Of a DNA stretch of 64,000 nucleotides, positions 1 to 64,000 are shown in pieces. Within the stretch, counting starts at the first letter, position 1, and every line of letters begins with the position of its first letter. The DNA comes from Henricia sp. BOLD:AAB3569. Its lineage: Eukaryota; Echinodermata; Asteroidea; Spinulosida; Echinasteridae. The position numbers and the translations under genes are program-made. Location: NCBI GenBank assembly GCA_037783545.1, contig JBBELK010000384.1:434001-498000 (forward strand), given 5' to 3'. The notes below the pieces were generated by a model. The model was not told the origin of the DNA. It saw only the letters and a list, made by a program, of their open reading frames with translations, and did not search any database.

Positions 1-1041
1 TTGCCTTGTACAAGTATGCAAATGAGCTTGAATGGAGTGCAGTGATTGGAGGAGCTATCAGAATATCAATATTCAGTGTAATAATTCACTTAAGGGTTTC
101 CCTTATCTGGAGCTCTCTTTAAGTGACACACTTAGTAAAGTGTTGCACTTAGAACCTTTCTGAATGTCACTTAAGGGATTCTCTTAGTAAAGTGAGTTCC
201 TTAAAAGTTAAGTGTTGCCCTTAGGTTAAGTGTGTTTTATGAATACGGCCCCTGGAGACTGAGCAGACGATCGGTGGTAAAAGTTTTCGTGAATTTTAAA
301 GATTTCTCAGAACCATTTTGATTGTAGTATTTTGTACCTAGTCTATAAGGTAGAATTTTGTACCCTGAATTAACAGTTATTAAATTACTTACTGAGAAAC
401 CCTTAATTTTTCTCATTTGAATGCAAATTGAAAGATGATGTGACAAACAACTTTCAAGAAAAATTTGACGTCAGTGCGTGATTTTGTTGAGAAGATACGC
501 CGAGGAAAGCAGCAGCGCGCGAAATTACGTGCGCGCGAATTTAGGTGCTTGCAGGATATAATAATACTATAGTCGCCCGCCCGAACTTGCTCGTAAAAAA
601 AACAGCGCGAAGTGCGAGTTGCTTTTGTCATTCGTGGTTGGTTTCTCTTCTTGTTGGAAAATAATGTCCTATGAACACTATGTACTTTCCAATTTGTACA
701 CAAATATGTCAACAGATTTCATAAGAAGGGTTTCTGGGTGTTGATATGGACGAGAGAATATCTCAGATTTTCACGTCTTCGCTTCGCAGCGATAAATAAT
801 ATCCGAAGAAAAAACAGCTAACTATTGAGGGGGCTAAAGACACCAAAAGGTTACGTTCGAGTTGCTTCCTCGAGTCAGCGCTGACCCGAGGGCTGGGATC
901 ATGCAAGGTGTGACGAATAAAAAGGAAAACAAGGAAACGAGGTTAAACACGTGTTGACCCATATCGAACGCCACCTTTATTTACAAACACATGATACATA
1001 ATACATCGCGACGGCTGCTAGAGCATTTCCAGTTAATTTAA
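1..1041. other. No gene seen; repeat remnants
   Basis: The first 250 bp hold repeated CACTTAAGGG and CTTAGTAAAGTG words ending in TTTATGAATACGGCCCCTGG, a common MITE terminus, probably an element entering from outside the window. 250-1041 shows nothing recognisable beyond a CACCTTTATTTACAAACACA stretch of unknown origin. Confidence 0.4.
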
Positions 1042-1228
1042 CAGGGGCGGATCCAGGAATTTTTCCAGGAGGGGGTTTTGCCACCAGGGAGGGGTTTTGC
1101 CCGTCAGATTTTTATGTCTGCTTGTTTCGGACAGGCGGACACACAAAAAAAGCATTAAATTATTTTTGTTGGTGTCGGAGCAGGGGGGTGTTTTGACCCC
1201 CAAAACCCCCCCTCTGGATCCGCGCCTG
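1042..1228. mobile_element. Palindromic MITE with GGATCC termini
   Basis: Inverted ends CAGGGGCGGATCCAG and CTGGATCCGCGCCTG enclose duplicated GGAGGGGGTTTTGCC and its inverse GACCCCCAAAACCCCCC. A right-end fragment of the family is at 42100-42170, and a left-end relative at 40155. Confidence 0.75.
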
Positions 1229-1457
1229 AATTACGTGACATTTTGATAATTTATTTTCGCAACGACCATCGAAAAATTATTGTCAAGGATGCTAGATCGC
1301 TACATTATGTAAACAGTAAGCCGGTGTGTCCCTTTAAGTTTTAAATCTTACTTTGTCGTAAGGCAAAAACAACAGCTATAGGTCGGCCTGATGTGTACCA
1401 TTTGGCGTGCCAAAGTTTGAATTGAACGATGTCGGCCTGGGTATATATTGGGGTGGT

Positions 1458-1549
1458 CACTATGAACATCTAACAATGGAAATTGGGCACGCACCATTGT
1501 TACTAACAATGGGGTTACAATGAACATGTACATGTTTTTGCTCATAGTG
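1458..1549. mobile_element. Small palindromic MITE (CACTATGA family)
   Basis: CACTATGAACATCTAACAAT on the left and GCTCATAGTG on the right with inner CCATTGTTA/TAACAATGG symmetry. A better preserved copy is at 52923-53013. Confidence 0.6.
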
Positions 1550-1829
1550 GGTGGTGGATAAATTTGCCTCTTCTTCACTCGTCTTTGTTTTTTGATTAGC
1601 TAAATTCTTAATACCGCTCTTTCACCTTTCTAGTACCCCCTTGGTCCGTAGTATAGGCCTACAACTTGGAACATTTCTTATCAGTCATTGCTTTTTATTA
1701 AATTTAATTATATTTGTAAATGAACTCGATCCGCCCACCAAGAAGACGATTTCTCCGTCATTTATGTATTCTGTATCAGTATAAAAGTCGGACAACTTGG
1801 TCTCGTGCTGTGTGTAGAGTCTATGGACA

Positions 1830-2965
1830 GTCTCTGGTAATCGTACCAATTCGTAGGAAATTCGTGGCAAAAATTGCACAGTGGGAGGCCTGCTTAAAAA
1901 GACGTCCAACGACGTCGACGAATCTCTGTACGAATATTACCGGGTTGAGGGGAAGAAGAAGAAATGGCAGTTAAAGGAACACACCTTCTTTGTTGGGCTA
2001 TTTTGGGCTCGAAATAGACCCATACATTATTCTGAAGCGCATTCGAGAGTAAATTAGATATATCCTGAAAAGACGCCGTCAAATTTAGCCGTTTTTGAGC
2101 ACTTTTGAAAAATCCAATGTCACGTGACTTTTCGGAACCAAATTCTGGTTCCGAAAAGTCACGTGGTATTGTGAGTTAGTTGTATTTCCAGCCGTATAAA
2201 GGTTTGTTACTGCAGAACTGCACCAAATTCAACTCTGATTTCCCCCAAATATTTATAAGTAATTGACAAAAGAGAGACTATTGATACAGGTATGAAACAA
2301 AGTTAAACATAAGTATGAAAATTCGAACATAATTGTTTGTTTCGAGAGTCCGGAGAACGGGAGCGAGCGCTTGCTACGGCAGGCTACCGTGGAGTGTAGC
2401 GATTTGCCCCGCGCAGCATGCACGGCAAATATGAGTGCACACACACGTACGTAGGCGTGTTGCTTCGTTGCACGTACGTTCGTGAAGAAAAAAACATGAT
2501 GCCAACTCCTCAAAAGAACACGGAAATTCCTATTCGGTCGTCCGGGCTGTCCAGTGAAATCGTGAGCAGAAAATTGGAGATATCCTGAGCAGGAGAAGAG
2601 CGAATCGTTCGTGCCAAAGTCGTGAGGCTCTCGCGTAGTTGCAACGGCTGGTAAAGCGTATAACCCGTCTTTTGGCCGTCTTTGTTATTTTTGCACTTCT
2701 TTAGTAAATTACGGAATATTTTGATGAAATTTTTTTTGCAACGACCATCAAAAAGGTGTTGTCAATGCTGCTACATCACTAAATCATGTAAACAGTAGGA
2801 AGGTGTGTACCATTTCTTCTTCTTCCCCTCAACCCGGTAATATTCGTACAGAGATTCGTCGACGTCGTTGGACGTCTTTTTAAGCAGGCCTCCCACTGTG
2901 CAATTTTCGTACCAAATTCGTAGGAAATTCGTGGCAGAAATCGCACAGTGGGAGGCCTGCTTTAG
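1830..2965. repeat. Inverted pair of related repeat pieces
   Basis: About 95 bp at 1873-1968 (GTGGGAGGCCTGCTTAAAAA to GGGAAGAAGAAGAAATGG) reappears inverted at 2811-2907. Both ends continue into the GCCTCCCACTGTGC MITE family also present at 13313. The interval may be one composite inverted structure of about 1.1 kb. Confidence 0.6.
2121..2165. repeat. Perfect 20-bp-arm hairpin with CACGTG at both ends
   Basis: CACGTGACTTTTCGGAACCA, then a 5-bp AATTC spacer, then its exact complement. It could extrude as a cruciform or be the core of a tiny MITE. No function is known. Confidence 0.8.
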
Positions 2966-3861
2966 AGCATGAAAATGGGGGCAAATGCTACGGAAAAATT
3001 GATTTTCTTCTTGAGTTCGACACGAATTTCGATATTTTTCCACAAAGTCATCAGCACATTTAAATTAAATGCCACAACCATATACGGCTTACGTGCATAC
3101 TGACATATTGTTGAAGTGAAAAAGACGATGTTCTTCTTTCACTCAAATAAGAATCATATTGTTTGGTTTAGGGTAAAGGCTTAATCCCCCAAAAGAAAAA
3201 AATTGAAAAAGTTAAAAGTATAAAGCTCCGATTGCCATTTGCCAAAAACAAATGAATCGTTGGTATATATAGTTACATTTTGCGTAAAGAGCAGTTACAG
3301 TTTGCGTTACAAGGTTAGTTGAATCAAACATTTCTCAAAGATAGAGCAAAAACCATAAAAGAACCAAAACGTTCAAAATACGTAATAATACACCAACTAC
3401 TTCACAAATATTCTGATTTTACAAATACAAATACAAATGCGAAATAAAATACTTTACTTCCTGGTAGCCATTTTTTTAAATAAATGAAATAACTTTTTAC
3501 CTTCACGGAGGATGGAAATAGCCAATAGGATGGCAAAGATTTCGTTGTAGGATCCGAAGAACGCCATTTTCCCCACCCAGATCAAGTTGTGATGTTAGTT
3601 AATTTATATCTCAATTTATTGCAAGATACAAATATCAGACCTGATTCTGTGGCGATTCGACTGTTATATTAGGACCACAAGTTTACACTACACTCAGTGA
3701 TTCAATTTTAAAAAAAAAACCCGCTCGTACCGCGGCCGACAAAGTAGTTTGAGGAAATAGAATTAAAATGCGCATGCACTGGCTTCGCACAAAAAAATTA
3801 TTTATGCATGGTTGAGTGCATGGGATTACATGAGCACCACGATCTAACAAGAGGCCCTGAT

Positions 3862-4027
3862 AGACTGCCGAAGTGCGCGTCACCTTTTGTTGGTTGCCTA
3901 TAGGCAATTGGCTCTAAACTAAAAATCACCGAACCGTGTCCCTGTGCTTTTGCAATGGAACGTTTTCCGACGGCCATGATGTTTAGAGCCAATTACCATG
4001 GCAACGCACGTCACACTTCGGCTGTCT
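3862..4027. mobile_element. Palindromic MITE (AGACTGCCGAAGTG family)
   Basis: Inverted ends AGACTGCCGAAGTGCGCGTC and CACTTCGGCTGTCT, with internal AATTGGCTCTAAAC/GTTTAGAGCCAATT. Further copies: 39696-39857 and partial 22916-23020 and 23270-23335. Confidence 0.72.
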
Positions 4028-4082
4028 ATACATCATGACCCGACATTTTCCTTTATGAAAAGAAAATACCGGATTAAAGGTT

Positions 4083-4350
4083 TTGATGACAAACACTATG
4101 ACCTTTTGATAGCAATGGTATACAAAAGCCACATGACTATTATCTCCGTGTAAAATGGTACCTTTGCTGTATAAACAGCATAACCATTCAACACAAAAGC
4201 CCTGCGTGGATTTTTAAGGTTTTCTGATGTATAACTGCATCTATGTTGCAGAAATTTCTACAATGCAGTTTATCAACATTATTTTTCAGTTATGTAATGC
4301 TGTTGTTCCTGTTTTTAAAAGTTTTCCAATCATGTAATATGTCTTTAAAT
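4083..4350 (+). repeat. Dispersed repeat family D, copy 1
   Basis: Contains GATAGCAATGGTATACAAAA, AACCATTCAACACAAAAGCC and TTTAAGGTTTTCTGATGTAT. Related copies: 13505-13815, 15408-15625, 16104-16325 (plus) and 42350-42520, 54362-54625 (minus). Part of all copies reads GCATGGATTTTTCAGGTTTT and TGCAGAAATTT. No coding capacity or clear inverted ends. Confidence 0.65.
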
Positions 4351-4359
4351 GTTATTATT

Positions 4360-5880
4360 TAATTTAAGAGTGTGTTCCGTCAATTGGTACAATGTGGCCT
4401 ATACCCCAATTATTTATACGCATGTAATGAGCCTCTGTCTTTAATGTGCCTTTTCCCCATGACATCATTCTTAAATTTCTCAATCCCTGTCAACTCATAA
4501 AGTACATTCTTGGGTCAATGCAAATGATACAATATGCCCTATATATCCCATCCTCTTGCAACAGTGCCCCTTTAACGCACTCCCTAACTCCTGCGTACAG
4601 TGGCCCTGTTGAAAAAGGCCCCATTTGGCGGTGGGACTAGCGACAGAAATCTTGTCGCCTCTGCTGGACCAATCAGGACGCTTGCATGTGCATTGCAGCA
4701 CGATTGCCGACATTCAAATGTAACGCGCGCAGATTGTAAACACCGTGCATGCATGTGATACATGTACTCAGTAATGCTGGCCGTTGTCCGCGTCGGCGAT
4801 TGGCTGCTATTTAAAACATACTGGGGAATCCGTTCCATTACATTCGTCAGCATGCATCCCTGTTATTAATTTGAAAAACCGCGGAGTAAATAAGGTTCGT
4901 CGTTTGAAAGTTTGGTAGGAATGGGACAGTCATAAAGAACGGAACCCTATACAATTTCTGGAAAGTATAGAAATTGTTTCTTTTCGGCATAACATGACCG
5001 AATTGATTAAATTACATCAAAATGACTCGGGCGTGAGTTGGCTCAAGACAACAGCCGGCTCGCTCCACAGATTTGCGTGTATTTCCTCAGGGTATTGTCA
5101 CGTCGCTTTGCAGAGTGGAAATTCCCTGAGATCTCAGGATGTATATATCCATGACACTGCAAAATGTAGTTGGGACATTATAAGTGCAATTCAATTTTTA
5201 GCCTTGTGCCGTGTTTACGAGGCAATGGAGGAAACAAAAGGGGAATTTCCTGTCACTAAAACAGACCATTCGTGACATTAAAGGGCCCCTAAAATGGTAT
5301 TTTTATCAATGAAATATATGCTATGGAACTGCTCTATTCCTTTACAGTAATAAAAACCCTACTTAGAAGTTGTTTGGGGGGTTAAAATCAATTTTTTGAT
5401 TTTTATGCTAGTGAAAATTTGCTAATTCATGAGCAAGGTTGTGATGTCACAGTAGGCAAACACAGGAAAATCTCACTGAACTGTGCACAAAAGATTTCAG
5501 TATTTTCTCCAACTCGCTGAAACGTTTGTGTAAGCCATGATTTTTGGGTTTTGTTGCGCTGTAGTAAGCCATGTGAAAACTAAATCTGGAAACTGCAATT
5601 TTCCACAATTTCAGTTTGAAGTCTTATGTTTTTTCTTTGCTTTTCTGCTGTGTGTTCCTGAAGTGACATGCCCAAAATTGCGCCCCTTTTCTGTGAGTTT
5701 CTTTAAGGAAATTTTCAAAGTTGAAAAATTCCACTTTTTATTCATGGGGCATCAAAATAAACATTAGTATTGTGCTTTTAAACAAATATAAACAGCACAA
5801 ACTGTGCATAAAGTAGTGCTTTAAAAAGATAGTTACGCCTCATAAGTTATAGATCCTGCTTATTTTTTCGAGAATAATAA
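4360..5880. other. No supported gene; one unassigned 93-codon frame
   Basis: An ATG frame at 4994-5275 (+) starts MTELIKLHQNDSGVSWLKTT and has no recognised domain, no clear splice context and no neighbours; chance is likely. The remainder is AT-rich with no repeat I could identify. Confidence 0.3.
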
Positions 5881-5882
5881 TA

Positions 5883-7243
5883 ATAATAATGTTTACATTT
5901 ATATTGCGCAAATTTCATAGATATGTTCAAATGCGCATAACAAATAAAATTGTATACAATTAAAATGAGATTTACAATACAATAATAATTAAATCGTAGA
6001 AAACGACAGAACACGAAAACCTAGGAGAATGCAACTTCAAAAAGATGAGTCTTTAATTTGGCCTTGAAGGCCATAACAGACTGGGCAGTACGAATTTCGA
6101 CTGGCAGTCGGTTCCACAAAGCGGGAGCAACCGACTTAAATGCTCGAGCACCTAAGGTTTTAAGCATTCTTCCGCGTGGATGATCCAACAGCATAACACC
6201 ATTGGATCGCAGAGAATAGCTCGAATTAGCCTTGATGCATAAAAGTTCCACAAGGTAGTCGGGTGCCAAGCCGTGCAGTGCCTTAAATGTCAAAAGTAGC
6301 AATTTAAATTGAATTCTAAAAGAAACTGGTCACCAATGTAATTGACGAAGTAAGGGTGTAATATGTGACCATCGCGGAAAACCACAGACTAAACGAGCGG
6401 CGGCATTTTGAACTCTCTGCAGTTTGATTAATTGCGAGTTAGGAAGGCCATAAAATAAGCTGTTACAGTAATCAAGCCTATACTTGTGACGAATGAATGA
6501 ATTAAAGTAGTTAAAATGTCCCTTGATAAGTATTTGCGTATTCTCCGAATATTATGAATCTGAAGAAAAAAAACAGCAGAACAAACACTGTTGATGTGCT
6601 TATCCATAGACAATTTAGAGTCGAACCATACACCAAGATTACGGACATGGGATGATGGCCGAACACATTGGTTTCCAACCATCAGATTAGGAGTGGTTAT
6701 TTTGGATAACTGCTGTTTAGTACCGATGACAATGAACTCCGTTTTTGAATCATTTATTAATAATTTGTCGTTAATCATCCAGTGACGAATGTCGCGTATG
6801 CAGTCTTCCATGGCATTAATAGCTTCCTGCTGATTAGTTATACTGGGTTTAAACGACAAGTATAACTGCGTATCATCCGCGTAGCAATAAACATTTGGAA
6901 GGTGGCGCTCAGCTATGTCAAAAATCGGAGATGAATAAATACTAAAAAGCAATGGACCTAAACAGGAACCCTGTGGTACACCAAAGTGAACTTCAAGTCT
7001 TTTGGACATTGCGCTACAAACTTTAACACATTGACCCCGGTCGCTCAAATATGATCGAAACCATTGCAACGCCACTCCGGAAATACCAATCTTAGAATTA
7101 AGTCTAGTCAACAATTTTTCATGATCCACGGTATCGAAGGCGGCGCTGAGGTCAAGTAGTACGAGCAATGTGACCTCTTGAGAATTTAAATTCATCAAAA
7201 TATCATTGTTCACCTTAAGCAAGGCAGTTTCAGTACTATGAAA
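5883..7243 (-). mobile_element. 5'-truncated L2/CR1-like LINE (reverse transcriptase fragment)
   Basis: Minus-strand reading frames at 7222-6428 and 6302-6021 encode reverse transcriptase from HSTETALLKVNND through LLDLSAAFDTVDH, VPQGSCLGPLLF and the catalytic YADDTQLY, then the typical C-terminus (SLRSNG...LGARAFKSVAPALWNRLP). A frame change between about 6430 and 6300 interrupts it. Endonuclease and ORF1 regions are absent, so the copy is 5' truncated near 7243. The 3' end is an (ATT)n tail preceded by GCGCAATATAAA, a tail form known from the L2/CR1 group. Confidence 0.85.
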
Positions 7244-7762
7244 TGCTCGTTATGGTCCGTTTATGAACATACGTAGTCGAGAAACCCGTCAAAGCTACTT
7301 TAAATTCACATCCACATATTAAAAGACAATTAAAAGACAACCAACGTTTTCGTTGGCGGAGCAATAACTTTTTAAAGCACTTTGCCCGAGCGCGTCTACG
7401 CGCACGCGCATGCCGCCGTCCTCGTAGCAAGCCACACGGGCTTTCTTTACCTTATTAGGTAAAAATTTACTTTTCGCTTAGCGATATTTTCAGTATTGTT
7501 ATAACGGACGTATTATCTGGTGCATGGATGTACCCAGAAATGGTTGGTTAGGTTAATAGATATATTGGTTGTGTGACTTGTGCATGTTATCGTCATATTT
7601 CTCCGCTGTGCGGTTCAAGTTTGTAGTACTCACGGCCGGTTGTACTGTGTTGTGTACAAATTACAACGAGTGCGCTATGTACATGCGGGAGAGGCACTCC
7701 ATGCATGACCCGAATGCGGATCGCACAGTTCACAGCTGCAAGGGCCCGAATGTGGATGTGTA

Positions 7763-10700
7763 GACCAGGCTGAAAATGAGCTAGGTATCACCTGGAGAGT
7801 TAGTTAATCTCATGTGGTTTTTCCGGACCGGTTTTTTATGGGGAACAAGAATATTGTGGGTAAAAAGCCCAAATCCTGAACCCACACCCTAAAAAGGGGC
7901 GGGGCAGGGGAGTGGGCGGGTAGTTTATCTAGGGCATCCGAATGGTCTGGCTGGAGGATAAGGGTCCCATGCACCTCTTCCAAGATGCCGAAATGATTCT
8001 TAGCACTCTGGGGGCATCTAGTGCTTGAGGAATTTTGATATTGCCATTGGACAGAAACTCTCACGGGTCCTAATTAGCATATTTCAAAGATGGCCGCCAT
8101 CAGAATGTCAAGTTTTAATGGTAGCCCCCTAATCAGCTGATTTTAAAGGTTATGGTGTTGCTACTGTGGTTTTCTGTGGCTCTGAATCCAATTCTGAGGT
8201 TTTTAAAATGATGAGAGGTCAAGGTAACGTGATTAGGCTGAGGATCAGGGTCATTTCCAAGATGGCCGCCATTGAAATTAACAGGTACATGTATCATGTG
8301 TAGGTACTTAATCGGCCGATTTTGAAGATCACGGTGTTGATGTTATGGTTTTGCATGATGCTAAATCCAATTGAGAGGTTTTTAAAATGATGAGAGGTCA
8401 AGGTAACGTGATTAGGCTGAGGATCAGGGTCATTTCCAAGATGGCCGCCATTGAAATTAACAGGTACATGTATCATGTGTAGGTACTTAATCGGCCGATT
8501 TTGAAGATCATGGTGTTGATGTTATGGTTTTGCATGATGCTAAATCCAATTGTGAGGTTTTTAAAATGATGAGAGGTCGAGGTTGTTGTTGTTGTCGTAT
8601 GCGTTCAGCACGCTCTCTCCGCCAGCCACTCCAGGGCAGCTTCCTCGCAGTTGTGTAGGGCTTTGATTCCTCCGTCTAGTCTGGTAATGGGACAGTCATT
8701 CACTATGTGATTCATTGTTTGAAACTCTCCACAATCACAGCTTGGAGAGGCGGCGTATCCCCACTGGAACAGACGGGCGCGACAGGGTCCAGCGTTCCCT
8801 CGATGGCGGTTGAGGAGTGACCACTGGCCTCGGGGAAGAGTTGTGCCTGGCAGTTGTTGAGTGGGGTCAGACACAATATGCTTGTTGGAAACATCAGCCT
8901 CCTCCCACTTGGTTTTCCAAAGCTGCCCCATGTTGGTGTTGTTGTCTGGAGTGGTGGTCCATATGGGATTTCTTGATCTCAGTCTGAGTCTGGGGTGATC
9001 GTTTATATCGGTGTTGATGGGGAGATCTGGCATTGAAGTTATTCTGGTTAATAGGTTTCTTGTGGCCATTTCTCTCCTGACATCTGGCGGGGGGATGTTA
9101 CTTAGGACCGGGAGCCAGTCTAGTTTGGTGCATTGAACCGCACCAGATACAGTCCTCATAGCGTTGTTCAGCTGGACATCGACTAGTTTGGTGTTAACAG
9201 AGTTTTGCCAGACTGGAGCACAGTACTCGGCAGCAGAGTAGCTGAGGGCGAGAGCCGTGGTGCGCAGGGTCTTGGCTGAGGCTCCCCACGTTGTTCCAGC
9301 TAGCATGTTGAGGAGGTTATTCCTCGTCCTGATTTTCCGAGCTGTCTTAAGGAGGTGTGGCTTGAATGTCAGGGACCTGTCTAGCGTAACCCCGAGGTAT
9401 GTTGGCTGGGCATCATGTTTGAGGCGAGTTCCATTGAGGAAAATGTCAAGTTCTTGTGAGCTCTGAGCATTGTGTAGGTGGAACACACTGGATACCGTTT
9501 TGGCTGCGCTAGGCTGAAGACGCCACCTCTTGCAGTACTCTCTGATGGTGATCATATCAGCGTTCAGGACAGCATTCAAGGCTGGGAACTGCTCTGCTTG
9601 TGTTGCGATGCAGATGTCATCCGCATAGATGAACTTGCGACTGGTGGTCTGGGGCAGGTCATTAGTGTACAGGTTGAAGAGTGTGGGTGCTAGCACAGAT
9701 CCTTGAGGAAGGCCATTTTTCTGGTGTTTCCAAGTGCTGTTAGCACCTGCCATATGGACACGGAATCGACGGTGTTGTAGCAACAGCTCGATGGCCTTCA
9801 CTGCCCAGTGAGGCAGTACTCTTGCTATCTTCGTCAGCAAGCCCCTGTGCCAAACAGTGTCGTAGGCGGCAGTAAGGTCGAGCAGCAAGACTCCAGTCTT
9901 CTTTCGTAGTTGGTATCCGTTCTCGATGAAGGTGGTCAGTGCAAGTACTTGGTCCTGTGTACTCCTTCTGGGTCGGAACCCCGCCTGGTCTACACTTAAA
10001 GTGTCCTCAACGATGGGCTTGATACGCTGCAGAATGATCCGTTCCAGGAGCTTGTAGCACATAGATAGCAGAGAGATGGGACGATAGCTCGATGCTTGCT
10101 TCAGGTCTTTCCCAGGCTTTGGGATGGCGATCGTTTTGGCCATTCTCCATATCTTTGGCATGTTGTTTTCTGCAATGATGCGGGTGAGAAATGATGCCAG
10201 CCATTTCCTTACAGTCGGACCAGTGTGCTTCAGGTTTTTAAAATGATGAGAGGTCGAGGTAACGTGATTAGGCTAAGGATCAGGGTCATTTACAAGATGG
10301 CCGCCATTGAAATTAACAGGTATCATGTGTAGGCAGTGTCAGGTGTAGGTACTTAATCGGCCGATTTTGAAGATCATGGTGTTGATGTTATGGTTTTGCA
10401 TGATGCTAAATCCAATTATGAGGTTTTCAAAATGGGGAGAAGTCAGAGTCACGTGATTAGGCTGAAGATTAGGGTCATTTCTAAGATGGCCGCCATTGAA
10501 ATTAACAGGTATTACGTGTAGCAGTGTCAGGTGTAGGTACCTAATCGGCCGATTTTAAAGATCATGGTGTTGATACTATGGTTTCCCATGGTACTGAGTT
10601 CAATTTTGAGGTTTGCAAATGATGTGAGGTCAGGATCACGTGATTAGGATGCGGATCAGGGTAATTTCAAAGATGACCGCCATTGGAATGCTGTGTGTTA

Positions 10701-12255
10701 CACGTAGGCACCTAATCAGCCGATTTGATTGATTCTGGTGTTGATAATATGGTTTTCCATTGTGCTGAGTCCAATTCTGTGGATTTTATAGTAATGAGAT
10801 GTTAAGGTTACGTGAATAGGCTTAGGATCGGGGTCATTTTTTAATGGCGGCCATCTTGGAAATGACCCTGATCCTCAGCCTAATTACGTGATCGTTACAT
10901 CTCATCATATTTAAAACCTCAGAATTGGATTCAGCACCATGAAAAGCCATAGTGTCAAGACCAGGATCTTTAACATTGGGCAACTGGCACCTGTTAATTT
11001 CAATTGCGGCCATCTTTGAAATGACCCTGATCCGCATCCTAATCACGTGATCCTGACCTCCCATCATTTTGAAAACCTCAGCATTCGACTCAGCACCATG
11101 GAAAATTATACTATCAACACCATGCAGGATCAATAAAATAGGTTGATTAGGTGCCTACATGTGCACCTGACGCTTGGCATTTCAATGGCGGCCATATTGG
11201 AAATGACCCTGATCCTCAGCCCAAACACGTGATCCTAACTTCTTACTATTTTGAAAACCTCAGAATTGGATTGAGCACCATGGAAAACCATAATATCACC
11301 AGGAACTTTAAAATTGGCCTATTAGGTATCTACCGGTACACTTCACACTGCCTACAACTAGCACCTGTCAATTCAATGGCGGCCATATTGGAAATGACCT
11401 TGATCATCAGCCTAATCACGGGATCCTAACTTTGTACTCTTTTTAAAACTTCAGAATTGAATTTAGCACCATGGAAAACCATAGTATCAACACCAGGATC
11501 AATATAATCGGCTGATTACTGTAGGTGCCTACGTGTACAAAAGGGGCACCTGTTAATTTCAATGGCGGCCATCTTAGAAATGACCCTGATCTTCAGCCTA
11601 ATCACGTGACCCTGACTTCTCACCATTTTGAAAACCTCAGAATTGGATTTAGCATCATGCAAAACCATAACATCAACACCATGATCTTCAAAATCGGCCG
11701 ATTAAGTAGCCTACCTACACATGATACATGTACCTGTTAATTTCAATGGCGGCCATCTTGGAAATGACCCTGATCCTCAGCCTAATCACGTTACCTTGAC
11801 CTCTCATCATTTTAAAAACCTCAGAATTGGATTCAGAACCACAGAAAACCACAGTAGCAACACCATAACCTTTAAAATCAGCTGATTAGGGGGCTACCAT
11901 TGAAACTTGACATTCTGATGGCGGCCATCTTTGAAATATGCTAATTAGGACCCGTGAGAGTTTCTGTCCAATGGCAATATCAAAATTCCTCAAGCACTAG
12001 ATGCCCCAAGAGTGCTAAGAATCATTTCGGCATCTTGGAAGAGGTGCGTGGGACCCTTATCCTCCAGCCAGACCATTCGGATGCCCTAGATAAACTACCC
12101 GCCCACTCCCCTGCCCCGCCCCTTTTTAGGGTGTGGGTTCAGGATTTGGGCTTTTTACCCACAATATTCTTGTTCCCCATAAAAAACCGGTCCGGAAAAA
12201 CCACATGAGATTAACTAACTCTCCAGGTGATACCTAGCTCATTTTCAGCCTGGTC
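7763..12255. mobile_element. 4.5-kb foldback (long inverted repeat) element with tandem internal modules
   Basis: The two ends are inverted copies (start GACCAGGCTGAAAATGAGC), flanked by TA at 7761-7762 and 12256-12257. Each arm is about 1.4 kb once the inserted LINE is removed, with a centre near 10845. Inside, each arm is a series of modules repeated about every 178 bp (for example starts at 8197, 8374 and 8552), each containing a GATGGCCGCCATT motif and often CACGTGA. No transposase is encoded. The architecture recalls the TU foldback elements described in sea urchins; kinship is inference. Confidence 0.8.
8583..10231 (-). mobile_element. 5'-truncated jockey/RTE-like LINE inserted in the foldback element
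   Basis: An intact 518-codon minus-strand frame (10161-8605), open back to the insertion edge, encodes reverse transcriptase: KHTGPTVRKWLASFLTRIIA upstream, then PKPGKDLKQASSYRPISLLS, LLLDLTAAYDTVWH, LPQGSVLAPTLFN, catalytic FIYADDIC, and a C-terminal Cys/His-rich segment (CDCG...MNHIVNDCP). The copy lacks the endonuclease. Its 3' end carries an (ACA)n tail and it is flanked by a 28-bp duplication (8555-8582 and 10232-10259). The open frame and matching flanks indicate recent insertion. Confidence 0.88.
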
Positions 12256-12257
12256 TA

Positions 12258-13110
12258 TATGCACCTGCATGCACGTACACGATGTACATCAATTGGGTAC
12301 ATTCCTTCCATAACCATGACGGGTTCGTACACGGGCTGTGATGGGAAAGCACGGAGTGCCTGGCTTATAGCCTCAGCCATGTAGATGCAGACCACCGGCG
12401 CGGCGCGGCATACGTACATGCAGCAAACTGGCAAACGTTCAACGATAAAAATATTTAGCGTAGTAGAAGACTGCTGATTGGTTTGAAGTTGCAGATTACC
12501 TCTTGCCTCTGATTAGTCAATGAGTGAGCGCGCTAAGTTACGTCATGAAACAGCAGCAGGGAAATGTAAAGTCAACTTTAAGCGAGTTCACCGATGCAAA
12601 AGCCGACAGAATAGGTAAAAAATGCATTTTTTCCCCTTTAAAATTATGGTCCAAACGTTAGCAAAAACGACAGTAGGAATGAAGGAGAGTTTGTTGTTGC
12701 CTCAGAAGTGATTTTACAGTAAACATGGTAAAAACAATTTTACAAAATGTAAAACATTTTGCTCAACTATAGGTATTTTAAAAGTAATTCTGTATCTTGC
12801 ATTATTTAATTACATTTATCGTCAATTACAATGTAGTTAATTACATTTTATTCCAGCTTTCAAAAGAATTTCCTTGGTTAATTTACTTTGACAGCTGTTG
12901 TTTACTTCCCTTTGTGATTAGATAATCTTATCGGCATGCCATAAATTACCGTAATTAATGTCGAACGTAATGGGGTCCGCTGTAGATAGTACAACCTGCG
13001 AAACAAACAACACAAAACGAAAGTACATGGCAGGGTTTTGCTATGCTGCTGCAGTTGCTGCTATTACTCTGTTGGCTGTTCAACTAATAAAAAGAAGAAA
13101 ATTTAGCAAC
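12258..13110. other. Presumed upstream region of gene A
   Basis: Between the foldback element and the exon 1 ATG. CpG-containing until about 12560, then AT-rich. No clear TATA box or initiator was identified; the promoter of gene A probably lies here by position only. Confidence 0.35.
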
Positions 13111-13153
13111 ATGGCTTCAATTTCATGCATTCTCCTTTGTGCCCTATGCATTG
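13111..13153 (+). CDS. Gene A exon 1: start of signal peptide
   Basis: ATG at 13111 codes MASISCILLCALCI plus the first base of the next codon and ends at a strong donor (TTG/GTAAGT). The reading frame is open upstream to an ATG at 12958, which would add a second hydrophobic segment (MAGFCYAAAVAAITLLAVQ); that longer form would look like a membrane-spanning N-terminus rather than a simple signal, so the short form is chosen. Confidence 0.55.
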
Positions 13154-16100
13154 GTAAGTACTAATAAATAAACCTTTGGTAGTTCTACAGGCCAAATTTC
13201 AAGCAGCACGCTGACGCGGCGTTTCCATTTAGGCCAAATGATGTTGTCTAGACCTACTTTGAGCCCCCGGCCGATCATTATGTTAAAGTTCTGCAATACA
13301 TCTTTTGCAGTTAAGCGGGCCTCCCACTGTGCGATTTTTGACATGAATTTCCTACGATTAGCTACGATTCGGATTGGTATACGATTGTGTGTAGAGTCTA
13401 TGGACAGTCTCTGGTTATCGTACCAATTCGTAGGAATTTCGTCAGAGCAAAAATCGCACAGTGGGAGGCCCGCTTTACCCAAAACTTTACTCACGAGTTG
13501 ACAAACAAACTACTAAAAGTGCTGATAGCAATGGCAACAAACACCACATGATTGTTCCCGTGTAAAGTGATATCTTTGTGGGAGAAATTGCTAAATGGAA
13601 ATTGCTAAATTGCTTAATGTCTGCAGACAATTTCTTACCATTCATTCAACACAAAAAAACATGCATGGATTTTTCAGGTTTTCTGAAGTAATACTGCATC
13701 TATAAGGCTGAAATTTTTACATGGCATTTATCAACATTGTCCTTTAGTTATGCGATGCTGTTGTTCCTGTTTTTAAATGTTTTCCAATCATGTAATCTGT
13801 CTTTAAGTCATTGCATGTGGGAGCAGTTCTGTTCTTTTGTCCAAATGTTGACAATACAATTATGCGAATGACATTTGTTGAAACCGACTATCTCACATTC
13901 CTGTTCCAGTTGCAATGCTCCAATGCGTTCAGCTCGACGGTAAGTGGCCATTAACCATAACATTAAACACATCTATCGATATACATGTATCACTATTTAT
14001 AAATCGCCTCATATACGTATCGGCATCTGTGTATCGCCATATAATTGCCAACGATATATATCCATGTGCTACACCTGCATCTATAACAGTTTGTCTACAC
14101 ATATTATATCTACTGAAATATGAAGCCCATATTTAAATTCATATTATAGCAAAACTATTCAATGTTTAAAAAGGTTAGAATATCCTCTATCTAATGGTAT
14201 TAGGTTTATTATGAACAAAACAGTTGTTTTTAAGGTATTGAAATCTACATGTGACAAATTTGTACACATTGGGGAAAGTGGTGACAGAGATGAGTGAAGA
14301 AACTACACAATCTTTCTGATCCTTTCCCTTTTGTGGTACATTAACTGACAAATTTAAGCCGCATTACCCTCCACATGGCCAGTGGCCACCATTCCTGTTA
14401 ATGCATAGCTAGCATCTTTGTCTCATGTCTATACTTCTGCCTGCCTTATCCCACGGTCTTGGCGATGCTTCGCTTCGTCCACTTTTCCTGCAACTTGTCA
14501 CAGTGCTGATTCCAATAGTATGTCATAACTGTCTTGTTATGTTCAGCCGTCTATGACAACGACATAATCAACTTAATATCATTGGAAATACGACATTTCA
14601 ACCTTTCTATAAACAAAGTTGTCTTTTTCTGAAATATTGAGTACACGGTTTGCGAAGATGTTAAAGGAGCGTGTTCAGATCACATTTTGAACTCCTTTTT
14701 CCCCATTGGTGTTCAGATTTTGATACCGTATCATTTGTCACATTTTTCTCACCATTCTGAAATTTCGCGATTACAATCTGAATATGTTGAAAGATATCGT
14801 CAAAAAATTACCTGTTTTTTTTTTGTAAACTAATTTATCTGGTTCCATAAAGCAGTGCAGTGATTACACCAACTTTTTTGGTTGCTATTCAAGTTTTCTT
14901 CCCATGCATAGTATTTGGAGAGGTATTTTATATGATGGTTGAGTTAGAATTAAACCATCTTTCTGTAAACATATTTCTACAGAACCGTGTAGGAGCAGTC
15001 CTTGCTTACACGGCGGTGAATGTATCCCAGGCGATATTGCCAACACGTATGACTGCAAGTGTGTTTTTGGCTTTACTGGCAGAAATTGTGAAATTAAAGG
15101 TGCGTTACAATGGTAGACCTTTGAGCCGCTTGGTGGCAGCAAACAAGCTGGACCTTTTTCATCATATACATCAAGTGCGCATGCTCAATATGAGATAGAG
15201 GAACCGTTTCGCTCGTACCCACCGCCTTACATGACGCTGAGTCTCTGCCTAAAAATACTTGGGTGCACCCTGTAAGGGCGGTGGATACGAGCGAAAAGGA
15301 CCTGTTTGTTTGCTGCCACCAAGCGTCTCAAATGTTTCCCATACGATTGTGCTCTTTGATTAAAAGCCGTTTTATCATTTGCAATGACCCCCAAACTTTA
15401 TTCTAAGCAATGCTAACAAACACCACATAATTTTGTTCTGTCCCAAATGTTGGAAATTGACAACTACATGTATTATGTGAAGGTTGTTTTAAAAAAATGA
15501 GCATGCAACCATCATGCGTGGAATTTTATGAAAAATCGTTGCATCTATGTAGGCCTATAGCTTGAATTTCTGCAGGCTATTTGACCAACATTCTTTAATT
15601 TGAGATATTTAGTGCCATCATTCTAGGAATTCTCAAAACGGTTCCATCTGTTTATGATCGTATCGGCCTTTAATTTAATTTCTAATGGCTGGCAAAACAC
15701 TACACGATTCTTTAAGATTATCTCTTTTAGATTTGAATTTCGTTTTTGTTTTAGCATTTGGAGGCTTCGTGGTTTTAGTTGCTGTGTTCAGGTTTATCCG
15801 AATCACAGTGCACGCCACATTTTGAAAGAAGTCGAAGTATACTTTTTTCCTCTTTTAATGTATCGTTCTTTTTTCAACAGATACAACACATACCAAGCCT
15901 GGGAAAGTAGGTAAATGAGGCAATGGTTACATTTTGGTATATGCTCATTCCGTGCATTAACACAAAGTGATATATTCAGGAATATATCTGGGTGTAAGGT
16001 TGGATACGGACGGTACAGACGTCCTTAAAGCCCCAATACATAATTTTGCCGTTACCCCAAATTTTACTTGACGAGTTGACAAGAAAAACCCGACTAAAAG

Positions 16101-18325
16101 AGTTGATAGCAATGGTAACAAACACCACATGATTTTAGAGGTACCATTGTTTCGTGTAAAATAGTACGGTACCCTGTGGGAGAAATTGCCAACTGAAGGT
16201 AGTTTCTTTTTAAATTTCTGCAGACAATATTTCTACCATTCATGATCAACACGAAAACCATGCATGCATGGATTTTTCAGGTTTTCTGAAGTATTACTGC
16301 ATGCATCTATGTGGCTGAAACAGCTTTAACTGTACTTTATTATCATTTTAAAATGACGAAGAAGGAGATGCAGTTTAAAAAGTGTACGGGAAGAAACACC
16401 TGGAAAAAAATCCTGGGTGGAAACCCACGCTGTTACGTATTGAGTGCAAACCAGTTGACACAACCGCCCAGGAATCGAACCCGGGACACCGGGATGAAAG
16501 GCAGGGAAAGAACCCTTTATACACCAACCCGACCGTCGAACAATAACCTATTGTCTTTCTTTCTTTCTTTCTTTATTAAGATCCCTGCAAAAGTAGCCCA
16601 TGTCTAAACGACGGCGTCTGTCTATTGGACTACGTACTTCTTCCAGGCATCGAATACATTTGTCTCTGCCCGGCGACACACTACGGCAAGAACTGTGAAC
16701 ATGGTCAGTAAACTACATTATTCCAGAATAATTATGTAAACACTGTGAAACACCCACATTAGAGTCAGTCTAAAGTATGCATACATCGCGTAGTTGATGC
16801 GAACTCTACCCGGCCGGTCAGAGTTCGCATATACTGCGATGCACGCACTACATCCGGGCTCTTCGCTCATTCAAACGATGTGTGCGTGTCACGCAAGAAT
16901 TTCGTAACGGAAGGAACGGTCTCGAAATCGGATAGAAAATTGCACCTTTTTTCCAAAAGGTAAGTAAGTTATTACACCTTGCTTAAACCTCAATTTGTTC
17001 CTCAGATGCCGTGTCAAGTGTATTTGTGGCCGCCATTTTTAGGGTGAAAACTGTTTTGGCCTTTTGGGGCCGTGTGAGAGCAGGGCCCAATTTCATGGAA
17101 CCTGTTGTTAGCACAAAAATTTGTTTAGCACAGAATTTCTCTGCCAAAATTGTATGTCAAATTGTATTTTTAGGAACAGGAGCAAAATATCAGTAAAAAC
17201 ACATCACATACGACTTTGGCTGGCAACCCAGTTTTGTAAAATAAAGCAAAGAAATTCTGTGCTAAACAAATGTTTGTGCTAACGGGTTCCATGAAATTGG
17301 GCCCTGGGAGTTACCGGTTCCTGCCAAGTTCCTTGGACCCTATACATATATCGCAACCACCCCCGTGTTAAAAAGGCAGTAAATAGAGAACAGAAACTGT
17401 CTTTAAAAAAACATGTTTGTTTTACGAGAAAACACTAAGCACACAAAAACCTAATCCTTATCCTTCGAATCCATATATAACTGTTCATCTGCTTGATTAA
17501 TGGAAATTAAAGAAAACAAACATGGTCTTGTTGCTGACTGCTGTTTACATACAGTTAACGATGTCTGCAATAATAGTCCTTGTCTGAACGGGGGGACGTG
17601 TCACACCTACGGAGCTGGCCACTACTTGTGCTTTTGTCCGCTCGGTGTCATAGGAAGAAATTGCGAAAAAGGTTAGTTTTTTTCGGTATTTTTTTTTATA
17701 ATAAAGAAGGAATTTGCCTTTTTTATATTGTTGATCTTGAGTCAGTGTTATGAAAATGTCAAGCGGATTCTGCATGATGTTACACCCTAAAAACAGATTG
17801 GTCGAAATCAACCAATGTGGTTGGTATAAGTGTACAACCAATCTATTGGTTAAAATAACCAATCTTTTATGTATAATTATGGTTTCCTTAAAATGGATTG
17901 GTTGAAAAACGGAAACCATAAGATTGGAAATTTTAACCAATAGATTGGTTGGACACATAGGCCTATCTATACCAACCATATTGGTTGAATTCAACCAATC
18001 TGTTTTTAGAGTGTAATTAAATGCCATTATACCTGTATCATTTGAAGATGAAAGTTTTACGAATTCCCCAAACACCATCTTTACATAACTAAAGAATAAT
18101 GTTGATAAACTGCCTTGTACAAATCAGAAAATCTTAAAAATCCATGCATGGTAAACAAATTGTTTGGGGATTGGGGAAAAAAACTGTGTAACAAACAAAA
18201 GTTGTGCAAAGTCTTATATTTTTAAGCTTTAGTCAATCAGTCAAATATTAACTCATAATTTAAAATTACTTTTAAAATTATTTTTGATCTAACTTGCATC
18301 ATTTTTCTTTCTAGATGAGAATTGA
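13111..18325 (+). CDS. Gene A: predicted secreted protein with three EGF domains (spliced, 6 coding exons)
   Basis: Spliced model 13111-13153, 13910-13939, 14983-15099, 16581-16703, 17555-17671, 18315-18325 gives 441 nt, 146 residues plus TGA. All introns are phase 1 with GT/AG ends. The protein opens with a hydrophobic stretch (MASISCILLCALCIGVAML) that reads as a signal peptide, followed by three canonical six-cysteine EGF repeats with the pattern C-x-SPCLxGGxC...YxCxC...G..GxNCE. No transmembrane segment follows, so a small soluble extracellular protein is inferred. EGF repeats of this Notch/Delta style mediate protein contacts, but no specific partner can be named. An upstream in-frame ATG at 12958 exists; 13111 is preferred because it places the hydrophobic stretch at the N-terminus. 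The last exon adds only Asp-Glu-Asn before the stop, so it could be an intronic decoy and the EGF exons could instead join gene B downstream. Confidence 0.6.
13313..13476. mobile_element. Palindromic MITE (GCGGGCCTCCCACTGTGCG family), in gene A intron 1
   Basis: 164 bp with inverted ends AAGCGGGCCTCCCACTGTGC and complement. Related pieces lie at about 1800-1900 and 2881-2965, which also carry GTACCAATTCGTAGGAAATT. Confidence 0.75.
13910..13939 (+). CDS. Gene A exon 2: 30-nt microexon finishing the signal peptide
   Basis: Between acceptor CTGTTCCAG and donor GTAAGT lie 30 nt coding VAMLQCVQLD in the frame set by exon 1 (phase 1 to phase 1). It extends the hydrophobic core and supplies a plausible signal-peptidase region before the first EGF exon. 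A microexon this small is easy to miss or to invent, but both splice sites and the phase fit. Confidence 0.5.
14165..14610 (+). repeat. Repeat shared with gene B intron 1
   Basis: AGAATATCCTCTATCTAATG, CACAGTGCTGATTCCAATAG and GACAACGACATAATCAACTT correspond in order to sequence at 21740-22195. Divergence is considerable. Lies in gene A intron 2. Confidence 0.5.
14661..14975. mobile_element. TTAAAGGAGC MITE copy abutting the gene A exon 3 acceptor
   Basis: Begins TTAAAGGAGCGTGTTCAGAT and contains TTTTGATACCGTATCATTTG and GCAGTGCAGTGATTACACCA. It matches 51157-51620 over most of its length. The right terminus is eroded before the exon 3 acceptor at 14982, so the acceptor region may be repeat-derived. 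Confidence 0.65.
14983..15099 (+). CDS. Gene A exon 3: EGF domain 1
   Basis: 117 nt, phase 1-1, between acceptor TTTCTACAG and donor GTGCGT. Translation starts EPCRSSPCLHGGECIPGD and ends CKCVFGFTGRNCEIK, a complete six-cysteine EGF domain with the terminal GFTGRNCE motif. The acceptor lies just downstream of a MITE related to those at 51157 and 62003. Confidence 0.8.
15119..15332. mobile_element. Palindromic MITE in gene A intron 3
   Basis: Inverted ends TTTGAGCCGCTTGGTGGCAG and complement (GCTGCCACCAAGCGTCTCAAA) with inner TTTCGCTCGTACCCACCGCC and its inverse. About 214 bp, beginning 20 bp after the exon 3 donor. Confidence 0.7.
16330..16560 (-). mobile_element. Possible SINE remnant upstream of gene A exon 4
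   Basis: A minus-strand B-box-like sequence (CCCGGGTTCGATTCCTGGG around 16470-16488) lies in a block with a duplicated CCTGG/CCAGG palindrome. No clear A-box or tail was recognised, so the assignment to tRNA-derived SINEs is tentative. Confidence 0.4.
16581..16703 (+). CDS. Gene A exon 4: EGF domain 2
   Basis: 123 nt, phase 1-1. Translation begins DPCKSSPCLNDGVCLLDY and ends CLCPATHYGKNCEH, all six EGF cysteines present. The polypyrimidine tract of its acceptor is a short (TTTC)n microsatellite at 16555-16575, and SINE-like sequence lies immediately upstream. Confidence 0.8.
17082..17307. mobile_element. Palindromic MITE (GGGCCCAATTTCATGG family) in gene A intron 4
   Basis: CAGGGCCCAATTTCATGGAA on the left and its complement on the right, with inner AGCACAAAAATTTGTTTAGC and inverse. 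About 226 bp. Confidence 0.72.
17555..17671 (+). CDS. Gene A exon 5: EGF domain 3
   Basis: 117 nt, phase 1-1, acceptor TTTACATACAG, donor GTTAGT. Translation begins VNDVCNNSPCLNGGTCHTYG and ends CFCPLGVIGRNCEK. This is a complete EGF domain very similar in layout to the two before it, consistent with tandem duplication of one symmetric exon. Confidence 0.82.
17781..18015. mobile_element. Palindromic MITE (ACACYCTAAAAACAGATTGG) after gene A exon 5
   Basis: Inverted ends TACACCCTAAAAACAGATTG and complement; interior repeats of TTGGTTnAAT and AACCAATCTATTGG. It starts 110 bp after the exon 5 donor. The 177-codon frame across it is a palindrome by-product. Confidence 0.72.
18315..18325 (+). CDS. 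Gene A exon 6: terminal coding segment Asp-Glu-Asn-stop
   Basis: After acceptor TTTCTTTCTAG at 18314, the spliced frame reads Asp-Glu-Asn then TGA. A possible AATAAA polyadenylation signal is at 18522-18527, but it lies in the A-rich tail of a SINE. Sequence at about 18400-18510 matches an inverted copy near 52560-52680, so the presumed 3' UTR is at least partly repetitive. Real use of this exon needs transcript support. Confidence 0.35.
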
Positions 18326-18514
18326 GAACTGTCCGACTGCCGTGGGAGATGCATAAATATAAGGAATCATCTGAAATCAACAACTCAGTTCTTCCACTAA
18401 TGACTGCAGAGAGTTTTTGTGTGCTGAATATTCCCACTCTGAGATTGACTGTTTTTTTAATCACAAAGTGGAGGAAATTTATGCGTTTTATTTGTTGCTT
18501 GGTATTTGTGATGA

Positions 18515-18895
18515 TAATAATAATAAAAAATAATAGGCAGTTCTTATATAGCGCATTTCAGATCCGACGGATCTCTCAATGCGCTTTCTGCATTATTACC
18601 CCTGGTCATTGGGCTCAGTAATATCATTCCTTAATCCTTCTCAGCTCCCTGGGGAGTATACAGCCCCAGCTGCCTTTTAGGCGCTCAACGGCTAATCAAA
18701 CGCATCAACTTTCGCTACCCTCACAGGTACCCATTTTGCTCCTGGGTGGAGAGAAGCAATGCATGACAAAGTACCTTGCTCAAGGGTACACGCACCATGG
18801 ATGGACCGGATCGGGATTCGAACCCACTACCTTTGGAACTAACCCAGGTTTTGAGTACGATCCGCCAGACCGCTCCGCCACAGCACTCATGCGTA
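18515..18895 (-). mobile_element. tRNA-derived SINE with an L2/CR1-like 3' tail
   Basis: Read on the minus strand, a tRNA-like head holds an RNA polymerase III B-box (GGTTCGAATCCCG complement near 18811-18823), a central block with the CCTTGAGCAAGG-type core at about 18776, and a 3' end GCGCTATATAAG followed by a (TTA)n tail at 18515-18560. The tail matches the 3' end of the LINE at 5883. Confidence 0.7.
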
Positions 18896-20629
18896 GATTC
18901 CTGTCATCTGATTGGTTAAAAGTGGGGGCATTGAATTAGCTAGACCCCGCGCGTGTTGAATCCTGACTATGCCCACTGGCATAAAGTCTTTGCCACGCCC
19001 GTGCGCATAGTCAGTTAGCGGGTTCCGGCGCGCGTGTCGCGTGTGTAGCATAGCTGTGTATAGTAGTACAGTGTGCACCAACTGTGCAGCTAGCTGCGTG
19101 CTTCACGGTAAACCAGCAGGAGGATGGCGGAATCTGGACGAAGTCGTTTTGCCGTGCTGTCGTAGATGATATTAAAGGTCGTTAAGAAAATAAGAGAAGT
19201 GGCCTACAGTGAAAACATGTCAGGTGAAATGTACTACTTAAAAGTGTCAGGTGATTATGCTACCAATTTTTTGCTGTAAATATACCAACTTTTCCGCCGT
19301 AGACCAGCTTCCAAAATTGACTGTGTACTGTGACTTTTAACCAATCAGATGCCGACAAAAATCTACAGTAACCGTGACGTTCGATATTAAAAACAAATTT
19401 GGACTGCATAGTCATGGCTTCGAGATCACCTTGTGCCTATCTTAACCATGCCCCTCATTGCAGTCAATATTTGTCATGCATGTACTTCTCGCGAAATTTA
19501 GGAGACCTCTGGACGTTGCTCAGTCTGGGCTAAGTTTTTGTGGCCATGACCAAAAAACCAGCGGTGGATCAAGGCCCATTAATATGCGAAAAATATAATG
19601 GACATTCTAGGCAGTATACCCGGGTACAGCCAGGAATTTTCATTGTATTTTCGTATTTTTATGATTCTGGATCAGCCGCTGATTTGTAGAACTGGTCAAA
19701 AACGGCCCAGGGAGGGGAAGGGAAAGGGGAAGGGGAGGCTCAGGGGGTGGGGGATTACTGTTACACGTGACCTTGACCTCCAGGATTTCCAGGCGTTCTT
19801 GAGCAGAGTTCGCACCACCGGACATTTTCTTAAGCGGGTGATTTTGTTTTTGTATGGTTATAGGAACACATTGGCACTTGTTTTATTGATGCACTCGTAA
19901 TTATGATTAAAGGTGTAATTAGTGCTAATTGAAGGCCTTCTTAATTAGACATAGCACCACATATCTTGTTCTTAAATGGTTAATCAGTGATTGATTTGTC
20001 ATAAACTTTTAATCCAAACACGTTTGAAATTTGCTCCTCGTATTTTGAATATTGGTGACCTTTTGACCCTTTCTTAAGTAGGGTTCGCACCGCCAGAAAT
20101 GTTCTAAAGTGGCATTTTTGTGTTCAGCCGTGTGTAGGGTACACATAGCCATAAAATATACAACAACAACAAATGGCTGTCTAAAAATATGGGCTTTGCA
20201 AACCCTGGTGTTGATTACGTAATAAACAGCGATTGTCACGGATTCTACATTGAAGTTTAAAGCTGCAATGAGCAAATGTTATAACAAATGCGAATGTATC
20301 CTGTTTATAATCATGGTCTTTATTAAATATAGATTGCATGTACTCCAACGTACAATGCATAGCTTGAAACGGAACTAGACGCGTGTGTGGTACTCTGCGA
20401 CAGGTAGCTGTGGTATAGTCGCGTGTATTCAACCATAACTGATTATAAAGCCAGTCACACATTGAACTTTTATTTCCTCAAACTGCCAGTGCCAACCGCG
20501 AGCAGCTTTTTAACTAATACAAACGAGTCAGTCGTTCACTGTGTGTGGTGGAAAACAGTAAAATCGCCACAGAATAGTCCTGCATTAAATCTTCAAAACT
20601 TCAAAACCTGTTCGTAGTGGGAACTAGTT
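18896..20629. other. Spacer between genes A and B, presumed promoter of gene B
   Basis: Contains a C/T- and G-rich block (19700-19750) and two similar GTTCGCACC(A/G)CC pieces at 19809 and 20084. No exon or core promoter motif was confidently recognised. Confidence 0.35.
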
Positions 20630-20696
20630 ATGGCGTTCTTCGGGTCCTACAAAGAAATCCTCTTCGTCCTGTTGACTCTTTCCATCGTTTACGAAG
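20630..20696 (+). CDS. Gene B exon 1: signal peptide
   Basis: ATG at 20630 codes MAFFGSYKEILFVLLTLSIVYE plus one base, ending at a GTAAAA donor, phase 1. Charged then strongly hydrophobic, a typical secretory signal. The intron that follows is 8.4 kb and filled with repeats. No clear TATA box or other promoter element was identified upstream. Confidence 0.65.
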
Positions 20697-23600
20697 GTAA
20701 AAACATATTTTCTTTTACAGAGGCCTATTTAAAACACAAAATGGCTACCAGGAAGTAAAGGATTATTACGCAGTTGTAATAGTATTTCCGAGGGTAAAAA
20801 GTCAGTTTGTTTTTTTACGGCTTTTGCTATATCCTTCCAAATGTTGGGCTCCATTTAAGCAAAGCGTGAAAGCTGAGACTGAATTACTTAACGGAATTTG
20901 ACCGGGGACACCTTTTGTCGGTAATTAATTTAGCTTGCGTCGGGGAGAATGAATGTTTATTTATTTATATTTATTTGTTTATTCCATTTATTTACCCAGG
21001 GTGTGCCAAAACAGTTTACAAAAACTGGTTTCCTGCAAACACACATAGAACAAATATACTAAATTGAACAACTTCATAATCACAAACAAACTGGAATAAG
21101 ATACATTTGTACAACAACTACAACATACAAAAACTAATGGTTACAGAAGAACAACATCACAAGTAGTTATTATTGTGTGCTTGGGCGGGATCTTCGAACC
21201 CACGACCTCCTGCAAACAAGGCAGACGTCTTAACCACTCGACCACCTAGCTATATAGCCGGTGTTGAATGGCCGGTTCAAATCAGTTACCAACGGGGATC
21301 GCAAATAATAAGTAAACAATTGTTGTGTTCGCCACTCCAGTTAGGCCTACAATTTTAGTTTAAGAATGTGTATATGTAGTACGCGAAATGATACTTGAGT
21401 GGCCATGCAGTTACAACCATTTTTGTGAATTTATCACTTTTGTGAATAGGTCACGGGTTTTGTGAATTTTTTACCACTTTTATGAAAAGGTCCGGGGTTT
21501 TGTGAAAAACGCCTCTTTTTGTGAATTTCAAGCTCACGAGTTTTGTGAAATATCGCCCACTTTTGTGAAATTTCACAAAAATTATGACCTATACCCGTAT
21601 AATATTCACAAAAGTGGTAAATTCACAAAAATGGTTGTAACATGGCCCCAGAGCGCATCACTGTCATACAGTTATACCCATAAATTTATATTATCGCAAA
21701 AGTACTTAATATTTTAGAAAAAGACAAATATCTTTGGAAAGGATAGAATGTCCTCTGTCTAATGGCATTAAGATACGTCATTGCCATGGGCGACTAAACT
21801 ACGACATGTATTGAAATCGGCACTTTGACAAGTTGCCCAAAAAGTGGATGGAGCGAATCATCATGACTCGGCCTTCTGGTATAGGCCGTATATATATATC
21901 GAATAGCCGCCATTTCGTGGGGCAGTTTCTTTGTTCCTTGAGGACATGCATGCTTGCATTGTTGAACAGTTTTAGTAACAAAAGGTGCCCCACAAAATGG
22001 CAGCTATTCAATATGGTCTATACGTAATGTAGGCCTATATACGTGCCACAAAAAAAGGAAGAGATCAGATTATTTTTGTTAATCATTTTCCAATGTGTAC
22101 GATTTGTCACAGTGTTGATTTCAATACTTTATACAACTCTCTTATGTGTTCATTCATCTTTGGTAATGACATAATAAACCTAATACTAGACCTTTATCAC
22201 CTCTTTCTCTTATTAAAATGAACGTAACCAAAGCGAGGCTTGCAGAAAAAATAGTTCATTGTGTGCATCACAATGGCACAGGCGTTGCGTGATCAAGAGA
22301 GCGCGCAGCGTGTACGCGCTATCACGCGGACGCGCAGATGCACCTATATATAAAATTAGCAACCTCACGTACGTTCCGACCCCATAACCGAGTCTTTTTC
22401 AAAGGCTTCAATTTGAAGACTCTGCTAAGGTTGCAAACATGAGGCTACTAATTTCACAGTGTGAAAATAAACACGAATACAACATTCATTTCATGACCTT
22501 TGACCTCGAAGGATATCAGTCCAAAAAGTGTGTAAACTTGTGTCCGGAAGAAAATATAGATAGGCCCTAGCATGCTGATATAGAATTATGGTCCATCTAT
22601 GCTCTTCAAGTTGTTAATACCCAGGGCAACTCAACAAAGAATTTCTGTATATCTAAAAAAAAATGTAATAATTTTTGAAGTATTTTAGTATTTTAAAGCC
22701 ATAATTTCTTGTAAAAAGGAAATTGACACGATCACATGCATAGCCGATTCTAAGTTCCTCGTATTCAGTTCAAACCGAAAGAAATTTGCATTTGCACAAT
22801 GTCAACAAAACTAAGAATACTGAATAAACTAACGAACCAGGAACGACCGTGCGTACTTCCTTCTTAGATAACATTAGGCGGCCTATTTAGTATAGCAACA
22901 CACCTAGGCCTAAATAGACTGTCGAAGTGAATACGTCATCTTTTGTTGGATGCCAAGGACTCTATAAAACTAAAAATCACTGAATCGTGTCCCTGTACTT
23001 TGCAATAGCACTTCCCGGTATGATTTATTCCCTCGTCTATATCTGACCAGCATGTGCTGAACAAGTGCCGTTCGTGATTAAAAGTGCATTCTGGAGAACT
23101 CATACCGCGGTCTAAAACTATCGCCATAACTCGACCATTTGCGAACCTCTGGAATTGTTGACACTTTTTCCGATAACATTTAGTATTTTTGCAGCCTAAA
23201 ATTCACCCTATTGTGTCTACTACTTTTCTCAAACTGACAACGACCTTTGCACCGTATGCCAACAACAAAGACAGCCGAAGTGTGACGTGGGTTGCCATGG
23301 CAATTGGCTTTAAACTATCAGGGCCGTCGGAAAAAAATGTTACATACAATTTGCAAAATTTGAATGTCCCATCTAAACTATCCCGGGCAATTTGTGGAGA
23401 GAATATTGTTTTGTTTTCTTCTCCGCAGCGGTGTAAATGCGATTTTAGTGATTGGTTTATATGCTTATATCACGACCGAGTGGTCTCTAGCGCATTAAAC
23501 TCAAAACCTTATCTAGGTCGTGGGTTCGAATCTAGCCCTGCCCAAGTCCACGGTGTGTGTTCCATTGGGCAAGGCACCTTGTCATAAATTGCCTCTCTCT

Positions 23601-26600
23601 AACTGGGTACTTATAGGCCTACCTGTAAAGGTATATACAGTGAAGGTGTTGCTTGATTAGCTCATGGCACATTAAAGCCCGCCGCACACCTTTGCGATTT
23701 ACCGGCCCATCGGACACCGGACCATCGGATCCGGAAAAATCAAACAAGTTTGATTTGCTCCGGTCTATGGTGTACGGTCAGACCGGCCCGAATTGTTTCA
23801 GCGCACACCTTTCCGGTAAGTGGTCCGATGATCCGATGATCCGGTAAATCGCAAAGGTGTGCGGCGGGCTTAAGCCCGCCGCACACCTTTGCGATTTACC
23901 GGATATTCGGATCATTGGACCACTTACCGGAAAGGTGTGCGCTGAAACAACGGGGCCGGTTTGACCGCACACAATAGACCGGAGCAAATCAAACTTGTTT
24001 GAATTTTCCGGATCCGATGGTCCGGTGTCCGATGGGCCGGTAAATCGCAAAGGTGTGCGGCGGGCTTTATAGCCGGGGCTGTATACTCCGATCCCCGGGG
24101 AGTTGAGAAGGGAGAAATTAAGGAATGCTATTAAAGGCACAGGCTCGTCAGCAATGTGCGCGCGCCAATTTCGTGGCACGAAATACGCAGCAAAGGCATG
24201 GAGCTGCGTATTTCGTGGCACGAATTTGGCGCGCGCGCGCATTGCTGTCGAGCCTGTGCCTTTTAAGAGCCCAATGACTGGGCCAATTTCATGGCGCTGT
24301 TTAGCACAAAAATTTGCTTAGCACATAATTTCTTTGCTTTATTTTGCAAAACTGGGTTGCCAGCCAAAATCGTATGTGATGTGTATGTACGTTCCTAGAA
24401 ATACAATTTGGCAAACAATTTTGGCTGGTAACCCATTTTACAGAGCAAAGAACTTCTGTGCTAAACAAATTGTTTGCTAAACAAATTGTTTGTGAAGCGC
24501 CATGCATGCGCATTCCTGATCTGTGCGCTATATAAAAATCCTCATTGGTCCATCCATCATTGTCAGTTTTGCCATTAACCCGGTATAACTTTTCACAACT
24601 CGCAAAATTATTGCGCGAGTTTGGAAGTGTCCCAATTTTTCCTTAATTAGGTATAATGGTATCATTATCATTATCAAAAAGGAAATTGTGGTGGAAAAAG
24701 CAGAATTAAACGCGGAACTATAATGGTCGTTTGTCTTATAATATATCATACCACATGACCAAAAAAAAACCCAAAAAAACCTCGCAAACCATTACAATTT
24801 CTCGATGGTCTTAAATTACCGCGCTGGGGAAATAATGCGCAGTTGGAAAACGGCTAAATATTTCTGGAAAATGAAAGACGCTCCTTTATGGTCAAGTGCA
24901 TACAAGGAACTTAAATGAAACAATATCCTATCTTAATTGTTCAGTCTCGTTTATGTATTAACCATCCGCTTCAAGTTTATTTGCAACCCTGACATACAAA
25001 TAAAAAAAATTGGATGAAATCCAACTCAGCAGAAACGCCAGGCTAGTCTTGGCTTCAATACCTTTGTCGTTTGTTTGTTCTCGTAGCGCGCCGTCTGCGC
25101 TGTATTCGATTCTGCTGTGCGATTGTTTCGACGTTGGTATCGATCCTTACACTTTTGATCAGACTTCGACATAAAGCTTAGTCTGGTTCCCGGACCAAAA
25201 CAATCCACGACTGATTTTAAGGTCCGGCAACCGCCAGTATACATGTTAGTCCGCCATATTGAAACAGGAGGAATTCCTCCTTTTTCCGAAGGTTCCCAAA
25301 GTTACCCGGATGCACCGCGTGTTTGTTTACGATGATGCTAAGGTTTGAATTTGATTTGTGATGCTATAATGCCAATATTTTAAGGTTAATATATAGGCTA
25401 TTAAATTTGTATTCCTTGACTATGTTTATGCACCCGTACCCTAGTACTAGAACTATGAACTTCAAAACATCAGGGGAAAAAGTACCTAATTATGCTGTTG
25501 ATATAGCTAAGATAATCTCAGCTCTTTTTTTTATCATTTTTCATTGGGATGTGGTCTTTTAGCAGTAGAGCTGAGAGAAGTTAAGAACATGAACCCACCA
25601 TCGCAAAACAAATGTGTCATTTTCTCACCGTGACACACTAATTCCCCCTAAAACTCACCCAAACCTTGTCCTTGCCAGGCATAACCACTACGCAGGCCCT
25701 TGAGGGAAATAACCAGCCACGATGATTATTTTGCCAACAATTCTAGCGAAACAAACCGGTATGCTCACAGCCTAGCCTAGCCTAGCCGTTTTTGTCTTGT
25801 TCAAAAACAACCAAGTGTCTAGTCTGTGTACAAACACTGACAAAGGAATACCAATGCGCATTGGTTACCAGACTTGACCTTAACGTCTGGGCGTTAAGGT
25901 CAAGTCAACGGCTAGGCTGTGAGCATACCGGTTTGTTTCGCTAGAATTGTTGGCAAAATAATCATCGTGGCTGGTTATTTTCCTCAAGGACCTGCGTAGT
26001 GGTTATGCCTGGCAAGGTTTGGGTGAGTTTTAGGGGGAATTAGTGTGTCACGGTGAGAAAATGACACATTTGTTTTGCGATGGCGGGTTCATGTTCTTAA
26101 CTTCTCTCAGCTCTACTGCTAAAAGACCACATCCCAATGAAAAATGATAAAAAAAGAGCTGAGATTATCTTAGCTACTGTTGATATAACCAAGCCTACCC
26201 CTAGAACTATGGGGGATACAGTATCCCCCATAGGTTATGTTGTTTTTTTCCAATATGGCGGCGCCTGAACTTTAAGATCGGACCGATACGGTTTAAGCTA
26301 GCGCAATAATCCGCTCCCCAATCGCCACCAAACTCCGTCTGATAGTTCTTGAGACACTCACCTTGCGTGTGTCTACGGAATTTCGGTACCATTTGTCCAC
26401 TAAATTCTCCGAAAATAATGTTGGGAAATGAACGGGAACATGTGTGATGCATCCACATGCATTTTACCGAATGCCTCAATCATGCATGTGGATGCATCGC
26501 ACATGTTTCCGTTCATTTCCCAACATTATTTTCGGAGAATTTAGTGGACAAATGGTACCGAAATTCCGTAGACACACGCAAGGTGAGTGTCTCAAGAACT

Positions 26601-29600
26601 ATCAGACGGAGTTTGGTGGCGATTGGGGAGCGGATTATTGCGCTAGCTTAAACCGTATCGGTCCGATCTTAAAGTTCAGGCGCCGCCATATTGGAAAAAA
26701 ACAACATAACCTATGGGGGATACTGTATCCCCCATAGTTCTAGGGGTAAACTAAGCCTACACACCAACAAACCGGAATTGGCTACCGAACATCGAGTGGA
26801 GTATAGCGGAGATCATTATAGGATTAGGTCATCAGTAGTTTGATTTATAAAAAGGAAAAAAGCAATTACTGTACTTTTAAAAGTAAGACATGGGTCATAG
26901 TTGCACACGGGACGAACGAATAAACGGCCATGCAGTTTTTATATGAAAGAGATCGATACAAAAAGTGATATATCGTGCGTATTTATTTATTTATTAATTT
27001 ATACCATTTCTTTGCCCAGGGTATGCCCAAACAGTTAAAAACTGGTTTCAATTGGGGCCCTGTGTACATAAATTATTACTTTAAAACAATTCAAATTAAA
27101 CTCAAAGGAACAAGTGACAAACAAAATATATCTTAACATATTAGGCTAATATTACATTACAAATAGCCTATGTATAAAACATTCCAAAAATTAAACTATA
27201 GTAGGCTTATCAAAAAATTAATTAGTAATTTACATAATTACAACCAAATCACCCAGCAAGGTTTTTTCGTAGTTCTCGTTTGAATGTACTTGAGGAATCT
27301 AGTCCTAAGTTATTCCATATGTTTGCACCGGTCATACATGTAGCTAAACTTTTGGCATAAGATTATTTTTTGACTAATTGAACTTTCAATACCTTATTAG
27401 TTGATTGTCGCGTTTCACGAATCGGTGTAAATTGGATGAACAGATTCTTCATGTACGAAGGAGTCATGTTGTTTAGACATTTAAAAACAAGAATAGCCTT
27501 TTAGCAATATTTAACTCTTTCAGAAAAAAAACCCAGTTTAGTCTAGCAAACATATCCGCTGAAGGGGTGAGGGAGGTGCATTTTAAGATCATCCGTTCAG
27601 CCCCTTTTAGACATTTATTGAGAATGCTGTCATGAGATATGTACCTTCCTCCCGCCCCATACAGTGCAACAATATTCTAAAGAGGGCATAATAATAGCTT
27701 ACAAAAGCACGAGTCAACATGCCCATGCAGTTTTTCTTACATATTCAACGTTAGGGCCCCAACTCAAGTATTTACAACACTTTGTTCTAATAATAAGATT
27801 ATTGGGAGTATATAAATTTAGTTCTGTATTTGAGATTTTCTGCCTTGAACCAATAAGCATTTACGGCAAGTTGATTTATTATATGCACCAATTGTAAATT
27901 CTGTCAAGAGCTATATATTCAAATTATGTTCTATGTCTTATACTAGAGGAGCTACACCGTGGAGTCATCTGCATACACGAACAAACTGCAGTTACAGGGG
28001 GTACAAGATGGTAAATCACTGGTATAAATGATGAATAAAAGTGGACTCAAGATCGATCCCTGTGGAACACCAGTATTTAGTTGCAAAGCCTTTGATATAT
28101 TGCCTCCAATATTTACAGACTGACTGCGGCCACTTAAGTATGACTTTAACCAATTGGTTATAAGCAAGCTGAAATATTAAGCCTTTTAAATTTGTTCAGG
28201 AGGATATCATGATCGCCACAATCAAAAGCTTTTAAATCTATAAACACACCTGTAACCTCTCCATTATCAATAGCGTGGAGACATTTATTTGGCTATCTGC
28301 GATAAGGTCTATTAAGCAAACGTTGGCGCCAACGTTAACAAACCGTTCGCGTGTTTGGAACGCAGCCCTGGTGTTACGAAGGAACGTAGTGCTTCGTGAA
28401 ATATCGGCCCCTGTTCACACTGACCATTCCTTCCTCCATGCACTGACACACACAGAATGTTGACCTCGCCCATTGTTGCAGTAAGTGCAGCGGCATCGAC
28501 AGATTGTTAAAGTGGGGGAGGTGGGAGGGGTGGAGGTGGCAAGAGGTGGTACAGCACATTGCCATTGAGGGGTGGGCAAGGGGTGAAGCAGAACAACACT
28601 TTGGGGGGTGGGGGCCGCGGGGGTGTGTTGGGGGTGGGGGAGTGAGTAAGTGTGTTATGAAAATGGATTGTTTCAGGATGACCTCTCCAGTTTTGTGTTT
28701 CACAGTTCTATTTATTATCACTGACCGCGTGCCATGAGCTTCTGAATATTTGTTTAACCGCCATGGGCCTATTTAATTCAAGTCTGTTTGGTCGTGGCCA
28801 TTGATCTTGCCCTCAAATTTCCCTCAAAAATGAAAATCCTGCCCTGTTTCCACAAAAGTAGCCTTGAGGAAAAATCTGAATTCGGAGGGACAGAATCATT
28901 CAGTTTACAGTAACAAATTCCTGGAATATATGCCCGTTTATCAATGTACATGTCATATGTACTACAAACTGTAAGAGATTTTCCTTCAAACTAATTCCTT
29001 AAACAATTTGTAATGCATTTGTAATGGATCTTACTCCTTAACATTAAACAAAAAAGTCTCAATTTATCATGCAGGACTTGCCCTTGATCTCGGAGGCAAG
29101 AATGTTCACCAGAGCACTACAGCTGTATATGGCAACGATGGACCTCCGGTGAGAGCCATAGATGAAAATCAAAATACTGCCTGCCACACAGGTATTGAAG
29201 GTTGATTATACATGTAAAATCGGACTTGAAAAAAAACAAATAAGGTTAAATTTTGAGTTGAATAACTAACCTAGTTAAAACCACTTTCATGCTACAGAGA
29301 AGTTTAACAGATTTCAAAAATACTTTTAGCTTCAAAAATTGATCAATTGCTTGCTGTGTTATAGTAGGCATATACCGGTATGCTTGTTAAAATATCTGTT
29401 TCCGTGCGAAATCATCAATGAAAGTAATGCACGTACCACTGCTACAAAAACTAGGTTCATTTTAGTAGCTTCCCGCTATATTTTGCTTGGTTAGTATGGA
29501 CACAGTAATGATGGATATGATAGTTATTGACGTCATGCGTATGGCACACCAAAGCGGAAATAATTCAACACTGATAATTTTGCCATCAACCCTGAAAAAC

Positions 29601-32600
29601 AAGTCTCAACATTTAAAAAAACCTGCCAACAAAAGCACGGTATGCCAGTTTCAAACAGTCTATCAACATTTAAAAGTCATGCCAACCTTTTTTTTCTTGC
29701 ACGACATTTGCGAAAATATGCGTCAACATTTAATTATCAGTGTTGAATTTTTTTTCACTTTGGCGTGCCATAGTATGCACACAGTGATGGCGGATAGCAA
29801 CTGTTGTCAAGCCAAGTGAAACCCAAGAATTCACTCTTAATAAATAGTACTCATACACGTGATTATTACTTTTAAACTTAATCACAGCGGCACCAGTACT
29901 ATTACTAATCTGAGATTACTCATCATGACTTTAGTGGAATTTTACTAGTTTTGCATGGGCTAGTCAAAAAAAAAAGCAGCATTCTTTGTAGACAGGACGA
30001 TGATCCTGTCGCTTGACTAACTTAAAAGCAACTCGATACAACTCATAATCAAAGTCGTAAAATGCCTATTTTCTATTCAAAATGCCGAATGCGTGATTTA
30101 GTCATAGACGGGTAGATATGGGCTGGCCTCGTGCTGGGCTGGTCTGGGGCTGGCCAGGGCTGACCTGGGATGGATTGGGCAGGGGTGAGGTGGTATGTGA
30201 TGGGATTGAGATGGGGTGAGCTGGGCTGGGCCGGGCCGGGCTGGGGTTATAGGCTGGGGCTGGGGTTATAGGCTGGGGCTGGGGCTGGAGTTAGGCTGGG
30301 GTTAGGCTGGGGCTGGGGTTAGGCTGGGGCTGGGGTTAGGCTGGGGCTGGGGTTAGGCTGGGGCTGGGGTTAGGCTGGGGCTGGGGTTAGGCTGGGGCTG
30401 GGGTTAGGCTGGGGTTAGGCTAGGGCTGGGGTTAGCAGAGCTGCCAACCCTCCCGGATTTTGCAACAGATTTTGCAGTAGATTTATGGTTAAAAGTACCC
30501 TAACCCCCAACAAATTCTAACAAAAGGTTTTTCAACGGTTTCTGGTCCTATTGAATGTGGTCAATAACAGAAAAAAAGTCTACCAAAATCAACTCATAGG
30601 AAATGGGTGAAATCTGGGTCAATTCCAAGATGGCCGCCGTTGACCTTGAAAATCGCTAATTTAAAAAAGGCTGTAACTTATTTAATATTTGGAGTAGAAC
30701 AGTGATTTAAATGTCTACCCTAGTGTTTTCACTGGTATCAATAAAAATTCAATCCAACCTAGCTTCCACAAACGATAAAAGCCAAAAACTCAAGATGGCG
30801 GTCATAAATCACAAGTAATTGGCATGGAAGGGGTAGAGACAATTTGTGTAACTTCTCTAACTACTGATGTTGAATGTATTATTTTATCAGTCAGTAACGT
30901 GTATGGTAACGTCTTGTGGCAAGGCTGACTGCATATCAGCATCCTTAAGAGCCGCTAAGGCAGAGTGCGACAATCTGCCTGAATATCCTCCCTGAAAACC
31001 TGCACTTTTAGAGCTGTTTCTGAGCCTATAGCCTTCAAAGCCCGCCGCACACGAGAGAGCTACATGTATGTGCTGAGCCAAAATTCATTCGTGGCCGATG
31101 GCGTAAGGAGATAGCTCTCATGTGCGGGCAACTTTCGTGAGCATTTGGTCATTCGTGCCACTTGTGGCAAATATCTAACGTGTTTGATAATTTTGGCCTC
31201 GCGTGCCAAAAGTCTCACCGTGTGCGCTGAAACGAAAGGCAAGTGCTTACGACTTATAGACTGGATTCACGGTTCACAACGTTTAACCCACTGGTAAAAC
31301 CACTCTAACACACGTCAAAATAATTGTGCGGAGTGCCAACCAGTCTTTTTGTAGTTGGTAAAGAATGCATGCGCGGTGTCCTCGTCCTCGGAAGCAGATG
31401 AATTATATAATATTGTATGTCTTTGAGGGTGATATGAGAATTTATCTTCAAGCAAACTTGAATCCGTGGTTTTGATTGGTGGATCCATGGCAACCTACAG
31501 TGTGATAATGTTTCATAATAGACCTTTATCACGGTGCGGCCATCTTCCCCTTTCTCCTATTAAAATGAACGTAACCAAAGCGATCGCTTGCAGAAAAAAA
31601 TTGTTTGGTCCCGTTATGAAATTGTTCATTGTGTGCATCACAATGACACGGAGCTAGTTTTTGCTCAGGTTGGTTTTAATCATGCATACCTTCAATCACA
31701 CAGGGGGATAAAACTATTTGTAACAGTTTACCAATCATGTATACTGTCTTTAACTACAGGATTATACTCTGCTGGAAGTAGAAAATATACGTTTACCGCT
31801 AGTGTGAATCACAAGTACACCTGGACCTGCGGAACTGTTTTGAAAGCGTTTACAGAGTGGTTGTCGATCAGTGCCTTGTCCTGTGGGCAGGTTGGGGCTG
31901 GGCTGGCCTAGTGCTGGGCTGGTCACAGGCCGGTCTGGGGCTAGCCAGGGCTAACAGACGGAGCTGGGATGGATTGGGCAGGGGTGGGGTTGTATGTATT
32001 GGGATGGGATGGGGTGAGCTGGGCTGGGCCGGGCTGGGGTTAGGCTGGGGCTGGGGCTGGGGCTGGGCTAGCTGGCTTCGGACTGGACTGGACTGGACTT
32101 GGCTGGGCTGGGCAGGGCTGGGGTGAGGCTTTAACTACAGGATTATCCTCTGTTGGGAGTAAAAAATATACGTTCACTGCTAATGCGAATCACAAGTACG
32201 CCTGGACCTCAGAACTGTTTTGAAAGCGTTTACAAAGTGGTTGTCGATCAGTGCCTTGTCCTGTGGGCAGGTTGGGGCTGGGCTGGCCTAGTGCTGGGCT
32301 TGTCTGGGGCTGGCCAGGGCTGAGCTGGGATGGATTGGGCAGGGGTGGGTGGTATGTGATGGGATTGAGATGAGGTGATCAGCTGGACTGGGCCGGGCCG
32401 GGCCGGGCGGGGCTGAGGTTAGGCTGGGGCTGGGGTTAGGCTGGGGCTGGGGCTGGGGTTGGGGTTAGCAGAGTTGCCAACCCTCCCGGATTTTGCAACA
32501 TATTCTTTAGAAAATGACTAATTTTGTGAGAACTGGTGCGGATAAAAACCCTCCTGGATTGTCAATTAACAACCTTGGGTCTGGGGTTGGGATTGGGCTG

Positions 32601-35600
32601 GGCTGGGCTAGCTGGCTTCGGACTGGACTGGGCCGGGCTGGGCCGGTCTGGTCTGGGATGGATTGGGGTTGGGTGGGGTGGTATATGGGCCGGGCTGGGC
32701 TGGGCTGAGCTGGGGCTGGGGTTAGGCTGGGGCTGGGCTGGCCTAGTGCTGGGCTTGTCTGGGGCTGGCCAGGGCTGAGCTGGGATGGATTGGGCAGGGG
32801 TGGGTGGTATGTGATGGGATTGAGATGAGGTGATCAGCTGGACTGGGCCGGGCCGGGCCGGGCGGGGCTGAGGTTAGGCTGGGGCTGGGGTTAGGCTGGG
32901 GCTGGGGCTGGGGTTGGGGTTAGCAGAGTTGCCAACCCTCCCGGATTTTGCAACATATTCTTTAGAAAATGACTAATTTTGTGAGAACTGGTGCGGATAA
33001 AAACCCTCCTGGATTGTCAATTAACAACCTTGGGTCTGGGGTTGGGATTGGGCTGGGCTGGGCTAGCTGGCTTCGGACTGGACTGGGCCGGGCTGGGCCG
33101 GTCTGGTCTGGGATGGATTGGGGTTGGGTGGGGTGGTATATGGGCCGGGCTGGGCTGGGCTGAGCTGGGGCTGGGGTTAGGCTGGGGCTGGGCTGGGATT
33201 GCTGGCCTCGGACTGGACTGGACTGGACTGGGCCAGGCCGGGCCGGGCTAGGGCTGTGGGGCCTATAATAGGTCGGGCTGGGCCGGGATTTTAGGCTGGG
33301 CTGGGCTGGAGTACGGCTCGGGCTGGACTGCCATTTTGACTATGTGGCTTTTCTTGTTTGTCGAAGGTTGGATTGAGATTTTATAAATACCAGTGAATTC
33401 ACTAGCTCTGAAAACCCTGGGGTGGACATTTAAATTACTGTTCTACTCAAAATATTAAAGAAGTTACAGCCATTTCAGCGATTTTCAAGGTCAATGGCGA
33501 CCATCTTGGAATTGACCCAGATTTCACCCATTTCCGGTGGGTTGATTTTGGTAGACTTTTTTTCTGTCATTCTCCACATTCAGTAGGACCCGAAACCGTT
33601 GAAAAACCTTTTGTTAGAATTTGTTGGGGGTTAGGGTACTTTTAACCATAAATCTACCCGTCTATCACTTTTTTAATCGTTCTACTAGATTATTTAGTTG
33701 TCCATTGTTTCATCAGTAGTGAAATTTATAAAGAATGAACCCCTTGAAGATGATATTTTAGCATAAATTGTGCTCACGATGAGGCCTATCAGCAAATAAT
33801 TTGTCTCCCACCAACATTCACATGTCCTGAATGCACTTGGGCATGGCCTAGTACAGCGCGACCACTCCTCCACGAAGGGTTTAGCCGACCAAGTGCAACC
33901 CTTGTCTGATTTCAGATCAGACTGTCAGATCTGTGGTCAGATCTTAAAATAATGCCGATGACCGATCACAGGGGTTCCTTCTTCATTCTATCAGTACTGA
34001 TGATACAATAAACTACTAAGGATCTGGTAGGACGATTAGAAAGTGTGAGTATCACACATTTTGAAAAGAAAATATATAGATTTTGATTAGAGTTGCATCC
34101 TGTTGCTTACATTAGTCAAGTGACGGGATAATACTTTCTAGTATGATCATTATGTGAAAGTTTTGTCTATTTTAGTGCATGTATATGCGAAATAAAGTTA
34201 CCAGGGCAAGTTTTACGACATAAGTTACTTATCACTAATTGTTTTAAACCACAATTCACCAATACATGGTTTCTGTGAATGATTGTGATGACATTTACCT
34301 GTCATCTGAATTTTTTTTTACTTTCAGCAAAACTTTCTGAACAGTGGTGGAGGATTGATCTAGGAGCTTTTTACTGCTTGAGGAAAATCACCATTATCAA
34401 CAGGATTGCCAAAACAAATACTGGTACAGTATGTCCGATTTATATGCACCTATCAATTGCCCCCGACCTAACAGTGTTCTCCACGGGTTTTTCATTTGAT
34501 AGGGCGGCACCCCCGCGAAGCCACCCCCGCGAAGCCACCCCCCCATTTTTCTGTTACCTGGAATTAGTTTTATCCTTATATTATTCTATCAAACGCGGGA
34601 TGCACATCAAGAAGGGATAATAAAGGACGTGTTTCTGTCGTCACAGATCCGAATTTAGATCACAAACTGTGTCATTATTCGTTTTTCCTCAACGTTTTTA
34701 TTTTTTATTTTTTATTTACCGACCACTTACACGTTCACTTCCACCTCCAAAATTTCCTTTTTAAATTCATGCAATGTCTCTTCTGGCCGGTTGAACAAAA
34801 AAAGGATTTAAAAAACCGCAAACGCAAGTAACGCGCAACGGGCATTCTTTTATGTCTTTTTGTTTTACTTGGTACTGAGTGGGGCACCTGTACACCCTAC
34901 GCGAAAAGCCGTACTAACTGCGCGTAAACAAAGTACCCGACTATGTTAGACGGATTTAGTAAACAGAGGGCGACATCAGTTCGTTTTCCTTGGGAGCGGC
35001 TCGTGCATATCATGCAGTGCGGTACATTTACATGATGTAAATACATGAAAGGTATCGTGAAAATGTTTGCAGTGCGGCATTTTTTTTTGCTAGGGCGGTC
35101 GTGATTTTGCTCGGGCGGTCGAGATTTTGCGCGGGCAAACCCCTCGAGAACTCTGACCTAAGAGGTGGGGATTGTCACTTTGCACGTGACAAAATCTCCA
35201 TGCACCCCTGGGGCAAAATTTAGGTGACAAAAATCCACACCCTCGGGTGCCAAACATGCGCGCCTTGCTATTTATGCACTAAAATTTGTATTTCAATGGG
35301 TCAAAATCCCCAAAAACGTACCCCCGGCCTGCGCACGTACGGGGCTTTTGTCACTTTTGATGCTATAATTAATCTTGTTGGTTACTGGATTAGAGGATAT
35401 GGCATGCACTAACTGTATATACCAACCAACCATGTCCATGTGCTTCATAAGGCTTGTTCCTATTAGACTTTCTTTTCCGCTGCCTCGCGGAAAGTTACCG
35501 TGACCTTCGGTAACATTCCTTCGTGTAATCTTTCCATGCATTCCCATTTGCAATTGCTTTCAGTGCCCATGCGGAAAGCTACCGCGACCTTGCAGTAAAC

Positions 35601-38600
35601 TTTTGCCGTTCAGGCCCATAGTTTACTGCAGGGTCCTGCTCATTTTACAGGGCGAAACTGTTCCCATTGGACTTTTCGAGGGCCCTGTAAAACTCCCGCG
35701 GCTGAGCGGAAAGTTTCCGCGGCCTTTCACGCCCTGTAAGTTTTACACCGTGGTCGCGGTAACTTTACAGGGACGCTTATTCTCCGTGCGTCCCCATTGG
35801 ACTAAATTTTGTTACTCTCCCGCACAACCACTGGAGTTTTACCAAAAATAGTCCAATGGGAACACCACTATGGACAGTGAATACGCCACCTTTTGTTACC
35901 CCCGTTTCATACAGGCGTGCCAGAGGTGCACTGAACCAAATTCTTCACAAAATTTGAATTAAAGGCCCTGTAGATGATCTGTTTTTGAGCGATTCTGCGA
36001 ATAAAACCCTTATAAATCAAAAGAAAGACATAAATGTCGTATGATGGTAATTTCGTACGAGTGTTCATACGGGATCGTCACGACCAAATAAACGGAAGCC
36101 GACGCACAGTCCAGTTCTTGGTTCACTACTGTATACTGTTATTATTCAGTCTCACCACAAAATACAACACAGTCTAACAGATAAACATGATGAACAGATC
36201 CATTGAGCGGTAACGGATCACAAACCAAGTGGACTTAGAAATAAAGTTGATCAAATCCTAAAAGTGGACGAATCTATAAGCGGGTATTAACGCGGTCGTA
36301 TAATGGTGATAGCATAACGGAGTACGTATACGGATCCCTGGGTACCGGAGCTGGGGTGATTTATACTACATTAGTACAGTCATCATCTCCAGGTAGCGCC
36401 ATAGCTAAACAAAAACAAGACCAAAACTCAGTGCAGTTTTGTCTTCATAATTCAATGCAGTAGTAATCATTCCAAAGATTTGACAATGCAAGGTTCATTC
36501 ATTGTATGGTCCAGATAAACCAAGTTCATACTTGAAAGATAAAATCGTGCAAACAATTCACAAGAAAGTAATTCAAAGGGATAACCTTATAAAAATCAGA
36601 AGAACAACTAAATCCTTATCAACATAAATCTAGAATAACAACTAGACTCAAACACAATTCTCTCAAACGATTACTTATTGTAAATATGCATATGCAATTC
36701 ACTAAAATAAAACAGAAAGAAACTTACCCAAATATGGCTCAGTTTCGTGATAAGCAGCATAGCGGCTTGTATACAGAACGGCATGCCCCGTCAGGCCAAA
36801 TACAGGCCCTTTGGCCACACCCATAGGGTTGTGGAAGGGTCATGTGATCAATTTATTGTTCTAAGACCTGGGGCCAATTTCATGGCGCTGCTTAAGCGCT
36901 AGCTGAAAACGTGTGCTTACTGTAGCATAAAAGGTGTGCTAACTTTAAGGCTATTTCACGGCCGCGGCATGCTTAAGCATGCGCGTGCTTGGAAACGGGC
37001 ATTGTTGCGTCACGAGTGTTTAGCAAATTTGCCTCTGAAGCTAGCAAACGTTTGCCAGTGCTTAAGGTTACGGTCTCCATGAAATAGCCGGAGCCTCCGT
37101 TAGCACAAATTCGGCTGCTAAACAGCTCCATGAAATTGGCCCCTGCTCTTTATTCATGAGGTGAACCCTCATTGGCTAGGAATTCAGCGATCATGTGATT
37201 TGGCCACTTGCTGATTGGTCCTAAGTTAGTAGTCATGTGACTACGTGTTTGGTCAGCAGAATTTTGTGCTGAGTCTCAAAACAGGTCTCAGATCCTTGGA
37301 CTAGCCAGATTTATTACTCGGACCCTTAAAGTTGACATAAGCTTACTAAAAATAGTTTGTCCCAGAAGGTTATCCTCAAGTCAAAGAACATAAACTTGTT
37401 TACGTGTACTAGAGAGGGTAACCACAGCTCATTTACACATATGTGACTGTGTTTGGTCAGCAGAATATTGTGCTGAGTCTCAAAACAGGGGAGAATTTTA
37501 ACGTGGCCTCTGACTAAAGAATGGAGGCACTAATTGTGTACACTGCATAAAATACAAGTGCATTTATATTGAGGATGATTTTCTCACCATCCGACATAAA
37601 CAAACCCATCCGAAGAAATTTCAGCTTTGTGAAATGTACCACGTTTAAAAAAAAAGGAAAATCCATATGCGTTTTCCTGGTCTTGGCGGGGTGTTTCAAA
37701 TATTTGTTCTCAGTTGATCGGGTACTATGTGGCTTGCGTCATGCATGCACTCTGTGGCGCACATCATATACTGCAGGTGCGCGCGATCCGATCCATAAAA
37801 ATGCATCGCGTTGGAACACGCACACGCAGTACACAGCGCCCATGCATTTTGGACCGCGTAGATGCGAACCAAAAATAAGTAAATCGTTTGAATAATTTCA
37901 TCTTTACGGATTATTTTCTGGTAAAATTATATCATTTTGAGCGGAAACCTTTCATTGGATAGTTGCTATTAATTCAATCTTTACTTTCAGAACTTTTCCC
38001 CTGTAAACTCGTCGATTGGGGGTCATTGCAAATGATCCACTGGGCCTTTAAATATGCCAGAAGTTTGAAAGTGACTTCTGATAAACCCAGAAGTCAAAAG
38101 ATCGTTCCAGTCGGTCGGAACGACTGAAGAGTGACTGCATGGTTTCAGATGTTATTAAACCTTTATAGGCAAGCCGAACCTAATATAAATGTTTGCAAAT
38201 CAGTGTAGTCACTAATGCTGTAACGAATTCTCAAGTTCTGGTTCGGTTCGGTTCGGCAAAAGTTCGGAAATTTCTTTCCGAACATTTCTTAGGTTTGGGT
38301 TCGACAAGTATTGCCGGCGTTGTGGGTTCCGGTTGAAAGTGATCACGCACGTGCAGCTAGCTTTCTGTATAAATTAGGGTCTATGTATTTTTTTTCTTCA
38401 AATCCGCTCTTTTACACGATTCATTTGTCGTAATGAACAAGATAACGGCTTTGGTGGGACGAAATTAACCCGGGAAACTGAACGGAATCTGCGGCTGGAG
38501 CGCGGCGCAACTGTCTGAACTTGCGGTGTGCATGCAATATGTGATTTGTACCACGTGCAAACCATCGTGAAACTGCGTGGGATAGTATTTTTTCCTAGCC

Positions 38601-41600
38601 TTTGGTGTCTATTTTCTGACAATTGTTTGTAGTACCCGCAAGTATCGCTGTGTTCCCGTAAGACGGCTTATTGATTTCCGTCAAAAGGCTTTTCAAAATA
38701 TGTTGTGCGAAAAATTATGTCCAAGAAAATGTTCACAATGCAAATATATGCCACGCCACTAGAGGGCGTTTGCAATCAAACCGTTCCATAGATATCTGTG
38801 AACCGTTCCGATCAATTGTGCAGATGCATACTGCGCGCGCACTCACTCTCTGGCTTTGGCACGTTGTGCCGATGGAGCCAATACAATATTTGATCGGCAC
38901 CGATCGAGCGATGTCCGTGTATATATCGATCGTAAAAAGTCATGTCGGTACGGAGTCATGCATGTCATTACAGTGGCCGCCGGCGCCGGGCTCAAAATGT
39001 CGGATCTGATTTGGCACAATAATTGCTTTGTACAGTGCATGACGTTCAACAGTTAAACGCGAAGCACTTTTGCAAGCATAATAAGTCATTTCGAGTGGGT
39101 TCTTGACATTCAGGAAGCCAGCTCTCTTTCACATTTACAGTTAAAATATGCAAGATGTAAAATCCAAAGTGAAACACAGCCGAACTGAGTGAAATGTTCG
39201 GTTCGGTCCGGTCCGGTTCGGTTCAGAAGTGCCAAGTTCGGTAAAATCCTGTTTGGTTTGTCTGTTCGGTTACAGCATTATAGTAGTCACCTTTGAAACC
39301 TACTATTTTTGTGTTGAAACCCCACAGTTCATACTCTTTTTGCTTTCTGTGCGACCTTTATCGTAGTGTATTAGTACTAGACGTGCATATAAATGCTATT
39401 TACTCGGTTCCCATTCCCCTTCATTCAGCGAAATGTTTAGTGACTAAATCTAAGTTCAGGTTAAAAGTCCAATGTCCATGGCATGAACATCTTTTTCCCA
39501 TTTTAGTATAACCCGTTGACAGGCTTTGACAGACAGAACAGTTTATGGTAAGCCTGAAAAGCAGGTGATATTTTGAAAAAAATTATATTGCACAGCAAGC
39601 TAGGGCCTCGTGTAGTGACCATGTCACATGACGAAAGTTCGCCTGTCTGAAACCAAACTTCATATCATTTGGGTGAACCTAATGTCGCTCCGAATAGACT
39701 ACTAAAGTGAAAACGTCGCCCTTTGTGTGTTGCCATGGTTTTTGGGTCTACACTAAAACCAGTGAACTGTTTCACTGCTTTAGAAATGGATGTTTCAGAT
39801 GACCAGCGAATGTTTAAACCCGAAATCATGGGACCAGACGTCACACTTTAGTCGTCTATACTATTTTGTTTGTCACGAATCTGGTCGGCCAGTATTGAAT
39901 GGGTGTTGTTCCCTGCTAGACGGGGGGGGGGGGGGGGGGGGGGGCAAAACAAAAAGGGACAAATGCGAGCGCGTAGCGCGAAGACCTTACCGCGTGGGTC
40001 CGGGGCCCGCTTAAGGGCCCCGTGAAATTTTGGATTCTAGATGCTCTGTGGTGCAATCTAAGGCGATTCCTGGCAACTTTTAACGGACTTTTTTAAGCAA
40101 AAGTTTTGAAGATTGTTGCGTGTTTTGAGAATTGTGTGTATGAAGAATTATTTTCGGATCCAGGAATTTTGTAGACGGGGGGGGGGGGGGGGGGGGGTGG
40201 GGGGGGGGGGGGGGGGGTGGGGGGTGGGGGGTGGGGGGGGGGGGGGGGTGGGGGGTGGGGGGTGGGGGGGGGGGGTGGGGGGTGGGGGGTGGGGGGGGGG
40301 GGGGGGGGGGGTGGGGGGTGGGGGGTGGGGGGGGGGGGGGGGCAAAACAAAAAGGGACAAATGCGAGCGCGTAGCGCGAAGACCTTACCGCGTGGGTCCG
40401 GGGCCCGCTTAAGGGCCCCGTGAAATTTTGGATTCTAGATGCTCTGTGGTGCAATCTAAGGCGATTCCTGGCCACTTTTAACGGACTTTTTTAAGCAAAA
40501 GTTTTGAAGATTGTTGCGTGTTTTGAGAATTGTGTGTATGAAGAATTATTTTCGCCATTATTTTTAGCCATTATTTTCGCCCGGTTAAGTTGACAAAAAT
40601 CTATAAAGTTTCTCCCTCCCCAATTTGGCATTTAATATGCAGTTTTTACCCATCATCATTTCTTATTTTTCCGGATTTTTTCTTGGTTTTAATTCAGTCC
40701 AGTTGAAAAGTTCAAGAAAAGGACTTGATTTCAGACTGTTCCTTGCCCTAATGCCCTGTGTTAAAACATCGGCAGATCGGCTGCAAGACATAATAGACCA
40801 TTAGTAGGCAGGCCTATGTGTATTGGCGTCAAGTTGTCCTCGGCAAAAATTTCCACAAGGTATACCTTGAACCTTTTTCAGACGAAACAGAACAATTTAT
40901 ATACTTTGAGGAATCAGGTCAGCAAACCAGACTTCACAGACTACCGATAATGCTACGTTTACACCATGTTCCCGGCAGTCCCGGCGCCCCGGTTTGGCCA
41001 AAACGTGGCGTGCCGTGGAACTTTTATTGTCTTTTTATTACTTTGGCTCGACTCGGGCCCCAGTTGAGCCGGTGTGTTACGTTTTACCACGGTGCGTTAC
41101 GTCCCGGTACGGAAAGCGTGGCGCGCCGTGCCGGTTCCGGGCCGCGAGGCGGACGGCGCGCTACGTTTTAAGCGCCGTTCCACTACGGATGGGTCCACGT
41201 CCCAGGCCGGCCTGCTAAGTTCTAATGCGGTGCCTCACGTCCGTCACGTTTGTTGTCCCGGCCCAATACGTTCCCGACGGTGTGCGAGGGTCTGCTGCGG
41301 CGCCCTGCGACTGAACGTGGCAGCTGTCACGTTTCACGCCCCGGTGGTCACCCGGTGGTCTCCCGGTGAGCCCCGGTTGGTATAAATAGTGCGCTCCACA
41401 CCTTCATTTTCACTTCGTCCTGGAGCGCTGCCGCAGCAACATCATCCTCATTGTCATCATCGTCATCATCGTCAGGCACCGGCCGCGATCAGAGGTCCCC
41501 GGCACCCCACGGTGCCACACCCCGGTGAGTCAAGGTACACTGCGGTCCGTCACGCCCTGTGACGGAAGCCCCGTCACACTGCGGCCCAGGACGATTCTCA

Positions 41601-44600
41601 TTAGTGCCGGGACTGCCGGGCCAAAATTTTTGACAGAGCTGCTCACTGGCCGGTCACCGGCCGGTGGCAAGGGTGAGCTACGGTCATTCACGTTTCGCCA
41701 CCCCGGTCCTCTACGCTCCCCGACGTCCATCCCGGTGCCTCCACGGTGCTCCTCTACCGGGGCGCCGTGACTGCCGGGGACATGGTGTAAACGTAGCATT
41801 ACAAACGAAAAATGGTCAAACCAGTAATTATACTCCACCATGGGGATTAGATGTTGAGGGGGGAATTCAGTTCCATGGCATGATTGATTACCTTTTTTTT
41901 CTTATTGCATTTTTTTAGTATTTTTAAAGCCAAAAAGAATACGCAGATGTTAAATATCGGCATCGGTATTTTTTTTAAGAAGATTGCCCTCCGATTTCTC
42001 TTTTTTTTTTACGGCCTTTCTTTCCCCCTTATTTTTTTTTTTTGACTCGACTACTTGCCCTCCCCCCTTTTTTCTTTTACCTCCTTTCCTTTCCGCCCAT
42101 TTTTTTTTTTTTGACTAAATTTGCCCGGGGGGCACGTGTCCCCTCGGCCGCCCCCTGGATCCGCGCCTGATAAAACTATTTGTAACACTTTACCAATCAT
42201 GTATATACTATCTTTAACCAATCACTGAACGAGGATACTTATGTATGTATTTTTAGGTACATGTATATAATAATATTCATATCTAGGCCTATTACAAAAG
42301 CAACTGATGCCAAACTTGGCCAAACTTTAGTCCATTGTCATTTTAAAGGTAGTATACTCGTTTGGTAAACTGTTAAAAACGGCATAACCTCCACTGTTAA
42401 TTGAAAGCCTACATGTATGTTAAAAAAACTACCTTGTAGAAATTTCAGCCACTTAGATGCAGTAATACTTCAGAAAACCTGAAAAATCCAAGCACGATTT
42501 TTGTGCATGAAATGAATGAATAGCTCCAAAGATCGCCTGTAAGCGATCTTTGGAGATTCAAAACGTTTTGTAATTTTTGTCATTATTTTAATGGAAGCAA
42601 TTTGGACAAACTAATTTCACAGGGTGATTACTACCATTACCATCTTGATAAAAAGTAAGCTTAAAGATAATAAATCAGAATTTTTTTGGAGGGTAATTAC
42701 CAAACATGTAGACTACCTTTTAATGCCTTGTAGAAATAGACTAGTTGATGCAATGACTATCATCCAAATAAAGCATGAACCTCACCTTTTCATTTGCATC
42801 TTACCACTGCAGCTAAACGATTAGGAGGCGCTAGGGTACGGGCTGGTTTTAGTCCGCATTACGCAGACAACACAATGATTGGCAATCAAGTCATAGCAGA
42901 TGAGGCAACATCTGGAGCTCAACTGGAATTTGATGCGAATCCACCTGTGACTGCTCGATACGTGACTGTGGATTTGTATAGAGACGATTTTCTTCACTTT
43001 GCCGAAATTATGATCGATGAAATCAATCCTTCCAACTCACAAGGTGAGTAAAAATGCATTCCTAACTCTCCAAATAAAGTAGGGCAACAATTGGCACATA
43101 AACATTGAAAACCAGACATTTAGCAAAATAATTTCATCTTGAGTCTGATTGAAAATAAAGTAAACAGACTTGTCGAAACTGGTTCACTTGTTTATTGGCC
43201 AGCATCTAGATTTGGTTTTCAGTTCCTTCCTGATTTTGTGGGTTTCCTGTTTTGAGATTGATGTAGAATTGTTTTTCCACTTCTAAAACTAAGCATTACA
43301 TTCTCTCTGTTTTCCCATCATAGCCGGGTTTCTTCACGATTATGTACTACAGTGCTAGGCTAACAGTAGCCTTAGTCAGGCATTCATCAATAGTCCAGGG
43401 GCCAATTTCATAAAGATTTTTAGCAGAAAAATTTGCTTAATCCAAAATTTGTTTGCTTTATAAAAAGGGGTTTCAGTCAAAATCTTGTGATGTGTATTAC
43501 AATTGGCTGGTGCCCTGCTATTCTTGCTAAAAACACAAGTCGACATACAATTTTGACTATTAAAGGAGCGTGACCAGAGTTTCTGGAAAATAGTTTTCGA
43601 TGTAACTTACCAATATTATCAAGTAACTCCCATACACATCTCCCATGTCCCAAAAACCCGAAAACATTCGCAATTTCCAGTAAAAAATTAAACAAAACTA
43701 TCGAGTCGGCTTTCAGCGGATAAACGTTGATACTGGAAAATTAGTTTACAAATAATCGGTGGATTTTCGACGATATCCTCGGAAATATGCGGCCTAGAAG
43801 CGCGGGAGTTTCAGTTTCGTAATCAGAAAAATATAACGGATGTTATGATATAAAAATCTCATGACCCATAAGGTAAGTCCCGGGGAGTTATGGGTAAAAA
43901 AAGGTGATCTGGTCACACTCCTTTAACCCATTTTTACAACGCAGACAAGTTTTGGATTTAGCAAATTTTTCTGCTGAACAGCTTTATGAAATTGGCCCCT
44001 GGGGCCTACTTATGTTCTGGGTGAGCGGTAAACCCGCAAAAAATTACTAATTTTAGGAGATTAATGTCCCCACCCTACACAAAGGAATCACCATACGTCA
44101 TTGGGTAGCTTAATATCTCAATCTTAAAGTTAGGCATGATGTGGAGCTTGAAAGTGAATGGTGATTTTGGGGCTATTTTTGTCAAAAAAACTCATTTTTT
44201 GGTCAGAAATATGATTTTCCAGATATTGATATGTAAAAAAATTCACACATCAGGCCTCATCCAAGAAACCAAGTTCTAGGTTGATGTGATGCTGCAGTAA
44301 ATCAAAATGACCATTTGAAAATTAGAAAATGTACAGTAAGTATAGGAAACGTTGGTATAAATTTGCGATTTTCTCGCAATCATATTTTAAAGTCAAAATA
44401 AAGGTCAAATTTTGTTTTGTCAGGGACAAATATGCCCACACTCGCCCACATCATACACATCAGCTTTAAAGTTCAGCTTGATGTGGGGCTTAAAAAGTGG
44501 CATATGGGTTGATTTTGGGCTTTATTTGTTAAAACTCTCATTTTTTTGTCAAAAATAACATTTTTGAGATATTCACACCTTCAGGCTGGGTTGAGAAGCC

Positions 44601-47600
44601 TTCTCAACCCAGCCTGAAGGTCGCCCAGCCCAGCCCATCTTGAAGACCCAAAGCCCAGCCTGAAGCCTTCCCATCCCAGCCCTAAGCCCTCCCAGCCCAG
44701 CTCGAAGCCCTCCCAGCCCAGCCCAAGGTCCTCCCAACCCGACCCGAAGCCTTCCCGGCCTTAAGCCCTTCCAGCCCAGCCTGAAGCCATCCGGTCCCAG
44801 CCCAAAGCCATCACGGCCCAGCCCAATGCCAGCCTAGCCAGAAGCCCTCCTTACCCAGCCTAAATCCATCCCATCCCATCCCATCCCAACCCTGACCCGG
44901 CCCAGCCCAGCCCAGCCCAGCACAGGCTAGCTAGCCCACCCCGGCCTAGCCCAGCCCAGCCTCCATATTGGCCGCCATTTTGAATTTGATGCATGATAGA
45001 AAAAAAGGGACCCCAGAAATAAATTTGTGAGGGTCAAATACATATAACTAGCCATTTTGTAAGTGCTTTCATCATATTTTTTGGCTAATATATGATTTTG
45101 GACCATTTTGGCCGCCATTTTGAATAACCCGAGTGCATTTTTTGTTTTGTTTTACTGTTAACATAAAAAATGTGTTTTAGATCCTTTGTTACAATTTTAT
45201 CGAGTCGAAGCTAGACGCGAGACGAAGCTGGTCGAGACGAAGCTTTCTACAAGTTTATTGTCCAGTATCTGGATAGGGTTTTTAGTCCCTAGTTGATTCC
45301 TTGGGTTTTTCATTTAGATGTGTGTAGCATTTTATTCCTATTTCCTCACCGGCTTTTTCAAATGCAGTGGCGGAGCTCCCCCAGCCGATGCCAGGTGCCT
45401 CCACTTTTCCTTCACCAGCCCAAAATTTAATATCATACATGTACTTGAAACACTTCTGTGAAATGTTATGAAGGCCTATTTTTACCTAGACTTACTCAAG
45501 TCGAGGTCCTTGTTTGGTCCGTGGTCCGTACGCGTATGTCCGTATGCAGACAATCACTCCCTGATAGCGTGCTCTCTTGCGTCAGTATTCTCTTGTGGGG
45601 CAGGTTCCGTGTCAGAAGAAAACTGATTAGACAGGTTACTAGGCTGGAGGGCGCACTGTATGCTGTGCATTACAGATCGACTAAAAGCGGGAAGTCGGAC
45701 TTGGCAAGTCTAGTATTTACCCTGGTATTTGCAGCTAAAATAAGAGTGCCGATTAGACATAGTGACAGCAGAAAAATTACTCAGTGGCTGGTGTCCCCCT
45801 CCCCTTTCCCTCCTCCATCCCCCCTCCCTCCTCCCCTCCCTCTCACCCCTCCTCATCCCTCCCTCCTCCCCTTCTCCCCTCGAGAGGAGAGTTATGGTGG
45901 CCCAGAGTTCACTTACATGTAGTCTTTCTTGTGAAAACTGTAATGTTTGGACAAACTAAGTTTGTGAGCATGCCCGATGCTATGTTAAGAATTTGCTATC
46001 ACAGTACTTTTATGAACATGAGTTTTCATACTTTGTAACAATGAACTGTCAACTCATTCACCAAAGCAGTTTAAGTATATGATAGCGTGCATTAAGGCAT
46101 CTCATTGGTATGTCGTCGTGCTTCTGCGTTTGAAAACATGCATCATGTACTTGATATTGTATTGTGACGTGATTTTATTTTACTACCAAAAAAACACATA
46201 AAACGCATGTGTGCATGGTCCGCAAGAGCTCAATACTGGCTTTATATGCCCACTCCATTTCACAGAGATAGTACATTCTATTAAAATATCCAGCAGGTGT
46301 CATGGATTTTACCCTCATCACCAACCCTGCTCGTCTCGGCTCATCCGGTGACAATGACTCCGTCATTGCAGTATACAAAGGTCCCAATGACATTGCTGCT
46401 GTTGTATCATTCGGACGACAGTTGACAACAGGAGGGGCCAATACTGGCCTCCCCCAGGGGTCAGTAGTTGAAGGTGACCCACCCACAGGATGCGCCATGG
46501 GGGGACTCTACAAATTCACAGAGATAGGTGGCATTGACAGGACTGGTGTCTTCTATGCTGAGGCTACGGCAGGTAGCAGTACTACCAGAATACAGGCCAT
46601 CATATTGCAGAATAATGGTAAGATAACACCCCCTGATATTCCTGATATAAAGCTCCTTTTTCTAAGTCCCGGCCATTATTCTGTTCATTAGTTTGGTCCC
46701 TTGATGATAATGCGAGTTTACTGTACACCCTTTTTCTTGCAAGTTTTAAGTATTAATGCTCAAAAAATTATTAAAAGTGTTGGGGAAATTTTTGTCACCA
46801 AAAAATTTCCAGACCAAACAAGGCGACCTCAGATTCTAGGTTTCCCTGGATCCTGATAAGGAATCTTACATGAAAAATTAGGGATTAAAAGTGGGTAGGT
46901 CTTAAACATACGTTTAAAACTGGATAGGGGCAGGCCATTATCGGCGTCCAAGCCCCTATCCGGTTTTAAACGGATTGGTTAAGACCTGCCAAACCCACTT
47001 TTAATCCCATTCATAAGTACTTTTTTGTGTAAATCGGTAAAACTCACCAAAATTAGCTTGTCGTTGCATTCGCTTCAAATTTTCTTGAAAACCCAACATT
47101 TGCGACGGAAATGTCAATGGTAAATAATTTTAGATTCTTCTAAGCTATCAATTACAATAGTTATTTTTTTTAAATTCGAGTTGTGACATAAACTAAAAAA
47201 ATTACCATAACCCTTTTCAAATTGTTATGCTCGCTTTGAAAAATTAACGGTTATGCGCTCCTAAAAAAATGTAATCATCTTGTTGAATTTCAACAAGAAA
47301 TGCATTTCAATGCATTCTTGTTTAATGCATTCATCTTCGCTTCATCTTGTTGTTTGTAACATTCAAACTGCTAGCTGTGCGTCGAGTTGTTTGTTCGATC
47401 GCGCGCGTTACGCGTATAATGCAGATGTGTTGTGTACGCCCACAACCCGGTAGATGTCGCATGCATAGTGCAAATTTTGCTGTCGGGAGCGTGCAGTTTC
47501 TGCGCTGCGTACGTGTGCGAGTTCCGTACGTGTGCGAGTTCCACTGACTAGGGCGCAGCCAGCAACGCATTTTCTCTTGATATTGCATGCAAGATAATGG

Positions 47601-50598
47601 AGTACTGGGTTAATTGCATGAACTATTAAATGGTGTCCCCCAAAAAGTACTTCAATTAATGTGTGTCTAAAAGTTCCAGAGCCCTCAATTTAACGTTGTG
47701 CTCATGGGACTTGATAACACAGGCCAAACTAACCCAGTTAATTAGTGTTCATGATTACAATTTCAGCTTCCACAATTCGCACACGTCCACGTCAGCGCAC
47801 AAAAACCGTGAACATTGGGGACTTTGTTACAATTGAGATGCAGGATTTGACATCATCTGCAGGCAATTATAGGTGGCGCCACAATGATGACATCATGACA
47901 GATTGGTACGGCCAGCTCACTCCAACCATATCCAGTGTTGCTGTGACAGATGAAGGCATATACAGCTGTTTCATCATTGGCCTACAGTACCAACAGCAGC
48001 ATGGTTTCATGAGGCTCATTGTGAGAGGTCAGTGAGAAGGTTTTGCAATATTTGGCCCTGTTTTATGATCAGCACATCTTTATTTGGGAAGAAATTAGTC
48101 CTGGTGGTCAAGATGCAAAATTCAGCTTCTTTTGAAAAATTTAAACAAGACGGTCGCTGGAGTGTCAGTATAATGCACCTATCAATTGTTCTCCCAACCC
48201 CCCCCCCCCCCTTTATAGGATATGGCCACTCCGATTGTCAACATATCAAATTATTTTGTTTCACTGTACAAAATTGAAGCACTTTTTTGCTTTTGCTGCA
48301 AACTGCAATAACAAAAGATTAAGGTATTTTTGCTGTGAGGGTGACAATGTGTAATTTTGCTCCCCAAAATCCAGATTTATCCCACTTTGTGTTTGCCAGA
48401 TTAAATATTTGTTCATTTTCTACAATTCAGCCTGTCCTGCTGGAATGTGGGGCTCACCATGTCTGTATACCTGTCACCGATGCTACAATGGAGGGATTTG
48501 TGATGACAAGACAGGAGCTTGCATCTGTCCTCCGGGATTCAGTGGAGATGCCTGCCAACAATGTAAGTCAGTGACGGAAAAATACACATAGATGCACGTA
48601 GATGTACATGTGTCAGGGACCATTTCGGGCACAACACACTTGTGGCTGATGGAAGGACAGCATTTAATTTTTTAAACACAGATTTAGCACAACAACTTTA
48701 ACTTACAAGAATGTGTTTTTGGTGCTGCATTGAAAAAGTTGGGCTAACCTTTTCAAGTTTCGTTGCTCGGGTTTTGCATATCCTATTCAATCTTGGCCAT
48801 CCCTTACAATTCTATAGTAATTCTGGCAGTGGTGTACTTGTCAACTGTCAGGTTGTCCTGATGCATTACTTTTTAATTGAAATAGCACTGTTTGCCGTAA
48901 TTTTAAGTCGTCAAACATGAATATCACAGATTGTGCGGCCGTCGTTCGAAAGAGAGTATTTTTATCCCATAAAAAAACATGACATATCGAATGATATGAA
49001 TGACATGGTTGGATACAGCAATTTGTTCCACCTTCATTTCCACCAAAACTGGTAAGCTTATTCGGTCCTGACAGCAATTTTACAGCATATCTTCTGTCGA
49101 TGGAAAGACACTGTGGCCGCCGCCGCTGTTGTACCGATTTTTCTAGACGCTGATCTCCCACGCGTGCACGCATGCGAAATCGAACGAAGGGGCGCAACAT
49201 GATGTACTATGTACAAATGTACTTGAATTCTGCATATTGTAAACACTCATGAAACCTGTATACTGCCCATGTAGCACGTGCTAAGTACACGATGTACATT
49301 TACGCACACGAACCAATGGCGTTCTGTAACGAAATTGCACTACATTCATCTGAGCGTGCACGTATGTCAAAAATTGAAAGGATTTGGTGCATGCGCAAAC
49401 CGTGACACAGCCCCTTTAAATGCACAGGAATGTTTCAAACAATCTGGTTATGGTAGAAATGTAATTTAAAGGTGATTTTTGCCGAAAATGTGGTCATTCT
49501 TGGCAGTAAAAAATGACGAGAAAGTTGTATAGCCCAGATCATTTTGTGATTACTTTATGGACGACCACGACCTTTAAGCAGAGGTACACCACACGCTTGT
49601 ACTACATGTAAATGGTCTAATTTATTGGGCTAAGCCAATTGGTACATTTGCACAATGTTTTGTATATTCTCTTTTCAGTTCGTGGTCGTGATGTTTTTGG
49701 TCAGAGTGGCAGTCACAGCTGTTCAGGGACCGATGATCCACACAACACTGCCTGTAGAGGGCGCTTGTTTTGTCTTCCTGATCCTTATGGATGCTCGTGT
49801 GCCGCTGGGTATACTGGACTGGACTGCATGCAAGGTGGGAATAATGCATGTAAATTTGTGTCAAGTGAATAACCTATATACTTTTTGTCAGGTAGCACGG
49901 AAAAGGTATCAAAATCCCACAGATTATACGTCAATAATGCATTATAGGCCTTTCCCCACTAGAACGTCAAACCCCGGGGCGAACTCGCCCCGGGGCAACC
50001 CCTGGGCAACGCGTGATTTTTCACCCCCAAGTCTTTTCACACTTGCCTTTCTCAAATAACACATATTTCGACGGGGCGAGCTCGCCCCGGGGATCAGCAC
50101 TCGAGTTTCCCCGGGGCGAGCGCCTATCATGTAGAATTTCTCCTCATTCTGTCCAGTTAGTTGCTTTTTCATTTCGTCGTCCTCCCAAATGGCATTTAAT
50201 TTCCGAATTTTCCCATCCCCTATGATTTGCCTTTCAGATGATTTCTTTTTCTGCTATATAACTGATGTATTTTTTGAAAAAAAAGTGATATTTGTACTGG
50301 GCAATGGATCTCCAAAGACTTGAAATATCAGAATCGCATGTGTTGTAAACGTTATGCCAACGTATGTACTGTAGTATGAAAGATGCGCGTTCATGTCGCG
50401 CTTTTGTTATGGTCTTTACACAAATCAAACTTAGCGCGCATTCAAGTGACCTTCGCTATTGCTCGCCCTGAGGCGAACTCGCCCCCGCACCGTTTCACAC
50501 TACCGTTCTCGCCCCGGGGAATGTGTCTCGCCCCGGGGCCAACATTTTCAACCCTGGTCCTGAGCAGGGTTGAACTCGCCCCGGGGAAAGAGCAATAT

Positions 50599-50638
<40 letters not shown>

Positions 50639-53600
50639 GGCTTGGAGGTGGTGCGGGGGTGAGACTTGCAAGTGGGAATCGGGGCTTATTTTCACCCCGG
50701 CGTCGCCCCGGGGCTACCCCCGATATTTGGACTAGTGGGAAAAGGCCTTATGTCACTGAAAATAATGGACTGTGGCAAGATTTGTAACATGAAGACCTTG
50801 TTACGTGTCAATATCCACATGGCTGTATTAAACATATTAGTCTTTAAACTGAATTGGGCTGGGCACACTTTATTAAAAAAACAATCATTTGCTTGTGTAA
50901 ATAGAGTGTCCTGATGGAAAGTACGGTGCTGACTGTAAGCAGACATGCCACTGTGCATTGGGAGTGACATGCCTTAAAGATACTGGGGAATGCAGTGGAG
51001 GTAGGTAACCTTTTAAACTAAAGTTGGCCTCATTCATTGAATTTGCAGAACAGTAAAATCTTCATAATTTGAATCTTAAAGGAATGGCATAAACGTTCAA
51101 GTTGGGCAGCTGATTGACTTAAAAGTAACATTATGCCCTGACATTCCTGGAATACCTTAAAGGAGCAGGTGTCCAGATCACATTTTTGAACACCCCATTT
51201 TTCCCATGGGTGTTGAGATTTTGATACCATATCATTTGTCATATTTTTCTCACTACCATTCTGAAATTTCGCACTCTCCATCCATATATCTTCAAGGATA
51301 TCGTAAAAAAACAACCACCGATGTTTTGTAAACTAATTTATCTACTCCAAAAAGCAGTGCAGTGATTACACCAACTTTTTTGCTTCCACATCCAAGTAGG
51401 AGATTGCCAATTTCCTGTTTTTAGCTAAAACCAGATTCCGATTCGTTTTAGCCAAAACCAGATTCCGATTCGTTTTAGCCAAAACCAGATTCTGATTTGT
51501 TTTAGCCAAAACCTGTTTTCTTCTTGATCCCATGAATAGTATTTTGGGGAGTTATTTTATATGATTATTAGAGTAGAGTAATATCCATTTTCTGGAAAAA
51601 TCTGGACAAGCCCCTTTAAATTAATTTGTTCAATGCAAAACGGTCGGTGTTAAATGAAACATGTTATAAATTTTCATGAAATGATGAAACCAGAAAAGTG
51701 AAATTGGAGTTTGAAAAAGAAATAAATACATTTTTATTATTGTTAAATTGTTTGCAACATTTCTTTGTCTAGCATGCAATGCACAATATTCCGGAGGAAA
51801 CTGCCAGTGTTCAAGTAAGTTTCTAATGTTTGTGATTTTTTTTTTACCAGACATTTATGAATTTATTAGGGCAGGCTATAGTGTAATCCGAATAACATTT
51901 AGTGAGCCCGCCCTCTTGTGGTTATTCCATTGTTACTGCGGTGTATGTCTATTGTGACGTTACGTAAACGCATTGGAGATACACCGCAGTTTTCATTCAT
52001 TGGATTAGTCTATATCATTGCCGACACCACGAACTGACACCCAAGTGTAGTTTATGCACACTTTGTGGAAACGCGCAGTGGGGACCACACGTTTTAACGA
52101 ACTGACACATAGAACATGTGTGCGTGTACACTCTGCACACTGACTCGAAATGCAAAGATTTTGGGTTCATGAGATGACACGCAAGTTTTCAGTGGATTTA
52201 TTCAACCAAAAAAAAGAAAAATGCTTGGAAAATGCGTTACATGGAAAACTCACTTCATTTACTTATAGGATATAATACAAAATGTAACCAAAACACACTC
52301 TAATTTGCTAATTTAAGATATGTGTCACTTCGTGAAATCAAACATGTTCAGGAACACACATTGAAGTACTTGTGTGTCATTTTGTGAAAACGAAAATTAC
52401 ATGCTGATGTCATGTTCAACCTGAGACATGCACGCAAACTTGTGCTGTCACTGACGATATGCACAATAACATTTAAAGTTAAGTTGGCATTTTGTTTTTA
52501 AAATTTTCAGCATTTTTATAATCAGTTTGATTTCTTTATTTAAATGTTTTGAACCAATATATACCGAACAACGAAAGAAACACAAAAGTTGTATCCACTT
52601 TTTGATGAAAAAAGCAGTAAATCTGAGAGTGGGAAGTTTCAGCACAGAAGCTTTATGCAGTCATGCATAATGAAGCTGTTATGTGAATATTTTTATGTCA
52701 ACTTAATTACAAAAGAAATTGTCAAATTTTGATAAAACTGAAAATTTTCATTTCTTTTTTTTTGGTTGCTTGGCGTAATATCTTTACATTTTTACCCCAA
52801 TGTAATGTTATTTTACATGCTATTTAAATATTACTCACAAATCAAACTTTATACTTAAAAAAAAAAAAACTGAATGTATTTTATAATACTGTAACTGTAA
52901 TTCGATGAAATCACCTAAATGGCACTATGAGCAACTAACAATGGAAAGTGGCCACAAACCATTGTTATTAACAATGGTGTGTGCCCAATTTCCATTGTTA
53001 GTTGCTCATAGTGTGGAGATGCCCACCTCAACCATTTCATGTCATAACAGCATCTGAACCATGTACCATTCTTTTGTAACTCCAGCCCGGAATGCATTGC
53101 TTGGGCTAAGTGTGACGGCAGACAGCGCCTACCAGCTGACTGTTACTTGGCTACCGGATCCCTGCATTTCTGGATACACATTGCAGTATGCAGTAACCAA
53201 CAGGGGCCAGTGTGGTGAAATACCGTCACCACAGCGTGTTGACGTGCCGTTCGGTGACATTACCATGACGACCAAGTCTATCACCAGTCTGGTATCCCAC
53301 TCCACCTATAGTGTGTACATCACACCACACTATGGCACCATCCAGGGACCTGAATCTACTGTATCTGTGACAACTCCTGAGAGAGCCAGTGAGTTTATGT
53401 ATCATTCGAAGAGCTTCATCACAAAATGCTTTTTGGTATTTGCCATTTTATATTACAACTAAGCACTACACTGAATGGCAAATTCCAATAAATGAAACTT
53501 TTTTTGTGGGATATAACAGTTTGCTAATAATATACACTCGGCAAAAGAAGTTCTTGGACACTGGTAAAAGTTCAAATAATTTTTAAAAATAATTCATAAA

Positions 53601-56600
53601 AAGCACATTATTGTATATCAATATGACCACACAATAGTTCTCTACCAGCATGATATGGAGTTAACGCGTGAGCAATCATGCATGGCTGGTTACACGCATT
53701 AAACAATAGCAAGTACAGTAACAGAAAATTGCAAGAAATGGAGCATTCAGTTATTCAATTGTGAAACAGTTTATTTGGCATAATGATCCATTGAAAGAAA
53801 AAAGCAGTATGTTTCTTTGCTGGGGGTTCATTATTGAACAAATCCCGTGCACATTGTCAAGTCAAAATTAAATGCCATTTTGAAAAGAAGAGGAAATTAT
53901 CCATCTTGGATGCATCATTATTCCCACTGGAATTGTTAACAAAATTTAGGCCTGCAGGATGGACATGATTATTAGCATTTGAATGCTCCATTTCTTGCAA
54001 TTTTCTGTTACTGTACTTGCTATTGTTCAATGCGTGTAACCAGCCATGCATGATTGCTCACGCGTTAACTCCATATCATGCTGGTAGAGAACTATTGTGT
54101 GGTCATATTGATATACAATAATGTGCTTTTTATGAATTATTTTTAAAAATTATTTGAACTTTTACCAGTGTCCAAGAACTTCTTTTGCCGAGTGTATTTG
54201 ACGAATGTATAGGACCACCAATCGAGAATGTAAACCAATATCTCAAATTTGTTTTGGATATGGCATTTATTTTGCTTTGCGATAAAACTCTTCATTTGTA
54301 ACATGAAACTTTTTACAGAATCCTGGAATATCAGCATAACATATCTAAAGAAGAATGTTGGTAAACTAGCCTGAAGAAATATCAGCAACATAGATACTTC
54401 AATGCTTCAGAAAACCTTTAAAATCCATGCATGGTTTTTATATTAAGTGAATAGTAAAAAAGAAAAATGTGTGTGCACACATTCTTTTTTCCTTTTTTTT
54501 AATACCACCTTCAGTTGTTAATTTTATCTATCTTGGACAGAAATAAATTAATGTGGTGTTTGTTACCATTGCTATTAACATTCTTCTTAAGTTATGTTCT
54601 TATACCAGGAGTCTTTAAGAGGTTTCATCTTGCAAGTGATATATTGGGCCATCAAAGCTTATTTTATGTTTTGCTAAATACACCACACAATTTTGTTTGT
54701 CGTTGCTTTTTTCCCCAAAAGGTATTAATGAACTTCAAATTCAAAAATTACTTATTAATAATTCAAATTTTTTTCTAGTTTTTGACAATCATGAAATTAT
54801 GGCATGCATACAATACATGATCATTGTACTTTTGTTGAGCCAGCAGCCGATTTCACGAAACTTTACGCAATTGCGCAAGTCCACTTACGCCATAAATTAA
54901 TTAAAGTAATGGCGTAAGTGGAGTTGCACAATTACGTAAAGTTTTGTGAAATCAGCTGCAAAAAAGATAATTATGTAATATTGGATGGCTTTAAAGTTGA
55001 TATGAGAATATACCGCACAATAGGGATGGGATGTTTAACCGGTTAACCGAAAAAATTGACAAACCGGTTTTGCCGAACATTTAAACGAAACCCAATTTTA
55101 TAGAATTTACAATAGTTTTCTGATGGTTATTTGTAATGACTTCATAAAAGTGAAATAAATTTATATGGGGTCGTAGTAAAATTTGACCAGATAAAAGTTC
55201 AAATATTGTTTTGGGAGTCTAGGGGTATTGTGTACATTGCACATACATCTATAAACACCAGCAACAATCTTTAGTGTCGGCTGAACAGTTCACCGGTTAA
55301 CCGACACTTGAAAGAAGTTTCTGAATTAACTGTAAATTCCAATCCCAAGTTGTAATTTTGGCAGGCCGGAAAAGGTTTTCTGCGCGCAGTGTTCCATTTT
55401 CAAATTAGCAGCAATGCTTTCATGTTTCAGATCCATTGTCGGTTGAACCGATAGAGGTGACGGCCCAAGATTCGACAAGTGTTACTCTGAGGTGGCAAGA
55501 GGTCTTCTGTGCGTTCCACTACAAGGTGCAATATGGGCTTGTTGATAGAGACGGCTGTGATTACATCAACTCACCTGATTACATCGAGCATTGTTTGTGT
55601 ACTGACTTCACAACATTTATATCCGGACTGTATGCACATTCCCGGTACATTGTGTATCTCCAGCCATATGTAGGTGGAGCCTACCTACAATTCGAATCGG
55701 TGACCGTCACCACCAACATGACAGGTGTGGTATGCAATGTTTAATCTTGCAGTCAATGCCCAACATACCGCCCCCCCTCCTTCCATTGTTGCCCTATTGT
55801 GTCCCAAACATCCAAGGAATTTTGAAGGAATTCCTTTCAGGTTTTAAAGAGGGGAGTTGTGGAATAACAAAAGGGAAGAGTGTTTTTATCAACCACTTTA
55901 TTTATTTACAGTCACAAAAATCATATTTAGAACTTGTTTTTAATATGAATCAAAATTTAGGGTTTTTATGCTCGTCCAAATTGGTATATGTTAATGAACA
56001 GATTCCAATTCGTTTTAGCTAAAACCAGATTCTGATTCGTTTTAGCCAAAACCTTTCATACAATGTAGTACAATTTGCAACCATTATTGTTTTGCACTCA
56101 ATCCACCCTCTGATTTAATTGAAATTGCTCTTTTAGCGCCAAGATAAAATCAATCTAGAGAAACTTTAGAAACAAATAATACACTGTAGTTGCACAAAAA
56201 TGAGTTCGATATTTTAAGCAGATTTAACATGGTGCAGGGCTGCCAACTAGTACGGTTTACCATATTTATTTCGGAAAATTATTGAAAATGTGGGTGTATG
56301 GGAAAAAAAAGTGATTTTGCCGAAATACATTTTTTAAAATCCAGCGAGTAGCGACTGCAGTGACAATCACTCAATAACACAGTTTGCATCAAAATCCAGT
56401 CTCGGAAGAAGACATAAATTCTAAATTGTACCTAAAAATTAATGGGTCAAAGAGATACAGGCAAACAATCCATGTACATGTATTTTGATAGGCTCAAACA
56501 AGTATTTTAAGGACCCTATTCATAAATACCTTAGACAGTTTACGCATCCCTATTGGCTGAGAGCACATCATGTGGACGATAAAGGCCCAGCCAGTCTTGA

Positions 56601-59600
56601 AACACTTTTGAGCCTGGCTCGTGGTCGCGCACGCGCCCTGGTCAGCGTGTATGGAACACGCACATGCACACAGAAACTGCACATTCCCGACCGCAAAATG
56701 TGCACTGTGACAAGTATCTGGTCGTGTGCGTGCACATACGATACACTTGCTTTACGCGTAACGTGCGCGATCAAACAAAAACAACTTGACGCCCAGCTAG
56801 CAGTTCATACGAAGGCGTTGTATGAAAGTGAATGCAAAACATGGCAAAACGTTTTACCGATTTACACAAAAAGGTATTTACGAATGGGATTAAAAGTAGG
56901 TTTGGCCAGTGTTAAACAATCCGTTTAAAACCAGCTGGGGTCCTGTGCGCTAATAATGGCCCTCGCCTGACAGCTCGGGCATTATCAGCGCCCAGGACCC
57001 TAGCCAGTTTTAAACGTATGTTTAAGACTGGCCAAACCCACTTTTAATCCCTAACTAAAATTCTGGGTGATAAAATATCGTTTGTTGTTGTGTAATATGC
57101 CTATTTTTCCTTTAAAAACCGAGTTTTTCGTAAAAAAATACAGGTTTTAGGTTCTAGAATACAGGTGTGTAATCCAGAAACTTGGCAGCCGTGCATGGTG
57201 TCTAATTAAACCTGACTTTTAATACTTTTTTCTTAAATCTACCTTACAAATGTTTCCTTTCAACAGTACCAACTGGACCCCCAGCTAACATTCAAGTTAC
57301 CAACACCATGGAACGTCAGCTGGCTTTCTCATGGAACCGGCCACTTTGTGGCACTCGAGGTGGTGCTATCACCGGATACAACTACCGATTGGTACCAGTA
57401 TCACCAACCAGCCATTTACAAGTCATTAAAGAGTCTACCAGGACACAGAAATATGTCACCATTATGGATTTGATACCCTACACACAGTACAGGTTTAACA
57501 TTTCTGCAAATACCAGCGTTGGAGCGGGGCCAGTTGGTGAGGCAAGCATCACCAGAACGGACGAGTCAGGTTAGTGATATGACCGTTTGTGATAACCACG
57601 TCATACTTTATATTCAGGATTTGTCCAGTTGAACCGCAATAAGAGCGCTGTCAATGCACACTGCTTCTAACATTAATCATTTCAAGGTAGAACACATGAT
57701 TGGTATCTCGAAAATCAGAAATGTTCACAGATTTACACATAACTTACACAATATAAACATGATGACGGTAGAAAACTAAACCTGAAATGGTTTTTTCTGA
57801 AGTGCTAGTCTTTGAGAAATTAGTAAAACAACTTTCGCCTCATGAGACGAAAATTCACTTTGCCCCAAACACCGCTTCGCCGAAATGCTACTTTGTGCCA
57901 AAAGCGACTTCGTGCACAGGCTTTGGTTCAGGGCGAAGTGGTTTTTGGGCGAAGTGACTAAAGCTTTTTTTGACTGTTTACTCAGGTTGGTTTTAATCAT
58001 GGATATTTTCAAACACACAGGGAGATAAAACTATTTGTAAGGTTTACCAATCATGTGTTCTACCTTTAAGTATTAAAGTTAACTTGTAATAGGGTTTTCA
58101 GGACCTGTATCGGTATTCACAAAACTCCATCTAAAGATTCGTGGCCCATTTAAGTCGATCACCCAAAATCAACAAATTAGCACATGCTTAACACTGTTAT
58201 GTCACAATATCTCTGCTATCAAAGCAGCACAGACCATGTGCAGACGTTCAAAAAAAGTTGCAAATGAAAATGTTTGGCCCGGGGCGAGACACTTTCCCTG
58301 GGGCAAGAACGTTAGTGGAAAAAGGGGCAGGGGCGAGTTCTCACTTCTTCAAGTAAGGGACGAAGTGCCGATCTCCAGGGTGAGTTTGCCCTGGGGCAAG
58401 TTTCAGAACAACAAGTGTGAATCGACGCAGTGTTAAACTCGGGGGTGAGTCACCCCGGGGCGGCCCTGGGGTTGCCCTGGGGCGAGTTTTAGTGGTTCTA
58501 GTGGGAAAAGGCCTAAAGTGGTAGAGCAGACTGACCTGAATGATTTAGTTACCAAAATGTACTCTAAAACTGTTAAAGCGTACTTATGTATGTGCAAGTC
58601 TTATGTCCTAATTTTTCTATTTATTAAATTGAACAGTACCTACGGTTCCTCTGAACGTCAAAGTCCAGAATTCTGATGATGAATCGATCACGCTTAAATG
58701 GGATGAGCCAAATCCTCCACAGGGAATCATAACACGTTACAATATCCGGTACTACGTGGTTCAACTAACGGACAGTTCAACGGTCAGTTTAACGGACATC
58801 CCAGATGCGACTGCCTTAACGTATCGAATCGGAAACCTGCAAGCGAATATAACCTACTTCATACAGGTATACGTCATTAAAATGTATTACGTAGTATTTG
58901 CTAATTAACGATTAAGTGATTTTGTTTTTATGGATTATGACCAAGGGACCCCTGGGGTGAATTGATTCGATACAAATGTCCATGATGAGTTTGGGAAATC
59001 TGGATGCACTGAAAAGCAACTTGGCTTCACCGAGATTCGAACCGCGGGCCTTCTGCTCAACGTGCAGACTCCCTACCAATTGAGCTATGGAGCCAACTGG
59101 TGGTCTCAAATAATGGTAGTCTCAAATCATGGTAGTGCAGTTGTTTCTTAATGATTGGGATTGGCTATCACGTGACCTTATTATAAGGTCACTGGGTCAC
59201 CAATAATAATACTACGCCCCAAGAGCTAGATCATCTTCCCCCAAATTCTTCACTGTAAAATGGAGGTCACATGTTGTGCCATTCACTTCTACGGTGAACA
59301 CGGTATGGATTCTGTACTTCACACCTGCTGTGGATACTTAGTGTCCATGTATAGAGAAAGTTCACCAGGCGCTGTTTGTGTGAAACGCGCAAAAAACTAA
59401 TTTAATTATATCACTCATCGACCTTTTCAAATATCGAAATTTACAAAAATCAGTATTGATCGGTATTGTATTGGCACAGTCCAATTGTAGTTTTGGTGTG
59501 TTAGTTTGTGCAAGATAAAGCTTATATTATGTTTTGGCCTTGATAACCACCCAGGTCCAAGCTGTGACGGTTGTTAGGCCTAATGATGGACCATGGAGTG

Positions 59601-62600
59601 TTCCAGTCAATGCAACAACGAGAATTGGAGGTGAGAGATTATCATTTACCACTTGCACGGTCACGTGTTGGTGGGATGAGTTCCGGACAAGGAACCCAAT
59701 CCCTGGTGCACGGCAGAAAGTGTTTAAGAGACCTCAAATGTGCAATATTTAGATAATTGTTAGATAAAACAACTGTTAAAGCAGACGATTTCATGACAAG
59801 CAAATACATTTCTGAAATTATTTATTAATAAATGAACGTCATGCATGTCAAGCGACTTGCTTGGGCATGTTAAATTGTTACAGCGTAATTCACTATATAA
59901 TAAGTAACATTAACAAATTAGTTATGGGCCAGGCAAATAAGCAAAACACAATCAGCAAATAATTAAGCTAAACAAAAATAGCAGTATAGCAAATTAAATC
60001 AAATCATGAGTTAGCAAGACCATCGTAAATGCAATAAGCAACTAATATAAATTAATTAAGTAGCAAGATTATATCCGGCCGAATATAATTACCTAGCTTG
60101 CTCTTCATGAAAACTAAACAGGATAGGCCTGCCTGGTCAGTGTCCCATAAACTGCAGTGCAGTCATTGGGCCAACGTCTCCGAGAACCTTGGATGCTACA
60201 TGGTAGTTCACCAGTAGTTGTAGGGTCAGCCAGACAGTTCATAGCACATATTTTACAATGGACGAAAGTCAACGTCACAGCATCCGACATGGTAACGACG
60301 CGAGGGAGTCATTGTTCATGCAATAGTCTTTGACTTTTAAGATAGATTTTTAAGAATTATATGGACAAATTTTGCCTTAAATCCATAGAGACATGCAAGG
60401 TGGGGTTCTCGGTGGGGTTCCCAGCTCGCCCTTACAGGGCGCTGGGACGGGCTAATCTGTTTGCGCCCTCATTGGCCACAATTTTATACAACACGTGATC
60501 ACAAGGTCATGTCTTTTTCTTGTAAACAGACGTAAAAACAATTTTCCAGCAGACAATGTGGGACTCGCACAAAGTACACTCATTTTATTCTTAATTGATT
60601 TTTGCACTGTATATATAAGTGTTGGCATACTATTTATTACTTATTAGTCTGGCAGCAAGCAACCCACAGTGCTCCGCGGGCCTGTTTATATGCAACCTTT
60701 TTGTCACGTGTTTCCATCACAGAAATCTGTGCAAGCACATTAGCCCGTCCCAGCTCCCTGTATGGGCGAGCTGGGTACGAGCGATCAGACAAAGTTTCGT
60801 GAGGATTGGGCTGCAGGTTATTGCGCTAGCCACGTTTTAATGTCCGCTTGTTAAAGTTGCTGCACGGCCATATTGCTATATCACACTTCTACCTATTGGG
60901 AATATGCGTATCTCCATAGGGGTACTCCTTTTCTCAGAGTGGGTCTTCTCTTCGATCACATGTGTACATTTGTGCATGTTTCTTGGAAGGAATTTTGTGT
61001 ATCTGTCTAAATACATGTGACTGAAGGCGCATTGCAAAATTACCCCTACTCTTGGGTTCTTAATAGCATTCCTTAATCTGAAGACAAATAACCTTTTTTT
61101 TTCAGTTCCCGGACTGGTTGGAAACCTCCGTGCAACAAGTCGCACAGAAAATTCAATCACACTGGACTGGGACCCACCAACACAGCCAAGGGGACAAATT
61201 AAATATTACATTGTAAGTGTAAAATATTTCTATATTTATTGAATAATTTTTGCACACCACAAATATCTGTTTATCTCAAAATATTACCTCGCAACCTGTG
61301 GCTGAACAAAAGCAATTCATACGTGGGTCTTTAATCTAGAGCCTCTTTTGGAGATCAAGATCAAATTTTCCTGCAGGTGATTTGAGAACAGAAGAAATAA
61401 CTTCAACTTGTTTTAAGAAGATAACTTAAGCCCCAAAAGGGTAATAAATAGACCGTGTAAGTCTTGCGGTCCTCACACTTCCGGTCTTTTGCAAAAGACT
61501 TTTTTTACCATTCATTCAACACAAAAGCCTCATTGATTATATGAGTCTTTCCACGGTAAAGGGGGCATTTTGGCAACACAGACCATATTTTCCAGAAAAT
61601 ACCTTTGTCTGGTCTCAAAATAAAAGAAATAACTTTCAGTTGTTGTGAAGAGATAACTTAGGCACAAAAAGGGTTACAAATAGTGTGACAACATGCCTTT
61701 CTAAAAACCCTGTGTAGAAATTTCCAATATATATATATGCTCGTAACCGGTACGGCCTAAAATGGGAGGGGAAAAAAAGTGTCCGTCCCGGTTACAAACG
61801 TATATTTGAAGTTTGTACACAGGGTTTTTTGAAAGGCATGTTGTCACACTATTTGTAACCCTTTTTGGGCCTAAGTTATCTCTTCAGAACAACTGAAACT
61901 TATTTCTTTTATTTTGAGACCAGACAAAGGTATTTTCTGGAAAATATCGTCTGTTTTGCCAAAATGCCCCCTTTACTGTGGAAAGACCATATAACATTGG
62001 ACATTAAAGGAGCTTGTCCAGATTTTTCCAGAAAATGAATTTTGTTGTAACAATGATGAAAAATACCTCCCCAAGATACCATCCACGGGAAGAAAATGGG
62101 AAATTTGCAATCTCCAAAAAGGTTGGTATAATCACTGCACTGCTTTATGGAATGGATAAATTACATGTGTAATTTACAAAACATTGGTGATTGAGAGTGC
62201 AAAAATTCAGAATGGTAATGAGAAAAATATGACAAATGATATGGTATTAAAATCTCAACATCCATGGGAAAAATGGGGGTCTCAAAAATGTGATCTTGAC
62301 ACGCCCCTTTAAACATATAACTTTGCTCTCCACTTTGCTGTACAGGTAGAGTACAAGAAGGCTTCCAGTGCTAATGATTACTTTATGATTGAAGTAATTA
62401 AGCCCACATTCACGCAAGATGATCTAAATCCTGTGACAAAATATGAGTTCAAAGTTGCAGCTCGAAATCAGCAGAACCAAGGAGAGAAGGCGTCTATCAT
62501 TGTGTTTACCAAACCCCAATCAAGTAAGACATTATGCTATGTTTACACCGAAGCACGACCAAGTTAGGGTCGACTTACGAGTTGTAAAATTCTGTATTTC

Positions 62601-63769
62601 TTGGACTCGTGAGTGTTCATGAAACTTTTGTCAAGGGGGCAACCGAGAAAGTTTGCCGACCATTTTTTGAACCGTTCCATACGGTCGGGAAACTTGTGCC
62701 GAGCGATGGCGATTCCCACCGAGTTATTGCGAGTGTTCAGGACTAACTTACGACCTTCTGACAATTCAATGAATTTCAACAAGCTACTTGTGTTTACTTA
62801 TAAATCTGACGGAGTTGTCGCGACCATATAATCAGAATCAATGGCTGATCCTAACCCACGTATGTATCTCGATGTTTAGGTGGAACATACTTGTAAGCTT
62901 CATGCAATTCAGCCTACGGGCTGCAAACTGAGGTTCATTAAACCCATTTAATTTAAGTGGGGTGTTACGGCCGAGCGGTCTAGTGCATCGAACTTAAGTT
63001 CCTGTGCTAGTACTAGAATGTAGGTTCGATTCCTGGCCATGACGGGTTGTGGCACCTGTGCCCTTGAGCAAGGCACTCAACCACACTTGCTCCCATTCCT
63101 GTAATTGGCGGTCCCTCCGCTGTTGGATGTGGTGAATAAATAAATACAAAAAAAAATCATTAAAATAATAAAAATTCAATGGAAATTCCAGACGATAGCT
63201 AAAAATTCCATGTAGTAGCCAGGTACTGCCCAGAATTTGTGTTGTATTTTCGCATTTTGGGACTCGAACCCCACCTGAACCATTCAACCACCGAGTGGGC
63301 TGGTGCTGAATGTGCAAAACTCATAGTATTCTCGGGTGGGACTCGAACCCACAACCTCCTGCATTCTAGAGCAGACATATTAACTATTCGATCATCGAGT
63401 AAGCCGTTGTTGAATGTTAAAATCTTCATAGCATGCTCGGGTTTGACTCGAACCCAGAACCTGCTGCATGCTAGAGCAGGCACCTTAACCATTCAACCTC
63501 TGAGTAAGCCGGTGCTGAATGTGTGAAACTTCATAGCATACTCGGGTTGGACTCGAACCAACGACCTCTTGCATACTAAAGCAGACATCTTGACCACTGG
63601 ACGTAGTTTCTGTCCAATTTTACACTCCCCAGTTGTCTAAAGTTCTGGTTCTTTTCCTTAAAACAGATCCCCCTACTCCTCCGGTACCTGTCTCGTATGA
63701 TGAGCTAGCTACAGACACTACAGTCACCATCGGCTTAAATACAGTCACGACTGGGGACGACTACATAAA
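20630..63769 (+). CDS. Gene B: Tie-like multidomain receptor ectodomain with N-terminal fucolectin domain (partial, 18 exons, continues past window)
   Basis: Eighteen exons totalling 3113 nt give about 1037 residues, open at the right edge. Order by approximate residue: signal peptide 1-22, fucolectin-like domain 23-170, Ig1 171-277, Ig2 278-364, EGF1 365-408, EGF2 409-460, EGF3 461-506, FN3-1 507-607, FN3-2 608-705, FN3-3 706-806, FN3-4 807-908, FN3-5 909-1003, start of FN3-6 from 1004. The Ig-Ig-EGFx3-FN3 order and motifs such as FCLPDPYGCSCA (EGF2), CICPPGFSGDAC (EGF1) and RLIVRG (end of Ig2) match vertebrate TIE1/TIE2, the angiopoietin receptors. Vertebrate Tie has an extra Ig between EGF3 and FN3, only three FN3 domains and no lectin domain, so this is a divergent relative. 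The transmembrane helix and kinase or phosphatase domain are not in the window. Every exon boundary up to FN3-3 is phase 1; only FN3-4 and FN3-5 carry an extra phase-0 intron each. Confidence 0.82.
20955..21290 (-). mobile_element. tRNA-derived SINE sharing its 3' end with the third LINE
   Basis: Minus-strand head resembles a tRNA with GTGGTCGAGTGGTTAAGACG (A-box side) and GTGGGTTCGAAGATCC (B-box) at 21250-21180. The 3' part (20955-21035) has a (TTTA)n tail and CCCAGGGTGTGCCAAAACAG followed by ACTGGTTTC, matching 26977-27050 in the LINE copy. Confidence 0.65.
21401..21647. mobile_element. Inverted-end repeat built of TTTTGTGAA words
   Basis: GGCCATGCAGTTACAACCAT and complement at the ends; interior contains many TTTTGTGAA or TTCACAAAA words at irregular spacing. 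Confidence 0.6.
21735..22280 (+). repeat. Counterpart of the 14165 repeat, plus AACGTAACCAAAGCGA block
   Basis: AGAATGTCCTCTGTCTAATG and GGTAATGACATAATAAACCT match 14165-14610. The adjoining TTATTAAAATGAACGTAACC and TTCATTGTGTGCATCACAAT recur at 31558-31652. Confidence 0.5.
21895..22020. repeat. Inverted repeat (GAATAGCCGCCATTTCGTGG)
   Basis: GAATAGCCGCCATTTCGTGG is mirrored by CCACAAAATGGCAGCTATTC around a 70-bp loop. Another instance of a GCCGCCAT word within an inverted repeat. Confidence 0.55.
22916..23335. mobile_element. Two partial copies of the AGACT MITE family in inverted order
   Basis: 22916-23020 reads AGACTGTCGAAGTGAATACG and on through AAAATCACTGAATCGTG; 23270-23335 reads AGACAGCCGAAGTGTGACGT and GTTGCCATGGCAATTGGC. 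The spacer is unassigned. Confidence 0.5.
23465..23645 (+). mobile_element. tRNA-derived SINE
   Basis: Head GACCGAGTGGTCTCTAGCGC and B-box GTGGGTTCGAATCTAG, followed by the widespread invertebrate SINE core (CCATTGGGCAAGGCACCTTG) at about 23561-23580. Orientation plus. Related to the copy at 62964. Confidence 0.65.
23675..24067. mobile_element. Two palindromic MITEs of one family abutting end to end
   Basis: Copy 1 (23675-23871) and copy 2 (23872-24067) both begin AAGCCCGCCGCACACCTTTG and end with its complement, sharing a CTTAAG junction. Each is about 196 bp and folds on itself; inner parts are inverted between copies. A related terminus (AAGCCCGCCGCACACGAGAG) occurs at 31039. Confidence 0.8.
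24127..24275. mobile_element. Palindromic MITE next to the dimer
   Basis: Inverted arms AAGGCACAGGCTCGTCAGCA and its complement enclose GCGC-rich and TTTCGTGGCACGAA segments. Flanked by TTA/TTAA-like bases. No coding capacity. Confidence 0.7.
24280..24504. mobile_element. MITE of the GGCCAATTTCATGGCGC family, right end worn
   Basis: Left end GGGCCAATTTCATGGCGCTG, then AGCACAAAAATTTGCTTAGC; inverted half includes TTTTGGCTGGTAACCC and AAGCGCCATG. The outermost right bases no longer match. Confidence 0.6.
25504..26176. mobile_element. Palindromic element with 9-bp target duplication (Mutator-like MITE)
   Basis: About 280-bp inverted arms (start TAGCTAAGATAATCTCAGCT) flank a short unique centre near 25800-25900. 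CTGTTGATA occurs directly on both sides (25495-25503 and 26177-26185). Nine-base duplications are typical of Mutator-like elements. No coding capacity. Arms are nearly identical, suggesting a young copy. Confidence 0.8.
26196..26748. mobile_element. Near-perfect palindromic element, second 9-bp-duplication copy beside the first
   Basis: Arms of about 270 bp meet near 26472 and start TACCCCTAGAACTATGGGGG. Flanks AACCAAGCC (26187-26195) and AACTAAGCC (26749-26757) look like a 9-bp duplication with one change. The identical predicted peptide on both strands is simply a result of the palindrome. It begins 10 bp after the duplication of the preceding element. Confidence 0.78.
26975..28310 (-). mobile_element. 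Decayed third LINE fragment (non-LTR reverse transcriptase)
   Basis: Minus-strand pieces include NWLKSYLSGRSQSVNIGG, NTGVPQGSILSPLLFIIYTS and catalytic VYADDSTV (28167-27952), preceded by a frame reading VTGVFIDLKAFD near 28260. The copy has several stops and frame changes and lacks its 5' half. Its 3' end (26975-27060) has a (TTTA)n tail next to CCCAGGGTATGCCCAAACAG, nearly the same as the SINE end at 20955. Confidence 0.75.
28503..28650 (+). repeat. G-rich low-complexity tract in gene B intron 1
   Basis: GTGGGGGAGGTGGGAGGGGT and similar blocks. No period is evident; frames across it are composition artefacts. Confidence 0.6.
29075..29191 (+). CDS. Gene B exon 2: fucolectin domain, first third
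   Basis: 117 nt, phase 1-1. Translation starts GLALDLGGKNVHQSTTAVYG and includes VRAIDEN and TACHT, matching the start of eel-fucolectin/tachylectin-4 type F5/8C-like domains (QSST...., A-D-N, C-H-T pattern). These domains bind fucosylated glycans; conservation of the binding site here cannot be proved from sequence alone. Confidence 0.72.
30117..30440 (+). repeat. G-rich minisatellite (17-bp unit GGCTGGGGCTGGGGTTA)
   Basis: A degenerate GGGCTGG start passes into regular copies of a 17-bp unit from about 30285 to 30435. Four runs of G per short span give strong G-quadruplex potential on the plus strand. The array interrupts the left arm of the enclosing foldback. Confidence 0.85.
32285..33194 (+). 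repeat. Direct tandem duplication of a 455-bp unit in the G-rich region
   Basis: 32285-32739 and 32740-33194 are almost the same sequence, each carrying a GGGCTGGGCTGG array, a TTGCCAACCCTCCCGGATTT segment and the same accidental 64-codon frame. The identity indicates a recent unequal exchange. Confidence 0.85.
34328..34423 (+). CDS. Gene B exon 3: fucolectin domain, middle
   Basis: 96 nt, phase 1-1. Translation includes EQWWRIDLGAFYCLRKITII and NRIAKTNT. The WWRIDLG and I-x-NR motifs are the most conserved core of fucolectin domains; the Arg of NR is a fucose-contacting position in the family. The donor is GTACAG, weaker than the others. Confidence 0.75.
34472..35155. mobile_element. CAG-ended element with short inverted termini
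   Basis: Ends read CAGTGTTCTCCACGGG and complement of CTCGAGAACTCTG; ACCTAA flanks both (34466-34471 and 35156-35161). CAGnGTTCTC-type termini occur in hAT-related MITEs. A tandem CCCGCGAAGCCAC duplication sits near the left end and GCTCGGGCGGTCG repeats near the right. Confidence 0.55.
35455..35870. mobile_element. Inverted-end repeat (GTTCCCATTGGACT)
   Basis: Left terminus GTTCCTATTAGACTTTCTTT, right terminus complement of AGTCCAATGGGAAC. Interior has repeated TTTACAGGG, CGGAAAGTT and GCGACC words and an additional internal TTCCCATTGGACTTTTCG. Confidence 0.55.
35871..36868. other. Intron 3 stretch with no identified feature
   Basis: Mostly A-rich sequence without coding potential on either strand or clear inverted ends. 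ACCAAATAAACGGAAGCCGA and the following 100 bp look like part of an old dispersed element, but no family could be named. Confidence 0.3.
36869..37145. mobile_element. MITE of the GGCCAATTTCATGGCGC family
   Basis: Ends TGGGGCCAATTTCATGGCGC and complement of GCTCCATGAAATTGGCCCCT, with GTTAGCACA and GCTTAAGC words inside. About 277 bp. Confidence 0.65.
38213..39282. mobile_element. hAT-like non-autonomous element with 8-bp duplication
   Basis: GTAGTCAC flanks both ends (38205-38212 and 39283-39290). Short inverted termini read TAATGCTGTAACGAA and TTCGGTTACAGCATTATA, followed inward by GGTTCGGTTCGG-rich stretches. Eight-base duplications are characteristic of hAT elements. The interior has no transposase frame. 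Confidence 0.7.
39696..39857. mobile_element. Palindromic MITE, second copy of the AGACT family
   Basis: Ends AGACTACTAAAGTGAAAACG and TCACACTTTAGTCGTCT; interior GTTGCCATGG and TTTGGGTCTACACTAAAACC match the copy at 3862. Confidence 0.68.
39922..40553 (+). repeat. Tandem duplication around expanded poly-G tracts
   Basis: A G tract (39922-39944, 23 bases) plus about 210 bp of flank is repeated about 398 bp downstream, where the tract has grown to about 166 bases of G with scattered T (40177-40342). Flank 39945-40154 matches 40343-40553 with very few differences. GGATCCAGGAATTTTGTAGA before the second tract places it in the same repeat family as 1042-1228. Confidence 0.85.
40948..41801. mobile_element. 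CpG-rich 0.85-kb palindromic-ended element
   Basis: Termini are inverted copies beginning TAATGCTACGTTTACACCAT and running about 55 bp. The interior is far richer in G+C and CpG than the surrounding intron, with repeated CGGTnnGGTG and CGTCACG words. Reading frames inside are by-products of composition. A foreign-looking composition suggests recent insertion or resistance to CpG loss. Confidence 0.65.
42100..42170. mobile_element. Right-end fragment of the GGATCC MITE family
   Basis: GGCCGCCCCCTGGATCCGCG followed by CCTGA matches the right terminus at 1228, preceded by poly-T blocks (41985-42112). Left end not found. Confidence 0.55.
42350..42520 (-). repeat. Dispersed repeat family D, minus copy in gene B intron 3
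   Basis: TTGTAGAAATTTCAGCCACT, GCAGTAATACTTCAGAAAAC and CTGAAAAATCCAAGCACG are the complement of the family seen at 13505 and 16104. A separate perfect hairpin (CCAAAGATCGC/GCGATCTTTGG) follows at 42524-42556. Confidence 0.6.
42813..43043 (+). CDS. Gene B exon 4: fucolectin domain, last part
   Basis: 231 nt, phase 1-1, acceptor CCACTGCAG, donor GTGAGT. Translation begins AKRLGGARVRAGFSPHYADN, continues with ARYVTVDLYRDDFLHFAEIM and ends INPSNSQ. RLGGARVRAG and RYVTVDL match the second half of the fucolectin fold, supplying the second conserved Arg. The family's usual disulphide cysteines are largely absent here. Confidence 0.78.
43396..44000. mobile_element. Palindromic MITE (GGGGCCAATTTCAT family) with a nested MITE
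   Basis: Outer ends CCAGGGGCCAATTTCATAAA and complement of TTTATGAAATTGGCCCCTGG. A TTAAAGGAGCGTGACC element (43559-43925) is inserted inside, so the outer element is the older. Other family members: 17082, 24280 and 36869. Confidence 0.7.
44001..44577 (+). repeat. Diverged direct repeat of about 350 bp
   Basis: TTAAAGTTAGGCATGATGTG with GATTTTGGGGCTATTTTTGT (44125-44190) is echoed by TTTAAAGTTCAGCTTGATGT and GATTTTGGGCTTTATTTGTT (44465-44530). Confidence 0.5.
44578..44965. repeat. CCCAGCC array beginning with a perfect hairpin
   Basis: 44578-44622 is a hairpin of 20-bp arms (CCTTCAGGCTGGGTTGAGAA). It leads into a degenerate 20- to 25-bp unit CCCAGCCCgAAGCCnTC up to about 44965. It is the complement of the GGGCTGG arrays in 30-33 kb and ends beside TATTGGCCGCCATTTTGAAT. 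Confidence 0.7.
45100..46290. other. Intron 4 stretch with no gene; CT-rich tract
   Basis: A pyrimidine-rich tract of CCTCC/CCCTC words spans 45796-45880; GAGACGAAGCT repeats lie at 45205-45245. The 154-codon frame at 45458-45922 has no domain and ends in the low-complexity tract. Confidence 0.4.
46297..46617 (+). CDS. Gene B exon 5: Ig-like domain 1 (Tie Ig1-type)
   Basis: 321 nt, phase 1-1. It starts GVMDFTLITNPARLGSSGD, resembling AMDLILINSLPLVSD at the mature N-terminus of TIE2, and ends GVFYAEATAG...TRIQAIIL, aligning with the [20 protein letters not shown] stretch of TIE2. The F-strand cysteine is replaced by Ala (YAE) and only one cysteine remains (TGCAMGG), so the standard Ig disulphide is lost. 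An alternative acceptor three bases upstream (46294) would add one codon. Confidence 0.72.
46881..47008. mobile_element. Palindromic MITE (GGGATTAAAAGTGGG family)
   Basis: GGGATTAAAAGTGGGTAGGT mirrored by complement of CAAACCCACTTTTAATCCC, with inner AAACGTATGTTT-type palindromes. Copy two at 56886-57051. Confidence 0.7.
47767..48027 (+). CDS. Gene B exon 6: Ig-like domain 2 (Tie Ig2-type)
   Basis: 261 nt, phase 1-1. Begins ASTIRTRPRQRTKTVNIGDF and ends DEGIYSCFIIG...FMRLIVRG. The D-x-G-x-YS motif and closing RLIVR match TIE2 Ig2 (DAGVYSARYIGG...RLIVR). Only the F-strand cysteine is present; vertebrate Ig2 also lacks the usual pair. Confidence 0.78.
48431..48562 (+). CDS. Gene B exon 7: EGF domain 1
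   Basis: 132 nt, phase 1-1. Starts ACPAGMWGSPCLYTCHRCYN and contains GGICDDKTGACICPPGFSGD. It aligns directly with TIE2 EGF1 (C-x-x-x-x-WGPECNHLC...NNGVCHEDTGECICPPGF). All cysteines are retained. Confidence 0.85.
48563..49678. other. Intron 7 of gene B, no other gene seen
   Basis: No domain, RNA gene or clear inverted repeat was recognised; some CpG-containing sequence at 49100-49400 resembles old repeat. Confidence 0.35.
49679..49834 (+). CDS. Gene B exon 8: EGF domain 2 with the Tie signature FCLPDPYGCSCA
   Basis: 156 nt, phase 1-1. Begins FRGRDVFGQSGSHSCSGTDD and contains RLFCLPDPYGCSCAAGYTGL then DC. The stretch FCLPDPYGCSCA is identical to vertebrate TIE2 EGF2 and is the strongest single indication of Tie ancestry. 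The expected first cysteine of the repeat (C-x-x-x-TFG in TIE2) is absent (RGRDVFG). Confidence 0.85.
49946..50748. mobile_element. CCCCGGGG-rich palindromic element with internal poly-G tract
   Basis: Ends are inverted (AGGCCTTTCCCCACTAGAAC and complement of GACTAGTGGGAAAAGGCCTT). Many GCGAACTCGCCCCGGGGC blocks recur inside. A run of 38 uninterrupted G occupies 50600-50637. A shorter relative lies at 58258-58515. It sits between gene B exons 8 and 9. Confidence 0.7.
50905..51000 (+). CDS. Gene B exon 9: EGF domain 3, first part
   Basis: 96 nt, phase 1-1. Translation begins ECPDGKYGADCKQTCHCALG and ends CLKDTGECSG, aligning with TIE2 EGF3 (C-x-x-GFYGPDCKLRCSC...). The domain is interrupted here by an intron and finished by the small next exon. 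Confidence 0.78.
51157..51620. mobile_element. TTAAAGGAGC MITE copy in gene B, with minisatellite insertion
   Basis: Begins CTTAAAGGAGCAGGTGTCCA and ends CTGGACAAGCCCCTTTAAAT. At 51420-51515 it carries several copies of a 27-bp unit (TTTTAGCCAAAACCAGATTC, then CGATTCG). Confidence 0.7.
51420..51515 (+). repeat. 27-bp minisatellite
   Basis: About three copies of TTTTAGCCAAAACCAGATTC followed by CGATTCG. A two-copy version is at 55998-56056. Confidence 0.75.
51773..51814 (+). CDS. Gene B exon 10: 42-nt exon completing EGF3
   Basis: Between acceptor TTTGTCTAG and donor GTAAGT, phase 1-1, coding ACNAQYSGGNCQCS. C-x-x-x-YSGGNC is the usual closing motif of an EGF repeat and completes the cysteine set begun in exon 9. 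Small but both splice sites are strong. Confidence 0.7.
51815..52922. repeat. Intron 10 of gene B with a repeat matching gene A's 3' region
   Basis: About 110 bp at 52560-52680 is a diverged inverted copy of 18400-18510 (AATCTGAGAGTGGGAAGTTT against ATTCCCACTCTGAGATTGAC). The rest is AT-rich; no Ig domain exon, as might be expected from vertebrate Tie, was found. Confidence 0.5.
52923..53013. mobile_element. Small palindromic MITE just upstream of gene B exon 11
   Basis: 91-bp near-perfect palindrome, CACTATGAGCAACTAACAAT and complement. It ends 72 bp before the exon 11 start, so it lies within the branch-point region of that intron. Confidence 0.7.
53086..53388 (+). CDS. Gene B exon 11: fibronectin type III domain 1
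   Basis: 303 nt, phase 1-1. Contains LTVTWLPDPCISGYTLQYAV and HSTYSVYITPHYG, the B-strand Trp, C-strand Tyr and the Y-x-V motif of FN3. The third Ig domain that sits between EGF3 and FN3-1 in vertebrate Tie receptors is missing: exon 10 (EGF end) is followed directly by this FN3 exon and no Ig-coding exon was seen in 51815-53085. Confidence 0.82.
53535..54194. mobile_element. Tc1/mariner-like foldback element (non-autonomous)
   Basis: Inverted arms of about 210 bp begin CACTCGGCAAAAGAAGTTCT and are flanked by TA at 53533-53534 and 54195-54196, as expected for Tc1/mariner insertion. The 240-bp centre has no transposase. Arm identity is very high, implying recent activity. It lies between FN3-1 and FN3-2 of gene B. 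Confidence 0.8.
54362..54625 (-). repeat. Dispersed repeat family D, minus copy between FN3-1 and FN3-2
   Basis: GAAGAAATATCAGCAACATA, TTCAGAAAACCTTTAAAATC and CATGCATGG, then AATGTGGTGTTTGTTACCAT, the complement of family D. Confidence 0.6.
54844..54959. mobile_element. Short palindromic MITE
   Basis: CAGCCGATTTCACGAAACTT mirrored by AAGTTTTGTGAAATCAGCTG complement, centre near 54900 (TTACGCCATAAATTAATTAA). 116 bp. Confidence 0.7.
55020..55310. mobile_element. Probable hAT-like fragment (TAGGGATGGGATG end)
   Basis: Starts AATAGGGATGGGATGTTTAA with AACCGGTTAACCGAAAAAAT, and near 55290 an inverted CACCGGTTAACCGACAC. The matching right terminus was not identified. Confidence 0.4.
55431..55724 (+). 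CDS. Gene B exon 12: fibronectin type III domain 2
   Basis: 294 nt, phase 1-1. Starts NPLSVEPIEVTAQDSTSVTL, then RWQEVFCAFHYKVQYG, ending VTVTTNMTG. FN3 Trp and Tyr landmarks are present; extra cysteines (FCAF, GCDY, CLC) suggest local disulphides not typical of the fold. Confidence 0.8.
56513..57051. mobile_element. Composite of two MITE families
   Basis: 56513-56885 runs from TATTCATAAATACCTTAGAC to complement AAGGTATTTACGAATG, then 56886-57051 is a GGGATTAAAAGT palindrome starting without a gap. The first half reappears at 47010-47560 (inverted, again next to a GGGATTAAAAG palindrome) and from 63786 to the window end. Confidence 0.62.
57267..57569 (+). CDS. Gene B exon 13: fibronectin type III domain 3
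   Basis: 303 nt, phase 1-1. Begins VPTGPPANIQVTNTMERQLA, then FSWNRPLCGTRGGAITGYNY and LIPYTQYRFNISANTSVGAG. Complete FN3 fold in one exon, including the canonical L-x-P-x-T-x-Y-x-F-x-I pattern. Confidence 0.85.
58258..58515. mobile_element. Second copy of the CCCCGGGG-rich element
   Basis: Contains GGCCCGGGGCGAGACACTTT, repeated GGGGCGAGTT blocks and the right terminus TCTAGTGGGAAAAGGCCTAA. The left terminus is not clear. Intron between exons 13 and 14. Confidence 0.6.
58637..58866 (+). CDS. Gene B exon 14: fibronectin type III domain 4, first part
   Basis: 230 nt, phase 1 to 0. Begins VPTVPLNVKVQNSDDESITL, then KWDEPNPPQGIITRYNIRYY and NLQANITYFIQ, ending at a GTATAC donor. The domain is completed by exon 15. 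The WDEP-NPPQG-I-x-x-YN pattern is typical of FN3 repeats in receptor phosphatases and related receptors. Confidence 0.8.
58905..59098 (-). mobile_element. tRNA-derived SINE with near-complete tRNA head
   Basis: The minus strand from 59094 reads GGCTCCATAGCTCAATTGGT and continues through a perfect 5-bp anticodon stem (TCTGC/GCAGA) around loop ACGTTGA and a T-loop GTTCGAATC. The D and T stems are imperfect, so it is not a functional tRNA gene. It runs on into about 120 bp of unrelated body ending in an A-rich stretch, as in SINEs. Confidence 0.6.
59555..59630 (+). CDS. Gene B exon 15: fibronectin type III domain 4, last part
   Basis: 76 nt, phase 0 to 1. Codes VQAVTVVRPNDGPWSVPVNA then TTRIG, the F and G strands of FN3-4 (V-x-A-V...G-P-W-S). 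Joins exon 14 in frame to give YFIQVQAV. Confidence 0.75.
59631..60420. other. Intron 15 of gene B, nothing identified
   Basis: AT-rich, with many short AGCAAnTAA words at 59925-60070. No coding or RNA feature is supported. Confidence 0.35.
60421..60774. mobile_element. Inverted-end element (CAGCTCGCCCTTACAGGG)
   Basis: CAGCTCGCCCTTACAGGGCG and GCTGGGACGGGCTAAT are mirrored by ATTAGCCCGTCCCAGCTCCC and TATGGGCGAGCTGG. About 354 bp in the exon 15 to 16 intron. Confidence 0.62.
61106..61212 (+). CDS. Gene B exon 16: fibronectin type III domain 5, first part
   Basis: 107 nt, phase 1 to 0. Codes VPGLVGNLRATSRTENSITL then DWDPPTQPRGQIKYYI. FN3 A to C strands; donor GTAAGT. The intron inside the domain sits at a different point from that in FN3-4. 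Confidence 0.78.
61541..61993. mobile_element. Inverted-end element with about 190-bp arms
   Basis: ATGAGTCTTTCCACGGTAAA and GGGGGCATTTTGGC are mirrored at 61965-61993; arms include GACCAGACAAAGGTATTTTC and AGGCATGTTGTCACACTATT. The centre has an AT dinucleotide run at 61724-61738. Confidence 0.68.
62003..62313. mobile_element. TTAAAGGAGC MITE copy, opposite orientation
   Basis: ATTAAAGGAGCTTGTCCAGA to CTTGACACGCCCCTTTAAAC; its internal GCAGTGATTATACCAAC complement and GATATGGTATTAAAATCTCA match the copies at 14661 and 51157 read in reverse. It ends 33 bp before gene B exon 17. Confidence 0.7.
62346..62523 (+). CDS. Gene B exon 17: fibronectin type III domain 5, last part
   Basis: 178 nt, phase 0 to 1. 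Begins VEYKKASSANDYFMIEVIKP and includes LNPVTKYEFKVAARNQQNQG, ending KPQS. L-x-P-x-T-x-Y-x-F-x-V-x-A is a textbook FN3 E-F motif. Confidence 0.82.
62964..63150 (+). mobile_element. tRNA-derived SINE with (AATA)n tail
   Basis: Head GGCCGAGCGGTCTAGTGCAT, B-box TAGGTTCGATTCCTGG, core CCCTTGAGCAAGGCACTCAA, ending in AATAAATAAATAC at 63135. Same family as 23465. It lies in the intron between gene B exons 17 and 18. Confidence 0.7.
63255..63610 (-). repeat. Tandem array of tRNA-like units (105-bp period)
   Basis: Four head-to-tail units each carry a minus-strand B-box (GGTTCGAGTCC-type; GACTCGAACC at 63261, 63340, 63445 and 63550) and most carry a tRNA-like A-box side (TTAACCATTCAACC region). Spacing is 79 then 105 and 105 bp, so the first unit is shortened. 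Between heads lies a short constant linker (GCCGGTGCTGAATGTG). It may be an amplified SINE head or a tRNA-like satellite. Confidence 0.65.
63667..63769 (+). CDS. Gene B exon 18: start of a further FN3-like/juxtamembrane module
   Basis: 103 nt, phase 1 to 2, donor GTAAGA. Codes NPPTPPVPVSYDELATDTTV then TIGLNTVTTGDDYIK. A proline-rich linker followed by a T-x-T-I-x-L strand resembles the membrane-proximal segment of receptor tyrosine phosphatases and of large FN3 receptors. It is the last exon seen; the gene continues beyond 64000. Confidence 0.65.
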
Positions 63770-63785
63770 GTAAGATGAATTAAAA

Positions 63786-64000
63786 TGTCATTCATAAATA
63801 CCTTGGACAGTTTACGCATCCCTATTGGCTGAAAGCACATCACGTGGGCAGTTTTAAACGGACGATAAACTGCACGCTCCCGAAAGCAAATTGTGCACTG
63901 TGACAAGCACCTGGTCATGTGCGTGCAGATACAACAGCACAACTTGTGACGTCAACACGATAGATAAAAACATGTTTTTGCAGTTGTTTTTGCTTGTCTT
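63786..64000. mobile_element. Start of another ATTCATAAATACCTT element, cut by window edge
   Basis: TCATTCATAAATACCTTGGA, then GTTTACGCATCCCTATTGGC and GTGCACTGTGACAAGCACCT match the copy at 56513. It begins 17 bp after the exon 18 donor. Confidence 0.6.

What the first reader, a model, noticed from the sequence alone, without database searches (positions are those of the whole stretch)
20630..63769. Tie-type receptor ectodomain fused to an N-terminal fucolectin domain
The order fucolectin, Ig1, Ig2, EGFx3, FN3x5+ combines the Tie (angiopoietin receptor) extracellular plan with a lectin module absent from vertebrate Tie proteins. The Tie assignment rests on the FCLPDPYGCSCA identity in EGF2 and matching Ig2 and EGF1 motifs. 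All pieces share phase-1 junctions, so the fusion is easy to explain by exon shuffling. It suggests a receptor that may sense fucosylated glycans, for example in immunity or cell recognition.
Basis: partly seen in the sequence, partly recalled or inferred. Interest (0 to 1): 0.85.

Follow-up and report, generated by a model that had tools for sequence, protein, structure and literature searches.

The report
Twin kinase and phosphatase receptors
This gene, probably from an echinoderm, has the outer half of a Tie blood-vessel-type receptor with a lectin-like tip, but inside the cell it is a tyrosine phosphatase, while the gene next to it pairs the same kind of outer half with a Tie-like tyrosine kinase, so two opposite switches appear to share one sensor.

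Summary
Signal peptide, fucolectin, two Ig-like exons, three EGFs and FN3 repeats join in one open frame with GT-AG introns, and the EGF block matches TIE2 far better than any other solved structure (5.8e-26; next molecule 6.8e-7). But the gene is not a Tie kinase: past the window it runs into a PTPRU-type FN3, a TM helix and two tyrosine-phosphatase domains.

The surprise is next door. A divergent gene, whose first exon lies in this window at 3567-3501 (-), carries the same ectodomain on a Tie-like tyrosine kinase. The two ectodomains are a mosaic: synonymous divergence 0.11 from EGF2 to FN3, where introns align too, 0.46 from fuc3 to EGF1, saturated at FN5-MAD2. A second cluster (C691: one kinase, three phosphatases) shows similar exchange. 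Of 14 Tie-like EGF2 exons found, 5 lead to kinases, 7 to phosphatases, 2 to neither. One origin of phosphatase ectodomains is rejected (p-AU 7.8e-66).

Best reading: an antagonistic kinase/phosphatase receptor family whose shared sensor is kept alike by sequence exchange. Ligand, expression and antagonism are inferred. My literature searches found no description of it.

The parts
20630..20696 (+). exon 1, signal peptide MAFFGSYKEILFVLLTLSIVYE
   Evidence: homologous to the sister gene's first exon
29075..29191 (+). fucolectin exon a
34328..34423 (+). fucolectin exon b
42813..43043 (+). fucolectin exon c
46297..46617 (+). exon called Ig1 (fold not proven)
   Evidence: no Pfam hit; model pLDDT 38; conserved in paralogues
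47767..48027 (+). Ig2; C-terminal part aligns with TIE2 Ig2
48431..48562 (+). EGF1
49679..49834 (+). EGF2 with FCLPDPYGCSCA, Tie-type
50905..51000 (+). EGF3, first part
51773..51814 (+). EGF3, second part
53086..53388 (+). FN3 repeat 1
55431..55724 (+). FN3 repeat 2
57267..57569 (+). FN3 repeat 3
58637..58866 (+). FN3 repeat 4, first exon
59555..59630 (+). FN3 repeat 4, second exon
61106..61212 (+). FN3 repeat 5, first exon
62346..62523 (+). FN3 repeat 5, second exon
63667..63769 (+). membrane-proximal PTPRU-type FN3 (called MAD here), first exon; the second exon lies at 64506-64743 beyond the window, then TM about 66168-66260, PTP D1 about 70.6-76.3 kb, D2 about 78.4-82.1 kb
   Evidence: (PF23144, PF00102)
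49667..57580 (+). stretch that aligns with the sister kinase gene in 15 collinear blocks covering exons and much of the introns, 77-93% identical (9 of 15 at 86-93%)
   Evidence: dS 0.11 over these exons
3501..3567 (-). first exon (signal peptide MAFFGSYNEIFAILLAISILRE) of the divergent sister gene, whose other exons lie upstream of the window and end in a Tie-like tyrosine kinase

Best explanation
The gene is a receptor tyrosine phosphatase with a Tie-type ectodomain capped by an F-type lectin domain. It belongs to a family in one genome, probably an echinoderm's, in which the same ectodomain sits on two opposite effectors, a tyrosine phosphatase or a Tie-like tyrosine kinase. The window gene and its head-to-head neighbour are one such pair (start codons 17,063 bp apart). 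Shown by sequence: exon structure, the two effectors, shared ectodomain, mosaic divergence. Inferred: the mosaic comes from gene conversion or unequal exchange that keeps the paired sensors alike; both receptors meet the same ligand (a glycan and/or an angiopoietin-like protein); one phosphorylates and the other dephosphorylates common targets, perhaps each other, so the ratio of the two on a cell, probably a coelomocyte, sets the response, as in activating/inhibitory paired receptors.
For: One open frame over 19 exons. D1 PF00102 2.2e-62 and Fn3_PTPRU 3.6e-6; D1 keeps KNRY, DYINA, WPD and VHC/SAGVGRTG. Neighbour: 18 of 18 ectodomain exon queries have a counterpart in order (MAD1 weakly, E 0.013); kinase PF07714 1.8e-55; best PDB hits TIE2 9.4e-48, FGFR1 8.4e-35, with one EGFR-named entry, 9p9u, at 3.3e-47; AIK, HRDLAARN, DFG and a last-lobe exon present. 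Homologous signal-peptide exons. Mosaic dS in the pair: 0.46 (fuc3-EGF1), 0.11 (EGF2-FN3), 0.40 (FN4), saturated (FN5, MAD2); Fisher 2.8e-11, 2.0e-5, 9.9e-38 against the middle segment; intron alignment concentrated in the middle segment. C691: kinase A and phosphatase B share one 3.5-kb alignment across introns at 91% and differ less there than phosphatases B and C do (dS 0.06 against 0.21, Fisher 1.6e-4). Ectodomain trees: 4 and 2 changes of effector, one phosphatase clade rejected, p-AU 7.75e-66 and 1.12e-67. 12 of 14 Tie-like EGF2 exons lead to a kinase (5) or phosphatase (7) on the same strand. PMC13409769 (four passages seen) names a Tie-2-like kinase and a PTPRF-like phosphatase among starfish coelomocyte markers and calls them counterbalancing; they are not shown to belong to this family.
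Against: No transcript evidence. No ligand, expression or activity data for this pair. Exchange could be a by-product of tandem duplication with no functional pairing: phosphatases C and D of C691 also share long stretches (1.9 kb at 92.6%), so closeness is not special to kinase/phosphatase pairs. Two of 14 EGF2 exons (C504, C2103) lead to neither effector in my searches (HYR-like sequence read by eye follows on C504). FN5 and the PTPRU-type FN3 of the C384 pair are not homogenised. C384R/C384L as nearest neighbours in the distal tree is weakly supported (57/38). Lectin matches upstream of C230 and the C691 genes are weak (about 2e-6 to 1e-3), and similar lectin exons occur elsewhere in the genome. 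The fucolectin exons keep the His and both Arg of the recalled fucose site but not the Asp or the cysteine pair, with a loop two residues longer (alignment), so fucose binding is uncertain. One N-lobe piece of the neighbour's kinase was not located.
Confidence: 0.7

Rival explanations
1. Same gene structures, but the ectodomain sharing is a neutral by-product: kinase and phosphatase genes arose by shuffling in a recombination-prone cluster and exchange DNA because they are near each other, with no shared ligand and no antagonism.
For: Exchange is patchy and leaves FN5 and MAD2 of the C384 pair unmatched. Two phosphatases of C691 share long stretches too. A tandem repeat with a step of about 141 bp between EGF2 and EGF3 of the C691 genes could favour recombination. 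dN/dS gives no significant sign of special selection in the one exon tested (FN2 Fisher p 0.25).
Against: Exchange across effector types is seen on two contigs (C384, C691), the ectodomain is open in the exons examined, and a starfish study lists a kinase and a phosphatase of these broad kinds among coelomocyte surface markers (PMC13409769, passages).
Confidence: 0.25
2. One reading: a Tie receptor kinase with an added fucolectin domain.
For: The ectodomain is Tie-type.
Against: The downstream exons are phosphatase; the kinase is on the other strand in the neighbouring gene.
Confidence: 0.02
3. The phosphatase exons and the ectodomain exons belong to two genes, or the lectin exons to a third.
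For: Introns are long (8.4 kb after exon 1), no transcript was available, and similar lectin exons occur elsewhere in the genome.
Against: Frame and phase are continuous; the order lectin, Ig, EGF, FN3, membrane-proximal FN3, effector recurs on the same strand in the neighbour gene and, with weak lectin matches, on C691; the first TM segment seen in the model is at 66.2 kb.
Confidence: 0.04
4. Assembly artefact or pseudogenes.
For: The assembly has near-duplicate contigs that look like haplotigs (e.g. C24/C103).
Against: Kinase and phosphatase copies differ by 7-23% in the shared blocks, so they are not one sequence placed twice; splice sites and active-site motifs are intact in the exons examined.
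Confidence: 0.03

Closest known systems
TIE1/TIE2 (TEK) receptor tyrosine kinases, including sea urchin SpTie1/2 (Stevens et al. 2010, seen only as a citation)
   Same: Ig2-EGF1-EGF2-EGF3 block with FCLPDPYGCSCA; TIE2 is the best PDB hit at 1.6e-32
   Different: the window gene has a phosphatase, not a kinase; an N-terminal lectin; no Ig3; more FN3 (Tie plan recalled). The neighbour gene has a Tie-like kinase but the same lectin-bearing ectodomain. Whether SpTie1/2 has a lectin domain was not checked
R2-type receptor tyrosine phosphatases (PTPRK/M/T/U, LAR)
   Same: PTPRU-type membrane-proximal FN3, single TM, tandem PTP domains D1 (WPD) and D2 (WPT)
   Different: N-terminal F-type lectin and Tie-type EGF block; the vertebrate proteins have MAM or Ig domains instead (recalled)
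Activating/inhibitory paired receptors kept alike by gene conversion, e.g. head-to-head SIGLEC11/SIGLEC16 (recalled, not looked up)
   Same: adjacent genes, similar ectodomain segments, opposite effectors, mosaic divergence
   Different: those signal through ITIM/ITAM adaptors; here the enzymes themselves, kinase and phosphatase, are fused to the sensor
TIE2 and VE-PTP (PTPRB) in vertebrate endothelium (recalled)
   Same: a phosphatase receptor that restrains a Tie kinase
   Different: the ectodomains of TIE2 and PTPRB are unlike; here they are homologous
F-type lectins (eel agglutinin 1k12, bass FBP32)
   Same: domain homology
   Different: here a receptor tip; cysteines and part of the sugar-site motif changed

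Membership tests
Tie receptor tyrosine kinase | Tie-type EGF1-3 block | tested here: met
   phmmer 5.8e-26 to TIE2, next different molecule SCARF1 6.8e-7; no MEGF10/11 entry among the 21 hits, so MEGF proteins were not directly compared
Tie receptor tyrosine kinase | cytoplasmic tyrosine kinase in the same gene | tested here: not met
   phosphatase exons downstream on the + strand; no kinase motif in a plausible frame on either strand of C384:414001-558000
Tie receptor tyrosine kinase | third Ig domain after EGF3 and three FN3 (plan recalled) | tested here: not met
   EGF3 exon is followed directly by FN3 exons, 5 fn3 stretches
Receptor tyrosine phosphatase, tandem-domain type | D1 with KNRY, WPD, HCSAGxGRTG | tested here: met
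   PF00102 2.2e-62 on joined D1 exons with some pieces missing; activity itself not tested
Receptor tyrosine phosphatase, tandem-domain type | second PTP domain | tested here: met
   exons at 78.4-82.1 kb and PF00102 hit at C384:513028 = window 79028; WPT and HCSDGLGRS suggest weak or no activity
Receptor tyrosine phosphatase, tandem-domain type | single transmembrane helix after the membrane-proximal FN3 | tested here: met
   66168-66260, read from sequence
F-type lectin (fucolectin) | domain homology | tested here: met
   PF22633 1.4e-10; FBP32 7.7e-14; eel lectin 2.1e-8
F-type lectin (fucolectin) | fucose-binding residues (His, Arg-x-Asp, second Arg; motif recalled) | tested here: inconclusive
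   in the alignments the His and both Arg are kept, the Asp and the cysteine pair are not, and the loop is two residues longer
Paired receptors | neighbouring genes with shared ectodomain and opposite effectors | tested here: met
Paired receptors | co-expression and common ligand | not testable with these tools
   no transcript or binding data; proteins of these broad kinds listed as starfish coelomocyte markers (PMC13409769, passages)

The most novel reading that the evidence does not exclude
Echinoderms run an innate-immune or self-recognition system built on rheostat pairs: one lectin-capped Tie ectodomain is offered to the same ligand by a kinase receptor and by a phosphatase receptor, and repeated gene conversion between the two genes keeps both sensors tracking the same changing ligand. 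Vertebrate Tie would then descend from, or be a relic of, such a two-sided receptor family.
Probability: 0.3. Interest if true: 0.95.

Novelty: new variant of a known kind. Interest (0 to 1): 0.85.

Why it matters
Receptor kinases and receptor phosphatases are normally thought of as separate families with unlike ectodomains. Here they share a sensor, lie side by side, and in places are closer to each other than to members of their own effector class. That gives a directly testable case of opposing enzymes that may read one ligand, a possible invertebrate counterpart of paired immune receptors, and a lead on how the Tie/angiopoietin system began in deuterostomes.

Tried and rejected
Kinase motif search on C384:414001-558000 gave two pattern hits, neither in a model exon nor in a plausible kinase frame (DFGMSR in a 58-aa frame at 67224, ALEAI on the minus strand at 87054); the kinase lay just left of that stretch. 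The Pfam kinase search of the genome did not list the neighbour; it scored 136 of 1046 candidates, so its silence was not used as evidence. All genome searches score only the best candidates (e.g. 150 of 182, 97 of 154), so counts are lower bounds. AlphaFold on the Ig1 exon alone gave pLDDT 38 and was dropped; no fold search was run. phmmer of Ig1-Ig2 alone gave only weak Ig hits (contactin-2, 0.0034). dN/dS above 1 in FN2 (1.68) is not significant (p 0.25); fuc1 2.74 (38 codons) and FN3 of C691 A-B 1.69 were not tested and are not claimed. A first tree script failed on a wrong option and was corrected. C478 was left out of the tree because only EGF2 and EGF3 were fetched, and the presumed haplotigs C1002, C1875 and C2103 because they were not fetched; C230, C221 and C329 entered without Ig1. 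MAD exons of C329, C478 and C204 (L035-L037) were fetched but not used. In the window's first 21 kb I looked only at frames of 110 aa or more and saw retroelement-like ORFs; no family search was run there. Literature: searches returned no papers; the listed parts (20 of 201; 20 of 93; 10 of 11; 20 of 59; 12 of 86; 10 of 39) showed no title on a shared kinase/phosphatase ectodomain; four papers were opened by term search only, none read whole.

Full report
What the window is. The window is C384:434001-498000 of a 740.7-Mb animal assembly with 2104 contigs. The mitochondrial cox1 reads best with AAA as Asn and ATA as Ile (for example STNHKDIG), code table 9 of echinoderms and flatworms, judged against cox1 as I recall it; copies of the gene recur every 16,221 bp on C955. 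I take the organism to be an echinoderm, or less likely another animal with this code; the species is not known to me.

Pfam supports the lectin and FN3 domains over cut-off. phmmer against the PDB puts the EGF block with TIE2 (5.8e-26; next different molecule SCARF1, 6.8e-7), and with Ig2 included the match is 1.6e-32 and begins in Ig2. The lectin domain's best matches are bass FBP32 and eel lectin. Ig1 is not supported by any model.

It is a phosphatase, not a kinase. I fetched the next 60 kb. After the FN3 repeats come a PTPRU-type FN3 (PF23144, 3.6e-6, over cut-off), a TM exon (66168-66260), a juxtamembrane exon at about 69.1 kb, a first PTP domain with KNRY, DYINA, WPD and VHC|SAGVGRTG, and a second with WPT and VHC|SDGLGRS. 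Genome-wide searches list several of these exons on C384. Not every PTP exon was placed. The two kinase-pattern hits in C384:414001-558000 lie outside the model exons.

The sister gene. A paralogous ectodomain lies immediately upstream on the minus strand: tblastn finds counterparts of 18 of 18 ectodomain exon queries, lectin to membrane-proximal FN3, in the same order between C384:424819 and 401204 (identities in the matched parts: fuc1 82, fuc2 73 over 22 residues, fuc3 66, Ig1 63, Ig2 67, EGF1 84, EGF2 92, EGF3a 100, EGF3b 92, FN1 88, FN2 69, FN3 91, FN4a 68, FN4b 72, FN5a 54, FN5b 50, MAD1 44 with E only 0.013, MAD2 56%). Its first exon, MAFFGSYNEIFAILLAISILRE, lies in the window at 3567-3501 (-), 17,063 bp from the window gene's ATG. 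Downstream it has a TM exon and then a tyrosine kinase: PF07714 1.8e-55, best PDB matches TIE2 at 9.4e-48 and 1.1e-47, best FGFR1 8.4e-35; between them one entry named EGFR, 9p9u, scores 3.3e-47. G-loop, AIK lysine, HRDLAARN, DFG, the IES motif and a last-lobe exon are present. One piece of the N-lobe was not located.

Mosaic ectodomains in the C384 pair. Synonymous divergence between phosphatase and kinase gene is 0.08 (fuc1-2), 0.46 (fuc3-EGF1), 0.11 (EGF2-FN3), 0.40 (FN4) and saturated (FN5 and MAD2; MAD1 not measured); the middle segment differs from fuc3-EGF1, FN4 and FN5-MAD2 at Fisher p 2.8e-11, 2.0e-5 and 9.9e-38. DNA alignment agrees: from window 49667 to 57580 there are 15 collinear blocks that cover exons and much of the introns at 77-93% identity, 9 of them at 86-93%, with unaligned gaps; elsewhere, apart from short flanks around fuc1 and fuc2 and scattered non-collinear repeats, blocks coincide with exons (plus-strand matches only). 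Matches to most of FN1 or FN2 were found only in these two genes (103 of 207 candidates scored). One event hardly gives this pattern; several exchanges of different age can.

A second cluster. On C691 four genes lie in tandem on the minus strand: one kinase (EGF2 at 281110, kinase exons 273006-266860) and three phosphatases (EGF2 at 232465, 178245, 132569, each followed by PTP exons). Kinase A and phosphatase B share one alignment of 3,499 columns across exons and introns at 90.9% (FN3 to MAD1), whereas phosphatases B and C in that region align in pieces at 69-89%. Over the FN3-MAD1 exons dS A-B is 0.06, B-C 0.21 (Fisher 1.6e-4); in EGF1, EGF2 and MAD2 the kinase is instead close to phosphatase C (0.09, against 0.20 for B-C, Fisher 0.036). 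Against a special role of kinase/phosphatase exchange: phosphatases C and D also share long stretches (1.9 kb at 92.6%, 1.7 kb at 86.6%).

Genome-wide. Fourteen matches cover the EGF2 exon (query residues 46-96) at 56% identity or more. Following each on its own strand: phosphatase for C384R, C691 B, C and D, C478, C1002, C329 (7); kinase for C384L, C691 A, C230, C1875, C221 (5; on C221 the kinase exons are 41-127 kb downstream, the weakest link); neither for C504 and C2103 (2). If C1875, C1002 and C2103 are haplotigs, as their parallel match lists suggest, this is 11 loci: 4 kinase, 6 phosphatase, 1 neither. Lectin-like exons lie upstream on the same strand in 8 of these 11: strongly for C384R, C384L and C504, weakly (about 2e-6 to 1e-3) for C230 and the four C691 genes; one doubtful small match lies far upstream on C221, none was listed at C478 and C329. 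Lectin matches of that weak class also occur on other contigs (C620, C1, C203 and more), so the weak ones are not strong evidence. On C329 EGF-like and kinase exons on the minus strand (2408-2402 kb) and EGF-like and PTP exons on the plus strand (2443-2471 kb) look like a further head-to-head pair, from hit coordinates only.

Tree. On Ig1, Ig2, EGF1 and EGF2 codons of 10 genes (one unlabelled, three without Ig1) the effector label needs 4 changes, all forced by starred branches; kinase C691A pairs with phosphatase C691C (96/96) and phosphatase C691B with kinase C221 (98/98); holding the 5 phosphatases together costs 322 log units (p-AU 7.75e-66). On FN3 to MAD2 of 6 genes the two C384 genes group at 100/100, kinase A groups with phosphatase B at 99/100, and one phosphatase clade is rejected (p-AU 1.12e-67). 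In the first tree the C384 pair is nearest only at 57/38, with C504 beside it; C329 is a long branch.

How it may work. Shown: two genes with homologous ectodomains and opposite catalytic domains, side by side, with mosaic divergence. Inferred: sequence exchange as its cause, a shared ligand, and opposite action on common phosphotyrosine targets. Circumstantial support: in starfish coelomocytes a Tie-2-like kinase and a receptor phosphatase F-like protein were both picked as surface markers, and the authors remark on counterbalancing activities (PMC13409769, four passages); a passage of PMC10396339 names tek as a marker of an immune-like mesenchyme cluster in an echinoderm. Neither set of passages mentions a shared ectodomain, and I could not test whether those proteins belong to this family.

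Novelty. The logic of paired receptors with converted ectodomains is known from mammalian immune receptors (recalled). A kinase/phosphatase pair fused to one sensor type I could not find: searches returned nothing and the listed parts nothing on point, in an open-access library that lacks most subscription papers. No eukaryotic protein database was available, so I cannot say whether such genes are already annotated in other echinoderms.

Noticed in passing
window 6428-7249 (-), 8605-10272 (-), 27952-28176 (-): Reverse-transcriptase-like open frames of LINE-type elements between and inside the paired genes (by eye from the translations).
   Followed up: no
L024+L031, L025+L032, L026+L033, L027+L034 (C691 units), between EGF2 and EGF3: A tandem repeat with a step of about 141 bp whose extent differs between the kinase and phosphatase genes; a possible recombination aid.
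   Followed up: partly
C504:333.1-333.4 kb (L038): A family member whose EGF block is followed by HYR-like sequence; no kinase or phosphatase exon was listed there, perhaps a soluble form (by eye).
   Followed up: partly
window 21177-21251 (-): tRNA-Thr (TGT) called by ARAGORN inside intron 1; may be a repeat-derived copy.
   Followed up: no
C955 of the assembly: Three cox1 copies spaced 16,221 bp apart, so the mitochondrial genome seems assembled head to tail.
   Followed up: partly
C24:2.88-2.97 Mb and C103:1.99-2.07 Mb: Very long arrays of FN3 exons, in parallel on the two contigs, probably haplotigs of one giant gene.
   Followed up: no
C329:2.335-2.471 Mb: Cluster of kinase exons (-) and EGF plus PTP exons (+) that looks like another head-to-head kinase/phosphatase pair.
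   Followed up: no
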